Shown one piece after another: positions 1-64,000 of a DNA stretch of 64,000 bases. Every line of letters starts with the position of its first letter. Position 1 is the first letter of the stretch. The stretch spans positions 124,001 through 188,000 of the forward strand of contig WHUX01000064.1 of assembly GCA_015179025.1 (NCBI GenBank). The letters are read 5' to 3'. The notes beneath the pieces are model-generated. The model saw only the letters and a program-made list of their open reading frames with translations, had not been told where the DNA came from and searched no databases. The position numbers and the translations under genes were made by a program. This stretch comes from Terfezia claveryi. Its lineage: Eukaryota > Ascomycota > Pezizomycetes > Pezizales > Pezizaceae.

Positions 1-570
1 TCTCTATCTTCACTAAAGATGCGAGATTTCGAGAAGTCTCTGATGTATCTATAATAGTATAGTGGTGGGAAATTCAGTATGAGCTGGTATGAATACATAT
101 ATGCACATATGTAAGAAACGTACACAAACCCCATTGTTCTTTGCTATATTTTTCAAAAGCGAACTACGGTTGACGCCAAGCTTAGCTAGAAAATTTGCGG
201 TGGGGGGATCCCCTGGGGTGCAGATAAGCTAAGAATAGGGGATTCGCAACGATCCCCTCATTCTTAGCTTATGTGACCCCTGCATGCCACAGGTGTTAGA
301 GTTTGATATTTTAGATACTCCAACTGCTCGGTAAACCACAGTTCACCAGGCATCTATAACTACCGGTATTGCGAAAACTTCTACTCTAATTGTTGTTGCG
401 GATACTTTAAGAATAATCTGAATTGCTTAATTTATTAACATATGAAAGATCAACAGATCATGACTATATTGCTCTAGCTGAACCAAATTTGAATGTTAGA
501 GGGGGGTCTAATCGACTGGGAAATCAATGAATCTGTTGCAGTCGCTGGGAAATTATCAATTCTTTTTTTT
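1..570. other. no gene; left edge of repeat-rich region
   Basis: No coding sequence is recognisable here. The stretch is AT-rich and lies beyond the last readable part of the Copia relic. Its only notable structure is the fold-back listed separately. Confidence 0.5.
212..288. repeat. fold-back inverted repeat
   Basis: The arm ATAAGCTAAGAATAGGGGAT (from about 224) is followed, after a loop of about 6 nt, by its near-perfect reverse complement starting at 251 (GATCCCCTCATTCTTAGC and on). One base bulges in the stem, and pairing continues weakly outward through the GGGGTGCAG / TGACCCCTGCA flanks. It could form a hairpin of about 30 bp. No coding or tRNA function is visible. Confidence 0.6.
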
Positions 571-837
571 CTAGTAAATCAGTACTTTATCAATACACAA
601 AATTGAGTAATTATTTAAATTGCCCGCGGCCGGCACAGTGGGTATGCCGCCCGTGGGCGGCACATGAGCACCAAGCGAAGCCTGCAGGATAGTAGTTGTG
701 ATATCCTGTTCGAGTTTTACCTCCAGCGTTCCATCTTGGCCTATGAGATAGTAGTCATTTAGCGAGTCAAGTTTGCGCCAGGAAATCGAGTTTGCATTAT
801 TCCAGTCGGGGGTATATAACATATCATCAAGAACAAA

Positions 838-1370
838 TTTTTTTTTTTTTTTTTTTTTTTTTTAAATACTTGTTACTCCTATGCGGCCCCGTCAGGGGGG
901 CCATGAGGAGCCACCCGGAAACCCGGGTGGATCCAGGAGTGAGGCAAGTTAATCTGCCAGACCTGCGCGAGATAAATACACACATAACTAATACGGGACG
1001 GGGCCCCATGCTGTCATTAACGGACGAGCCGATTACCCGAGGGTCCTGACTGTGCCTCGGCCGAGGACTGAACTCGTGAAACTCATGGGAAATAAATGAA
1101 ACTCGTGAAAAGATGAAGACCGAACAAAGAATGAAACTAAAAACTTGTGAAAAATGAGTAATTAGGTGAGCTCGTGATAGATTGCCTTGAAGAAGGCCTC
1201 CGTTGCCTCGTAGGACTCCTATCCCTCCTTTCTCCAATCCGCCTTGTCTAGTTCCTCCCAGCTCCTCCTTTCCCCTAGCAAATCTGTTCTAATGCGTCCG
1301 AATCGAGGGCACTCGAAGGCGATATGATCTCCTGTCTGCGTTGGGGCTCCGCATTCGCATTCCTTGGAGG
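838..1370 (-). mobile_element. 5'-truncated Tad-like LINE, inserted in the Copia relic
   Basis: Flanked by a perfect 12-bp target duplication ATCAAGAACAAA (826-837 and 1371-1382). On the minus strand it begins inside the C-terminus of a LINE ORF2 with the zinc-finger-like pattern C-x-CG...H..FECPR typical of fungal Tad/I-clade elements (about 1366-1310). An untranslated tail follows, ending GGAGTAACAAGTATTT, then a poly(A) tail seen as 26 T at 838-863. Removing it rejoins the Copia protease frame. It is a classic target-primed insertion product, 533 bp long. Confidence 0.88.
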
Positions 1371-1923
1371 ATCAAGAACAAAGGGGACTTCGAGACCAGC
1401 AATAACCATGGACAACCTAACTGATCCAGCATAGAGACTCCTTAGAGTGCGTCCTCCACCAACTTCAATATCCAGTATGCGTGAGACTAAGTTGGTGATG
1501 CAGGATATGTCAGCTGTAAATGCTCCTAAAGGTGAAGTTGTTGAGCCCACAGTTGAAGCCGCCCCAGTTCCCCAGGTCATTGTCGAAGAGCAAGGATGGG
1601 TTAAGCGACAATTTACTTATTGCTAGCGCAGGTTTAGCTGGTGCAACACTTATAGGTATGTTTTCTTATTTCGATAATAAGCCGTCACATTAATAATAAA
1701 TCCCAGGAGGCGGCATCTCGGTGACAAAAAATGACAAGACCGAGGGCGTGCCAATGGCACGTACTGTCACTAGTGAATCATCCAAATCGGTACATGACAA
1801 ACCTCTTTCATTTAATGGAGATCATATGGTGTGAAGCGCCGGTATCAAGAATCCATACCTGATTTAAGTCTGTATCGTGACCTAAGTAAGCAGAACCTGT
1901 CTGGACAACAAAAGAAGCAGAGA

Positions 1924-1983
1924 TATTTTTTTTTTTAAAAATATTCGTTACTCCTATACGGTCCCAGTAAGGGGAGCATGAGG
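1924..1983 (-). mobile_element. short 3' LINE tail, diverged copy
   Basis: About 60 bp of the same LINE 3' end (GGAGTAACGAATATTT followed by A, read on the minus strand) lies between AAGAAGCAGAGA (1912-1923) and AAGAAGGAGAGA (1984-1995), a 12-bp target duplication with one mismatch. It is more diverged from the other two copies, so it is probably the oldest insertion or a different subfamily. Confidence 0.75.
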
Positions 1984-2049
1984 AAGAAGGAGAGAGAGTG
2001 TGAGCTATGAAAGCAACATCACATTCAACAAATTCACTAGAGTTCGTAT

Positions 2050-2180
2050 TCTGAAAAGCAACTCCAGTTTCGCTAGAGCTCGTGTTCTGAGTAAGGAAAG
2101 CAATGCAAGTTTCGCTAGAGCTCGTGTTCTGAGTAAGGAAAGCAATGCAAGTTTCGCTAGAGCTCGTGTTCTGAGCAAGG
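2050..2180 (-). repeat. 42-bp tandem repeat inside Copia gag/pol
   Basis: Three direct copies of a 42-bp unit (anchors at 2068, 2110 and 2152). On the minus strand they encode 14-residue Ser/Thr-rich repeats of the type TQNTSSSETCIAFL between the zinc knuckle and the protease. The last two units are nearly identical. Confidence 0.85.
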
Positions 2181-2750
2181 TTCGCAACACCTTGATTCGA
2201 GTTCTTCTTGTGATCCTCCAAGCGGTTGCATTGAGTATGGATATGCCCCGCATAGTTGTGACCATTCTTCTTGCACTACGAGCACTCTCCTTTATTGGGG
2301 GGTGCGGTCTTGCATTATCTTGGTGGATTCGGCTTGCGGACAGAGGGGGTCGAGTTCGATTTGCCTTTGGTATTGCGCCTTTGGATAGCATTAAGGGCTT
2401 TGGTGGTACCGACATTGGAAGAACGCATGGAAAGAAGCTGAGCGGTGGCATCTGCGTAGGTAAGGTTGCTTTTGGTGTTGAGATTGTCAACGATGTCGTT
2501 AAGAGAAGAATTGAGAGAAGCAAGGAACATAGCGGTCTTGAAGGTATCATCTTCATAAACTGGCTTGAGCAATTTGGAGAGTACATCGGTTGAGTTTGAA
2601 AACCTGCTGTGTGTCTGCGTCCATAGAGTACCATATTGATGAACATAATCAGGGATGGTATCGTTCTCTGACTGTCTCAGATCATTCATAAGTCGCATTT
2701 GATAGAAGGATGAGATGGTGTTCTGACGGTCGAAGGCATCATGCAGATTA

Positions 2751-2842
2751 TTTTCCACCCGGGTTTCCGGGTGGCTCCTCATGGCCCCCCTGATGGGGCC
2801 GCATAGGAGTAACAAGTATTTAAAAAAAAAAAAAAAAAAAAT
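2751..2842 (+). mobile_element. short 3' LINE tail in opposite orientation
   Basis: It carries the same terminal segment as the 838-1370 element (CCACCCGGGTTTCCGGGTGG ... GGAGTAACAAGTATTT) with a poly(A) tail on the plus strand. The flanks TCATGCAGATTA (2739-2750) and TCATGCAAATTA (2843-2854) form a 12-bp target duplication with one mismatch. It interrupts the Copia gag region. It and the 838-1370 element form a long inverted repeat about 1.9 kb apart. Confidence 0.85.
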
Positions 2843-3400
2843 TCATGCAAATTAGTCCATGCTTAGTTGGCTGCTCGCATTCGCTGATAAGGTATTGCTG
2901 GATACCCAAAAGCGAGTTGAATGTTCTTGACGTTGTTACTCATGGTTGATATATACCTAATCAGGAATGAAGAGGGTGTGGTCAGCAAAACTGGTTTCGG
3001 TGAGGGCAACACAATCGAAGATTTAGAGATATTACTATACGAGAGTGGATTGAAGTTTGAGGGGGCCCGGGGATGGTGGTTATTCGAAGTACAGGGGATC
3101 TAGTGACCGACAGTAGGTTAGCTAAGTACCACGATATAGAAGATTTTGAGCGAAATTGTAGCTTGCATCGTGAGAAGAGTCCTGAAGGTTCTTCATTTCG
3201 AGGGCATCGGCTGCAGCACCAGTCGTGGGGTTTTCCTGCTTGTTTTTGGTTATATCAAGAACTTTCTGATACCTAAGGACATTCTGAATGGTTGATCGCC
3301 ATCTAAGGAAGTTGGACTGGCCAGCTAACTTTTCGAGGTCTTTGAGTGGAACAGAAGGAAGGACGCTCGTGGATGCTTCTGGAGTTTGCGACGACATGAT

Positions 3401-5923
3401 CTGTAGAGATCGGATTATGAGGGGCTGACGATAATTCTTGCGACACTATAGTGGAGGGAAAGAAAGCTCAGAGCGACGGGTCAGCCCGGGCTCAGAACCT
3501 GTGCGAGGTGCCCAGGTTAGATTGAACTTATATTGTCTAGATATTGGGAAAGCGAGGACTTTTAAGTACTCGAGGGCTTGTGCCAACCTGAATCTAAGCT
3601 AGTAAAAAGATATTAGCGAAGATGAAGAACAACATGAAAAACCGCATGCAGCGAGTGCTCTGAACCATGAACAGAGTAGTGATTGCGTGTAATACTGAAA
3701 ACAGCAAATAGCTTGAACGAAGCAAAAGGTTAAGGATACTTAGGTATGCTAGCGACATCAACTACCGGGTAACGGGTGACTGGGCATTTATTTACTATCG
3801 TTTTGTTTACTACTAGAACTACGAGGGTGTTGTGCCAGCCAGACTACTACTAGAAGCAATAACAAATGTCTTAAAATGGTAAAGTGCATTATCCCAGTAT
3901 CAAAAATTTCTTTCATCCACTACATATTGCTATCACGATCAGATATATACACCCTAAAATTCATAATGTCGGCATCTCAATCCTCTGCATTATTTGAATG
4001 GTCGCAAACACTAGAGCGATCCTCTCCTTTTGAATCAACCCATACTTCTACCAACTTGAATTCTTCAATAAGACTCTGAATTTCTGCCCTGGAGAATCGC
4101 AAGTATGCTAGACATTCACTGTCCCCCCAACCTGCTTCACCCAGTGACCAATTCTGCCGTTCGTAGGCAACTGGCGCTCAATATCATAGTGGCTCTCTGC
4201 TTGCGGCACCCTCCGGTCCCTCTTCAGGCTCTGCTGTATCCATAGAATGCAGCAGTAGCACCCCCCCCCCCCAGCCCAAGCAGTACTACCAGCTCACCTT
4301 CGAATTCCATGACGTAGAGTTGTCGTGATGACTAAAAATGTTATTATTCTGTATACCGGGTTGTGAAATCCACTTTTCTGGTACTACTAATGCTAGCGCG
4401 TACAAGGTGGAAAAATCCCTCTCCTGTTTATTATTGATGCACTAACTATAGCAATAAACTAATTCAAATAGAAAGATCATATTATGATTATGAAAGAAAC
4501 AGAGGATAAACTAACCAGACTAAGGATATAGTACTTAGGTAAGTAGATACTGAGAAGGTGGAACCGTGGGTGCTGGTGTTGGACTATACATGTCGGTAGG
4601 AGAGCTTGATGGGTTTTCTCTTTGCTATGGCGCCTCATGATTCGCTACGTGTGGTGGGTGATAATGTAAGTATGATATTGTACATCATCAGCAAGGCCGG
4701 TGCCTCAGTATTCGCCTTTGAAGCTACATGCAAACCGATACAAAATACATAGAGACCATGACCAATCATTAGTGAAGCTGACTGTGATATATCGAGATTT
4801 AATTCATTTATTATGCGTGCATATGCTGAAGCTCGGGGTAGTTAATGTAGCAGCAACCTGTGCAGAGTAAACTCAGGGTAACTAGTTTGAAGAGCTTTAC
4901 TTTATACATATAACATACATCTAAAGAAAAAAACCTATTAGTTACTGTATGTAGATTCCCTCCAAACACAGTATTGATATATCTTACTATAGGAACCATA
5001 TTCGCGCCGTTATTACCTTGGGATCGCATCGCGTCGTACAACGCTCGACTCATGCCCAATATCAGCGCCATATTGCTACATATGATAGGCAGATATATAA
5101 GTATTAGCTAGGTACGTTTCCTAGCTTTGTGAGTGAGGTTTTGTATGTAGCGTTGCTCGATGGTATGGTTCGGAAGGCTGTCTAATAACCCTATCGCGGT
5201 TGGTGACGCTGAAATTTTAGATTTGCTTCTAAAAAACCTAAGTGTATCTCAATACCCATTCACCATTTGAAAAGTATAGTATTGTCAATATACAACCTTG
5301 ACACACAAAGATATACCATAATCAAACATACCATAGATCCAATCACTAGGCGTCAAGCGCGTGTGCCTTCAGTTGAGGGTAAACGATCGCAGCCAAGTAT
5401 CTATAAGAAAGGTAAATCTACAAATCATTTGGCTCAAAAACTGGCTGGGATAAACACTACACCATACAACTCATCTGAGGCTCTAGGAAATAATGTGTCT
5501 ATAAACGAATTAGAACTACATACTTGCTCTTCAAGTCTGTATAAAGCAAGTTCTTCACTCAGGTATAGAGTACAAGTTTGTAGATTCTAAAAGTTGTTTT
5601 ACAAGTGGCTGGATTTCAAGAAATCTACCTAGGTAGAAATATGTTACGTTTGGTATCGATATCCCTCCCCCTACCCACCTTAAACAAGCCCTCCCTACAT
5701 AAGTATCAAGTAAACCAAAGCATCTCCCCATCAAGAAACCACAACAAAAGTAAAAGTAAAAATAAAGAGAAAGAAAAAAAAAATCTAGTAAAAACACAAA
5801 CAACATGGAAATGACATTGTAAAATAAATGCAGAGGTATTACTATTAGTTTTTCTTTTCTTTTTTTTTTTTTTGCCTATAAGACAGGTGCAGGTGCATAT
5901 ACAATTTTTGCCGCTGTGAATCA
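3401..5923. other. no gene; probable Copia leader/LTR remnant and AT-rich spacer
   Basis: 3401-3870 lies upstream of the Copia gag start and may be its leader and LTR; two related stretches (TGGCACAA..CCCTCG) occur on the minus strand, but no LTR pair can be demonstrated. 4261-4272 is a C homopolymer. The remainder up to the CWC2 stop is AT-rich without a credible reading frame. One TCAGGGTAA motif lies at 4872-4881. Confidence 0.5.
4872..4881 (+). promoter_or_regulatory. CTCAGGGTAA motif copy
   Basis: One of the recurring TTCAGGGTAA-type sites. It lies in spacer, about 1 kb beyond the 3' end of CWC2. Confidence 0.4.
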
Positions 5924-7241
5924 CTAATCGCTCTCATTATCATCATCACTTCCATACTCCACCAGCAGCCCTTTAGGTGCAGCGGATCCCTCCTCTTTCG
6001 AGACAATATTCACTCTACCATCTTTACTCGCCTCCGAATACCTCTTCAGTGCCTCTAGTGTCGTCTCACTTAATATGCCCCCTTCCGAAGATTCCGGTTC
6101 TACTGGCTTCCCTTCCTCGTCACTATATCCCTCCGTCAAGTACTGAACTTCCCCCCACTTCGATGTCGGCGCCGCTGCCGCCGCCTGCTGAGCCTGTCCC
6201 CTCGCATACCACACCTCCTCCGGGGCCTCATACCCAGCCAACCCAAAACTTCCCTCAACCCTTCTCCTTTTCACACTCTCCCTATCCTTGCCCTCAACCT
6301 CCTTCACAAACTCCTCCGGCAACGCCGCTCTAATCGCCGCGGCCGCCTGCTCCTCCACCCTGCGCTTATCCCTCGCCTGGGCCATGGGATTCGGGTCCAC
6401 CGTCGCCCAGCGCACATTTAATATCTCATTATGGTCCAGACTCTGATGTGCCATTGCCTCCTTTGCAAACTGCGCATTCGCCTCATTCGTATACGTAACA
6501 AAGCCCACCCCCCTCGAATTCAACACTCTAATTCTCTCAATCTGGCCCCACTCGGCAAAGTGTCTTGCCACAATCTCCTCGATCTCCTCAGAGACATGGA
6601 TGCGCCCGATGTAGAGCGTGTGGTTCTGCCGCATGAAGCTTCCCACGCCACCCATGTCGTCGCGGTAGTCGCTGTGCTTGTCGCGGCCGAAGCAGTCAAC
6701 GTTGGGATTGAACAGGTCCGTGACGGTGGGAAGGCGGTGGAGGTATTCGCATTCGTGTCCACGGGGGCACAGGCCCCGTGCAAAGAAGAGGCAGAAGAAC
6801 GACCCGGGGATTCGGTCAGCCCGTGTGTATCCCGAGTCGCGACTGATGGAGCACCGGCCGAGGGCGGGGGATTTGGAAATATACTTGTCTTCGCGGTCGC
6901 CACCGGACCATTTGTTGTACCAGATATTGAAGATGGTGCCCGTTTGTGGGGGGGGGAGGCCACCCTTCCATGTGGCGGGGTCGACCTGGGAGAAAGTATG
7001 TTAGCACAGTGGAGATGGACAGGAGTGGTGAGGTGAATTTGGTGCAGCGTACCTGAGGCCGAGCAGGTCTTCGCTTCTTCTTTACCGTCCTTCTCTGCCC
7101 GCTCTTTTCTGCTCCGACAGCAGCGAGCGCCTCGTCCCCTATTGTCGCCAGGGCCGTGTCGGGGATTGCATCGGCAACCGCGTCGATGATGGCGGAGGTA
7201 CCGGAGGTGGCAAGGTTGGGGGGAGAAGGTGTTGTCGCCAT
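5924..7241 (-). CDS. CWC2: Pre-mRNA-splicing factor Cwc2
   Basis: Two exons, 7241-7053 and 6985-5924, with a 67-bp intron (GTACGC...CCCAG), give 416 residues. Cwc2 belongs to the Prp19 (NineTeen) complex and contacts U6 snRNA near the spliceosome active site. In order: an Ala-rich N-terminus; the torus region with a CCCH zinc finger (C-x7-C-x5-C-x3-H, around FARGLCPRGHECEYLH); an RRM with RNP2 HTLYIGRI and RNP1 GVGFVTY; then a charged, variable tail ending in an acidic patch. The start is the first ATG of the frame that joins correctly after splicing. It is divergent from RBG2 with 353 bp between start codons. Length and domain order match fungal orthologues. Confidence 0.95.
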
Positions 7242-7594
7242 GCTGCCGCAGAGTGTAAGACTATAGGGGCACCTTTGTCCTTTTTGTAGATTCCCTCCTT
7301 CTCCTCCTTCTCGTTCGCTGATTGTCGGCGTATGGAGATGTGGGGCGTGAGCAACAGTCTCAGAAAAACACTAGACGTTTTTTTTTTTTGGTGTTTGGAA
7401 AGGAAGCTGTAGCGCAGGGCCAAGCTGCATGTGGGAAGGCGCCCGCAGAGCCGCATGGCCCCTCCGAACGATCGATCACGGAGAGATTCTGCAGGCAGCT
7501 CCCCATACCCGCACGACGAGGCAGCACAGGATCCCAGACAGAGCGTATACAGACAGAGGCAGAGCTGCTTGGAGTACCAGAGCCATCAGCCATC
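7242..7594. promoter_or_regulatory. divergent promoter CWC2 / RBG2
   Basis: A 353-bp interval between the two start codons must hold both promoters. It contains a T-run (7379-7389) and no obvious TATA box. No TTCAGGGTAA motif is seen in it. Confidence 0.6.
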
Positions 7595-9059
7595 ATGGGT
7601 GTCTCGGAGAAGATCAAGGTGCGTCGTGTGCAGCCCCGGAGACAGACAGCCCAGGCGGGGCAGGCAAGAGCAGCTGGCTGACATGCCTCCGTCGATGCAG
7701 GAGATTGAGGAGGAGATGAAAAGGACGCAGAAGAATAAAGCCACAGGTTCGCCCCGGCCCCGCTGAGAGAGTACGTGGCGGCTGCTAACCGGTCGAGCTC
7801 GAGGATAGAATACCACCTGGGTCTATTGAAAGGGTACATCCGCTACCCCAGATCCCACTTGCCCACTTGCCCACTTGCCCAATGGTCCTAATCCCTCTCC
7901 CCGGTCTCCAGAAAACTCGCCCGTCTTCGCGCGCAGCTCCTCGAACCCACCACTACCGGTGCCGGCACCGGCGCCGGTTTCGACGTCTCTAAATCCGGAG
8001 GTAACCTTATTCCCCCCATTCTCCCCAAACTATGCTAAGCCAGTCGACTAACCCTCTCCCAGACGCCAGAATCGCCCTCGTCGGCTTTCCCTCCGTCGGG
8101 AAATCCACCCTCCTCTCGAAAATCACCAAAACCAAGTCTGAAGTCGCCGCCTACAGCTTCACCACCCTCACCGCCATCCCGGGCGTCCTCGAGTACGGCG
8201 GTGCCGAGATCCAAATCCTCGATTTACCCGGAATCATCGAGGGGGCGTCGGAAGGAAAAGGTCGTGGTCGCCAAGTCATTTCCGCTGCAAAAGTATCCCT
8301 CCCTCCCCCAAATCCGAGTTCAGGGTAATGTTAGTATATGCACCAGAAACTAGATGCTAACGTTTCCTATAGACCTCTGACCTAATCATGATGGTTCTCG
8401 ACGCGACGAAAAAAGCAGAACAACGTGCCCTCCTCGAAGCCGAACTCGAAGCCGTCGGAATCCGCCTCAACCGCACCCCACCCAACATCTACCTCAAAGC
8501 GAAAAAAGCCGGCGGCATGAAAATCACATTCACCTCTCCTCCCCTGCACCTGTCGGAGAAACTTATCTCGTCCATCCTCCGCGACTACAAACTTCTCAAC
8601 TGCGAGGTCCTCGTCCGCGACGAAGCCGCCACCGTGGATGACTTTATAGACGTGATTATGAAAGACCACAGAAAGTACATCAAGTGCTTATACGTCTACA
8701 ACAAAATCGACTGCATCTCCCTCGAACATCTCGACTCGCTGGCGCGAGAGCCGCATACAGCCGTGATGAGCTGTGAGCTGGATCTAGGTGTGATGGATGT
8801 GGTTGATCGGGCGTGGGAGGAGTTGGCGTTGCTAAGGGTGTATACGAAGAGGAAGGGCGTTCAGCCGGATTTTAGTGAGGCGTTGATTGTCCGGGGGGGG
8901 AGCACAGTCGGCGATGTCTGTGACCAGGTGCATAGGAGTTTGAAGGAGAGCTTTAGGTATGCGCTGGTATGGGGGAGGAGTGCTGTGCATGTGCCGCAGA
9001 GAGTGGGGCTTGGGCATTCGGTGTGTGATGAGGATGTTATCAGTATTGTGACGAAGTAA
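7595..9059 (+). CDS. RBG2: DRG-family GTPase Rbg2 (DRG2 orthologue)
   Basis: Six exons (7595-7618, 7701-7746, 7809-7833, 7912-8000, 8063-8292, 8373-9059) give 366 residues, the usual DRG2 length. DRG/Rbg GTPases bind ribosomes with a DFRP partner (Gir2 for Rbg2) and help translation under stress. Visible: N-terminal helix MGVSEKIK..., G1 GFPSVGKS, G3 DLPGIIEG followed by the diagnostic [10 protein letters not shown]4 NKID, and a C-terminal TGS domain ending [20 protein letters not shown] and [14 protein letters not shown] favour DRG2/Rbg2 over DRG1/Rbg1. The first three exons are only 24, 46 and 25 nt. Intron 5 (8293-8372) holds a TTCAGGGTAA motif at 8319. All junctions keep phase. Confidence 0.95.
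8319..8328 (+). promoter_or_regulatory. TTCAGGGTAA motif copy inside RBG2 intron 5
   Basis: Exact 10-mer, the only copy found within a gene body; it is in an intron, not an exon. Confidence 0.35.
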
Positions 9060-11141
9060 GCTGTTTTCGACTTTTTTTGTGTATGCGGGGCGAATAAAGA
9101 GATTACAGGATCACAGTGGGCATTTTTGCGAGCAAAGAACCTCTGCCAGTTGTTTTTCAAATATCCCACAGGGAGAGGACAGGGATATAGAAATTGTTGA
9201 AGAAATTGAAATTGACCTCTAGTTCTCACGATTATACGTTTTACCTTCGGACGTACTTGAGCACAACTCGTCCGACCATTTCTTGTAGTGCGTGATTCCT
9301 CCACCTCCATTCCGCAGGCAAAATAGCCCACTCCACTCAATACAAGTAAAAAATATTTTACACCTAAACTTGACCTACTGTATGTAGGCATATATGTGTG
9401 GTCTGTCTCGAATCACCAACACTATTGATTGTGTGTGTGTAGACAGACGTAGACAGAGAAGGGAAGTAGGTTTCGTACTGCAATCTCTGGGTACGAGGAG
9501 GCAAAGATTTTGTCTTGCGAGGAAGAACTTCTTAGCAACTCCAGAGGAAGCACATATAAAAAATGAGTATTTGCTAAAGTGATCTTTGATAGGCAGAATC
9601 CAATAATTATCTGCATGCGGTGTGTCGCTAAAGAGATCTTGCAAAGCTTTCAGCAACCAAACTACTCATAATTAATAACGCTGTAGAGACTCGTTCTAAG
9701 AGAAATTTACTTCTCTATTTAAGATTAGCCTTGAATCTTCCCCATGCATTATAGTAAGTCGTGGAGATAGTTTCCACACTTGCTTTTCTATCTATATATA
9801 TATATATATAAACGGACCATTTGCTACCTCATGGTTGTATGATAATGCATCACGTTGTTTTGGCCTCTTTATCGTTTCTTAAAACAGAGTGTCATGGGCA
9901 CCTTTGAATCCATGAGAAAGGTTAAGAAGCATTTATATTCAAGATATTCATCTTCATTAAAGTGCGGATTTTCTATAGATTGTAGCAAAGCTACTAACTA
10001 CTTAACGTATCAAATTTGCCTCCAACTGGGATTCGAACTTGGGCCCTCAAAATAAGGGACCAGAACTGACTACATACTATACATACTGCAAATATGTACA
10101 TATATTATGCAGTTGGAATCTACATAACCAAAATGCTGAGTATGTACTGAGGTAGATTATGCAGTTGAACGATTTCGCAACGTAATAAATCTGATGAGAT
10201 ATATAACACGCCCTCCCAAGGCATACTTAACATACCATACCATACCATACCATACCATACGTACCATAAGGATGCAAATGTGAACCCTTCAGGCAGTGCC
10301 AGAGCAGACTCAATGCGAACCAAAATCGGATCCATATTGACATATTTTCAAGACATATTTTCAAGACATATTTTCAAAAATGACAAATAAATGAAACTTC
10401 AAACTGGGACAGCGCCATAATAACAATTGTGTACCTAGAATCCCCCTACTACGTGTACGTACATACATGCTGCAATTGGACGGTACCTTTCCTTTGGGTA
10501 CATTTATAGCTGAGCAGTGAGAGATGCCTTTTGCGTGCATAACTGATGTTTCGAGATTTGATGTACATATGTGGTGAATTCATCCAATTAATCAGCTGCA
10601 AAAAATAATCGCCAAATCATTCATGAGCAATGCGCGAAAATCAAATAGAATGAGAAGCAGCTGAAATTCATGTACGGTAGCCAAAGAGATCGTCAGAGGC
10701 CCACATCAAAAACATCAAGGGTTTTATCTCTGTATGAGGCTTTCATCTTTTCTAGAAGGCCCTGCCCCGCAACCCTTTTCGCTCCCCGACTCGGCTGGCG
10801 GATTTCTGGCCAGTCGCCATCAGCTAAGCAGCTTAGTTTCACACATTCCTACTGTACTCCTAAACTCATCGCCAGCTCACCCTCGCCATTGAATACTTAC
10901 CTGATCACCATTTCTCCTCCTTCTATTGTTTCAACATCCTAGTTTCCCTAGTAAAGCGTTAATATTAGCTGCCAGTATAATTACCTTGGCCTCGTCCTCG
11001 GGCTTCAGACTGCCTAGACGCGTCGTTGTTTGCTTCTTGGGCTGGATTCAGGCTTCGTTTACACATACTTAATCATAAGTAGCTAAACCCAAAGGTACCC
11101 CAAATTCACACGTCGCTTTCCCGCCCGTGACGACTCCAAAC
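9060..11141. other. intergenic spacer RBG2-PEX13
   Basis: No credible gene in 2.1 kb. It holds microsatellites: TA repeats near 9793-9812, CATAC repeats at about 10225-10260, and an imperfect 15-bp tandem (ACATATTTTCAAG type) at about 10338-10377. A decayed tRNA-like B box (AGTTCGAATCC, minus strand) lies near 10030. The last 300 bp before PEX13 should hold its promoter. Confidence 0.5.
10225..10260. repeat. CATAC pentanucleotide microsatellite
   Basis: About six tandem CATAC units, flanked by degenerate copies. Confidence 0.8.
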
Positions 11142-12702
11142 ATGGCTACGACTTCCCCTCCAAAGCCCTGGGAGAGGAGAAATGGAATGCGTGGGTAGCC
11201 AAGCTCTGCAGTCGTTTCGTCTCATTGGGGGTTTCGTTGTTTCCTTCAACTTGCATTGCTAACTAACTCCCGGGCTGAATAGCTGCAACTACAGCCGCCC
11301 CTTTATCAGCACCTTCCCCGGTTACACCGACACCAGCGCCCACCATCACCTCGGCCCCAACGACAATGGTTGCCGCCCCTGGAGCCCAGACAGCAATAAC
11401 AAATTCAGCGTCAGCCCCACCACCATTACCCTCTCGACCGGCTGGCTTGACTGCTGCGAATAATACAGCATTGGCTGCAACATCAGGTTATTCACCGTAC
11501 AACAACATGAACAACCGATATGGTTCAGGCCTAGGAGGATATGGAGCTGGATATGGAGGATATTCTTCACCATACAACAGGTTCGGAGGATATGGCGGTG
11601 GAATGTACGGAGGAATTAGTGGTATGGGCATGGGAGGAATGGGATATGGTGGTTACGGTGGATTGGGGGCAGATCCAAATGACCCAAATAGCTTGATGAG
11701 GGGCATGGAAAGTAGCACAGCCGCGACTTTCCATATGATTGAAAGCATTGTCGGCGCATTTGGTGGCTTTGCTCAGATGCTAGAGAGCACTTTTATGGCC
11801 ACACATAGCTCCTTTTTTGGTGAGTCTAGGTATACCGGATTGCGATGTGATGTGATTCACTAACCTTGCCCCCAGCAATGGTTCAGGTTGCGGAGCAATT
11901 CGGGAATCTCCGAAACACGTTAGGCCAAATACTTGGCATATTCACCGTCATGCGTTGGGCCCGCATTGCCCTCGCCAAACTCACCGGTCGACCTCTTCCC
12001 GCTGGTGACCTCACCCCCGCAGGCTTTGCCGCCTTTGCTGGTGGCCCTGAGGGTGCCATTGGCACTAATGGCCGCCCTCTCCCCCGCCCATCGAAGAAAC
12101 CTTTCTTCTTCTTTGTCCTGGCAGTCTTCGGTCTGCCATACTTGATGGGCAAACTCATCAAGTCGCTTGCCGCAAAGCAAGAGGAGGAACATAAACGCCA
12201 GCTCGCTGCCGCTGGGATTATCGACGCAAACACCGGTCTGCCCATTCCTGGTGCCCAAGTAGGAGCTGTGGGCCCCAACCCTATGGACCCTTCGACTTTG
12301 GAGTTTGCTAGGGTCAAGTTCGATTATACCCCTGAGGGGAACCAGGCGGGCGTGGATCTTGATGTTAAGAAGGGGGATCTGGTGGCGATTTTGGGCAAGA
12401 CGGACCCAATGGGGATGCCCAGTCAGTGGTGGAGATGTAGGGCGAGGGATTCGAGGGTCGGGTACTTGCCCAGTCCTTATTTGGAGGTTATTGTCCGGAG
12501 GCCGAAGACTGCAGCGGGTGGACCACCACAGACGGCCCCAGGAAACCAGACCGCAGCGGCGAAGGCGATTGAGCCAGGAAATGTGGATGGTGTGAGCAGG
12601 GCGGCCACTATGAATAGTACCGTTAGTGCGCCGGTGCTTGGGGGAACGAAGCCGGGAGATATTTCTTTGGAGAGTTTCCAAAAAAGCCAGTTCTTCTCAT
12701 GA
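11142..12702 (+). CDS. PEX13: Peroxin 13, peroxisomal import docking protein
   Basis: Three exons (11142-11190, 11283-11819, 11876-12702) give 470 residues. Pex13 sits in the peroxisomal membrane and, with Pex14, docks the cargo receptor Pex5; its SH3 domain binds a PxxP motif of Pex14 and Pex5. The N-terminus MATTSPPKPWERR is typical of the fungal family. A Gly/Tyr-rich low-complexity region follows (about residues 60-150), then conserved membrane-associated sequence (MVQVAEQFGNLRNTLGQI), a hydrophobic segment at about 268-290 (KKPFFFFVLAVFGLPYLMGK), and the SH3 domain at about 338-405 (ARVKFDYTPEG ... QWWRCR ... GYLPSPYLE). The donor after codon 16 (GTGGGT) was chosen because it alone keeps the frame; the neighbouring GGGTAGCC option does not. 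Confidence 0.95.
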
Positions 12703-13504
12703 GTAATCCAGGGTTGATGGTTGACGGAAAAAAAAAAAATGTTGGCAGATGATCATTGAACCCAATAGCAGGGTCTATGCACATGGGAGCATGTACAATT
12801 AGGGATAACGATATGAACAGGTGCCAAAGGTTTTTTTTTCTACTGGTCTTAAATTCTACGTCCGTTTCAGTGCGTTCATAGCTTATTTTTTCCTTACGGT
12901 ATTTTGCCTATATCATGCGCCTTTTTTTTGCTTCGTTTCCTTTGGGGGTTTAGGGGGAGGGGGCGCGAATCGCTATTTTTTTGCTGATAGTCTCGTCTCG
13001 GGGCTGGGGAAACTTTTTTTTTTCTATTTGTTAGTCTGGATTAATTCTATTTTTATTGTTTTTGATCTCCCTCCCTCCTCCCCCCCCCCAACCCCGGGCC
13101 GGCGGTTTAAACTTTTTTATTTTGTTTGGTAGTATTCATCTTGTTTTTCCTATCATTGTGGTTTTTTTTTTTTTCCTATTCTCGCTAGGTGGGGTTCGGG
13201 GTGTAGGGGAGTGTGGTGCTATGTATCGATCGGCAAAGTGGGTGGGAAAGCCAGTATATTGTATATATATGTTTTTAAAAAGGATCAGTGAGTTTCATAA
13301 TTTGGCTTTGGGTGTTTGTACTTGCTCGTCCAAAACTAACGTGAGCTTGGATAAATTGGACTTGTCAATGAGAATGCTATCGAGAAAAGAGCTTGGAACC
13401 AAATTATATATATATGTGATCATTACAATCTATCAGGGTAATTCGCTCCTGCTCTTCGGACATATCGAAAAAGGCAACCTCAATTGTATACTTCTCTACC
13501 TCAA
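12703..13504. other. convergent 3' spacer PEX13 / GH5
   Basis: T-rich 3' flank with long T and C homopolymers (13081-13089 C, 13151-13164 T). It carries one ATCAGGGTAA motif, 64 bp from the GH5 stop. No gene. Confidence 0.6.
13432..13441 (+). promoter_or_regulatory. ATCAGGGTAA motif copy between convergent PEX13 and GH5
   Basis: Matches nine of the ten consensus bases (first T replaced by A). It lies between the two 3' ends. Confidence 0.4.
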
Positions 13505-15084
13505 CTATACTCCCATCACGGCCCTTGACCTCCCATTATGCTGTCTCAACAATGCATTCAAATAACCCCTCTGGACAGCCCACCCCTTCCCACTAGATTT
13601 CCCACTCTCTTCCTTACCCTCCTCAGCTTCATCCACCCTTAAACTGAAACTACTCAGCAACTCTTCCAACTCCGCCTCCGTCATCCCATCAAAATACCCA
13701 CAAAAATGCCCTTGCAAGCTGTCACTCAGGAAAGTCTCCGTCACCCCTCTCATCACATTTCTCTCTAGTCCCCAAGTCAGCGGATATGTGTACTCCGCAG
13801 AGGGGGACTCTCTAGCAATCCACTCCTCGATGGGTTTAAACAGCTTGACTACCTCCGGTTGGGGTCTATTCCCCCAATTATCCAGACTGAGCTTCCGTTT
13901 CTTCTGCAGCCAGTCATGGAGGAGCGTGATCCAGGGTGAATTTGGAGGCGTATATACCATCCCTTGATTACCAATATCCTTCCAGAGCCGGATTGACCAA
14001 GAGATTTTCTCGGATTCGTAGAGCTCGAGTTGGTATTCGAGCATGTCCATGCGGGAGACGTTGATGGCGATCCAGTCCGGCCCGTCGTCTTCCTTGTTTG
14101 CGTAGACAGGGCCGAATTCCCCGTTCCAAATGCACAGGTTGTTGCGTTTCATGAAGGAGACTTTGTGTTCGTAGGTATCTCGCAGAACTTTCTTCTGCTC
14201 GGGAGTGCCAGTGTACTGCTCAGACTGGGGGAAACCGTAGATCCAATAGTCGTGGCAGGAGTAGGCTGAGTTTGGAAAGATCCCGGCTTTTTTGTGGCCG
14301 CCGTGGCCGTCGGGGATGAGGCTCTCGAAGCCGTTCCAGTCTGTGGAGAAGGTGTTTCCATCCCAGAAGAGGATATGTTTATCATCTACCTCTCTAATGG
14401 CCCTTTCTACTCGCTGGTACCAGCTGACAAGTTTAGTTGACATGTACGAACGGTCTGCGGGTTCATTGAGAGGATTGTATCCTGCAACCCAGGGATTGTC
14501 TTTATATCTATCCGCAATCTTCCGCCACAGCCATATTGCCCTATCCTGGTGGGTTCTATGGTCCCAGAATGCAGCATGGCTAGTGATATTATTACTATGC
14601 CAGCTTGGATTCTGGCCTCCGGGAGCAGCATGGAGATCTAAGATTGTGTATACTCCCGCCTGAGAACACAAGCCCACTACCCGATCTAGATGTTTAAATC
14701 CCTCCGACTTGAGCACATACGGTTCCATATCGTCCTCGAAATGGCGGTAATCGAACGCTATCCGGAGGCAGTTCAAGCCGAGGGAGGTGAACAACTTGAC
14801 GTCCTTTTCGTTGAAGAAGTGGTAGAGGTATCGGTCAAAAAAGAAGTTGTATTCATTGGGACCGAGGACCCCGCGGAGCGCTTCTCGGAAACGAAGCTCG
14901 TGCCCGGGGAACCCAGTGATGACGTTCTCCATTTGCATCCATCCCCCGAGGCCGCACCCGCGGAGGAGGACGGGGGAGTCTTCTTCGTTGAGGATTTGCG
15001 TGCCAGAGACGCGGAGAAAGGAGCCTGCTGGGAAGGAAGGGGGGGGGAAAGGGTGCAGTAGCTATTGTCTACAAGTACCCTCAT
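13505..15084 (-). CDS. GH5 glycoside hydrolase, YBR056W-like
   Basis: The open frame from 15025 down to 13505 encodes about 507 residues, starting with the family N-terminus GSFLRVSGTQIL and then LLRGCGLGGWMQMEN. It is a GH5 (exo-beta-1,3-glucanase/cellulase superfamily) barrel: the acid/base Glu is in NPLNEPAD and the nucleophile Glu in WNGEFGPV. No signal peptide is seen, which fits the intracellular YBR056W-type branch rather than secreted Exg1; the substrate is unknown. The 5' end is unresolved. The only upstream ATG (15084) is out of frame, and neither splice option across a pyrimidine-rich stretch with a run of 9 C keeps phase. Either a base is missing in that run or the first exon lies elsewhere. 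It is convergent with PEX13. Confidence 0.85.
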
Positions 15085-15471
15085 GGTTGAGTTGCAATTA
15101 TTTGGAGAGGGTGGGTATACCCTCAGGCGTGGATATCACTATAGGAATTCAGTATCGAGAGGCATGAAATGATTTGATATCTATGTTCCAAGCTGGGGTC
15201 ATACAATCTACATAGTATATGACGAGGGAACGCAAATACCTATGACCTCCGCTCTTTGACTGACTAAGAAATCCAACTTCCCTACACCATTCCCGGTCTT
15301 CCCCTCCGATCTTTCTTTCCCGTCCCCAACCTCCTCCACTCGAGCAGGTGTGGTGCGTTCTGTACCATTCCGCATGGGCATCTATTCCCCAGTGATCTTC
15401 CTTATCTATGCCTCAATGGGCCCCATGGGCTCCCGTCAGTTAAGCCCTTCAGCTCCAGCTCACATCTAGCC
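15085..15471. other. spacer between GH5 and MULE
   Basis: Upstream region of GH5; no gene seen. It ends with the left target-site duplication of the MULE, CATCTAGCC at 15463-15471. Confidence 0.6.
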
Positions 15472-15596
15472 GGAATGCGCTCAAGCAGAACACGCTAATA
15501 TTTTTACTAACCTATGAAGGAAAAGTAGCAGCTCAGATATCTAGCTGTTTTAGAATGCAGAAAAGGGGCTCGTCATGACGAGGTGTCACTATATAC
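15472..15596 (+). repeat. MULE left terminal inverted repeat
   Basis: Starts GGAATGCGCTCAAGCAGAAC. It pairs over 125 bp with 17871-17995, with seven substitutions and no gaps. Confidence 0.93.
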
Positions 15597-15727
15597 TATC
15601 TATTCCTGCTGGACTCCACTCCTATTTACAATTCCTATAGCCTATGTCTATTTACAATATCTTCAGCACAAATGTTCATCAGACTACCCAACGTGACCTG
15701 TACATGATTAGCCCATTCTTCTATTCG

Positions 15728-17805
15728 CTATCTTTGTACTGTATCGTCGTCTAGGTTAAGCTGATCTAGCAACTCATATACTATATAGAGCTGCTGTTGC
15801 ACCTGCTCAAAGCTTTCCCGTACTTGACTAATAATATTTGCCCTCTCAGCATTCCGCCCACTACACTCATTTTCAACCCATACAGTGCCCATAGTCTCAT
15901 ACACTTCTATACTACACTCTTCAAACATCATTAAGTACACTTTCCACTACACTGGAGTTAATACTTTGATTTTAGTATCAAGATAGAAGATATGTCGGTA
16001 TAGAAGTAAGTATTGTCTGTAGAACTTGCAGTGACACCGTAAATTCTCATCAAACCTAGGCAACTCCTTTCCCTTCACTATGCACTCCTTAACAGCATCA
16101 AACTTACAGGCAAGTAATTTCTGAATAGGAACTGGTAGCTGACCTATTTCTGCATACTATTTTGTACAAACAGTAAGTTTGCGATTTCGGAAGTGACTTT
16201 TGGCCACTTCAGCTCGATTGTCAACATCATTCATAGTATCCATGATATTCAAAATCATGCCATAAATTCCATGTGATACCACTTGCCCTTTGGATAGCCC
16301 TGCACTAGACTTTAGCTTGCGATGCTATACCTCATAGGCATTTGTAGTAGTAGCTTGAAGGAGGAAAGGGCTATGCTGCCGAATATACATTGCCCACTTA
16401 GGTGCATTCTGAAGCCAGTAGGTGTGAATGTATTTTGTGGTTTCTTCATCAGTAGCTGCAATTGCCTCTTCACACAGCTTACGATTTTTGATCTCGGTAA
16501 AGCAGTACATGACATGCTTGAGAAGCTGATATATATGCTTGTTGGCATTAGAGTCGAGTCATTAGAGGAGAGTTCAGTTGGAGTAAATAGAGCAGAGAAG
16601 ATGAGTGACTTCCTGCTCACCCGCATTGAGACCTAGAAATACTAGGCGAATTGCACGCTGTTCGATTGCAGAATCATCGGTCATAATATAACGTGGCTGC
16701 CATTTACCTAAATGGACATTAATATGAGCTCAATCTAGGACATTCTAGGCTATTAGGGGGGTGGCGGGTACATATGGTAGGTTCAGCTGAAATTCAAACA
16801 TACCACTATACCACTACTTAATATGCCTTAATCCTTTAGCAATGATATCTCTATTCTCTCGCTCAACAACCAAGTGCATAGATGGAATCCATACATTATG
16901 CTTATTATGAACAAGAAATGAAAACATGTTGTGACCCCATCGATTGAGCTTATGTGTAGCATCAAATTGCGTAAACCAGCCTCGTCTTTGCAGTGTCAAA
17001 AGCCTTGTAGGATGAGCAAAAACTAATCCCCATCTTTGCTCTTTCTTACTATCAACTACATGCAGCTGTTTAAATAATCATCTACGTTCCGTTAATAAAC
17101 TACAAGTATGGAGAACATCATCCTCAAACAGCTTGCTATATGGAAGTGCCCGTAGGTCTGCTGACCCCAATCCCCGCTTTAGATTCCTAATATCTTTTCT
17201 ATACACCAAATTCATTAGCTATATTATATATCTTCAGTGAAGATAGTTATACGAATGTTTTTAAAGACGAGCCACCAAGCTCTTTCAGCTACTTAGCGCC
17301 TTCATGTGTACCTGCACCACGGACAGCATGGTAAATCTGAGCAGCAGAGTAATTTTTGGCTGCTTCAGACTTAATATATCCTACTAATATGCTTGGTTTT
17401 TTTATCTGGAAGCTCTCCTCAATATCATGGGTATGGGTATATTCATCAAGACACTCAACCGTAACAGCTGTACCATCAACTAGACACGAGACCTTAATTC
17501 ACACATTGCAAAGGTCAGCATTTCGAATACTGCTCTGCCCGCATTTAATAATCTTGCCATCGGTATCTGCAACTTGAGCTACACTTGACTTTCTGCTTTT
17601 CCGAAGTCTGTACTCATATTTTTGAACATGTACTATACCATAAGCTTGCAGCAGCTCTTACTGAAGCTTTGAATAAACCGAATCCACATATGGCCATATT
17701 TTGTCAAATATTTGGGGGGATATTGTAACTGGTTTGCTAAGCTCGAACAATATAGTGCGATAGTGCAGGGCATTAGCAGAGATTGGCATCATAGCTTCGG
17801 TAGAC
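15728..17805 (-). pseudogene. MULE transposase, decayed
   Basis: Reading from an ATG at about 17805 gives a transposase broken by stops and frameshifts. Recognisable blocks are QFDATHKLNRWGHNMFSFLV (about 16970-16910, with the first catalytic Asp of the MULE DDE domain), then YWLQNAPKWAMYIRQHSPFL and TTNAYEVWHRKLK (about 16420-16310), and a C-terminal coiled segment at 15940-15728. Several stops look like C-to-T changes of CAA, CGA and CAG codons. Weak similarity remains throughout, so it is decayed rather than rearranged. Confidence 0.8.
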
Positions 17806-17870
17806 ATTTTGATTTGATGGTGTTTACGATGATATCGTATAGCGGTGGATATTGTATTGTGGTGATATAT

Positions 17871-17995
17871 GTATATAGTGACACCTTATCATGATGAGCC
17901 CCTTTACTGCATTCTAAAACAGCTAGATATCTGAGCTGCTACTTTTCCTTTATAGGTTAGTAAAAATATTAGTGTGTTCTGCTTGAGCACATTCC
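17871..17995 (-). repeat. MULE right terminal inverted repeat
   Basis: Reverse complement of the left repeat. It ends ...CTGCTTGAGCACATTCC just before the second CATCTAGCC. Confidence 0.93.
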
Positions 17996-19299
17996 CATCT
18001 AGCCTACTGCTTGACTTGTTTGCTCGGCCAGTTGATTACATAGGTATGTCTGATCTCTGCCGTTATTGCTATGCTAGGTCGGAATGTCCCTATTCCTCCC
18101 TACATATATTATATGTAACGGCATTAACTCAACCGTCCTATATTGTAGGGTTTCTCCTCTATCCATCCCCGGGTTTTTAGTCTCCGAGTTGCATGCCTCT
18201 CTCTCCAAGCATCTCTGCATCCATTACATCGCCATATATATATCCAACCACCTGGGTTTCTCCGCCGCTGCCCTGAATACCTGCTTAGTAAACCCTCACC
18301 CTGGACCTTGACTTCTGAACTTGTGAAAAACAGCCAGCAGCTCTTTTCTAAACTGCTTTTGCCTTAGACGCTTGTCAAGTGGCTGGGACTGGCATAGGTA
18401 GACGCGCTTCTATTACTAACCGGTAGGTCCGCTGTCTTAGTTACCCCTGCCTTTACTCCACTTTCTACCTGGATCTGGACGTGCTGAAAGCCACCGCAGG
18501 GTGCACATATGTCGCATGGGTGCAAGACTGGTGAGTGGTTGCAGTACTGAACATATGTATATATGTAGCTGCAGGGGTGCAAGGTTAGGAAGGCATTCGC
18601 TTTCGCTCCCGTTACAAATTTAAGAGTGCAACATCGAAAACCGGTATTATACTTGCTCAACGAAGAACTGAGCAATTGAAGTTCCGTACACACCCCATTG
18701 TCAACATTTCTCATATATTTAACGGAGTACGTGTCTCTACTTGGACACAAAATTGAGCCGTGGGAAATAGTTGGTGCCATCGGTTCTAGACAGAGTCATT
18801 CCGTGAGTTTCTTTTTGTTCCATTGTTAGTTTCTTGATTCTCCCTACTTTCCATTCTTGTTTTGTTTTTCTACTCTAGAATCCAGCACATACATCTTCCC
18901 ACCTTGGCCTTCCAATGCGTGCGGCCTTCTTTATTTGCCAGACACACGTGCTCTATACACAATACATCGGTGTCCACTGGCGAGCCACACACATCCCTGT
19001 CCCCTGAAACAAACACCCACCGCCATAAGGAACCTTTCATAATATAACGGTCATGCAATTCCCCTTGATTTAGCTTTGTAGCTTTTGGTTTTTTTGTCGA
19101 ACGAGAGATACTCACTGTCAGCAGCACCCAGTGCCGAATTACTTCTTCAACCGTAACCTAGGGACCCCGCAGAATCGCAAAGCTGTCTTCCAGAAAACGG
19201 TACTTAGATTTCCACTCATCTACAGACTTTACATCAATATATTCGTCAGTGCATTCAAATTCACACGGTCCAGTAGAAGTCACCAAAAATACAAAAGCC
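17996..19299. other. spacer MULE to unknown gene
   Basis: Begins with the right target duplication. No recognisable gene in 1.3 kb; a 138-codon minus-strand frame at 18364-18780 has no family features. The final 250 bp precede the gene at 19300 and probably include its promoter and leader. Confidence 0.5.
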
Positions 19300-20648
19300 A
19301 TGGCGGAGACGTCAGTGCTGGCAGAGCTAATGTTCGAAGTCGTGCCGATGTGGTGTGAGAAGTTGGAATCATACATCAAAGAAGCCGACGATGCGAACAA
19401 AACCACTAGCGGAATAATAATAACGCCTTCTGGGGTCCGTGTTGAGGAAGATGATACGCCATTAAAGATATCAACACCCGGAATTAATGGTGCAGCGGTG
19501 TCTGGAGAGTCACCAACATGTACCGATAAGGGCAGGGCTACTGAAAACCGTATACCTCACCTGGGAAAATCGTTTGCTGGTCTACATGGCATCTCTCGCC
19601 TCGACGCGAAACCTCAAGGTTCGAAAGCACGATTTTCGTCGCTCACCGGCCCTGTGATTATGTATGACGGAGAATCTCAGCGTATGCTCAGCGAGCTCTG
19701 GACATCCCTGAATAACCAGCGCGGCGGATTACGGCGGGAGTTGATGGCTGCTAAACGACGGCAAGAACCTGCCTTGCCGAGAATGATGCCTAATATTGGG
19801 GTCGAGTCTGAAACTGACGTCGACGGGAATTCAAGTACGGGAAAGGACGAAGAGGATGACCTTGAGCACTCTAACGAGATGCTTAGATTAAGACTGAAGA
19901 TAGAGCGGGAGAAAATGAAACGGATGAATCGTCGTGCGGGGGGGTTGGAGGTGCCCCGGTGGGTGAGACCCCTCTCGGGGCCTTTAGTTTTAAGCGTGCT
20001 AGGACTATGCATATGGCAGGTCCATCGATGTCAACTACACAACCAGTAGGGAGTGACCCATCAAGTGTCGGGGACGATCAGAGGTTGAAGGCGCTGTTGG
20101 AGGGCATTGATGACAATCTGGACAAGGCATGTAAGGTGACGGAGACAGTGGCATTTGTGTGGCTAAAGGGAGATCTTTATGAGGGACACTTGAAGCTTAT
20201 TGTCGGGCGATTAAAAGACACTGTTGCGAGGATTAAAGCAAGCGGTTTCGTGCCTCCGAAAACCGAAGAAACAGTCAGTTCAGCACCTATTGCGCGACTC
20301 TCAGGTTCGGATTCAAAGGCAATGCCACCACCGCCAACCTCATCACCGTGCCCCAAACTCAGCAGGAAAAAGAGCGACAACACGATGCGTGATGCATGTG
20401 CAGTTTCACTAGTGGCAACATCTACAGTGAAAGCAGAGCGGGTAGAGCATGCGCATGCATTGATGTCAATACCTGCTTCGATTGAGGTGGGATCCGTCAA
20501 GGACGAGATTACCCCAGCATTTCTGGCTAATATGCTTGTGACTGGTAAAGCACCGGAGGAGAGTCATAAACCTTCACAGCCGAGAGAAAATCCGTTGGGT
20601 TCTGAAGTCGAGGTTGAGGATGACGATGATGAGGGTATTGTATGCTGA
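19300..20648 (+). CDS. unknown protein, frame broken at a G run
   Basis: Not recognised. Two overlapping frames are open, 19249-20049 and about 19887-20648, the second offset by one base. The first, from ATG 19300, starts MAETSVLAELMFEVVPMWCEKLESY and ends in a basic helical stretch (NEMLRLRLKIEREKMKRM). The second carries a helical block (LKALLEGIDDNLDKACKVTETVAFVW ... HLKLIVGRLKDTVARI) and an acidic C-terminus (EVEVEDDDDEGIVC). The switch point coincides with a run of seven G (19938-19944): one more G would fuse both into about 449 residues. A 44-nt intron (GTGGGT...CTAG, 19959-20002) would also join them but lacks a branch point. The hydrophobic tail of the first frame alone (PLVLSVLGLCIW) would then be an artefact. 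The helices suggest a coiled-coil protein; no function is claimed. Confidence 0.6.
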
Positions 20649-21699
20649 GACCTAAATGCAGGGGGCCTAAGGAGCATTACAAAAACTGGATGAGGGTGGG
20701 GGCTTGCAAAGCGGTACATATTGAACATTTTGGCGTTATTTTCATTTAATTCATGTATTTTCATTTAATTCATATTTCTAATGACGAAAGCGGGGAGCGG
20801 GGATGTGAGCAGATCATGGCGATGTGCCCTGCTTGATGGAACACGAGTTTGCTATAGGGGAAGGCTTCCCTTGTGAGCCAGTCGGAGTCCTTCAGGACAT
20901 GCATTTTTGTTATATTTTGCCATTTTTCATTTCTAGCGCCCTGATTGTATTTCTATTTTTTATGCCATGTTCCCTTACTCGTCAAAAAATTCTGCAGCAT
21001 ACGCGCACCGGCATGGGGATGAGAATGCCGCCGGTGTGCCTTACATAGGTTAATGAAGTTTACGATTGTCCACCTGTACTAAACATTTACACTTGTGGTA
21101 TCCTGTATTCATCTAACAGCAACCTGTGATACTCAAAAGTATCTAGCACTAGTGAGAATGGATAGAGGAGCAGGTGTGTGGATCAAGTTATATTTTTTCA
21201 AGTACAAAGTTGACTATTCTACTGCATCACTTAATCTGTTGTAATTAATAAACGGGGGTCGACCCGTCAATCCTTCTGTTTATATTAACCTATCCCAAAA
21301 TGAGGCGCAAATACAGACTGCGCATAGGAATCCTCTGTTATGTGAAGTATCTCTGTGGTTACATGTTCAAATAAATTATTCTAAGGAATCTTTCAAAAAT
21401 ATTATAATAATTCCCTGCCGAGTAACGCTGACGATTTCTGTGCGGATCAACTAATTTCCATAGCCGTTTCAACTGTTATGATTACAAGACAGGGGGGGGG
21501 GGGGAGGTGCAACCCTGCTGCAGTCTTAAACGAAAAGTGTCGTCAACAAAACGGTTCTCCTGAACGAACCCTTTCCATTCACTTTAGTTAGCAACACCTG
21601 TTAGAACACAGCGACAAGACGTTTTGAGGCGGAGTCTAAACCCTCCCTCCCTCCCCCAACCGGTACGGTAAATTGCATAAGTCTCAAAAGTTAGCAGAG
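20649..21699. other. spacer upstream of PER1
   Basis: No gene seen. It contains a 14-base G homopolymer near 21493-21506. The PER1 promoter is presumably in the last few hundred bases. Confidence 0.5.
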
Positions 21700-22883
21700 A
21701 TGCGGATATCCATATCGATGGTTCAGGTGATTTTGTTGTCGTGCTTGAGTGTCTTGTGTGTGCCGATTTGGGCGAGTAGAGGGGATCAGTTGGCGGAGTT
21801 TAGGGAGTGTGTTAAGGTTTGTGTGCTCAAGGCTCTTTTCTTTTTTATTTTTATTTTTTTAGGTGGGATTGGGTGCTATATCACGATGACGCCTTTTTGG
21901 ATATTAGGTGACATTCGAATGCTAACGTCTGAATTTACCGTGGCATCTAGTACTGTATTGAACAAAACTGCATCTACGACCCTACACCGCTACCTCTCCA
22001 TCTACGTCTTCTCCTATGGACTTGCCCTTCCGAATGTGATTACTCCTGTCAACGAACAGTCACTCAGCTCCGTTTTGAATCCGTCCCTCAAAAATCAGTC
22101 GAGCAGTTCCATGGAAAATGGCCCTTCCGAAGAGTCCTTGGTATCCAGGAACCATTCTCTGTGATATTCAGCCTTGCGAATCTCTATGCCCATGTATATG
22201 GACTCGAGAGTCTGAATAGGGAGGTTCCTAGAAGCTATCCTCTTTATGGGTATTATAGACTCTTTGGGTATATGGGTCTCGTGTGCTGGTTCTGGTCTGC
22301 GGTGTTCCATACTCGGGATTTCAAATTCACGGAACGAATGGATTATTTCGCAGCGGGGGCAAATGTCATGTATGGATTGTTTCTTGCGCCGGTCAAAGTC
22401 TGGAAATGGTATCTACCAAGTAGCACGTCCTCTGCCCCGAGCGCAGTCAAGGAGAAAGCCACAATCTCTGGAGCTACGTCCACACCTACCCCACTTAGGC
22501 TTCATCTCTGGGCGTTTATGTGTTTCTCACTATACGCAGCCCATGTCTACTACCTCACCTGCGTCCGCTGGTCCTACACGTACAACATGGCAGCAAATGT
22601 GGTGATTGGGGCGTTGACGAATCTGATCTGGTCGTATTTTGCGATCAGGCATTATTCGAGGTTGAAGCAGTTATGGGCGGCGACTCCAGGATTGATTGTT
22701 ACGTGGCTGGTGCTGGCGATGAGTTTGGAGTTGTTGGATTTTCCCCCACTATGGGGAGCGATTGATGCGCATAGTTTGTGGCATGCAGCGACTGTGGCGC
22801 CGACGGTGATGTGGTATGGGTTTTTGATTAGAGATGCGAAAAGGGAGGTGGAGGAGGATGAGGGCGAGAGGAGGGTAGATTGA
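21700..22883 (+). CDS. PER1: Per1, GPI-anchor lipid remodelling protein
   Basis: Two exons, 21700-21816 and 21951-22883 (134-bp intron GTTTGT...TCTAG), give 349 residues. Per1 (PGAP3 family) is an ER membrane protein of the CREST hydrolase superfamily that removes the sn-2 acyl chain from GPI anchors so that a long saturated chain can be added. Visible: an N-terminal signal/hydrophobic segment, the luminal Cys-rich part (FRECVK then YCIEQNC, TCPSECDYSCQ), the conserved QFHGKWPFRRVLGIQEP, then seven predicted membrane spans. Presumed metal-site motifs are FHTRD and DAHSLWH, with YTYNMAANVV between. The start gives a proper signal segment. Confidence 0.94.
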
Positions 22884-23532
22884 GTGGGTGGGTGGTGGTT
22901 GGTGGTGGTAATTTGAATACCTGATATGTAGGTTCAGATAATATCTACTTGGGGGCCTAAGTATCGCCTGGGAGGGGGGGTTTGATGAACATAGTAGTTA
23001 GTATATGGGGGGCGTTTTAGATTGCAATTTGTTCTGTCTGTTTTATTTTTCTATAGTTTTTGAACTTTCTTTGTTATTATATTTTGTCGGGATATATACA
23101 ACTCCTGGATTCCAAGGCCAAACAGTAAAAGCGGCGCATACATTAGCAACCAATTCAGCTGGCAAATCAAATTAACGATTATCCATCTAACCTACGTATC
23201 TCATCCATGGCTTCTTCTTCTTCAAGTAAAGATTGATCTCTCCTGTAAGTAATTGTTGTCCCTGCAATTCAGCTACCTACTCACATTTGGAAGATACGGT
23301 TGAGTGAATATGTATATATACATAGCTCAGGAAAGCAATATCCCCCCCCATTACTACTGTATAGCGAATTGATCCTCCTCAACTAAGTACACTTCTATTT
23401 GTTTTCTATACAAGAGACTACTAAATCCATACAGTTCCCCCACATATGTTGCTGCTTCAAAAGCTTCCTCCACATGAGTGAATTTTCTTCATCAGAAATA
23501 ACATCATCTTTCATCCCGAGCAACGGATTTCC

Positions 23533-23590
<58 letters not shown>

Positions 23591-23739
23591 AACGCTCCAA
23601 CCTCTTGCCTGATATACCGTCTATCTAGGTATGGGATATCAAGCGATTTCACGTATACCTAAGTAGCTTAGCTTACTGTTGAACATTGATTGGACGTATT
23701 CATCAGCAGTGCTCAGTTCAGTCAATTGATATATGTACT
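22884..23739. other. 3' spacer of PER1 with microsatellite
   Basis: No gene. It contains an AGT microsatellite (listed separately) and a TTC-rich patch near 23210-23225. Confidence 0.5.
23533..23590. repeat. AGT trinucleotide microsatellite
   Basis: About 19 uninterrupted AGT units. It is open in every frame and so makes false poly-Val or poly-Thr reading frames. Confidence 0.95.
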
Positions 23740-23960
23740 CAGGCTCCTAGAAAACTCATCACTTAGTATCGCAATAGACATTTGTATTCTCCTAACCAGT
23801 CTCGATCAGTTAGGCTTCTCCGTAATAAGCAGGATCCCTAGCGTGTCCAGAAAGTTGCCTGAACTAGGTATTCTGAATCAATTCCTCCCAGGAGCGACCT
23901 CCGGTAGGGGTACGGTAGGACCGACGATCCTTTTCTTCGGGAACAAAAGTTCCGTTCCAT
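23740..23960 (-). pseudogene. fragment of a second HNH-family copy
   Basis: The minus strand reads GNFLDTLGILLITEKP, matching the segment DMLRILFITETPIR found upstream of the 24.2-24.8 kb HNH relic. On the plus strand 23768-23915 and 24889-25080 share blocks such as TTCTCCTAACC, CAGGATCC..AGC and GAGCGACCTCCGGT. These are therefore 5' parts of two related, decayed copies in the same orientation. Confidence 0.5.
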
Positions 23961-24187
23961 CCCGCTTATCGGAGATTAGGTCTACGTTGAGGGTAATATA
24001 TCATATGGGAACATGACCACACTAAATCCTTCTTCTTCCAAACTAACTCTCCCCTTTCTCAGGTAGTTAAATCTCCCCCTTATTCAATAACAAAAAACCA
24101 TAGTAAAATACTTAATATATTACTTCCCGTTTCCCTTACTTCTTTACATAAACAATCTATCCCTATACATTCACAAACCCTCTCAAT

Positions 24188-24838
24188 CTAGCCGCAATCT
24201 AGCCGCAACCGCCAATCTCCAATTCGCTCTTTTCCATACTCCTCCTTGCTAATCACCTTAATCATATACTCTCCCAAAAAATTATGCTCAAATATTGGCT
24301 CGCCCGCCCCTTTCATGTTCCCCAACACAGGTTGTCTGAAATGCCATCTCAAAGGCTCATCCGACACACGATGCGCATCATTTGGATCTCGACATATGGA
24401 TCAAGCACTTTGCCATCCGCAGTTATCGTCACCAAACAACGATAACCTTGTAATTGTCCTGCGAACTATGTCAGTATAATATCTCTATATTCATTTATAT
24501 ATATTTTTATCAATGAAATACTCACATCTGGATTCACTGATATTGCGTACTGATTGAAATCCTGATGAATATCTGACCAAAGTAGAATACCATTCTGTAG
24601 AGAATTGATTTTTGACACTCCATTTGTGTCATCCATGTTGGTAATCCATCTGCTCAAGCCCCACTCAATCCATAGATTTTCCTTTTCTAACGGAAAAATA
24701 TACACTGCTTCGAACGAAGTCCATTCACCAGGAATGACACGGATCCCATTCCTGAACATATCCCCAGAAACGTTAAACGTAATCAATCTCTGAACCCACA
24801 TTTCATCTGTCACATTAATAGGGCCTACCCATTCACTA
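24188..24838 (-). pseudogene. fungal HNH-nuclease-domain protein, decayed
   Basis: The minus strand encodes the core of a large fungal HNH-domain family: GEWTSFEAVYIFPLEKE, WITNMDD, INSLQNGILLWSDIHQDFNQY, VNPD. A 60-bp intron (24525-24466, GTGAGT...CTGACATAG) follows, then DAHRVSDEPLRWHFRQ, MKGAGEPIFEHNF and a stop at 24188. A frameshift lies between GKVLDP and CRDPNDAH, and the N-terminus (25080-24840) is broken by several stops. The metal-binding His expected in the AAHIF-type motif is replaced (AVYIF), so nuclease activity would be lost in any case. The role of this family is unknown. Confidence 0.75.
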
Positions 24839-25080
24839 GCATAGCATCAATCAGCATATTCCCACAAACTCATCACACTTACTATCGCAACAGACATCGT
24901 ATTCTCCTAACCCTAGCTGGTTGTTTGTTTCTCGTAACTACTTGATGTGACCTGAACATCGCTCCTGTACTCGGATAGGCGTCTCTGTAATAAACAGGAT
25001 CCTTAACATGTCTAGAAAGTTGCCTTCTGTTACCGAACCATTCTGAATCATTTCATTCCTCCCAGAGCGACCTCCGGTGA

Positions 25081-25814
25081 TGTCGTATCGTAAAACTGAA
25101 CGATTCGACCTAACGAACGGTCAATCGGCATTGCCCAATGAAGCGAAGCTGGGCCGAAGGCCAATGCGTAGATGAATGACTTGACTCTATTTACTACCCT
25201 AGTGAGCACCGCCACCCACATATCTGCACTGAACTGTCTTGATCTAGGTTGACGCTTGTATATAGAAATTACTATACTTTGCATTAAATATATTTTGATG
25301 TAACTTTAGTATTTATTCAAATACAATAGCAATAACTTAGCTACTAAATTTTGAATCTATTTTTCTCCCTAACTTCCTATATAAGGTATTATATCTACTC
25401 TATGTAAGGAAGTTGAGTTAATATAGGTATGAATTGATGATGGATACAATATAGAAATACTTGCGGTGAATAAGAGGCAACTTCCTAGGCACTATGGGAT
25501 TTCTAGGCATTGTAGTTTTTAGGCACTGTAGTTTGTTAGAATAATAGGAAAGAAAATAACTGTTGTGAAGGTGGAAGATTCAAACTGGTATGGACTTTAC
25601 CCTGAACTTGGAGCCTCCTTGCAACTCTTGGCACACACCTACAGTAAACAAAACCATAGTAAACATGTACAAGTAACCCTTTTCATCAGGGTACGATACC
25701 GAGGCCCGTACCTACCTGCTTATGTAGAAGCCACTCTCCACTCACCCTCACCTCACCCCTCTCACCAATACCTCCTCCCCCACCTCTCATAAACACACAA
25801 AGCAGAATATCCCC
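25081..25814. other. spacer HNH relic to MRX11-like gene
   Basis: No gene. AT-rich with short repeats (TAGGCAC(T) near 25487-25530). The MRX11-like promoter is presumably here, with one motif copy 209 bp before its ATG. Confidence 0.5.
25597..25606 (-). promoter_or_regulatory. TTCAGGGTAA motif copy upstream of MRX11-like gene
   Basis: Exact 10-mer on the minus strand. Confidence 0.4.
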
Positions 25815-26547
25815 ATGCCCTCCCCTCCACACCTCCTCTGGCGCCTCTCCCGCCTGCAACCAGGCCTCTCATCCTCCTCCTTCCCACGTATACTCCGCCA
25901 CGCCAGCACCCGCCGGCAGGCACAAAACCCAAGCGCATTCACGCGGCTCCCACCGCGGATCCAGCGGCTTGCGGCGCCGCTGCGTGCGGCCCCCGTAAGC
26001 CACATCACTGCGTTTCTGGTGCTGCACGAGATCACGGCGGTGCTGCCGCTGGGGGGCTATGGTGGGGGATACATAGCTTTGGGATCATCCCGTTTAGGTT
26101 GGGTTCCCCTGACGCTGGGGGGTTGGAGGAGGAGGAGGGAAATGGGAATGGTGTGTCTGGTAAAGTGAGGAGGAAATGGGTGGAGTGGGTTAAGCGCGGG
26201 GAGGCGAGATTGGGTAGTTATGTATGTAGTTATCTAGAATCCTCCTCTCTTTCATCCTTCTCCGCTTGCCGCTGCTGCCCCTCCTCTAGCTAAAAACTAA
26301 CTAACTAACCTAAACCCCACCACCACCACACACACAACTCCAGATCACGAAAAAAGGATGGTTAGCAGGTCTTTCTCCAGCGGAAGCGGCAAGGGTGGTG
26401 GTGGAGCTGGGGACGGCATGGGCTGTGGTCAAGGTGCTGCTGCCGGTGAGGGTCGTGGCGTGTTTGTGGATGACGCCGTGGTTTGCTAGGGTCGTAGTGA
26501 GAAGGGTGGGGGGTTGGTTCAAGTTTCCGAGAGGAGTGGGGAACTAG
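25815..26547 (+). CDS. MRX11-like mitochondrial protein (FLILHELTAI family), frame broken at a G run
   Basis: The signature block reads FLVLHEITAV (FLILHELTAI in the Pfam family that includes yeast Mrx11/YPL041C), preceded by an Arg-rich, Ser-rich mitochondrial targeting N-terminus. The C-terminus (KKGWLAGLSPAEAARVVVEL, AVVKVLLPVRV, LWMTPWFAR) is equally typical. Exons are 25815-26221 and 26344-26547, with a 122-bp intron (GTATGT...CCAG). Within exon 1 the frame changes by one base at a six-G run (26051-26056). One extra G gives a continuous frame through GLWWGIHSFGIIPF, which fits the family, and a protein of 203 residues. Yeast Mrx11 co-purifies with mitochondrial gene-expression complexes; its activity is unknown. 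It is probably functional if the G run is undercalled. Confidence 0.85.
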
Positions 26548-26921
26548 GTTCGGGAAGGAGGGAGGGGATGAAGGAGGGGTTTGGGTTATTTATATGAGCG
26601 GTGGGAGAGGGGAAGTTTGCTTATACATGGTCCCAAGTATGAGCTATTGTTTGTCCTGCTCAATTCAGGGTAACCCTCTCTCTCCTCCTTTCCCAACACA
26701 TCACAATATTAGTCCCTACTTTATTCCATGAAATAATCTCTATCAATCCAAAAGAGAAGCTCACACGAACCACCAAGCTAGATATTCCTGGCATGATCTC
26801 TTAAAAACCATGAATTTATTTTCTATATTTCATTTCATGTAATCCCCACAGAAAACACGATTCATCATGTACCTTTTTTTAGATTCACCATTCCTCCTCT
26901 GCTCAATCATCCCACTCCCAC
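26548..26921. other. convergent 3' spacer MRX11-like / GUS1
   Basis: A 374-bp interval between two stop codons, with one motif copy and no gene. Confidence 0.6.
26664..26673 (+). promoter_or_regulatory. TTCAGGGTAA motif copy between convergent MRX11-like and GUS1
   Basis: Exact 10-mer, nearly centred between the two stop codons. Confidence 0.45.
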
Positions 26922-29137
26922 CTACTTCTCCTTCCCTGTCGGAATACAAAAAAACACCACCGGCTTCCCTCCCTCGGCCTTACTATCCAACCTATAATAC
27001 CCCTTCCTCTCAAACTGCATAATCTGCCCCACCTCCATCTCCCTCACGCTCTCATCCGCAATCCCCTTAACCCTAGACTCCGTATTCTTATTTACAAAAT
27101 CCTCGATATTATCCTCCTCCTCCAACTTATCCTTCGTAATCAAATAATCAAAGTCCACCAGCTCCACAAACACAAGATTCTGCTTGACTTTCTCTAACCA
27201 TGTAACCTTCTTCTCTGTCTTTTTAAAGTCGCCTTCAAGGTGGAGTGTAAGGTCTAGGCTCAATATTTTTCCAGTAGTGGGAGAGGTAGCGATGTTGGAG
27301 ACGATTGCGTTGCCCCAGGACATGAGCGTGATTTCCTCACCATCTTTGAAGGAGGCTGCGTCGGCCTGGTCAAGGAGGATAGTGGGGCCAAAATAGACTT
27401 TCTTTGTGCCGAGGTCTTTGTTTTTTGCGTGCCGGGGTCGATCCTCAGATGTAGGTGTTTCAGAAGCACCAATGACTTTTGCGGTGACGGCGTCCTCGGA
27501 AAACACCGCAGTGTGACGGGGGGAAATGGGATCAATGACTTTCTTGTTCGTAGCCCAGATAATTGTCCAGTCGAGGTTAACCACATTCTTACTCGGGCCC
27601 TGGGCCAGAATGAACTGTTTCAATCCCTCAATCGTCATTCCCCTCCTCCTAATTCCCCTGACTGTAGGGAACCGAGGATCGTCCCAACCCCAGACAAGTC
27701 CCTGGTCCACAAACCAATGCAACTTCCTCTTCGACAAAAGTGTCTTGATAAAATTCAAGCGACTAAAATCCCAGATGTGCACCTTCCTGAGACCAAGTGT
27801 CTTGATCATCCACTGGTACTGGTCGTTGCGGTCTCTATACTCAATTGTCCTCAGCGCGTGAGTGACGCCCTCGATAGAGTCAACAATGGGGCAGGTAAAG
27901 TCGTAAGTTGGATATAATTTCCACTGTGTGCCGGTGCGGTGGTGAGGCTGGGGGTTGCATCTGTAGATGACTGGGTCGCGGAGGGCTTTGTTTGGTGAGT
28001 CGACGGAGATTTTAGCACGGACACAGTATTTCTTCCCGAGCTCAGTTGCGTTTGTCATTTCCTCTTTGAAGATGCGCAAGTTTTCCTCAACAGAGGTGTC
28101 TCTACGGGCAGAGGCGATTCCGTTGAAGCGCTCATCGCGCATCTTGGCTTGCTCAGTGTCATCGCAGTAGGCTTTGCCCATCTCAATCATTTTGATGGCA
28201 TAGTCGTAGAGCTGCTGGAAGTAGTCGGAGGAGTAGGAGAATATGTCGCCCTTGACTCCCAAGAGTTTCAAGTCCTCGAGGATACTGTCTTCAAACTCTT
28301 GTTTTTCCTTTGTGGGGTTGGTATCGTCGAATCGGATGATGAGCTTTCCGTTATACTGCTGTGCGAAATACTGGTTCAGCATAGCAGCCTTTGCATGTCC
28401 GATGTGGAGGTATCCACTTGGCTCGGGAGGGAACCGAGTTACAACACCCTGATCCGTATCCAAGAGGCCGATCTCGTAGTTTGATCCTTGGGACTTGACC
28501 TTTTTCTTTGCGGAGAGCTCTTCACGGAGGGTGTCGACGCCTTTGGACACGCGGTTGTTTGCCTCGATATATCGAAACCAGCGGGCGAGGTTGACATGGT
28601 GGCCTTTTTTGATATTGAGGTAGGCAGCGTTGGAGCCTCGGAGGGCGCCCCAGACAGAGATGTCGGCGATGGTGAGCGAGTATCCGACGAGGTAGGTCCG
28701 CAGGACGAGGTGGTCGTTGAGCTCTTCGAGAGCGGCACTAGTCTCTTTGAAATCTCCAGAGGAGAGGCGGGTGAGCGTGAAGTTGACCCAGTATTCCTCC
28801 TTTTTAATTTTGAGAAGCGTCAGTAGTGGGTAAATTTCATATTCATCTTCAAGCCTACCAACTCGCTCTTCACGCCCAACTCCTTCGGGAAACTCTCAAT
28901 TAGTTTCCTCAATACATTCTCGTGCCCGTAGATGATATCCTCTCCCTCAAATTGCAGCCCGATAGTAGAGCTCTTGTCAGCCTTGACGACGACGGGCTCG
29001 TTTTCCTTGACCGCGATGGCGATTGACTGGGTTGGGTCTGCTTCTTGGACGATGGAAGCGGCGATGACGGAGGGGTAGATGGTCTGCCCTGCTGAGTTTG
29101 CGGCCTTCCCAGCAACGGTGATGGCGAATTGAGGCAT
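26922..29137 (-). CDS. GUS1: Glutamyl-tRNA synthetase, cytosolic
   Basis: Exons 29137-28859 and 28799-26922 (59-bp intron GTAGGC...CTGAC...AAG) give 718 residues, close to yeast Gus1. It charges tRNA-Glu in the cytosol. In order: an N-terminal GST-like appended domain (to about residue 180) that in yeast binds Arc1; the class I catalytic core with HIGH in PEPSGYLHIGH (about 225-228) and the KMSKS equivalent LSKRK (about 448) in FIKTLLSKRKLHW; then the archaeal/eukaryotic-type beta-barrel anticodon-binding domains. TYDFTCPIVDSIEGVTHALR is typical of eukaryotic GluRS/GlnRS; the N-terminal domain and overall fit favour GluRS. The intron acceptor is an unusual AAG, but it keeps phase. Convergent with the MRX11-like gene, divergent from the PQ-loop gene. 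Confidence 0.95.
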
Positions 29138-30156
29138 GTTTGTGGGTTGGGGTTGAGGATGGGGTTGGTTGTGCAAGTCTCTGGTGGGAGTGGGTTGGGG
29201 TTGAGAGGGGCAGCTCCACATGTGGGGTTGTTGCATACTACAGTATGTACTGTACATCGTACTGTACGGAGTACATACATACATACATACTCCGTACTGT
29301 GCATACATATATGTACAAGGTAGTTTATGCAGTGGTTCTAATTAACCAGTCATTCTCCGTCCTCTGTAAAGAAGTAGTATGCATAGACAGCGCCAACAAC
29401 CCAACCAGCCAACGGTTAAAGAACACCCCAATCATTCTGACGGTAAGTTTCTGTGATTGTCTGAATACCCAGAGAACAAAGATGCAAGCTACTTGTTTGG
29501 ACGAATACGGAGTATATGATACTTGTAGCTAATGTATGCTTTTCAAAGTTACTGTTGAATGCACCAAGGACGCCCGAGACCCAACTGTTGGTCTAGGTAC
29601 CGGTAGCTGGGAGTCTTTAGCTTTTGGAGCCCCCAGATGTTGATGGTCCTACACTGAGATCTAGGTGTTGCCAGTTGAATACCCATGGGGAGTTGATTCA
29701 GGATGCAGCCCGGGACAGACAAGGCGGAGCTCAGGGAGGGCGAAACAGATGCTGTAAAGCAAATAGTAAGAGCATTCTCAGCTAAATGGCCCTGCAGATA
29801 GGTAAAATACATGTCAGGGGGGAGGTTCTATTTTTTTTATTTTATATTTTTTTCTGGTATTTTTTAATACATTTTCTATATACTTTTCGAGACTTGTACT
29901 CTCGTACTCTACTCCCCAAAAAGAAACGTTTCGTTTCGGCCTCACTCAGATCCTGGGCAGATACGCTTATCCACTCGAAAATACGGTACCCTACATCAAC
30001 CCTGTCATCACAGCTCGAGTCTCTCGCGATCTTCGTTATTTACATCTCCATTCTTCCCTTCCCCCTTCGTGGCTCATATCACCATTCTTTACCCTGGGCC
30101 GGCCATCTGTCACCTGCTGGTACTGTAGCCCCGTTACAACTCAAACTCCAACCGCA
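29138..30156. promoter_or_regulatory. divergent promoter region GUS1 / PQ-loop gene
   Basis: 1.0 kb between start codons. It includes ACATACATACAT repeats and two TACGGAGTA-type elements arranged as an inverted pair at about 29256-29299 (ACTGTACGGAGTA ... TACTCCGTACTGT), with a third near 29506. No gene seen. Confidence 0.5.
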
Positions 30157-31099
30157 ATGTTCAGCTGGTTCGTCAACTTTGTCGCTCCGCTGTTGTAAGT
30201 CCATGCTACCCACCACTTGAAAGCCCAATCGTTAACCTTCCCCGTCTACAGTATCGTCACGAGCCCAATAACCAGCTATGCCGACCAGATCCGCTCAATC
30301 CATATCAACAAGTGCTCCCAAGGCTTCTCTCTCGATGTATACCTCCCCCCAAAAAAACACACCCTAAACTCCACCCCCAATTGCGTATGCGCTAACAACC
30401 ACCACCACAATAGACCCCTCTAATCATGCTCGTCGCGTCTATTCTCCGCTCCTTCTACTGGCTCGGGGCCCGCTACGAAACCAGTCTCTTGATACAAAGT
30501 CCGTTCCCTCCTCTCCCTTCACCCACCATACCCTACCGTGTCAGTGTCACTCCAACTAACCCCCCCCCATAGGCCTCATAATGATCGTCATCCAGCTCCT
30601 CCTTCTCAAAGTCGCCCTCGACCACCGCCCTCCGCATACCCACCCCGCCACTCCCCTCAGCTCCACTCCCCCCCCTCCCCCGAGACCATACCACTTCTGG
30701 CAATGGCGCCCGCAGAAACCCTACTGGGACTTTCTCCTCCTCTTTACCCTCGGCGCATTCACTCTGCAGCTCCTCCTCGGCCGCTCTGCCACCTACACCA
30801 CACTTCAAGGCTTCCTTGCTCTCGGCGTAGAAGCAACTCTTCCAATCCCACAGGTCCTACAAAACTACCGTGCAAAATCTTGTAGCGGGTTCAGATTCTC
30901 GGTTCTTGCCAGCTGGATCTTGGGTGATATTATGAAACAAGTGTTTTTTTACTCGGCTGAGAAGATTAGTCTGCAGTTTAAGCTATGCGCGGGGTTTCAG
31001 ATGCTGATGGATTTAGTCCTGGGATGGCAGTTTTGGAGGTATGGAAATGGGAGGATAGAGGAGAAGGCGGTGGAGAAGTTGGAGATGGGGAGGTTTTGA
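30157..31099 (+). CDS. PQ-loop repeat membrane protein (Any1/PQLC1-like)
   Basis: Four exons (30157-30194, 30252-30336, 30414-30498, 30573-31099) give 244 residues. It is similar to yeast YMR010W/Any1 and animal PQLC1 (SLC66A2), Golgi/endosome membrane proteins linked to phospholipid scrambling and flippase function. The first PQ-loop region is split by introns (SIHINKCSQGFSLD, TPLIMLVASILRSFYW). The second contains IPQVLQNYRAKSCSGFRFSV followed by LASWILGDIMKQVFF. A Pro-rich insertion (about residues 108-128) separates the halves. All junctions keep phase and have CTAAC-like branch points. Confidence 0.88.
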
Positions 31100-31507
31100 T
31101 GGGGCCCAGGTGGGGGTGCCCGGGGAGCGTAAGCTGGTGGAGTGGCAATTCTGTAAGGGGGAGTATTCACACTTCACTGCTATAGATACTTCAATTTTAG
31201 CATACAACGATATCATGTCCCTTTTCTTTCGTGTAGATATTTTCCCTTCTAATTTCTTTTTCCTGATGTTTTTTCGTGGGTGATGGTTAATGGCTTCCTT
31301 ATGTCCCGTCACGTTATACATGCTTCATGTAATGTAATACGATATCAGGCAGGAGGGAAGGGAGGTGGCTTTCTCTCACCTTTGGCGGGGGGTGACGGTA
31401 GAGGGGTGCTTTATAGATGCATGATATGGGTGGGTGAACCTGATTTTGAAAGAAAAATTACTCCTTGGAAGCCAAGCAATTACAATGCTAACAAAGTTGG
31501 GGCTTCG

Positions 31508-31517
31508 TTCAGGGTAA
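31508..31517 (+). promoter_or_regulatory. TTCAGGGTAA motif copy
   Basis: Exact 10-mer, 409 bp past the PQ-loop stop. Confidence 0.45.
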
Positions 31518-31926
31518 CTGCTCTCAATGTTTCAATAAGGCGTGCTACAGTACAGTAGATAAATACTACATGGTTACTATGCAGAATCGAGGGGGGTACC
31601 AACCCGAGTTTTTGGTTTTTATCTATGCAGGCATGTTGATATCTTTGTGGTTTCATGCCAACACCAAATAGAATATATGGCCCCCAGCGAAAATATCCGC
31701 GCACCAGGAATTTTTTCTTTTTTTTTTCCTTTTCTTTTTCTTTTTCTTTTGCTTTTTTTTTTTTTTAATTTTTGGTCGCAGACTAGGTAGAGCCGCGAGC
31801 AGTGACTGTGTGCGTACAAAGCAAAAAGTTGAACGCCCACCCAACAAACCCTAGGTACCCCTCGCGGAAGGTAACCATTATCATCAGTTCAGCCACTCAG
31901 CCACCAGGAGAGCATCCGGCCAGCCA

Positions 31927-31936
31927 TTACCCTGAA
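31927..31936 (-). promoter_or_regulatory. TTCAGGGTAA motif copy
   Basis: Exact 10-mer on the minus strand, between the PQ-loop gene and MRPL19. Confidence 0.45.
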
Positions 31937-32117
31937 CTCATTTCCCTCCCCTCCTCTCCCCCCCAAAAAAGAAGTAAGTAGTAGTGGAGTACAGTATGCA
32001 GTATGCCTTACTCATGGACGTTTCCTAGCTCGGAGGGTCCTTTTAACCAAACCCCAAAAAGGGGCGGGCGTGTGAAACCTTTTTTTTTCTTTTTCCGACC
32101 GTGGATTAATGATTTAG

Positions 32118-32127
32118 TTCAGGGTAG
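32118..32127 (+). promoter_or_regulatory. TTCAGGGTAG motif variant
   Basis: One mismatch at the last base. It lies 338 bp past the MRPL19 stop. Confidence 0.35.
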
Positions 32128-32464
32128 ACACATTGCCTGTGCCTTGTCTAATCCAAATATATATGTATGGTTATAGTGCTTAAGGTCTTTTCCCTTGCCG
32201 TGGTTGTGTCTCTGTTTGTGAGTATGTGAAGGGGGGGGCTATTCATTGGTGGGATCCAGGAAAATAATAGTATATGTTTCGCTATGTGAATGTATTTTAT
32301 TTGAGGCTGGGCTATGACTACATACATACGTACAGGACGGATGGATCGTTGAATATATATATGATGTGGTGTATAATGTAATGGCATATGATAATGACCC
32401 CAACAAGCAATCAGATCTCTTGAATATCCTATTCCACCCTAAAAACTCCCTCTTACACCTTTTT

Positions 32465-33329
32465 CTACTTCTTCTTTCCCTGCCATCCTGCCCCACCTCC
32501 ACCAGCCTTCTTCACCGCCCCACTCCTCAACAATGCCCTCTGCCTCACATATGCCGCCACAATATTCTGCACACTACCCATATCCTTCCCTTCCTTCCTA
32601 AGATAATACAATCTCGCCCTCCTGGCCCTCTTCCGCGCGCGTTGCACGATATCCACCCCTGCCACATTCGGGTTATAAAGCTTGACCCACATCTCTACCC
32701 CGACTCGGGTGAGTTGGTTCCGGAGGAGCAGAGCCGAGTCGACGCCACGCCGGCGGAGCTGCAGAAGGACGCCGCTGAAGGGGTCGCGGTGGGAAAACCG
32801 GATCTGGAGAATGTCCCCCGCACGTAGGCCATCGCGGGTACGGGAGAGGAGCCGCGACTTTGTTTGCATAGGGTCGAGGGTGAGAAGTTGGAGGGTAGTG
32901 AGTGCGGAGAGTGGGGATTGGGGAGGAGGAGGGCCAGGGGCGGGGAGGATAGGGATTGTCTTTGGGGGGGGGAGAATCACTTGTGGAGGAAGGATGTTAG
33001 TGGAGGTGATTGACTGGGTGGGGAAGGGTGGATAGCTTGGGGTGAGGTGGGGTTGGGAGGGGGGGAATACCTTTGCCGTGGAAGCTACCAGGGGTGGATC
33101 GCCGGGTGGGGTGGATGTCGTATGGGTGGATGGGGATGTTGCTGCGGGGGCCGGAGGAGGAAGGGGATGTGGCTGCTGATGTGGCCATGGTACGCTGGTG
33201 GAGGAGGGGGGTAGCTTTAGCTGTTGCTGCTCCTGCTGCTGCTGCTGCTGCGGGGGGGGTAGGCATGAAGAATGTCCGCCAGCAGCAAGCCCGGGCTGCA
33301 AGCGGGCGGAGGGAGGGGGGGAGGGACAT
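32465..33329 (-). CDS. MRPL19: Mitochondrial large-subunit ribosomal protein bL19m
   Basis: Exons 33329-33071 and 32979-32465 (91-bp intron GTATTC...CACAAG) give 257 residues. bL19m sits at the interface of the mitochondrial ribosome subunits. The N-terminus MSLPPSLRPLAARACCWRTF is an Arg-containing mitochondrial presequence, followed by an Ala/Pro-rich linker encoded partly by a CAG-type repeat (33233-33251). The conserved domain is GDILQIRFSHRD, FSGVLLQLRRRGVDSALLLRN, GVEMWVKLYNP and RRARLYYLR. The start is the only upstream in-frame ATG giving a presequence. It is divergent from the gene at 33698 with 368 bp between starts. Confidence 0.92.
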
Positions 33330-33697
33330 CGCGGTGGAGTGCGGTACCGTGTATCCCCCGATGGCAATCCAATCAGCGGCTGTGGGTGGTGCTGAAGTCC
33401 ACGGCGAGTTTTGGTTTGGTGGAGTGGGGAGAAATCCGAATCTCAAGCTATGCGGGCGCCGCCAAGCGCAGACTAGCCCGGGCCTGCCCTGGCGAAGAGT
33501 TTGAATTTTCTCCACATTCTCCGCCGTACCTGCAGCAACCATCGCCAATCGCACAGCGACTTCGCATCTTGACGGAGGCAAGGAAAGAAGCAGGGAAAGA
33601 AGCAGGGAAAGGAGCAGGGAAAGAAGCAAGGAAAGGGGGATCGAAGGATAGGACAAGAGATACCGGTACTGTGCATCCTCGACAAACACTTATAGCC
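33330..33697. promoter_or_regulatory. divergent promoter MRPL19 / unknown mitochondrial gene
   Basis: 368 bp between start codons. It contains an imperfect 12-bp tandem (AAGAAGCAGGGA type) at about 33579-33637. The plus-strand frame is open through this region back to 33272, but the repeat-derived, low-complexity sequence argues against translation from upstream. Confidence 0.5.
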
Positions 33698-35320
33698 ATG
33701 GCCGCTGCACTGCGGATCATCACCATGCGCAGCAGCATCGGGAGGGCCATACGGCCGTCAATTGCCATTGCTCAGCTGCAGATACGGACGTCTCAGGCCC
33801 TACGGGCCTTCTCCCTCAGTTCCCCCCACCTAAAGAACTCCATAGGCACGTCCCCCGGTGTCCCCTCCCCCCCGGCCAAAGCAAAACCAAAAACCAAAGC
33901 AAAATCAAGAGCCAAAGCAAAACCAAAAGCCAAAGCAAAATCAAAAGCCAACCCTTCTAACAAACCCCACCCTCCCCCCCCATCAAAATCAAAAGCCAAC
34001 CCCTCTAACAAACCCCACCCTCCCCCCCCAGGTCCCCTTCCTACCTTCAACCCCACCTCCTCGCAAGAGCTCGACTCTCTCCTCGCTCAATTCCGCAAAG
34101 AAATGTTCACCGAACCCCACCTGCTGGAGCGTCAGCGTCTCCTCACTCACAAGAATAAAAACCACCACCTCCTCGAAGAAGACCCAATCTACTTTCCCAT
34201 CGGAGATCAAACCGTGCAGGTAACACCTAAACTCGTACACCACAAGTTCGCACGGAAAAAGTTCTCAAAGGCAGTGCGGATGATGAATGTTCCATCTGAC
34301 TTTGACGCTATTCCAGGGTTGGTGTTGGGGTATACGCAAAGCGGGTCGAAGTTGCTGAATAAGAACATCTCCTTGGCCGTGCGTCGAGCGGGACTTACCG
34401 GCCGCGCGGACGTGTTAAACAGAATCTTGGAGCAGGCGAAGCATAATGAGATACATATCCCCATGTCGATTGCGAGAGAGGGGTTTAGGGGTTTTATTGT
34501 GACGGCAAAACTCCCCTCGAAGCACTCAGTGATTAAAGCCGTCAGGGGAGCCCGCCATCTTAGAGACTTACTGGGGAAACAAGATAACCTCGTGCTGGGG
34601 CGATACCAGTCCGCAGCGTCCATACAGTCGAAAGCAGGGAAGACGCAGAGTGACACTCAGGCTGAACTTGGCCCGGAACCAGTTAAAATCGCGAAGGACC
34701 CGGTGGGGCTGGGGACGTTGGCGGGGCTTACGAGTGAGGCGAGCAGGAGGTTTAATGGAGGACTAGACCATGGGGGGTATACGGCGTGGTATGTGAAGAA
34801 GGTGTTCCTGCCGGAGAGTTGGGACAGCATAAAGGATGAATATGGGAAGCAGTGGGAGGCTCTCTGTACGCCCAACTGTAGAGATACAGAGACTCGAGAG
34901 GTCTTCTACAACCGCATAGCCACAATCAAAGATTTAGGCGTCCTCATCGACTCTTTCAAATCCGCGGAAGAGGTGCTTAGCAAAACAGCAATCTACATCC
35001 TTAACACCCCCGTATCCGAAATAGATACTTCCCTCTTCAACTCTAAACATGGCGTGACGGAGGTGAATATCAAAAACCATGGGATTGAGGCTGGAAAGTT
35101 AGCAAAGCGCTTGAAAACAGAGATTCCGATTATGGAGCAGAGGCTGGATAAGTGGGTCGAAGTTATGGTCGGGGATGGGGGCAAGTTGATGAAGTGGAGT
35201 GAGACGGAGACGAGGACTAAGATGGAGGGGACGAGGAAGATGTATGAGTTGGCGGCTGGGGAGTTGGTTAACAAGGGGGTGGGGTTGGCGAAGGCGGAAA
35301 GTGGTGAAAAAGGTTTATGA
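33698..35320 (+). CDS. unknown, probably mitochondrial protein
   Basis: Single exon of 540 residues from ATG 33698. Not assigned to a family. The N-terminus (MAAALRIITMRSSIGRAIRPS...) is Arg-rich and lacks acidic residues, as in mitochondrial presequences. It is followed by a Lys/Ala-rich low-complexity tract (AKPKTKAKSRAKAKPKAK) and a duplicated 15-residue block (KSKANPSNKPHPPPP). The folded part starts near residue 125 (LDSLLAQFRKEMF). It is largely alpha-helical with phrases that recall helical-repeat RNA-binding proteins (LAVRRAGLTGRADVLNRILEQ, IPMSIAREGFRGFI), but no canonical PPR motif is certain. The head-to-head position with MRPL19 suggests a shared role in mitochondrial gene expression; this is inference. 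Confidence 0.8.
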   Translation: MAAALRIITMRSSIGRAIRPSIAIAQLQIRTSQALRAFSLSSPHLKNSIGTSPGVPSPPAKAKPKTKAKSRAKAKPKAKAKSKANPSNKPHPPPPSKSKANPSNKPHPPPPGPLPTFNPTSSQELDSLLAQFRKEMFTEPHLLERQRLLTHKNKNHHLLEEDPIYFPIGDQTVQVTPKLVHHKFARKKFSKAVRMMNVPSDFDAIPGLVLGYTQSGSKLLNKNISLAVRRAGLTGRADVLNRILEQAKHNEIHIPMSIAREGFRGFIVTAKLPSKHSVIKAVRGARHLRDLLGKQDNLVLGRYQSAASIQSKAGKTQSDTQAELGPEPVKIAKDPVGLGTLAGLTSEASRRFNGGLDHGGYTAWYVKKVFLPESWDSIKDEYGKQWEALCTPNCRDTETREVFYNRIATIKDLGVLIDSFKSAEEVLSKTAIYILNTPVSEIDTSLFNSKHGVTEVNIKNHGIEAGKLAKRLKTEIPIMEQRLDKWVEVMVGDGGKLMKWSETETRTKMEGTRKMYELAAGELVNKGVGLAKAESGEKGL

Positions 35321-37494
35321 AGAAGAAAGGGGGAGGAGTAGGGAGAGGTGGAGAGGGAAAGAGGGTAGCGGATATGGGATTGCGATGTGAGACTTGAATA
35401 AGGAAGCGGGGGTGTATGTATATAAAGCATTTATATCTCTCTGCTCTTCAGGTTACAAAGTTAAAAGCCAATAGCATGAGTTTTAATCCACTTCACCATC
35501 CTCCTTCAGGCCAAAGAAGATAGATGTCGCTATAGTTTAGTTTATATCAACCCACAAACCAACGTCGCCCTGCTTGAAAATTATGCCACTAAGGCCGAGC
35601 GGAACATCGAAGTTTCGGGGTACCTACAGCATTCTACATTACCCTGAGCCTTGCACATGGAACGACCTAACCTCCTAACTTTCATATGTGCAACCACCCC
35701 GGCCCTGCCTCTCTCAATTCCCCGGGGGTATTGTTTACGCCTTCTAGTCCTCCTTGATGTCTGAGTCAACTGGCTAACCACAGAAGCCATCCCCGTGGCC
35801 ATTCCGCACCCATCAAAATCCCCCAAATGAACCTATAGATGGATTTGCCTCTGACGAAAAGATAAACCAGGATGTAGACTCCTGTGTATTCTGCAACTTT
35901 AGCAAATATATTCAAATGACGACATCCTCACTCGCATCTTGTACCCGTGATATTGGAGAATGTCAATACCCCATGGGGATATTACTGTTCTGATCAGTAT
36001 AGTGTGGAGATCTTTCTCGTGCCTGCTGTCTCGGGCAGAAGGAGGGGCAATAGGCGTTTTGCGTATTCTTTGCACCCCCCCAAGCCCGTGCATGTTCATA
36101 GGGTGTTTGTCCCCGTGTTGCCCGATTGATCCGCCGCATTAACCACCTTACCATCAATCGATTTCCTTGCTGCATTGGTGAAGCAGAGTATAAGAGGCGC
36201 ACTCATTCGCCTGCCTTTAACACACCTATATTCCTCTTCCTCTTCCTCATCATCGTCTTCAATATACATCACCCTCTTTCCATCAAATCTGCCTCTCATA
36301 TTCCTATATTCCCCAATTTCCCTTTCGTCATTTCCACAATCAGAAACCATACCCTTTTTCCTAATTTTGCCCCTAACCCTAAATTCCTCCACACCCTCAT
36401 CTTCGGCAGACACAACGTTTACCCAAGGGAACTTCTTTTTTCCACTCATCCTTCCGCTGACACTCCTATCCTCCCTTGGAGATAGAAGCAAATGTTTATC
36501 TTCATTTGGCAAGTCTGGGATGGATGTTCCAGATAGATTGCATCCTTGCTTCACTTAACTGATTTACAGGAATCCAGTAAGGCAATCGGTCAGGTAGGAT
36601 CATGTTTGGGTGTACTTATATACAATAGTTACGAGTTCAGATTGGTTGCCCAAGTACATGCTCTTTTGTTCACACCTGGTACAAATACACAGTCCCTTTC
36701 AAATAAGATTGATTATGAAGTAAACAACCAGAGCAAGAACGAGGCAGTGCTTGGGTCTTAGTTTCTAAATTATGATATAAAAGACACCTATATACCCCTT
36801 CCTCTCTGTGCAACCAGACTAGCAGTCTTTTAGCAATCGTTCGATCGTAGCTCACTCAAGGTCAGTAATGTTCCTACAACTGATAGTTCTTGTTAAGTTT
36901 AGTATATTCGGATCGGATACTCATCCATCCCTGCCACTGGAATTTGGTCTCGTCCAAGTCGTCTGCTGTTCTGGAACACACGAAACGGTACTCCTAGGTA
37001 GTAGTACTGTTTGCTGGGGTTACCCTCAACTCACATTAGTTGCGAATCCCGGTTCGAACAAAATAGCAAAGACATTACATGAATCGGTTGCCTAGCCAGT
37101 CAAGCAGCTTTTCGTACGAATGATATAGACACTCCATATTATGAATGGTGACCCTATGTCTGGCATCGAACTCATAAAACGCCCTTCCAGTCATGTTTAT
37201 TGACCTTTTGTGCATTATATTGTTGAAGCCTAATGAATCCATGTTTCGAACTGGTGCGGAGTTCTCCCATTTTATATATAGAATTCAATTTTGTGTTTGG
37301 GAGTCTACATTGATGTTAGGTAGATAAACAGCAGGAAGATGTCAGACCGTGGGTTCTGGTTTGGCGAAAAAGCTACAGGAAAAACAACAGGAACATGAGA
37401 AGTGGAAGATCAATACTACTACTACCGGTCCCATGGGGTAATTATTAAAAGCTCGGCTGTAATGCAACGGCTATTGGAAGAAAGGAGTGTATCA
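35321..37494. other. spacer between unknown mitochondrial gene and helicase relic
   Basis: 2.2 kb without a convincing gene. A 152-codon minus-strand frame (36096-36554) is acidic and basic by turns but is complemented by equally long plus-strand frames, and no family is seen. One motif copy lies at 35639. Confidence 0.45.
35639..35648 (-). promoter_or_regulatory. CTCAGGGTAA motif copy downstream of the 33698-35320 gene
   Basis: One mismatch at the first base. It lies 319 bp beyond the stop codon. Confidence 0.35.
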
Positions 37495-39171
37495 TAGCTC
37501 CCGCTGACACATTTTGGAGTGAGGATGGAGAAACCATTACCTACCGGGAAATAACAGTCTTTCTAAGCCAGTTGCGTACATTAGTTAGAACACCGGTTCC
37601 AAGACGATTGTTTGACTAGCCATCCCCTCATGTCGATATACATATATTCACTCAAAGATAACTATGGAAGTCGGTAACAACCTAACGCAATATTCCCCTT
37701 GGTTATTGAGCAATCTATGTCACAGAGTTGATGGGTCAATTCAATGGAAGACAATATGTCTCCATAAATATGAGATGCTAATTCGGAAATTTCTCCAGTA
37801 CTTGGGAGGCCGATAGTGTAGCAGTTCTAATTTGTCCATGGTGGGCTCTGTTATATCAGCCATGCCATATCACAAGTCCCAAACTAGGAGTCATATGGAC
37901 CGGTAAGTATTCACAAAGCTACTTCTGATATCTATGTATTGAAAGATTAACTATTTTCTAGTCTTGCCCTTGGCTTTTTTTTTGCCCTTTTCTGATATTG
38001 TTCAACCCTTTCACATACATATTCTCTAACATATTATATGGGGAAGTTTGGGAAACAGAGAGGCTTTCAGACCTACTAAAGAGTGAGACTGCAGTATCTG
38101 GCATGGAGGAACTCATTGTTGTATCGGAGGCAAATTGCAATCGGCATAGCACGGAAAGAGTTCAAATATTCTGCAAAGATCAAGGGTACAATGATAATAC
38201 AGACACCGAGTCTGATTTGGAAGGATCCTGCAGTCAAGTCTGGGACCATTTGGCCTCCCATTCGACTATGACAGCTAATTTGCGTTATGCATTCCGATGC
38301 AGCTTTGCAAGAGTCCAGGCATGCCTCAGGCTGTGGCATAGCTTTTTCGGAGTAGGAGATCATAAGGAGGATTCGCTGTTGAGAAAGTCAAGCGAGAAGA
38401 GAGCATTCTATTGTAACACTGAGACGTCTCGTCATTCCCGGAACTTGTCCCAACGAAAGCAGGGCAGCAAAAAAGAGTTTACATGCCACCAGAATAAACA
38501 AGCTGGACTGAGGATGATGTATGCACGGCATTGAAAGAGATGTACCTGATGCCAACTTTCAAACAAGTTTCCAATGGCGAGCATTGCTAGATATTGTTGT
38601 AGGTGTAACAGAAGTAGTCAGGAAAGTCAATCCTATTTATATATGCTACATATGTACCTACTCTTGTACCAGGAGGCTGGAATCACAATTATGACAGTAA
38701 CCTTTGGTAGCTCTACAACACGATTTGATGGGAAGGTGTCAGGAATTGAAAGGTAGTACAGCTGTATGGTCTCCAGATACAGAATGTCAGGCACTGCCAG
38801 TTCTGGGTAAATGTGGTACATGCCAGTTTTGAAAGCTTTCAAGCATATATTGGCGGCTAAGTTGCCAGAGAGCTGAAAGACCGCATAGCTATCAGATGAA
38901 GCAGCAAAGCACCATCGGCCAGCTCTTCTATCACTTGAGGAGCTACGGCAGTTCCCACTTCAAGTTGTGCTCTGAACTGCTCCCTCCCTCCCTACCTTGC
39001 CCCTTAGCCTTATGTTCAATGCTATTGATCACACAACCAAAGATACACAGGGCCCCGGCACATCATCCCAATACCTCTTATTCAGTTCGGACTGTAGAGT
39101 CGAGGGGGGTTCAGTTCCAAGAGGCTATATCACAACAGTTACGGAAGAAGTTGGATGCACAGAGTTCCCAT
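37495..39171 (+). pseudogene. relic of a fungal RecQ-like helicase repeat gene
   Basis: Scattered plus-strand blocks in changing frames match, in order, a large repeated fungal protein class that ends in a RecQ-like DEAD helicase: FWSEDGETITYREITVFLSQLR (37510-37575), ETERLSDLLKSE then RQIAIGIAR (38050-38165), a HSTMTANLRYA block (near 38260), the helicase motif PLVALQHDLMGRCQEL (near 38705-38755), a LRQFPLQVVL block (near 38940), and RAPAHHPNTSYSVR (39050-39090). At least four frame changes and several stops separate them. In other fungi such genes are often repeated or subtelomeric. No terminal repeats were found here. The family call rests on motif order and remembered family patterns, not a search. 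Confidence 0.55.
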
Positions 39172-39850
39172 GAGCGGACAATCAAACACCCGCACCCGCC
39201 GGAACTGGGGGCAGGCGGACCGGCCTGGTGAGGTAGGCTTGCTAACTAGCTTATCGAGGAGAATTCTTGTTTCATCCTTTTTTCTTAACGGCTTATACCT
39301 GGTGATTGTCCACCTACCGGGGGAACGAGAGACCCGATGTTCTATATACTAAATCTCACGATGCATTGGAAGGATCTCTCAAGCGTCTCATTGTTTACTT
39401 TCATTGAAGAGATAACGTCCACTCACTACAGCACAGCACAGCACAGTCCAGCACAGCACACAATACAAGCTGAAGCACTTATTTCACTGAAGTATATACA
39501 AAAAACACGGTTTGAGTCATTCGATCCGGTTCAGACTACATTCGGTGTTACCTACGCCCCTATCTCTTATCAGTGTCGGCAGATACCTACGAAGTGCATA
39601 TTAGCTTTATCACTGATAAGGATAAATTCGGGAAAAATAAAGTGGAAGAAGATTGCAATTGGCAGCGAAAGAGGGGAGCTTAAGTACGGAGTTTTTGCAA
39701 CTACTTTGGATGAGAGTTCCTGGAGATCATATTCTAAGGAGTCCAATGACTGGCTCAGGAGATATACTCAAAAATATCGCTTCAATCTAATTTTGGATTT
39801 TGAATCTTTGGATTTTGAAGTTTGAATTCCCCAAAATCAATTCGGCCAAA
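39172..39850. other. 5' flank of allantoinase
   Basis: No gene. A short CAGCA-type repeat lies near 39430-39462. The allantoinase promoter and leader are expected in the last part. Confidence 0.5.
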
Positions 39851-41358
39851 ATGGGAACCACCAACGATGTCGTCAATTTTGAGTACGCTTTCCCGATAGT
39901 CATGGTCTCTACCCGCACAATCCTCCATGGCTCCCATAACGAAACACCTGGCACAATTGTCATCTCCCCACAAACCGGAAAAGTCCTCTCCGTACACTCC
40001 TCCATCCTCCCTCCAACGCTGTTCCCGCCAGGGGCAACATACATTGACTACACCCCCAAAGTGATCATGCCCGGGCTCGTCGATGCTCATGTTCACCTCA
40101 ACGAGCCTGGCTGGCGCACGGAGTGGGAAGGGTTTGAGACCGGGACCCGAGCAGCTGCATTCGGAGGGGTAACTACGCTGATTGACATGCCCCTCAATGC
40201 TATTCCACCAACTACCACCGTGGAGAACTTCGATTTGAAGATCAACGCTGCAAGGGGACAGTGTTGGGTTGATGTAGGATTCTACGGGGGAGTGATTCCA
40301 GGAAACGAGGATGAGCTAGTCGCATTAGTAGATAAAGGTGTCAAAGGGTTCAAATGCTTCCTCATCGAGTCCGGCGTTGAAGAGTTCCCCCCCGTATCTA
40401 ACGAAGACATCAAGATCGCCATGGAGAAGTTAAAAGACCAACCAACCGTCCTCATGTTCCATGCAGAAATGATTCCCCCCCTCACCATGTCCGTTGGTGA
40501 CAGCGTACTCCATGGAGACCCACCCCTTGCACCATCCGGTGCCCTCAACTCATACAGTACCTTCCTCGACTCCCGCCCCCCGCGCTCGAGACCTACGCAA
40601 TTGACAACATTATCAATCTAGCTTCTGCCGCGCCAAATCTGCCCTTGCACATCGTCCATTTATCCGCAGTTGAAGGCCTCCCACTACTCCGCGCAGCACG
40701 AGAGAAAGGGGTTAATATAACTGTCGAAACATGTTTCCACTACCTTGTCCTCGCAGCAGAAAACATCAAGGATGGGGATACACGCCATAAATGTTGTCCT
40801 CCAATCCGACAAGCTCGTAACCAGGAAGGTCTGTGGGAAGCCTTGAAAGCGGGGGAGATTGCAACGGTGGTGAGCGATCATTCACCTTGTACTCCCGACC
40901 TGAAACTCTTCTCTGAAGGTGACTTTTTCCAAGCTTGGGGTGGAATATCAACTGTGGGATTAGGTCTAAGCGTTTTGTGGACGGAGGGACGACCCAGGGG
41001 GATCACATTGGAAGATATTAGTCGATGGACTGCATACGCTACCGCAAAGCAGGTTGGGTTACTAGGGCAGAAGGGTGCGCTGGAGGCAGGGTGGGATGCT
41101 GACGTGTGTATTTTCGACCCGGAAGCCTTGTTTAAAGTGACACATTCGGAAATGCATTTCAAAAATAAGGTCACACCCTATGAGGATAAGATTCTGAATG
41201 GAGTTGTGGAGGAGACATGGTTAAGGGGTAAGAAAATTTATGCAAGCGAGAGTGGGTTTGTAGAGAAGGCAGGTGCACAGGGAGAGTTGCTTTTGGGAAA
41301 GAGGAAGGATATTGGAGGTATCCAGGCGATCCCTGTGGATGCTTTGCCGTTGAACTAA
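39851..41358 (+). CDS. DAL1: Allantoinase, frame broken at a C run
   Basis: Allantoinase hydrolyses allantoin to allantoate in purine catabolism, releasing nitrogen. The amidohydrolase fold is clear: metal motif DAHVHLNEPGWRTEWEG, the carboxylated Lys in GVKGFKCFLIESGV, HAEM, IVHLSAVE, and SDHSPC. The frame from ATG 39851 shifts by one base at a six-C run (40576-40581). With a seventh C the sequence runs on smoothly (SRPPALETYAIDNIIN) to the stop at 41358, giving 502 residues, close to yeast Dal1. Nothing else is damaged, so the gene is probably intact in the organism. It has no introns. It is convergent with RPC17. Confidence 0.9.
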
Positions 41359-42337
41359 ATTCCAGAGTAGGTGTTGGAATCAGGTGAGATAAAGTGGGAC
41401 TTGCACTTGTGGGTTTAGTTATGGCGAGCCTTTATATCTCTTTTGTTTTGTGTCACTTAGACTTGAATTTACTTTCTGTTTTATTGCGTTCGATGTATTG
41501 GTTGTGCTAACATTTTTATGTCGGACGTGGTGTTTTATTATATCTGAGTTTATTCAGTGGAGAATGCTTGTGGAGTGAGATGTATACTATACAATCATGA
41601 ACAATATAACTGTATTAATTGAGTCTTACCAGAGTTTACATTACAAGTAGTAGATGGAATCGCGGCGTCGTTTTCATCCATCTTCGGCCAATAGTGACAT
41701 ATATCCCTATAACACATATCCCTATACTTATGGAGACCAAGAAAGATCTAAAATGCCGGCAATACTATTCAGGGTAAAACTCATCAGATAGGCTCCACAG
41801 TTTAGATAATATATAAATATAACAGCTCATGGATAACAAACACGAGAACTTCCTGTGAGACCCGGCAACTGCAGCTCGGTTGCTATGTTGAAACGTTCAA
41901 GAGAAGGAGGATAGATGTGAAGGTATGTGTGTCGTAGAGTCCTTCTTTTTCTTGCCTCCCGAAACCTTGGTTTGTTTTATAGTGCTCCTATAATGTAGGT
42001 TAGGTGTTTCAGCTAAAAGCAAGAATGTATTCAGGTGTAGGCATGTAAACTCCGAAAAAAAGGTGCACGTAAGCAAGTAGAACACAAACGGACAGGTATG
42101 CATGTATATTGTACATATATAGTACACGTTATACTTAGAATTGTAATTGAGACAAGTAAGCAGCTGTTTCTCGTTCCTAGTCACAAGCCTGCGGAATCCC
42201 CGGACTAGGCCGGATGAGCGCTCATAGTATACTTGCACTGGTGGAACGGGTACCAGTGCAGAAGCTGCCTATCAGTATCTCCTTTTTTTTCTTAACCTAC
42301 CAGATACTTAATCTCCTCACACTACTATATATTCTCC
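41359..42337. other. convergent 3' spacer DAL1 / RPC17
   Basis: 0.98 kb, AT-rich, no gene. One exact motif copy. Confidence 0.55.
41768..41777 (+). promoter_or_regulatory. TTCAGGGTAA motif copy between convergent DAL1 and RPC17
   Basis: Exact 10-mer, 410 bp past the DAL1 stop. Confidence 0.45.
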
Positions 42338-43027
42338 TTACTCCTCCATCCCACCATCCTCTCCTTCATACCCCCCTTCCTCCCGCTCCCCCTGCCCCTC
42401 CCTATACCCATCCTCCTCCCCCTCCACCGCCTCCTCACCCCACTCCCCACCAAAATACTTCTTCACACAATCCAACACCATCCCCTGCTCTTCCTCATTC
42501 ATCCTCGCCTCGACATCCTCCACCACCAAATATAGTTCTGCCTGCGACTCCGGGCGGTTATTAATCATCATCAACAGCTCTGGTTTTTCAAAGTAGATAT
42601 GTGGCGGTAATGAGGATAGGAAGCCCGCTATCCGTTTCTCGAGATCTTTGAGTGTTACTTTTGGGCTGGGGTTCTGCGGATCTATAGTGGCGGTGGCTTT
42701 GGGTGGAGATTCGAGAGGAGGCCAAGTTGATGGGTCGTGGTTAGGAAGAGAGGTGAGATAGGTGGTTAATTCGTGCATGACGGTTTCGAGGTTCCCGGCT
42801 TTGAGAGCCCGAGCGGGGCCGTGGGTGAGGTGTACATGGGTATATTTTTGGCGGAGGGATTGTAGGTGGCAGAGGACTTCGTGGTTGGTGAGGTGCGCGG
42901 AGCGGGGGGTGATGACCTAGGTGAGGCGGTCAGATCAAGGTCAAAGAACCCTGAGGTGGTATTTCCTCGGGCCCCTCAATCATGGGGGATCCGGATAAGA
43001 GCATCGGGTTGATGATGGTACCTTCAT
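42338..43027 (-). CDS. RPC17: RNA polymerase III subunit C17 (Rpc9/CGRP-RCP)
   Basis: Exon 1 is only six bases (43027-43022, ATG AAG). A 105-bp intron (GTACCA...CTGAC...CCTAG) follows, then exon 2 (42916-42338), giving 194 residues. Rpc17 pairs with Rpc25 to form the Pol III stalk needed for initiation, and is the counterpart of Rpb4. The N-terminus MKVITPRSAHLTNHEVLCHL is diagnostic. Next come the HRDC-like region (LETVMHELTTYL ... LKDLEKRIAGFLSSLP) and LLMMINNRPESQAELYLVVED..MNEEEQ. The tail is unusually acidic and Gly-rich (about residues 155-194) and seems lineage-specific. Confidence 0.92.
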
Positions 43028-44957
43028 GACGGCCAGGAATCGCTTGCCAGAGGAAAGCCGGAGCCAGATTACTTGTGAATGGCTTGAGGGAAGAACGTGT
43101 TAGCGTGTGGCTGGGTTGGAGATCGGACTATAAAACTAGGATACAACGCTAGACCTTAAGTGGGTTAGTCTGAATATTTTAAAAGCATTACTCTCTATGG
43201 GATGTTTACAAAGAATACTTTTATGCTCATCATATATGAATGGTAAAGGGTTGTAAGAGTGTCTATAAAGAACCAAAAATCAGTATAATCGGGAGAAAAC
43301 AATTGCTCAACTTATCTTGCAGTTTAATAAGTCATCTGAAGGCAATACGTTATATAGAAATACTGTAAATAACTAATCATGTTACAGTGCACATAACAAG
43401 AAGTTATGTGTGTATATCAAGGCATATGCAGGAATATGTGTTCTTTCCCAAATAGCAAGGTAGAAAAGAACTGCAACCAACTACTATTGTAGTATACCTT
43501 CATAAGCTTGTAGAATCTTAGATAATCCCTAGTCTCGATCATAAGTCCCTAGCCCATTACCCTAAAAAACCGTCTCTAGTAGTAGGAAACAAGCTTGGTA
43601 TAACATTGCCTTGGCAATATATGACATGGTAATACGGAGCTTGTTGGAAAAATGACAGGGCTACGAGTAGCAATAATACGTGCGACGGATAAATAGATGT
43701 ATGACCAGTCAACCGACAAGGAGAATATGTACAGACATGCAAGATGTACGTAGGTACTCTTCATGTACGGGGGATTTCCTTTTGGCACCTTGGCAAGAGC
43801 ACTCATTGCTGGTGGCGTCACAAGTTTCAGAGTACGAGCCTGTACGACAGGAGAAAAAGAAGTATATGTGCACGTGTATGTACCGTACTAGTCTTGTGCC
43901 AACCAGACTACATAGTACCGTACATAAGAGGGCATATGACGATCGTGTGAGGAATATGGAACGAGCGTTGACACTTGCCATAGCCCAGCCCTAAAGTCTA
44001 CTACAGTGCGGGTACAACTAATGAATCCACTCTTGTACAGGTACCAGCGGAGGTTACGAATAATATATTAATATGGCAAGTTGAACTGGGAACTGGCTTC
44101 AGCCTGGCCCAGCTGCTTGAAGCAGAAATAATTGAGATGTCTGGTGCATGTTGGTCTCGTGCCCTCTCCATATTCCGACCTGATCGAGACTAATCTCCAT
44201 CAGCTGATGCATGGAATCACGATCGATATCGATCTAGATACTCCGTATACCAATTAGTATTACCAATTAGTATTATATATTGTCAAGGACTAGCCCGACT
44301 TCCATCAACCGTTGTTTGTTCCGTTCCGTTCACGAAAGCGACCCTAATGAAGATACCTTTGTCGTTGATCCAATTTGTTTGTCCACAGTCGTCCCATGAG
44401 GGGGGAAGTACCTACCCCACACGCATAGAGATCTGATACCCGTAACCGCAACCAGACTAACCGTAACCTACAGTAGGTCGCGCGGCAACTTCCCTTACCT
44501 GACTTTAGTCTATGCGATCGACTAGAGTCTTGGCATGAGACTAACCTGACTTCAGGTGTTCACGCTATCGCAGCCCATGACTAAGCTAGCCTATGCATGT
44601 TCAACTCAGCTACCGTATAAGGATGCAGCCATGTGGTACGGCATAATACCACACTGCCGAGGCTGCAAAGTTCACGAGGTGCAACCAGGCGACTGAAACC
44701 GTCTCCGAGGGAATATCACTGGCAGTTCGGCCCCCCATGTTGCCTCCTCCCGCGAACCTTACTCCAACTCACTTAACCTCATTAAACCCTAATGTCTTAG
44801 TCCGTAGCAAGATGGCCCACAGGCTTTCAATCCTCTGTCGTTGTATATATTCTTGGAAAGGAGGTTACATAGTTGCAATTGCGAGTTTATACTTTTTCTT
44901 TTGCTAGTCTAGGTGAAAACAATCACCTGTTCATCATTCCTTTATTACTCATTGATC
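43028..44957. other. divergent spacer RPC17 / ICL1
   Basis: 1.9 kb without a gene, holding both promoters. A TTTAGGGTAA near-match to the recurrent motif lies at about 43553 on the minus strand. ICL1 carbon-source control elements were not recognised. Confidence 0.5.
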
Positions 44958-46834
44958 ATGTCTCAACCTATAAACATCGATGCCGAAGCGGCTGCTTTCC
45001 AGGCGGAGGTTGCTGCGGTCAAGGGGTGGTGGGGCAACTCACGATGGCGACATATGAAGAGACCATTTACGGCAGAGCAGATTGTTGCTAAAAGAGGCAC
45101 TTTGAAGATTCAATACCCAAGCAATGACCAGGCAAAGAAGTTATGGAAGATTCTGGAGGACAAGTTTGAAGTTTGGAGTTTCCTGGTAGATTTGAAGTGC
45201 TGAAAGGATATACTGATATGAGTCACAGGGCAAAACCGCGAGCTACACATATGGATGTTTGGATACGGTGATGGTGAGCCAGATGGCCAAGTACCTCGAT
45301 ACTGTCTATGTATCTGGATGGCAGTGCTCGTCAACAGCGAGCTCAACCAACGAGCCTTCGCCAGATTTGGCGGATTATCCTATGGTAAGTTGAAGGATCA
45401 TAAGCTTTGTTATAAAACGGAGTATTAATGATTGAGGGTAATTCAGGATACTGTTCCAAACAAAGTCCACCAGCTTTTCATGGCTCAGCTCTTCCATGAC
45501 CGCAAACAAAGGGAGGACAGGTTCTCAAAGCCAAAGTCACAACGGCCAGCGACTCAGATTGACTACCTTAGGCCAATCATTGCTGATGCGGACACTGGAC
45601 ATGGTGGTCTTACTGCTACCATGAAACTCACAAAGTTGTTCATCGAGAAGGGTGCTGCTGGTATTCACATTGAAGATCAGGCTCCAGGAACAAAGAAATG
45701 CGGTCACATGGCCGGTAAAGTATTGGTACCAATTAGTGAACATGTCAACCGCTTGGTTGCCATAAGAGCACAGGCAGATATCATGGGTAGGAATTCCCCA
45801 TTGCTTTTTTTGGGGGGGACGATATCTAATATATAACGGGAATAGGCGTCGATCTTTTGTCTATTGCTCGCACCGACTCTGAGGCTGCTACTCTCATTAC
45901 CTCTTCAATTGACCCTAGGGACCACGCTTTCATTCTTGGATGCACCAACTCATCTCTCCAGCCTCTGCACGTTGTGATGACTCAAGCTGAAGCTGTGGGC
46001 AAGGCTGGTGCCGCTTTACAAGCCGTTGAGGACGCTTGGGTGGCTGCTGCCAACATTAAGCTCTTCGACGATGTCGTCATTGATGTCATTAAGGCTAGCT
46101 CATACCCCAACAAGACCGGCTTGATGGCTGAGTATAAGAAGGCTGTTAAGGGAAAGAGCAATGCTGAAGCCAAAGTTATTGCCAAGGGCCTCACCGGGAA
46201 GGACATCTTTTTTGACTGGGATTCTGCTAGGACACGCGAGGGCTACTACAGATACCAGGGAGGAACACAATGTGCGATTAACCGTGCTGTCGCCTATGCT
46301 CCATACGCAGACTTACTCTGGATGGAGTCCAAGAAGCCTGACTATGCCCAGGCAGCTGAATTCGCGCAAGGGGTCCATGCCATCTGGCCGCACCAGAAGC
46401 TTGCTTACAACTTGTCCCCCTCATTCAACTGGAAGGCAGCTATGCCTAGGAATGAGCAAGAGACATACATCAAGCGCCTCGGAGCTTTGGGATACTGTTG
46501 GCAGTTCATTACCCTTGCGGGTCTCCACACCAACGCATTGATCTCTGACACATTTGCTAAGGCCTATGCCAAGAGGGGGATGGCGGCGTATTGTGAGCTT
46601 GTGCAGGAGCCAGAGATGGAGAATGGAATTGATGTCGTCACTCATCAGAAATGGAGTGGTGCGAACTACGTCGATAATATGTTGAAGATGGTGACGGGGG
46701 GAGTGAGCTCTACGGCGGCGATGGGTAAAGGTGTCACGGAGGAACAGGTTAGTCATAATTTCCCTGCTGTGAAGCTCCGGTTGGAGCTTTGGATGGGCTT
46801 GCTAATTTTTATGTGAACATAGTTCAAGCACTAA
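44958..46834 (+). CDS. ICL1: Isocitrate lyase
   Basis: Five exons (44958-45170, 45229-45384, 45447-45786, 45846-46747, 46823-46834) give 540 residues. The enzyme splits isocitrate to glyoxylate and succinate in the glyoxylate shunt, needed on acetate or fatty acids; in filamentous ascomycetes it is often peroxisomal/glyoxysomal. The signature [11 protein letters not shown] is present with the catalytic Cys, also [18 protein letters not shown] and NLSPSFNWK. The last exon encodes only FKH-stop, so the protein ends EEQFKH; no clear PTS1 (SKL-like) is present. The first donor was placed at GTTTGG because this alone gives the conserved length before SYTYGCLD. Confidence 0.96.
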
Positions 46835-49800
46835 ACTAGTGATTTGACAACGTATATATTGGATTGAGGTGTTCGGGTTTCGATTTCACCCTGAGTATGC
46901 ATATATCACGGGTTAGGGAAGGTTTAGATGTGGTTTAGGAAAAAATAAGCCTGGCTGTATGATAGCTTTTGGCAGGGGATTTTTATATTTTATTTTTGGA
47001 TGCGTATATGTCAAGCTGTCTGCGATGGTATCTTACGTGTAAATTTAGAGGAATATTACTCATCCAGTGCATAAACGCAGTTGCACAAGAGTAGGAAACG
47101 TCGGGCTTTCCGGCTACAGTACCTTGCTGCAGATTGGCTAGGGTTATTGATTACCCTCGGCAGTGAGAGTTTGCCGGAGGCGAACATGTGAATCACTCCC
47201 ATCGCCGGGGGATGAATCATGCATGGGGATCAGATAGTCCTTGTAATTGTTGACCTCCAAAAACTTAGCAACTGGTGGTTGCATTTTTATAGCTCCTCCC
47301 GTTGTTGTGAGATTGGCAGTGCTTGCAATCAGATTGCTGAATATTTTGGATAGCCCTTTAATTTTTGCACGTGAATTTGGGACCTTCTCTTATTCCAATA
47401 AATCTCTTACCTTAACATTCTCATTATCATTAGGGGAGTATTCAACGGCGAGCTGCTATGTCGCCGAAAAGCACATCGCAAGGTAGGTTTCCACAAAACT
47501 TCCTGCGCAGCTGTTTGACTTCCGAGATACAAGTGTTGTATCATTTTAAGAGGGTTTGAGGCCTGCTGTACTCGTATGTAGGTAGACCTATGTAGGCTAT
47601 GGAACTCTTTGCAGCTATTATCCGTCGGGAGAGATTCGTTGATTGGGTATCATATTCGCCCAAGTCCAAACCACCTGGTCTGGTAAGGTTTAAGTTCTTA
47701 CTCTAGGTTTAATGGCTGTAGCTTAGGTTTACCTTAGAGTTGTGATAACCGACGTGATGTTATTGAAAACTGAATATGGAATATATACATATGTCGTGGA
47801 AAGAAAGATCTTCGTCATGTGCAGTGTTGTTGAATTAAAGGTTGAAATGAAGCATCATTATTTACAGTACGTCATACAGATGATCTCTTAGCCAATGCAT
47901 TTTGATCAATGGTATACATACAGTACATATGTGAGACCCCGAGCATAAACTTTACCCACCTATAAAGGTATACATACATATATATCATATATATTATTTT
48001 CTAGGTTTCGCACTTGAAAAGTAGGGTAGATATAAATGCTTAGGGCGTGCATATATTTGTTCACTCGGGGAATATGTACAGTATAAATAGTCTGGCTAGC
48101 ACTAGCCTCTCGTACAGGTATAAAGGCAGATTGAGAGGAAATCGAGTCTATTGGATTGTACATAAAATATACAGTAGTATATATATATATAAGAAATCCA
48201 CCGCTTGCACAATATCCTTGTGCTGGATTAGTACATGGATGATGCCCTAAAGCAGTGCATTTTTTGCATTATTGGTAGCGACAGCTGTACATCGAACCTT
48301 TGAGTGCATTTGCTAGTCTGGGTTGGCACGCAACGTGAACGAATCAGAGATCCAGTTGAGGCAACAAATGAAGTGACTTCCGTTTTTGGCTAGCCATGTC
48401 AAGGTAGTTTGGTCTAATAATATTCACAAGTTTATGAGGTTGTGGACAGCGTTGTAAAATATCCTCGGTAGAAGCTCCATTCGATAGTGTGAATTCGCAA
48501 GCTGACAAAATCACCTATTGCAACCCGGTATCTATCTTGTGTTGTTGAGCATATCGTGCTGGCTATCATCCTCATGCTTGTTAGGGCTATTCACGTCCCG
48601 GCTATCTCCACCACCACATCATAAGCGTACATAGCAGAGCTTTCTTTAGATCACAGGAATACTGTACTTGCTAAAATGATCTCGAATATGTAAAACCCAT
48701 TGGTATTCCCCATTTGGGTCAGCTTCGTATATCAATTAGTTTCAATTTGCACTCGTTCCCCAAAAAACAATTCATAACTATTGGTTGTAGGTGGTGGACT
48801 GCGACTTTGACGGGTTTAGAAAAGCTCAACAACCTATACAACCAAAAAAAAAAAAAAAAAAAAAAAGATAGTTCTGGCGAATAAGCACAAATTACTGCTC
48901 TTTCTTTTCTCTCCCCATCTATTGGCAAAGCAAGAACATACTCCGTATATCATATAGGTACTGTACTGTATACACTCCGTATATTATTATGCTTGGCACA
49001 TCCACCCTATCTAGGTAAGGTACCCACCAGGATATTAATGACCTTTTTATCTACTGTAGATCTGATTAGATACTCGGAATAATTGCAAATCTTGTCTTCA
49101 ACACAAGTGAGAACAGCTCCAACTGAACTGGACGATCGCACAATGAGCGTGGCTGGAAAGGTATTGGCAAAAGTTGCTCCTATGCTAATTCTGTCGTCAC
49201 GATCAAACAGTGCAATCTGCTAACGTATCTACTGTAGATAAAGCTTGGTCACGGTGGAACATGAACTGTATACTCAGTGGGGTTCATAAGGTTCATGGGG
49301 TTATCACTACTGTGGGTACTATGGCCCAAGATGTGAAATATTTGAATATCTTGGTAGGTACAGTACTCTCACCCTCATCCATCATAGGTTACCCAGATGC
49401 TTTTAGCCCTATGCCGATTACTGTAGCCCCACGATCCCGAAAACATGTCTTATAACCATGCAGCCGCAGAATCAAGGCTTCTCGACAGGACAGCTGCAGG
49501 ACACGACATCTATCGGAACTGCGACAGCAAACAACACATTCCGCATTCAAGCCCAATCAGGCCCAATGAACATTAGAATTCTCACGACTGATCGATCGGT
49601 GTCCGGGAGTCAGATCTCAAGGCCATTGGGTATCGGCGGCCCACAAAAATGTTTACCAAACCAGTGGATGTTCCCTCCCGCGTGGACCTGATGTGAGACA
49701 TGTATGGCCGTGGCCGTATACGTCGACAATTCAGGGGCTAAAAAAGATACGTTCGGTATATCACTCCACGTGCGCGCGATACGATGATAAGTAGTTCTAA

Positions 49801-49896
49801 CAGCTGTGGCGTGCCAGCTCTGCTATAGTTACTCTTATCTTTTCTGCCACCTTCCGGTCCTCAATCGTCTGGAACAAATACGTTGGAATCTCAGCC
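46835..49896. other. large spacer ICL1 to F-box-like gene
   Basis: 3.1 kb with no recognisable gene, the second longest gap in the window. AT-rich with TATA-type microsatellites (48177-48191) and a 24-base A run (48843-48866). Two ACTCCGTATAT elements lie at about 48941 and 48975. Confidence 0.5.
48843..48866. repeat. poly(A) homopolymer
   Basis: About 24 A. It may be a retroposon tail, but no element body or target duplication could be identified. Confidence 0.8.
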
Positions 49897-51420
49897 ATGC
49901 CATCACCTAGCACCCAGTCGGCTGCGGTACCAGTTTCCCTTCCCCTCGACATCCAAACCATCATCATTCGTGACTATCTGATCGCTGAGTATCGCATTCA
50001 CCGTGCCCGCACCTATCGTGTTCCTGCGAGCTACGACATCCGCAAAAAGTCCCCAGACAGACACACATTCGGTCGATATGCGCTCGTCTCCTCTTATTGG
50101 CGTGCTCTTGTTCAATCCGTCCTATTTCAGAAGTTCCAGTTTGAAGGACTCCATAATCTTCGCGATCTTCAGGCCTTATGCAAGCAGAATCCAACTCTGG
50201 CAACCTACACACGTGAGCTCCGGGTAGTCTCCGGTGACTGGGAAGCTCCACCAAAAAGCGTCCTCACATGCATGTCACCATCCAACGTATCGTACAGGAG
50301 GGTGGCGCCCGAGCCCACGGTACTGGAACAGTTTAGTCAGGCAATGTGGGCGATGCTGCAACACTGGAATTCCGTTAGAGGAGCACGTGAGAAGGGTTAC
50401 GGCCGGATACTTTTGAGTCTTGAGATTGAGTTTTACGTATCGAATCCGGCAACAGGGTTGCCAAAGTGCTTTGCTCCACTAATGACAGGCTATGCGGACC
50501 AAAAACTGGAGTTTCTCGACTCGCTAGAGATCAAGGCGCACAATGTATCAAAACCCACGCTTCGACGGATGCTACCACCTGTCTTCTACCCTGCGCCGCT
50601 GCTGCCAATAGTTCTTGCTGCCCGGGAGCTCCGGACCCTAGCATTGAGGACAGAAGTTCTATCAGAGGACTCAACAACAGGTACGCCGGACAGTGATAGT
50701 GATGATGGTGCTATTATACCTCGAGCGGTCCCAGGCGTAACGTCGATGACGAGTTCCAACCTCACACAACTTTTTTCTCGAATGGCGGCTTATCGCTCAC
50801 TAAAATCCGCCCAGTTCGAACTCTTTGTGAAAAAGCCTCTGAGAACTGGAGCTCCAGACCTGCTTTCCCGCGCCGTTCGGGATATCAGCTATGCCCTCAC
50901 AGAATTCAGAGCGTACATCAGCCACATCAGTACCGAGATCTCCGCCCCTGATACCTATGACGACGATGACTTGCAAGACCAATGGCAGGAAATGAAAAGC
51001 TACAGTTTAGCCTTTGGCGACCAAGACGCCTGGGGGGACGCATATTTCTTCAGTGTAGGACACCACCAAAACACCCGCTCCCCGAGACTAGAGCGTCTAG
51101 AACCCTTCATGCGAGCCTCGGTGGAGCAATTAACCCGCATGCCTAAGATTGAGAAATGGGAGGTTGGGTGCAGTATGTTCCACTTTCAGAATCCCCGTCC
51201 GGTTGGTGTGAGTATCTGGGCTAATGCCGAACCGCGTATAGTTGATTTATGTATGACGGTGATCGTAACAAGGGATAGATATTCGGAGTCGGCGTTGTGT
51301 CATCATACAAAAAACTATATTCCGAGTAATAGGGTGAAAGAAATCTTGAGGGAGAGGTGGCCTCAAGTAAGTTTTGAGACGAGTTTGGGGCCAAGGATGA
51401 TGGATTGGAGAGGACTGTAA
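49897..51420 (+). CDS. F-box-like protein of unknown function
   Basis: Single exon of 507 residues, intact. The N-terminus has an F-box-like pattern: VSLPLDIQTIIIRDYLIAEY, then after a short insertion FGRYALVSSYWRALVQSVLFQKFQF. Such proteins in filamentous ascomycetes usually link substrates to SCF ubiquitin ligases. The long C-terminal part has no recognisable repeat: an acidic linker near residues 255-275 (TGTPDSDSDDG), and conserved-looking aromatic segments (EKWEVGCSMFHFQNPRP). Codon use resembles its neighbours. The F-box call is by pattern only. Confidence 0.65.
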   Translation: MPSPSTQSAAVPVSLPLDIQTIIIRDYLIAEYRIHRARTYRVPASYDIRKKSPDRHTFGRYALVSSYWRALVQSVLFQKFQFEGLHNLRDLQALCKQNPTLATYTRELRVVSGDWEAPPKSVLTCMSPSNVSYRRVAPEPTVLEQFSQAMWAMLQHWNSVRGAREKGYGRILLSLEIEFYVSNPATGLPKCFAPLMTGYADQKLEFLDSLEIKAHNVSKPTLRRMLPPVFYPAPLLPIVLAARELRTLALRTEVLSEDSTTGTPDSDSDDGAIIPRAVPGVTSMTSSNLTQLFSRMAAYRSLKSAQFELFVKKPLRTGAPDLLSRAVRDISYALTEFRAYISHISTEISAPDTYDDDDLQDQWQEMKSYSLAFGDQDAWGDAYFFSVGHHQNTRSPRLERLEPFMRASVEQLTRMPKIEKWEVGCSMFHFQNPRPVGVSIWANAEPRIVDLCMTVIVTRDRYSESALCHHTKNYIPSNRVKEILRERWPQVSFETSLGPRMMDWRGL

Positions 51421-52221
51421 GCCTCCCGACGAGACCACGTTGGGGGGAGGGGCTAATGAAGATTTCGTGATTCAAATAAGGGGTAGCTACGTTCCGATTA
51501 CTTGGGATTCTGAACTCTACCCGCATCGTTTTGGTTAATCATTCTAAATCCGAAGACCCGTGACCCGAGCTCCTCCTAACACTTTATTCTGTTTTTTCTT
51601 CCCTTTCTCTATCCACATATTTCCGTGTTGTATATGCTTCCATAATATTTTAGTCTGATGATATCCCTGTACTCACGGTAGAATTGAAGTTAATTATTTA
51701 ATTAACGCTCTGAAGGGGTGATTTTCACAAGCTTGATACAGCCTGTCATCGTTGTTAGTTAACCCATGGCAGAAAATCTCGTTTGTAAGAAGTCAAGTCG
51801 TGACTCGGAAAAATAATAAGTGGTACCCTGAATAACTTGAGTAAAGTGATCCTTAATTTTAGCCAAAGATTGATGGTTAACATGCTGATAACGTTCTGTT
51901 GGTATCATTCCCGGGGAGGGGGGGGTTGCGGGTGCATAAGTAATGAATGACATTGACTTGCCAGTGTTGGCACACCTTTTTTATTCCAGTTTCCTTGGAG
52001 AAAAAAACCTCGTTGATAGGGCGAGCCCAAAAAATGGTATATACATACACACACACTCTCAACCCCATAATTCCTCTAGGTTGAGGAGAAAAAAAAAAAA
52101 TTTTACACCCGTATAACCCATGCATCGACCACTGATGAGATGATGGCCGAGGGGGTATATATATATATGTATATAATATCACAGACCATCGAGTGCCCCC
52201 GCCCCTTTTTAAAGGGTGAAT
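51421..52221. other. convergent 3' spacer F-box-like gene / ETF beta
   Basis: 0.8 kb without a gene. It carries one motif variant, and ends in TA-repeats (52160-52178) and A-rich tracts. Confidence 0.55.
51823..51832 (-). promoter_or_regulatory. TTCAGGGTAC motif variant between convergent F-box-like gene and ETF beta
   Basis: One mismatch at the last base. It lies 391 bp beyond the ETF beta stop and 403 bp past the F-box-like stop, nearly central. Confidence 0.4.
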
Positions 52222-53206
52222 TTAGATAGCCCCCAACTCCTTCAACCTCGATAGTAGCCCATCCACGGTATCAACCTTGCCACCACCTTGTCTCGGCTTG
52301 GGTTCGGCGAGGTTGAGGGTCTCGAGTCGCTTTATTGCGGATAGACCGAAATCCGATAGCTTCTTCTTCTCTATGGGCTTCCTCTTAGCCTTCATGATGT
52401 TTGGTAGGGAGGCGTAGCGTCTATATTAATTTAATACCTGGTTAGCTTCAGAGCTCCATATTCCCGCGCGCGTGTGTGCGTGAAGGGGCATTTAGGTGAA
52501 ACACACGGCTCATTCAATCTCAAATCTGTCGTGATCACCATGGGCAACTTCGCCTTCACCGTCTCTGTTCCCCCATCCACCTCCTTCACCACCTGCACCC
52601 AACCCCCATCCAACAGCTCCACCTTACTCGCCTGGATCGCCTGCGGCCATCCCAGAATCCCGGCTAACATCTGCCCTGTCTGTCCCGCATCGTCATCAAT
52701 ACTCTGCTTCCCCGCAATCACCAGATTGCAATTCTCCTCCTCCACCAACTTCCCAAGGGCCTTCGCTACGACTAACGGCTCAATTTCAGAGTCTTCCTCG
52801 ATAAGGAGGGATCGGTCTGCGCCCATGGCCATGGCCGTGCGGAGGGTGTCGGCCGATTTTGCGGGACCGAGGGACACAGCGAGGATGTCGGGGACAATGG
52901 ACTGGCCGTGTTTTGCGCGGAGACGGAGGGATTCTTCGATTGAGAGTTCATCGAAAGGGTTCATGGACATTTTGACGCCGGCGGTTTCGACAGCGGTTTT
53001 CGCCGAGTTGAGGCGCGGCTTGACCTGTTCATTATTGGAGGTTTAGTAGAGCTTGGGGAGACAAGAAATTGCGCTCAGGGTGAGTGTGACGGGGGAGGTG
53101 GATGTGGATGTGGAGGCCGAGGTGAGGTAGGGTGGAGAGGTAAAGTGCGTACAGCATAGTCGATGACTCGCTTCACTGGGACGAGAATACGGAGAGGGAT
53201 AGCCAT
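52222..53206 (-). CDS. Electron transfer flavoprotein beta subunit
   Basis: Three exons, 53206-53153, 53024-52507 and 52420-52222, give 256 residues. ETF alpha/beta in the mitochondrial matrix takes electrons from acyl-CoA and other flavin dehydrogenases and passes them to ETF-ubiquinone oxidoreductase. The N-terminus MAIPLRILVPVKRVIDYAVKPR is typical; the ETF beta signature region is VVKEVDGGTETVKAKLPMVITTD, followed by [23 protein letters not shown], which spans the second intron. No cleavable presequence is evident, as usual for this subunit. The C-terminus LSRLKELGAI fits the family. Introns are 128 and 86 bp. Confidence 0.95.
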
Positions 53207-53533
53207 TACGGTGGAGATATAATTCCAGATATAATCCTAAGAGAGCCCGCTCGACGAAGACTTGTAGCAGCTGTTGGAATGAAAATGATCCCGCCCCAAG
53301 TTTGCGCTTGGCCACGGGTATTTCCCCGCCAAGACCACGGGTTTTTCCCGAGTAAGTACAACAATTTCTCGGCTGTCGGAGTAGTTGTAATCTAATACGG
53401 AGATAGAAAGTCACATACCTATGTTAGTATGTAGTTGTATTTATATTTGCTATGCAAAGTACCGAGATAATAGTTGTCTATGTGAATAACAGGTAGGTAC
53501 ATACGGAAAAAGAAACTTGTTGGTACGCTCAAA

Positions 53534-53543
53534 CTCAGGGTAA
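53534..53543 (+). promoter_or_regulatory. CTCAGGGTAA motif copy upstream of ETF beta
   Basis: One mismatch at the first base. It lies 328 bp before the ETF beta ATG. Confidence 0.35.
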
Positions 53544-53831
53544 CCCTTAAGCAAATAATTAACTAACAGTAGAGTACACGACTAGGCCAGAACATATATA
53601 TATGTATGTACATGTATGTACTGTACATAAAGAAGGTTTCCTACAATTAGTTCTTTTTTTTAAATAAAAAAAAAAATATATGTGTGTGTACTGTATGAGA
53701 CGAGAAAACGCCGCTCCCCCTCCCCCTCCCCCCCAAACTGAAATATACTGGCAAAAAATATTAAATACTTAGCCTTGGGAACCCATTCTGATAGGAGGGC
53801 CTTGTATTCACGAGAGACTTAATTTGTATGC

Positions 53832-53860
53832 TTTTTTTTTTTTTTTTTTTTTTTTTTTTT
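53832..53860. repeat. 29-base T homopolymer
   Basis: The direct repeat GACTTAATTT lies on each side (53816-53825 and 53866-53875), separated from the T run by GTATGC and CGCGG. Confidence 0.85.
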
Positions 53861-54528
53861 CGCGGGACTTAATTTTCAGAGGTAAGTAATGCCCAAGTCA
53901 TAAAAAAATATTTATTTAATGGCAGGAATTCTCCAACTGATAACTTGAGAAAGGAAAAAGATGCATAGCAATATATAGTACCAAGTACCAGCACCGAGTA
54001 ATCCCCAATCCAAGTTAAAAAATAAAAAATAAAAAAAATGCAATCCACACCAACCATTCCATCCAAATCCAATCACATGAATTCGAGAAACCCAAGATAA
54101 AATAAAAACGCATAAAATTACAACCATATAGTCAAGTAGAGAAACGAATACTCATCCATCAAACAAGAACAGCGAATAGGAACAAATGGCCAAATGGCCA
54201 GCCGCCAGAAATTGCAATCCAATCCAATAAAAACCCAAACCACCAAACCCAACAGAATAAAGAGGTAGAGTCAAAAGAAAAACATCCAATGAAATATCCA
54301 CAACGAAAGCATATAAAGCCCCCCCACAATCATGGCAAATCATTCAGGTCCCAGCAAGATATCTGATTTATCAGTTCCTTTTTCTCTACGTGATCAGAAA
54401 AAATTGAAACAAAAAACTCCACAGCATGCAAGACCTTTATACCAGTCTCTAGCACGTCACATCTTCACCATTCCTCCACCCTACCCCGCCACCCGCCACC
54501 CGTCCTCCCACAAGCATCGACATCTCGC

Positions 54529-55947
54529 CTAGCTATACCACCCGCCCGTCCCCACCTCCTCCTTCGCCTCCCTAAACGGAATAATACTCTCCTCTAAACC
54601 CAACACCCCCACCAGCTCCCGCCACATCCACATATCCACGGTACAAATAACCTGCCTCTTCACCACCCCTCTTTCCCTCGCCTCCTCCGCACTCGCCGCC
54701 TCGGCCAGCCCCAACCATGGCCATCCATCATCTCCCTCCCACAGTGCCGCCCTCCCATCCCTAACCAGAAAGCTCACATAAAAAATATTCTCAACCGTCT
54801 GCGCAAACGACTTCGGGTTAATCACGAAGCGGAAGTAATTGACCCCCTGACCTTCCTCAGTGAGGTCATGTTCCGTCAAATACTCATCCAAAGTATCAGC
54901 AATCTCCATCACCAGCTTCGTCGTAGAATTCGATTCCTGGTTTTGTATGTCCGAGGGCTTCAGTTCTTGCGGACGGACGATGTTTGCTGCGTTACGTTTT
55001 AGCCCGGAGGCGCGGGATTTAATGATGCGTTGTCTTTTCTGGACAGAGAGAGGGCCGAGGAGAAAGTCGCTTGTTGCTGGTCTCTTGTTCCCCTTGAAGG
55101 TAGCTGTGCGGCCTAGATATGCCCAATCGAGCATATCACCTTCGTCCCCTCCACCATGTTGTTCATCGTCATCCCCAGCGCGGCGCTGACCAACATCAGG
55201 TGAATTGCGCATATATGTGATGAGCTTCCCGACGAATTCGTCGATGTCGATACCAGTGGCGGCGGAGGCACCTAGGGAGAGGGCTTTGGCACGATTGTAG
55301 GCCATGTCGGCGGCATCAACGAGGATGCGAGAGTCGAGAGTTGCGTCGGAAGTTTGTTTGACGGATTTGAAGAGTTGGTTGGCCTTTGTGAGGGTGGTGA
55401 GGAGCCCAGTGGAATTGGGGAGGAGGTATTCCGCTTTATTGTCTTTAGGGAGGTGGGAGAGAATTAGCCGCCCATCCACGAATAGATTCATCACCTTCAT
55501 CATATACTAGGAGGGGTGAATCCAGATATAAGCTCGGGTGATGGAGGATATGTGCCTACCATTTAAACTCCTCCCCAACTCCCTCAGCCCCTTCCTTACA
55601 ATCCTCCTCTCCTCGGGCTTTTGATCTGGATCATAAAACTGCTTATCTCCCTCTTCCGCAATAACCTTCTCATGCAATGCCTGCGTTGCCTTCCCCTTTC
55701 CTTTCTCCTTCTTAATCATGATCTCCTCCTCGCCATCTTCGTCTTCGTCTTCCCCATCACCCTCATCATCCTCTTCACGACGACACCGTGCCATATTCTC
55801 CTTATCTGATCCAGTCCCAGTACTAGTTTCTGTCTTGCTGGAGGCGGTACGCCTTGTAGATGATGGGGCTGTAGTTTGCACCGAGTGTTGTTCGTCGTCC
55901 GAGTCGTCCGACTCTAAGGTGGTATGACAGTGGGGTGGCATCGTCAC
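54529..55947 (-). CDS. NSE4: Nse4, kleisin of the SMC5/6 complex
   Basis: Exons 55947-55560 and 55442-54529 (117-bp intron GTAGGC...AAAG) give 433 residues. Nse4 bridges the Smc5 and Smc6 heads and works in recombination repair. The N-terminal quarter is acidic and disordered. The conserved part starts at YDPDQKPEERRIVRKGLRELGRSLN, continues DNKAEYLLPNSTGLLTTLTKAN, DSRILVDAADMAYNRAKAL and WAYLGRTATFKGNKRPATSDF, and ends with the Nse4 C-terminal winged-helix region (YFRFVINPKSFAQTVENIFYVSFLVRDG). The start could alternatively be the Met two codons downstream. Confidence 0.94.
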
Positions 55948-58900
55948 TGCAATTTTCCAAGCCCAACTCCCAAATTTCTAAAGTTCCGGAAGAAGCCTGA
56001 TGTTTTACTGCTTGTTAGTTGGTCCCCGTTGTGTGTGTCTGTGTAGATACAGAAGTCTGCTTGGTCCCGGTCAGTCTCAGTCCTGGGTTGAATCGAGCAT
56101 AATTTGCTTGCTATATATACCTGCCTGCCTGTCGTTCCCCCAAGTTTGCCTATCCCGCTCAACTCGCTTCTGCGTTCTGCCCCAGCCTCTGTCTTGCTTC
56201 TTTCCAATTCCAGCAGCTAGCACAGCAACAACTTCCTATATATACTACTGCCCTGGTCCTCACCACGCCGTCGTAGTTGTTGTAGAGGAGTAGGAGTAGC
56301 TATTCAAAGATATGCACACGCGCGTGTGGGGCTCGTAGACAAACAGGGGCTCGCGTTCTTATCCGTGTTGTCAATTTAGCTGATAAGACAAAGTGAAGCC
56401 GATTAGCGCGTTACATGTTCGCGCACGGGCTGGATGCGAACATACGAACATCCTACATCCTATAACACAATCAGTATACTTTACCTATACCGATATCAAA
56501 ATGTTTTATATTTATATTATTTCCATCCTTCTTACCATATTGGCTATACTGTACAATAGAGTGCACGTGGCTAGTCAGAACTATCATGCATGAGACCACT
56601 ACCGTGACAAGCAGCATCGATCTTGATGCAGTATTACAGAGATCCATAGATCTGATCTCCAGGTACTAGCAGGAACAAAGTCATGCAATACTGCATTAAC
56701 AGCAGCAATGCGAAAAGCACAAATAGGACTTTCAGCTTTGCCACTAACTTTCTTGTTTGTCATATAAAAGTTGGGTGGGCTGACCGGGAGGAGGATCTGA
56801 TTTGTGGTTAGAGATGAATGTTGACGAAGCCTCCTAATCATCTTTGGATGGTGGATGGGGGAGGGTTGGCAGTAGGAGGGCTGGTGAGGTTGCGATGGGT
56901 GAGGTTGCGATGGGGCGTTGGGGGGGGGGGTGGCGGTGGGAGGGCGGCGGTGGGACGGCTTGGAGGTTCCTCTTTTTTGTATGCTTGTTTCTTTTGTATT
57001 ACTTTTTCCTGTGTTTGCCCTCAAACACTGACCAGGCTCTTTGGGTGATAAATAGTAAGTACCTACCTCACTTCTTCAGTTGCTATGATGCTAACCAACC
57101 AAATACCATATAGGCAGCAGGTAGGTATTGGCGAATGGCCTGCTGCCAGCAAGTCGTTAATTGCGGAATGGCCTATTGGGAGGTATTGCGGCTGTAGTAA
57201 TCTATTATGTATATCTATTATCCTAATACATAATACACAACATGCAGGTCTACACTAATCACATATATAGCGTGTACGAGAAGTACAACCTATAGCCTTA
57301 CAAGACCGTTGAGCCTTGTTCTTGACAAGAATATGGATGTTGTCGTCTGAATCCACAGAACTGCATAGTGCCTTTGACACCTGAACTGCTTGTGCGATAC
57401 AGAAGGATTATACATACGATATAGAATATAGCTGTTCGCAATTGTGGTATCCAATAGCCAGTAAAAGAATTGCAGCCATGAACGGCGACTTGGTAGCAAA
57501 GGTAGTATGTGCGCAATTGATCAACAATGTCTGCCTCCTCGAGATAGATCACAAGCCCTATCCTATATCTTAACAGTGACTGGTTTCAACCTTGCTCACT
57601 AGACCCAGCTGTGCTATATTTGGAGGTATACTATAATATGCATTAGAATCACAAAATAGAATTCGGCTGCTGTAGAAATGACACTTCCGGTAGTAATGGA
57701 TGTTTCACACTAGGGTCCAAATCAGCTAAACACTTGCGTTTTGGAGGCATGGTTGTGGATGCGGTATATATTACTACAAAAACTGACAATATGATCATAA
57801 TATAAGGTTTATTTACCTATATTCATTGATAAAATATGAGAGGCCAGTGCCTTCCGGACTATTGATGTTGTTACTGGTTGTTGCTGCAATGCAAGTTATG
57901 TGTATCTTATATGTAAGCATAAATATTCGTATGTACTTGGCATATGCACAACCCTGGATATGTACAGTACTATTCTAAGTTCCACGCCCTGACCAGCTCA
58001 CACCTGGCGTCAATATAGTGGCATTCGTTACTTTATATTGTTAGAGGCCTCGGTTTCATTCCGCGCTTGTGAACGCCATTTTTGGGGTCCGGCTTATTGG
58101 ACCAGCTTTTTGTTTGTCTCTGGAGAAAGTGTTGTTCTGTTTATAGAAAGTTAAATTAGAATTGTGTACTAATCTGGTTGGTAGTCTGGTTGGCAGAGCC
58201 CCTCGAATTCTAGTTGGAACAACACTCTCCTTTGAACTGTATACACTCCGTGGAGTATATACCAAGTACGTACGGATACATATGCACACGTATCACTGGT
58301 ATGTATGTATGCATTCCTATGAATATCAAACTTCCCAAAAAGGAAGTCTGGCTACGTTATGTCAGACTATACTACTTTAACTGTAGAGGAGCTACGGAGA
58401 ACTTTAGATCAGATCAAGCAAGCGGACCTCACGATAGTTGTCGTATGAATTACGGCGCTGCCTTATGTATATATGTATAGGGTGGAGCTTCCAGCGCATA
58501 CTGTAGAGGACAAATTGAGGAAAACACCCATGTACACATACATACGCACATATACTTGCACGTTCCCCCATATTCTCCTTGTCTATTAGGTGAAGTGACC
58601 CTACGTCTATTCATGTGTCGCACGTAGGTATTGCTACTCATAGCCCTGCCATTTTCCAACACATACAAGAGATGGATAAAAGAATCCTTGTTGTTGCACA
58701 AATATTCGGGTGTCACGGACGATAGTGCAGGTATTGACAACTCCGTGCTGATCTGCTGATCCGCTTGTGATACTGACAATGGCCCCGCATTGACATGAGT
58801 CTCATGACACTTAAAAATGCTGAACTACATAATCGTAGCGTACCTGGTAGAGTACCAGTACTTACTCCTGGGTTCAGCAGTCTGGTTATTCAGCTGCTAC

Positions 58901-59278
58901 AAATATCAAGACTGAAGCAGCAAAACGTTGGCTGTTCCACATCCTGGATATCCATTGAGACGAAACACGCCGATTTGCCTTGGAAAGGCCTGGAAGTCAT
59001 AAGACCTGTAGTCCCGGTCCGCCTGCACTTAGGATCCTAGTGTGCCAAATATTAGGAACCCTAGTACCGCATGGAACTGCACTTAGGTGCCTAGCTTCAA
59101 AGGATCCCGTGAGTACTTATACCCCACCGGCTGCCCTGCTACCCTCCCGGTACCCAACGGCCGCAGTGTCACTGCTCTTTCGCAGATTCGCCTCTACAAT
59201 TCGGTGTCGTTCGCCAAAAGCTAGACTGTCATTGCTTCCAATATACCAGCAGCTCCTCAATTCCACAATGCCCACTGC
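55948..59278. other. largest spacer, NSE4 to OAT pseudogene
   Basis: 3.3 kb with no convincing gene. It contains a direct 15-bp repeat (GTGAGGTTGCGATGG at about 56884-56913) beside a G-rich stretch, and CATAC/TATG-type simple repeats. No motif copy. Confidence 0.5.
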
Positions 59279-60003
59279 ACAGACTTACCAAAGTGGCATC
59301 CAGCGTGAAGTTGGCATTGTCGTTCCAGATGATGGCTATCTTTCCAGGGTGCATGCTCTCTGCAAGGAGTCTAATGTCCTCTTAATCTCCGACAGGGTCC
59401 AAACTGGCATCACCAGAACCGGCAAGCTTCTCTGTTGTGAGCTCTGGTGTCCGTCCAGACATCGTGCCTCTCGGAAAGGCTATCTCTAGAGGTGTATACC
59501 AAGGCCTAATACCCAGTTTCTGCGGATAAGGACATCATGCTTTGCATTGGGCCAGGCACCCACAGTTCTACGTATGGTGGAAACCCTCTTGGATGTTCTG
59601 TGGCCATTGCCGCATTGGAGGTTGTCAACTTATCAGGAATGAGAATCTCACCGAGAGAGCAGAGACTCTCGGGCAGAGGTTCAGAGCTGGCCTAAACTCT
59701 ATCAACTGGTCACTGGCAGTGGTCAGAGGCAAGAGTCTTCTCAATGCCGTACTTGTCGATGAGTCTAAGCTCAATGGGCACACCGCCTGAGAGCTGTGCT
59801 TATTGTTAAAGAAGAAGGGTCTTTTGGCTAAGCCAACACACCAGAACATCATTCGCCTGGCTCCCGCACTCGTTATCTCTGAGGCTCAGATTGATCGTGT
59901 TATTGAAATCTCTAATGAAGCTGTGAAGGAGCTTCCATCTATGAAGGCGGAGGAATTCTGTGCTCATGGCCACCATGAGCAAGATGTCAACATCGACGGC
60001 TGA
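59279..60003 (+). pseudogene. ornithine aminotransferase, truncated and frameshifted
   Basis: Blocks match the C-terminal two thirds of ornithine aminotransferase in order: [29 protein letters not shown], then the PLP-Lys region [47 protein letters not shown], and KKGLLAKPTHQNIIRLAPALVISE. At least three frame changes and an in-frame TGA (Trp position after NGHTA) break it. The PLP-domain N-terminal third is missing. No introns separate the blocks, so it may be a processed copy or a fragment of an intronless gene. It is a dead second copy; the functional gene must be elsewhere. Confidence 0.85.
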
Positions 60004-61680
60004 TTTCCCTAGCCTTGTCGGTACGTACCTTTTCGGGGGCGGTTTTCGTTGGGAGATACTGCATACTGCATTAATCCGGTGTTACATACAATACTCTTCT
60101 TTTCCCATAAAGTTGTTTGGGGAGGCGGAGGGTTGTTTTATTGGGATTAAAGGGATGCTCTGGATTGGCTTTTATTCAACCTTCCTTGCGGGGGACTTGG
60201 CTGCTAATTTTACGGCACCTGCATCATATGGCCCATAGCTTTTCAGCTCTCCAGTTGTGTTTTGAGTAGGCACAGTAACTACTACCAGCACAATATTTGG
60301 CTTGAGCCGCCCCTTACCTGCCTTTACCCTTCACTCCTTCACTCCAGCCCTGCTCTTCCATCTAACCGGAGCAACGAGACGCACCGTCAACGGCACAATT
60401 CAGAACTGTACATGTCACCACAACGGCTTACTCCGCATCTGTGAAAATTTCACTGGAATTACTTCAACTCTAATTTATGAGATAGAATGGGAAGTGCTCA
60501 TAGTAATGCATAGTGAACGATAAACTTGTGCTCCATTCGAATATCAAACTTTTTTGGAATTCGAAGATGCAAGGTAATGGGAGCCTGAAACAGTGGCCGG
60601 AAGATATTTGCTTAACTTAGCACTCACCATAATATGGACCACAAACAGAGTTTCATCTTCGATTCAGTCCCTTAATTAAGTGCTTACCTACTATGAAATC
60701 ATCGGATCAGAAATCTAGTTGGTCTTTCCTATGCAATGGTGATCCCATGGGGCAGGTATTGCATGTTAGGTATTGCATGTAATTCTAGGCCTATTTTGGT
60801 GCTGTTTTCCCAGGCCTGTTACAACTATCTCAACAAGGAAGGGCGATAAAACAGAAACGATAAATGAAACACGGAACTCAAGTGTACATACAACATGGGA
60901 GAACGAAAAAAAAGCTGGCTTGTCAAAAAGACAAACCCGAGCAGAAACTCAAGCTTCACGTGGTTTTAAAAATGGGAGAAACTCCGTGATTGATACTCGT
61001 AGGTTTGTTTGCTTTTTACGGTAAACATCAGTGGTATGAGATTGGGCACGTCGAGACAGGGTCCTCTAGGTACAAAGTCCTCGAGCCCTTCACATGAATG
61101 TACAAGTACTGACACATGTGCGCCCGAAACCCGAAGGGGCCTCAGATAAATTATGCATTGCCCTTTGTTTTTTCGATTCGGCCTGTTGAGGTATGCGTAA
61201 CAAGTACATATAAGTAGAGGTACTTTCATGTGCATATATTTGAGTCATCCACAGGACTCGAGATCATACGGGCAGAGAAGTGGGAAGCAGGTATCTTTTG
61301 GAAGCAGTCGTTTTCTTGACGATCATGCAATAATTGAACTAAAAGAATCGCAACTTTGGCAATGCTTCGAAGTATCTAGGTGTTTGATTTCGTGACGGCT
61401 TCTTGCTTTACCACTTGGTATGTATGGTACGGTACATAGCTACCTATCTACCTAGTTTCTTTGGAGAGGGGGAGGGTGGGGTGGGTGGGGTGGGAAGTGA
61501 GACAGGTCTGGCACAGGAACCCCGAGGAGGAAAGGGGTTACAATATTTTCGACATACCGGTATGTATCTAGAGTAGAGAGTTGCTACATACCTCAGAAAC
61601 TATTTATTTTCCCTCAGGTTTTATTCCCAGCGTTACTATACACCCCCCTTCGCCCCCGGCACAACCCATATCAAAAGCCA
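60004..61680. other. spacer OAT pseudogene to HTH fragment
   Basis: 1.7 kb, no gene seen. Confidence 0.5.
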
Positions 61681-62040
61681 ATGTCAGAGTCCGCCAACAG
61701 CGCGCCGGATCCAGCAGTCCCCGCTATCGAGCTCGAGCAACCTACAACCGGTACTGCTCCCCCCCGCGCAGCAGCAAAGGCAAACTCCCGGCGACGAGAA
61801 ATGTCCGACATGGAGAAAGGGATGATCATCGCCTACCACAACAGCCAAATGCCGATCAGCAAGATCGCCAAATCCGTCGGCCGAAACTGGCAGACAGTCA
61901 GAAGCTTCCTAAACCGCTACGAGACCCGAGGCACATATGCAAATGCCTCCAGATCCGGTCGTCCAAAAGGCCTGACACCGCAACAGGAGGATGCGGTGGT
62001 TAAGTTTGTGAAGGAGAATCCGAAAGTATCGAAGGATAAG
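61681..62040 (+). CDS. HTH-domain protein, apparently first exon only
   Basis: A 120-codon frame from ATG 61681 encodes a disordered N-terminus and then a homeodomain-like helix-turn-helix of the Tc1/pogo or psq type (MSDMEKGMIIAYHNSQMPISKIAKSVGRNW, TVRSFLNRYETRGTY, SRSGRPKGLTPQQEDAVV). It ends at a good donor, KDK followed by GTATGT at 62041. Downstream there is only low-complexity sequence, and no second exon with a DDE domain could be found before BNA1. It may be a transposase N-terminus cut off by rearrangement, or a domesticated DNA-binding exon with a distant partner. A possible short exon near 62861-62950 (NARVREDAPWPPERGEAQ) is speculative. Confidence 0.5.
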
Positions 62041-63265
62041 GTATGTTGGGATTTTTTATTTATTTTTATTCTTTTTATTCTTTTTTATTCTTTTTTTTTA
62101 TAAATATTATGGGGATAGGAAGTGCAACCCCCCCCAAAAAAAAAAAAATAAAAATAAAAATAAAAAACACTGTGGAAAAAAGAAAAAGGTTAAATTAATG
62201 CCATTTGGATGTTGCTACGGGGGGGTTGCCTAGGTCCTGTCGAGTGTTTTTCCAGACCTGAAGTTATCTTCAGCGACTTTGTATAGAGTCCTCCGGGGCA
62301 AGGGGATTCGCAAGTTCAGAGTGCAAGCAAGGAAAAAATGCTAAACAGCCGCGCGGGCCGAGGGGGGGGGGGGAGAGGGAGGTGGGGGGAGTGAACACGT
62401 GCTATATACAGTATGTGTTTGGAGGTAATGCTATTGAGAACAAATGGGTGGTTTATAAGTATAGTTAAGTTAGGTTAACGAGGAAAAGAAGCCAAGACTG
62501 GACGTATTATTAAATTATTGAGAAGGCTCCCTCGGTTTCGGTTTCTTATGGTCCGTTGACGTAAGCTGTATCTATGCGTCATGTATTGATCCCCTTGATG
62601 TCTCCTCCCACCCCCCCACCCCCCCGCCTCTAGAACGTTCCGTAAATCTAATCTAGTTCAGGGTAAACCACACCACTTTAATGGGATATACCTACAAAAC
62701 ACATCTCGATCATCTGTATATATAAAAAGATAAACCCCCACCCCAAACACTTACCCTTTTTCTTTTTTTTTTTCCCCGGGGGGGGGGGAAAACCAAATCA
62801 TAGTACAAGGCTTGGGGGTGCTTAGATATTTGAGAGTATTGCAGCATTAAACAAGTACAACAAAAACGCTAGGGTACGAGAGGATGCGCCGTGGCCGCCA
62901 GAGAGAGGGGAAGCGCAGGTCGAAGTAGATGAGGGGAACGAGAATAAAGTATCCTATATTTTACATACATGTACATATTTATAAATATGCATATATACGT
63001 ATATATCTCAGCGCGTGGTGCCGGTGCCTCGGGCACAAACCACACCTCTTCATGTAGCAGTATTCGGTCAAAATATCATACAGCCCCTTGCTTCCCCAAA
63101 AGGACAATTGAGCAATCCAAACAAACAAAAGTTCGAGATTATACCCAACCATACGCCCAAGCACAAACACAGATTCGTAAACACCAAAACTATTCACAAT
63201 CCAAATGCCTCAAATAAATCCATCATCCCAAATTCCCAAGCAAAACCTCCCACCTGTTACCGCCC
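62041..63265. other. spacer HTH fragment / BNA1
   Basis: 1.2 kb rich in A, T, C and G homopolymers (62088-62099 T, 62362-62374 G, 62780-62790 G). It has one exact motif copy and no clear gene. Confidence 0.5.
62657..62666 (+). promoter_or_regulatory. TTCAGGGTAA motif copy between convergent HTH fragment and BNA1
   Basis: Exact 10-mer, 600 bp beyond the BNA1 stop. Confidence 0.4.
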
Positions 63266-63953
63266 TCACATAATATTACACCCTCCCATCGGTTTGTCAT
63301 CTCCTCTTTGCTCTTTTTCTTCCGCATTGATATCCTTCACCACCGGCTTCTCCCCCGCCACTCCGACCCTACACACTTCACAAACCCTCTCTTTCTTGGG
63401 CCGGGACGTAAATTCCATGACCGCCTCCTTCACCTGCGACCCCAAATCTGTACAGTAAAAACTCGCCTCATACACAACCTTCCTACATAGTTCATTAGGG
63501 CAGTACCATCTCAATCTATCGTTCATTCCGGTGGGGCGGTCCTGCTCGATGACGATGCCGGCGGTATTATCGAAGCGGATTGGGTTGTGGGGGGTATTCG
63601 CTGCCCAGATAACATGTGATACATCAGCATATGCCCTAACCTAGGCATAACACTCCAATTCTGGAGGGGAGTGGGGCAGCATACGCGGAAGTAGGAACAT
63701 CTCCCCCTCCCTGATTGGAATATCCCTAAAGACCTCCCTACACGGCACCGTAGGATCCTCGGCGCTCGAGTGCGACTCGACAACCTTAAGTACCATCGCG
63801 CCGCGATACTGGAAGAACCACTCCGGGGTCGGGTTGATGTGGTAGTCGCTGCGGGCATTAGGGCCGCCAACGATCATAACAGTTGTCCCAGAATGGTGGT
63901 ACAGGACGGAGTTGTTGACGGGGGGGCGGAGGAGGTGGGAGTTTGTCTCTAGC
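63266..63953 (-). CDS. BNA1: 3-hydroxyanthranilate 3,4-dioxygenase (5' end outside window)
   Basis: Exons 63953-63685 and 63600-63266 (84-bp intron GTATGC...GGCAG). Upstream, an acceptor (TTCACAG) at 63954 shows that at least one more exon lies beyond the window edge. The enzyme opens the ring of 3-hydroxyanthranilate in de novo NAD synthesis from tryptophan (kynurenine pathway). The cupin iron ligands are visible: His and Glu in [16 protein letters not shown], and His in [22 protein letters not shown] and [18 protein letters not shown] are family hallmarks. A second rubredoxin-like metal site is formed by CPNELC with VCEVCRVG. The tail after it is Glu/Lys-rich. 197 residues are visible before the missing N-terminus. 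Confidence 0.93.
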
Positions 63954-64000
63954 CTGTGAAGGTGTCAGCGGGTTGGAGGCGGGGTAGGGGAGGAAAAGGG

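Follow-up and report, generated by a model that had tools for sequence, protein, structure and literature searches.

The window, a stretch of 64,000 nucleotides from the desert truffle Terfezia claveryi, carries 11 exact copies of the 9-mer TCAGGGTAA, all at the positions reported in the initial annotation. Copies in convergent gene pairs occupy the PEX13/GH5 interval (13433..13441, + strand; Pfam Peroxin-13_N and Cellulase), the MRX11-like/GUS1 interval (26665..26673, +; tRNA-synt_1c, with the MRX11-like ORF lacking a Pfam match), the PQ-loop/MRPL19 interval (31509..31517, +, and 31927..31935, -; PQ-loop and Ribosomal_L19), the DAL1-like/RPC17-like interval (41769..41777, +; Amidohydro_1 and RNA_pol_Rpb4) and the HTH gene/BNA1 interval (62658..62666, +; HTH_29), where the BNA1 call exceeds the window and the name is that of the earlier annotation. 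The PQ-loop/MRPL19 interval had been credited with three copies; it holds two exact ones and the one-mismatch form TCAGGGTAG at 32119..32127 (+), a copy previously placed at 32118. The F-box-like/ETF beta interval (51539-52221; Pfam ETF, left gene without a Pfam match) contains no exact TCAGGGTAA, only the one-mismatch form TCAGGGTAC at 51823..51831 (-), where it had been located correctly. The earlier statement that every convergent pair carries the word therefore holds for five of the six named intervals.

The remaining copies lie in more varied surroundings. Two are found behind stop codons, at 4873..4881 (+), approximately 1.05 kb behind that of CWC2, with an uncertain left-hand gene, and at 35639..35647 (-), approximately 320 bp behind that of the gene at 33272-35320, with a doubtful right-hand gene (36096-36449). 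The copy at 25597..25605 (-) takes a promoter-like place about 215 bp upstream of the MRX11-like gene start, and that at 53535..53543 (+) precedes the ETF-beta start by about 330 bp and follows the stop of NSE4 (Pfam Nse4_C) at a distance of about 990 bp. The copy at 8320..8328 (+) falls in a predicted intron of RBG2, between the predicted exons 8044-8292 and 8373-9059. In addition, the variant TGAGGGTAA occurs at 5374..5382 (+), some 545 bp past the CWC2 stop, and at 23988..23996 (+), about 1.1 kb behind the stop of a Per1-domain gene.

The abundance of the word far exceeds expectation. In 100 dinucleotide shuffles of the window, the mean count was 0.72 and the largest 3, so that none reached 11. 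Genome-wide, 4,942 copies were counted against 449 for the reversed word, and the variant TGAGGGTAA was likewise enriched (2,527 against 640). A 264 kb sample, consisting of the 64 kb window and 200 kb of contig C1, contained 38 copies of TCAGGGTAA. With predicted exons excluded, 36 remained, against 1.3 expected there from a third-order Markov model. Because the C1 stretches were picked after the C1 site list had been seen, with 100001-160000 (one listed site) omitted, this sample is richer in sites than average. None of the 11 window copies lies in a predicted exon, as had been claimed; the two exonic copies of the 264 kb sample, both on C1, compare with 0.25 expected, and avoidance of exons relative to base composition is therefore unsupported.

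The base preference around the word corresponds to the motif T[C/G]AGGGTAA, in which the GGGTAA core is invariant. This core is typical of Reb1 sites in distant yeasts. The flanks preferred in the truffle are of neither yeast type: the fission-yeast-like TAAGGGTAA (603 copies against 1,421 for the reversed word) and the budding-yeast-like TCCGGGTAA showed no enrichment genome-wide, and the budding-yeast-type flank CCGGGTAA was not preferred (250 against 665). The truffle genome encodes a protein with two Myb stretches that aligns closely with yeast Reb1 proteins in a 13-protein alignment, is 95% identical to Reb1 of T. boudieri, and matches S. pombe Reb1, its nearest solved structure (PDB 5eyb), with an E value of 6.5e-33. 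The Reb1 Myb-associated domain (Reb1_MybAD, PF21559) was detected in it at 28.7 bits (cut-off 27) and has a single match in the genome, at 31.6 bits. Judged by its sequence, the protein is clearly a Reb1 orthologue, with a conserved DNA-binding part and, apparently, a single gene copy. Another Myb protein or a zinc-finger factor might bind the site instead, the GGGTAA likeness being coincidental. Such an alternative would suit the unusual flank preference and the 16 Myb-domain matches in the genome, one of which was examined; the presence of a single conserved Reb1 and a core shared with distant yeasts make it rather improbable.

Equally relevant is whether the copies belong to mobile or repeated DNA. 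Some do: a family starting with GGTTTGAT accounts for 12 rows among the matches listed, an inverted-repeat family with CTAATCAATAC for 9 of the 31 sequences shown, and satellites on contigs C361 and C456 also contain copies. Overlapping neighbours aside, however, the 38 sampled sites share no flanks, and just two of them (C1 65416 and 94578) have a match elsewhere in the 264 kb. The flanks of the window copies are unrelated, which rules out a repeat origin for these and leaves transposons or other repeats as a very unlikely general source of the word. A special pair spacing of about 90 bp, prompted by close pairs on C1, was also considered and rejected. Pairs numbered 17 at 75-105 bp and 22 at 175-205 bp; both classes exceed the roughly 5 expected by hand estimate, and the sites are therefore mildly clustered with no favoured spacing near 90 bp. 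Some of the close pairs lie in the C361 and C456 satellites.

The relation of the sites to convergent gene ends was assessed by random placement. When 11 sites were placed in the non-exon DNA of the window, at least five of the six named intervals were hit in 0.06% of trials and at least six sites fell inside them in 0.09%, a post hoc result since the convergent idea arose from the same window. On the 200 kb of C1, 3 of 25 non-exon sites fell in confident convergent intervals (P = 0.71) and 3 of 9 such intervals held TCAGGGTAA (P = 0.53), rising to 5 of 9 when TGAGGGTAA was included (P = 0.11). As the C1 result is at chance level, presence in every convergent gene pair is not a general rule. 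Across window and C1 together, 7 of 14 confident convergent intervals contained a copy (P=0.018), and the fraction of all sites in the 264 kb that fell in convergent space was no more than borderline (P=0.09; p=0.054). Site density was 3.85-fold higher in convergent than in divergent space (p=0.034, 264 kb). The strict gene set omits the convergent HTH/BNA1 pair because its second gene extends past the window.

A preference for gene 3' sides was found in the same 264 kb, on which home-made gene models were used: 21 of 30 near-gene sites lay on 3' sides (p=0.017), or 26 of 36 with TGAGGGTAA added (p=0.0043). At distances up to 1 kb from a gene end, 24 sites were counted on 3' sides against 7 on 5' sides, convergent sites being scored for both genes. 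When frequent 9-mers were ranked by 3' bias alone, TCAGGGTAA came 23rd of 56, with mostly simple runs above it. The initial annotation had reported no exact copy in three divergent promoters, which was borne out, although this absence says little because two of the gaps measure just 90 bp and 5 bp in the gene models used. With either gene set, divergent space as a whole was the intergenic class poorest in sites (0.075 and 0.086 per kb). These observations bear on the possibility that the word is a Reb1 site serving a general chromatin factor wherever DNA stays open, promoters included, with the 3' bias being small-sample noise. Budding-yeast Reb1 is described as a promoter chromatin factor (PMC2897762), five sites precede start codons by 143-365 bp, and the convergent excess is absent on C1. 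Against this stand the sparseness of divergent space, all of which is promoter, the 24 to 7 distribution near gene ends and the inward word bias described below, so that a general factor of this kind, while possible, appears unlikely.

The orientation of the sites narrows the alternatives further. Both strands are used equally genome-wide (2,452 and 2,490 copies), and 12 of 15 non-convergent 3' sites are antisense to the upstream gene, a count in which two neighbouring pairs were scored site by site and the HTH/BNA1 convergent site at 62658 was entered as 'same'; with neighbouring pairs scored once, it becomes 10 of 13 (p ~0.09, by hand). Many sites lie behind stop codons, as would a 3'-UTR RNA element or a poly(A) signal. 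Yet the distances from the stop codon range from 67 bp to more than 1.4 kb and the word is mostly antisense outside convergent pairs; strand use rules such an element out, and this is the least credible account.

Around the 38 sampled sites, GC skew changes sign from +0.093 on the left to -0.099 on the right (Wilcoxon p=0.008), the difference being positive in just 23 of 38. Furthermore, GGTTT, a word biased to 3' UTRs, points to the site from both sides genome-wide (208:119, p = 1e-6, and 197:146, p = 0.007), although these counts are blurred by repeats. After repeats were removed by eye from the printed rows, with families collapsed to one, about 83 of 100 and 81 of 100 rows remained, as did 22 of 31 displayed sequences; scaled accordingly, the left test gives approximately 172:96 (p 4e-6), while the inward count of 197 is without this screening. 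The local GGTTT result is not independent, because the word was chosen after the local sample had shown its bias, and TTGTT, tried as a strand marker, did not point consistently inward around the sites. Beyond the AA end of the site, runs of A or T were seen; they were set aside as a signal because they accompany a minority of sites and are common in 3' regions generally. Taken together, skew and word bias suggest that transcription runs towards the site from either side, with modest effects. Replication termini would be expected to show a skew flip too, and the sites might mainly be fork barriers or termini, as for S. pombe Reb1 at rDNA, with transcription not the main target. The antisense orientation of 12 of 15 sites and the description of S. 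pombe Reb1 as a polar fork barrier (PMC5368702) would fit. This is nonetheless improbable, since some 5,000 sites would be far above the need of such a genome and replication gives no direct account of a bias that tracks a 3'-UTR word.

The explanation we favour, with somewhat less than even confidence, is a Reb1-family site in intergenic DNA that would serve mostly as a 3'-side roadblock or boundary. The word would form the core of a putative site, roughly R-T-T-[C/G]-A-G-G-G-T-A-A, which the truffle Reb1 (Myb/SANT) may bind at thousands of places. Once bound, Reb1 would chiefly be a stationary block separating transcription units, halting read-through RNA polymerase II, keeping DNA open and perhaps forming a polar fork barrier as well, and a minority of sites would work at promoters, as in budding yeast. 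The initial annotation had proposed a Reb1-like termination or boundary element. Intergenic enrichment, the GGGTAA core and the Reb1 orthologue agree with that proposal, which has to give up its universal link to convergent pairs; the termination or boundary role itself is partly supported by the 3'-side preference, the sparse divergent space and the skew and word tests, within the limits of modest effects and home-made gene models. Pezizomycetes are an early branch of filamentous ascomycetes. A more speculative extension, which we consider doubtful, is that their Reb1 is a genome-wide boundary factor whose thousands of polar sites catch converging transcription, with gene ends rather than promoters as the main place, and whose global role is older than, or independent of, the takeover proposed for budding yeasts.

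The exact string TCAGGGTAA occurs in 184 papers, and the 20 of these that were listed look unrelated judging by title; no report of such a site in Pezizomycetes or filamentous fungi was found in the titles and abstract openings covered, most subscription journals lying outside that coverage. A truffle with thousands of Reb1-like sites, if confirmed, would make the history of Reb1 and Cbf1 testable from outside the yeasts, and would reveal whether the Reb1 roadblock at gene ends is a general means of separating neighbouring genes.

Several known systems offer points of comparison. Reb1 Ter sites of S. pombe, the rDNA terminator and polar fork barrier, have an AGGGTAA core like that of the truffle and belong to the protein with the nearest solved structure; they differ in that TAAGGGTAA is not enriched in the truffle. 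Mammalian TTF-1, acting at Sal-box terminators, has another DNA site and is described at rDNA. Nevertheless, this Myb/SANT protein is a related terminator and arrests forks as well (PMC5368702), and Reb1 itself is described as a roadblock of RNA polymerase I (PMC12366685). In a study of nucleosome maps from 12 yeasts, Reb1 was proposed as a global chromatin factor that emerged within budding yeasts and replaced Cbf1 (PMC2897762). Budding-yeast Reb1 sites, at which the protein works as a promoter chromatin factor and an RNA polymerase II roadblock, resemble those of the truffle in their GGGTAA core, the conserved DNA-binding domain of their protein, thousands-scale intergenic use and a possible global role; in the truffle, by contrast, TCCGGGTAA is not enriched and divergent space is the poorest, not the main place. 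The likeness extends to gene 3' ends, as budding-yeast Reb1 is described as enriched behind some poly(A) sites, where it limits antisense transcription (PMC7618759). That case is presented as linked, in tandem gene pairs, to a promoter lying downstream, whereas in the truffle the density of sites is highest in convergent space.

The recurring 9-mer TCAGGGTAA, which carries a GGGTAA core and was read as a putative Reb1-family site, was confirmed in 11 copies at the places where the initial annotation had located them in the window, compared with a mean of 0.72 in dinucleotide shuffles (n = 100), none of which reached 11. Both one-mismatch copies were also present, at 32119 and 51823. With simple runs and triplet repeats set aside, it was the top over-represented 9-mer of the window. 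The excess over background held genome-wide as well (72.6 Mb, 794 contigs), with 4,942 copies, split 2,452 to 2,490 between the strands, versus 449 for the word read backwards; since the genome mean is about 4.4 copies per 64 kb, the window is rich in it. For finer analysis, a 264 kb sample was formed from the window and two stretches of a comparison contig (C1:20001-100000 and C1:160001-280000), with gene models from a simple gene finder self-trained on this sequence. Its 38 copies comprised 36 outside predicted exons, versus 1.3 expected from a third-order Markov model, and 2 within them versus 0.25 expected; these exon counts are too small to indicate avoidance relative to composition. The palindrome-like AGCCCGGGC was likewise over-represented in the window (6 versus 0.16 expected).

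Upstream of the word, A was preferred at position -2 (20/38 sites) and a purine at -1 (33/38), while position 0 held T in 25/38 and G in 0/38; beyond these preferences, the flanks of the sampled sites shared no relatedness. The one-letter variant with the highest local enrichment was TGAGGGTAA (11 versus 1.8 expected in the sample), which was also enriched genome-wide (2,527 versus 640). Neither the fission-yeast-like form TAAGGGTAA (603 versus 1,421) nor the budding-yeast-like form TCCGGGTAA (250 versus 665) was enriched across the genome. Some of the listed TGAGGGTAA places recur as mirrored groups of four whose spacing is almost identical between two contigs (C1:155954-157364 and C9:110058-111466), resembling copies of a single element whose ends are inverted. 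Furthermore, inverted pairs of TCAGGGTAA are held by two repeat families that look like small inverted-repeat mobile elements, one with GGTTTGAT...CTTCAGGGTAA (C46, C57, C168; pair distance roughly 320-500 bp) and one with CTAATCAATACTCAACTGGTTT (C46, C51, C68; roughly 900 bp). Satellite-like arrays of AAACCAGCGTCC units at C361:18480-19198 and C456:14049-14767 contain several copies and also show mirrored halves.

Most named genes of the window were backed by Pfam, namely CWC2-like (Torus/RRM), RBG2, PEX13, GH5, GUS1, PQ-loop, MRPL19, ETF beta, NSE4, a DAL1-like amidohydrolase, an Rpb4-like protein, isocitrate lyase, the HTH gene and Per1; the scan, which left out BNA1, gave no match for the MRX11-like ORF, the F-box-like ORF and three further ORFs. 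In the first gene set, TCAGGGTAA density per kb was 0.285 in convergent (15 copies), 0.176 in tandem (11) and 0.075 in divergent space (3), with 0.147 in introns (2), 0.024 in exons (2) and 5 copies past the outermost genes. A stricter set gave 0.331 (8), 0.172 (16) and 0.086 (3), respectively, the convergent share versus all intergenic space reaching p = 0.054. The convergent-to-divergent density ratio was 3.85-fold (p = 0.034), or 3.97-fold with TGAGGGTAA added (p = 0.011). Where a gene lay no more than 1.5 kb away, its 3' end was the nearest gene end for 21 of 30 sites (49% expected, p = 0.017), and for 26 of 36 with TGAGGGTAA added (p = 0.0043). Start codons were found 143-365 bp downstream of five sites. 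Gene 3' sides in the sample were also strongly enriched in A/T, C/G and triplet TAG runs, A8/T8 runs numbering 252 on 3' sides versus 74 on 5' sides.

The initial annotation had placed the word in every convergent gene pair and proposed a genome-wide termination or boundary element. Within the window, five of the six named intervals held an exact copy, as in 0.06% of random placements, and one held none. On C1, from which the idea had not been drawn, universality failed: exact copies occurred in 3 of 9 confident convergent intervals (P = 0.53), holding 3 of 25 sites (P = 0.71), and TGAGGGTAA raised occupancy to 5 of 9 (P = 0.11). Across the full 264 kb, copies were present in 7 of 14 intervals (P = 0.018), which took in 8 of 36 sites (P = 0.09); adding TGAGGGTAA brought the counts to 9 of 14 intervals (P = 0.003) and 11 of 47 sites (P = 0.04). 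Thus, TCAGGGTAA is common between convergent genes, yet neither universal nor exclusive to them, and most of the convergent signal is carried by the window.

Strand composition changes across the site. GC skew on the motif strand, over 200 bp each side, was +0.093 on the left (G > C) and -0.099 on the right (C > G), a difference that reached significance across the 38 sites (Wilcoxon p = 0.008) but was positive at only 23 of them. A G-rich word merely lying in a G-rich strand would not be expected to produce this sign flip, whereas transcription converging on the site would, as would a replication terminus. The pentamer GGTTT, sense-biased behind stop codons (50 versus 13), was biased in the same direction: genome-wide and with repeats contributing, sense exceeded antisense 20-50 bp to the left (208 versus 119, p = 1e-6; near 172:96 after by-eye repeat removal) and antisense exceeded sense 20-50 bp to the right (197 versus 146, p = 0.007). 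In addition, behind genes outside convergent pairs, the word was antisense to the upstream gene in 12/15 cases (p = 0.035), or 10/13 when two pairs of neighbouring sites were each taken once (p about 0.09).

A six-frame search located the Reb1 Myb-associated domain at one genomic place, C312:105397-105615. Among the 16 Myb-domain matches of the genome, the Reb1 comparison covered this one; its reading frame contains two Myb stretches and matched the S. pombe Reb1 structure (E = 6.5e-33). Its nearest public relatives among the matches listed were from Terfezia boudieri (95% identity), Tirmania nivea (80%) and Kalaharituber pfeilii (58%), which points to a Terfezia or a near relative as the probable source of the window. 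When 13 complete or partial Reb1 proteins were aligned, the Myb stretches were closely similar across truffle, budding yeasts and S. pombe. Among the 120 matches listed, many of them nameless and with 39 more hits beyond them, the named relatives came from Pezizomycetes, budding yeasts and Lipomyces-like yeasts; none named from Aspergillus, Neurospora or other leotiomycete-group fungi was seen among these partly nameless matches, and Reb1 may be lost or much altered there.

The DNA behind rRNA genes is the classical place of Reb1. In vitro, Reb1 is described as halting RNA polymerase I about 15 bp ahead of its site, inside a T-rich stretch (PMC12366685), and in S. pombe as a polar fork barrier that arrests polymerase I from the opposite side (PMC5368702). 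In budding yeast, it is reported to be enriched, in a defined context, immediately downstream of poly(A) sites and to limit antisense transcripts (PMC7618759). Based on the Reb1 orthologue, the shared core and the 3' bias, the main role of TCAGGGTAA would most likely be that of an intergenic roadblock or boundary, with a minority of sites probably acting as promoter sites; we infer both Reb1 binding and termination. Work on 12 yeasts led to the proposal that Reb1 turned into a global chromatin factor inside the budding-yeast group (PMC2897762); a Pezizomycete with thousands of Reb1-like sites would place a global role outside that group. Compared with known Reb1 sites, the protein family and the core of the truffle site are already known, whereas its flanking preference is shifted and it leans to gene ends.
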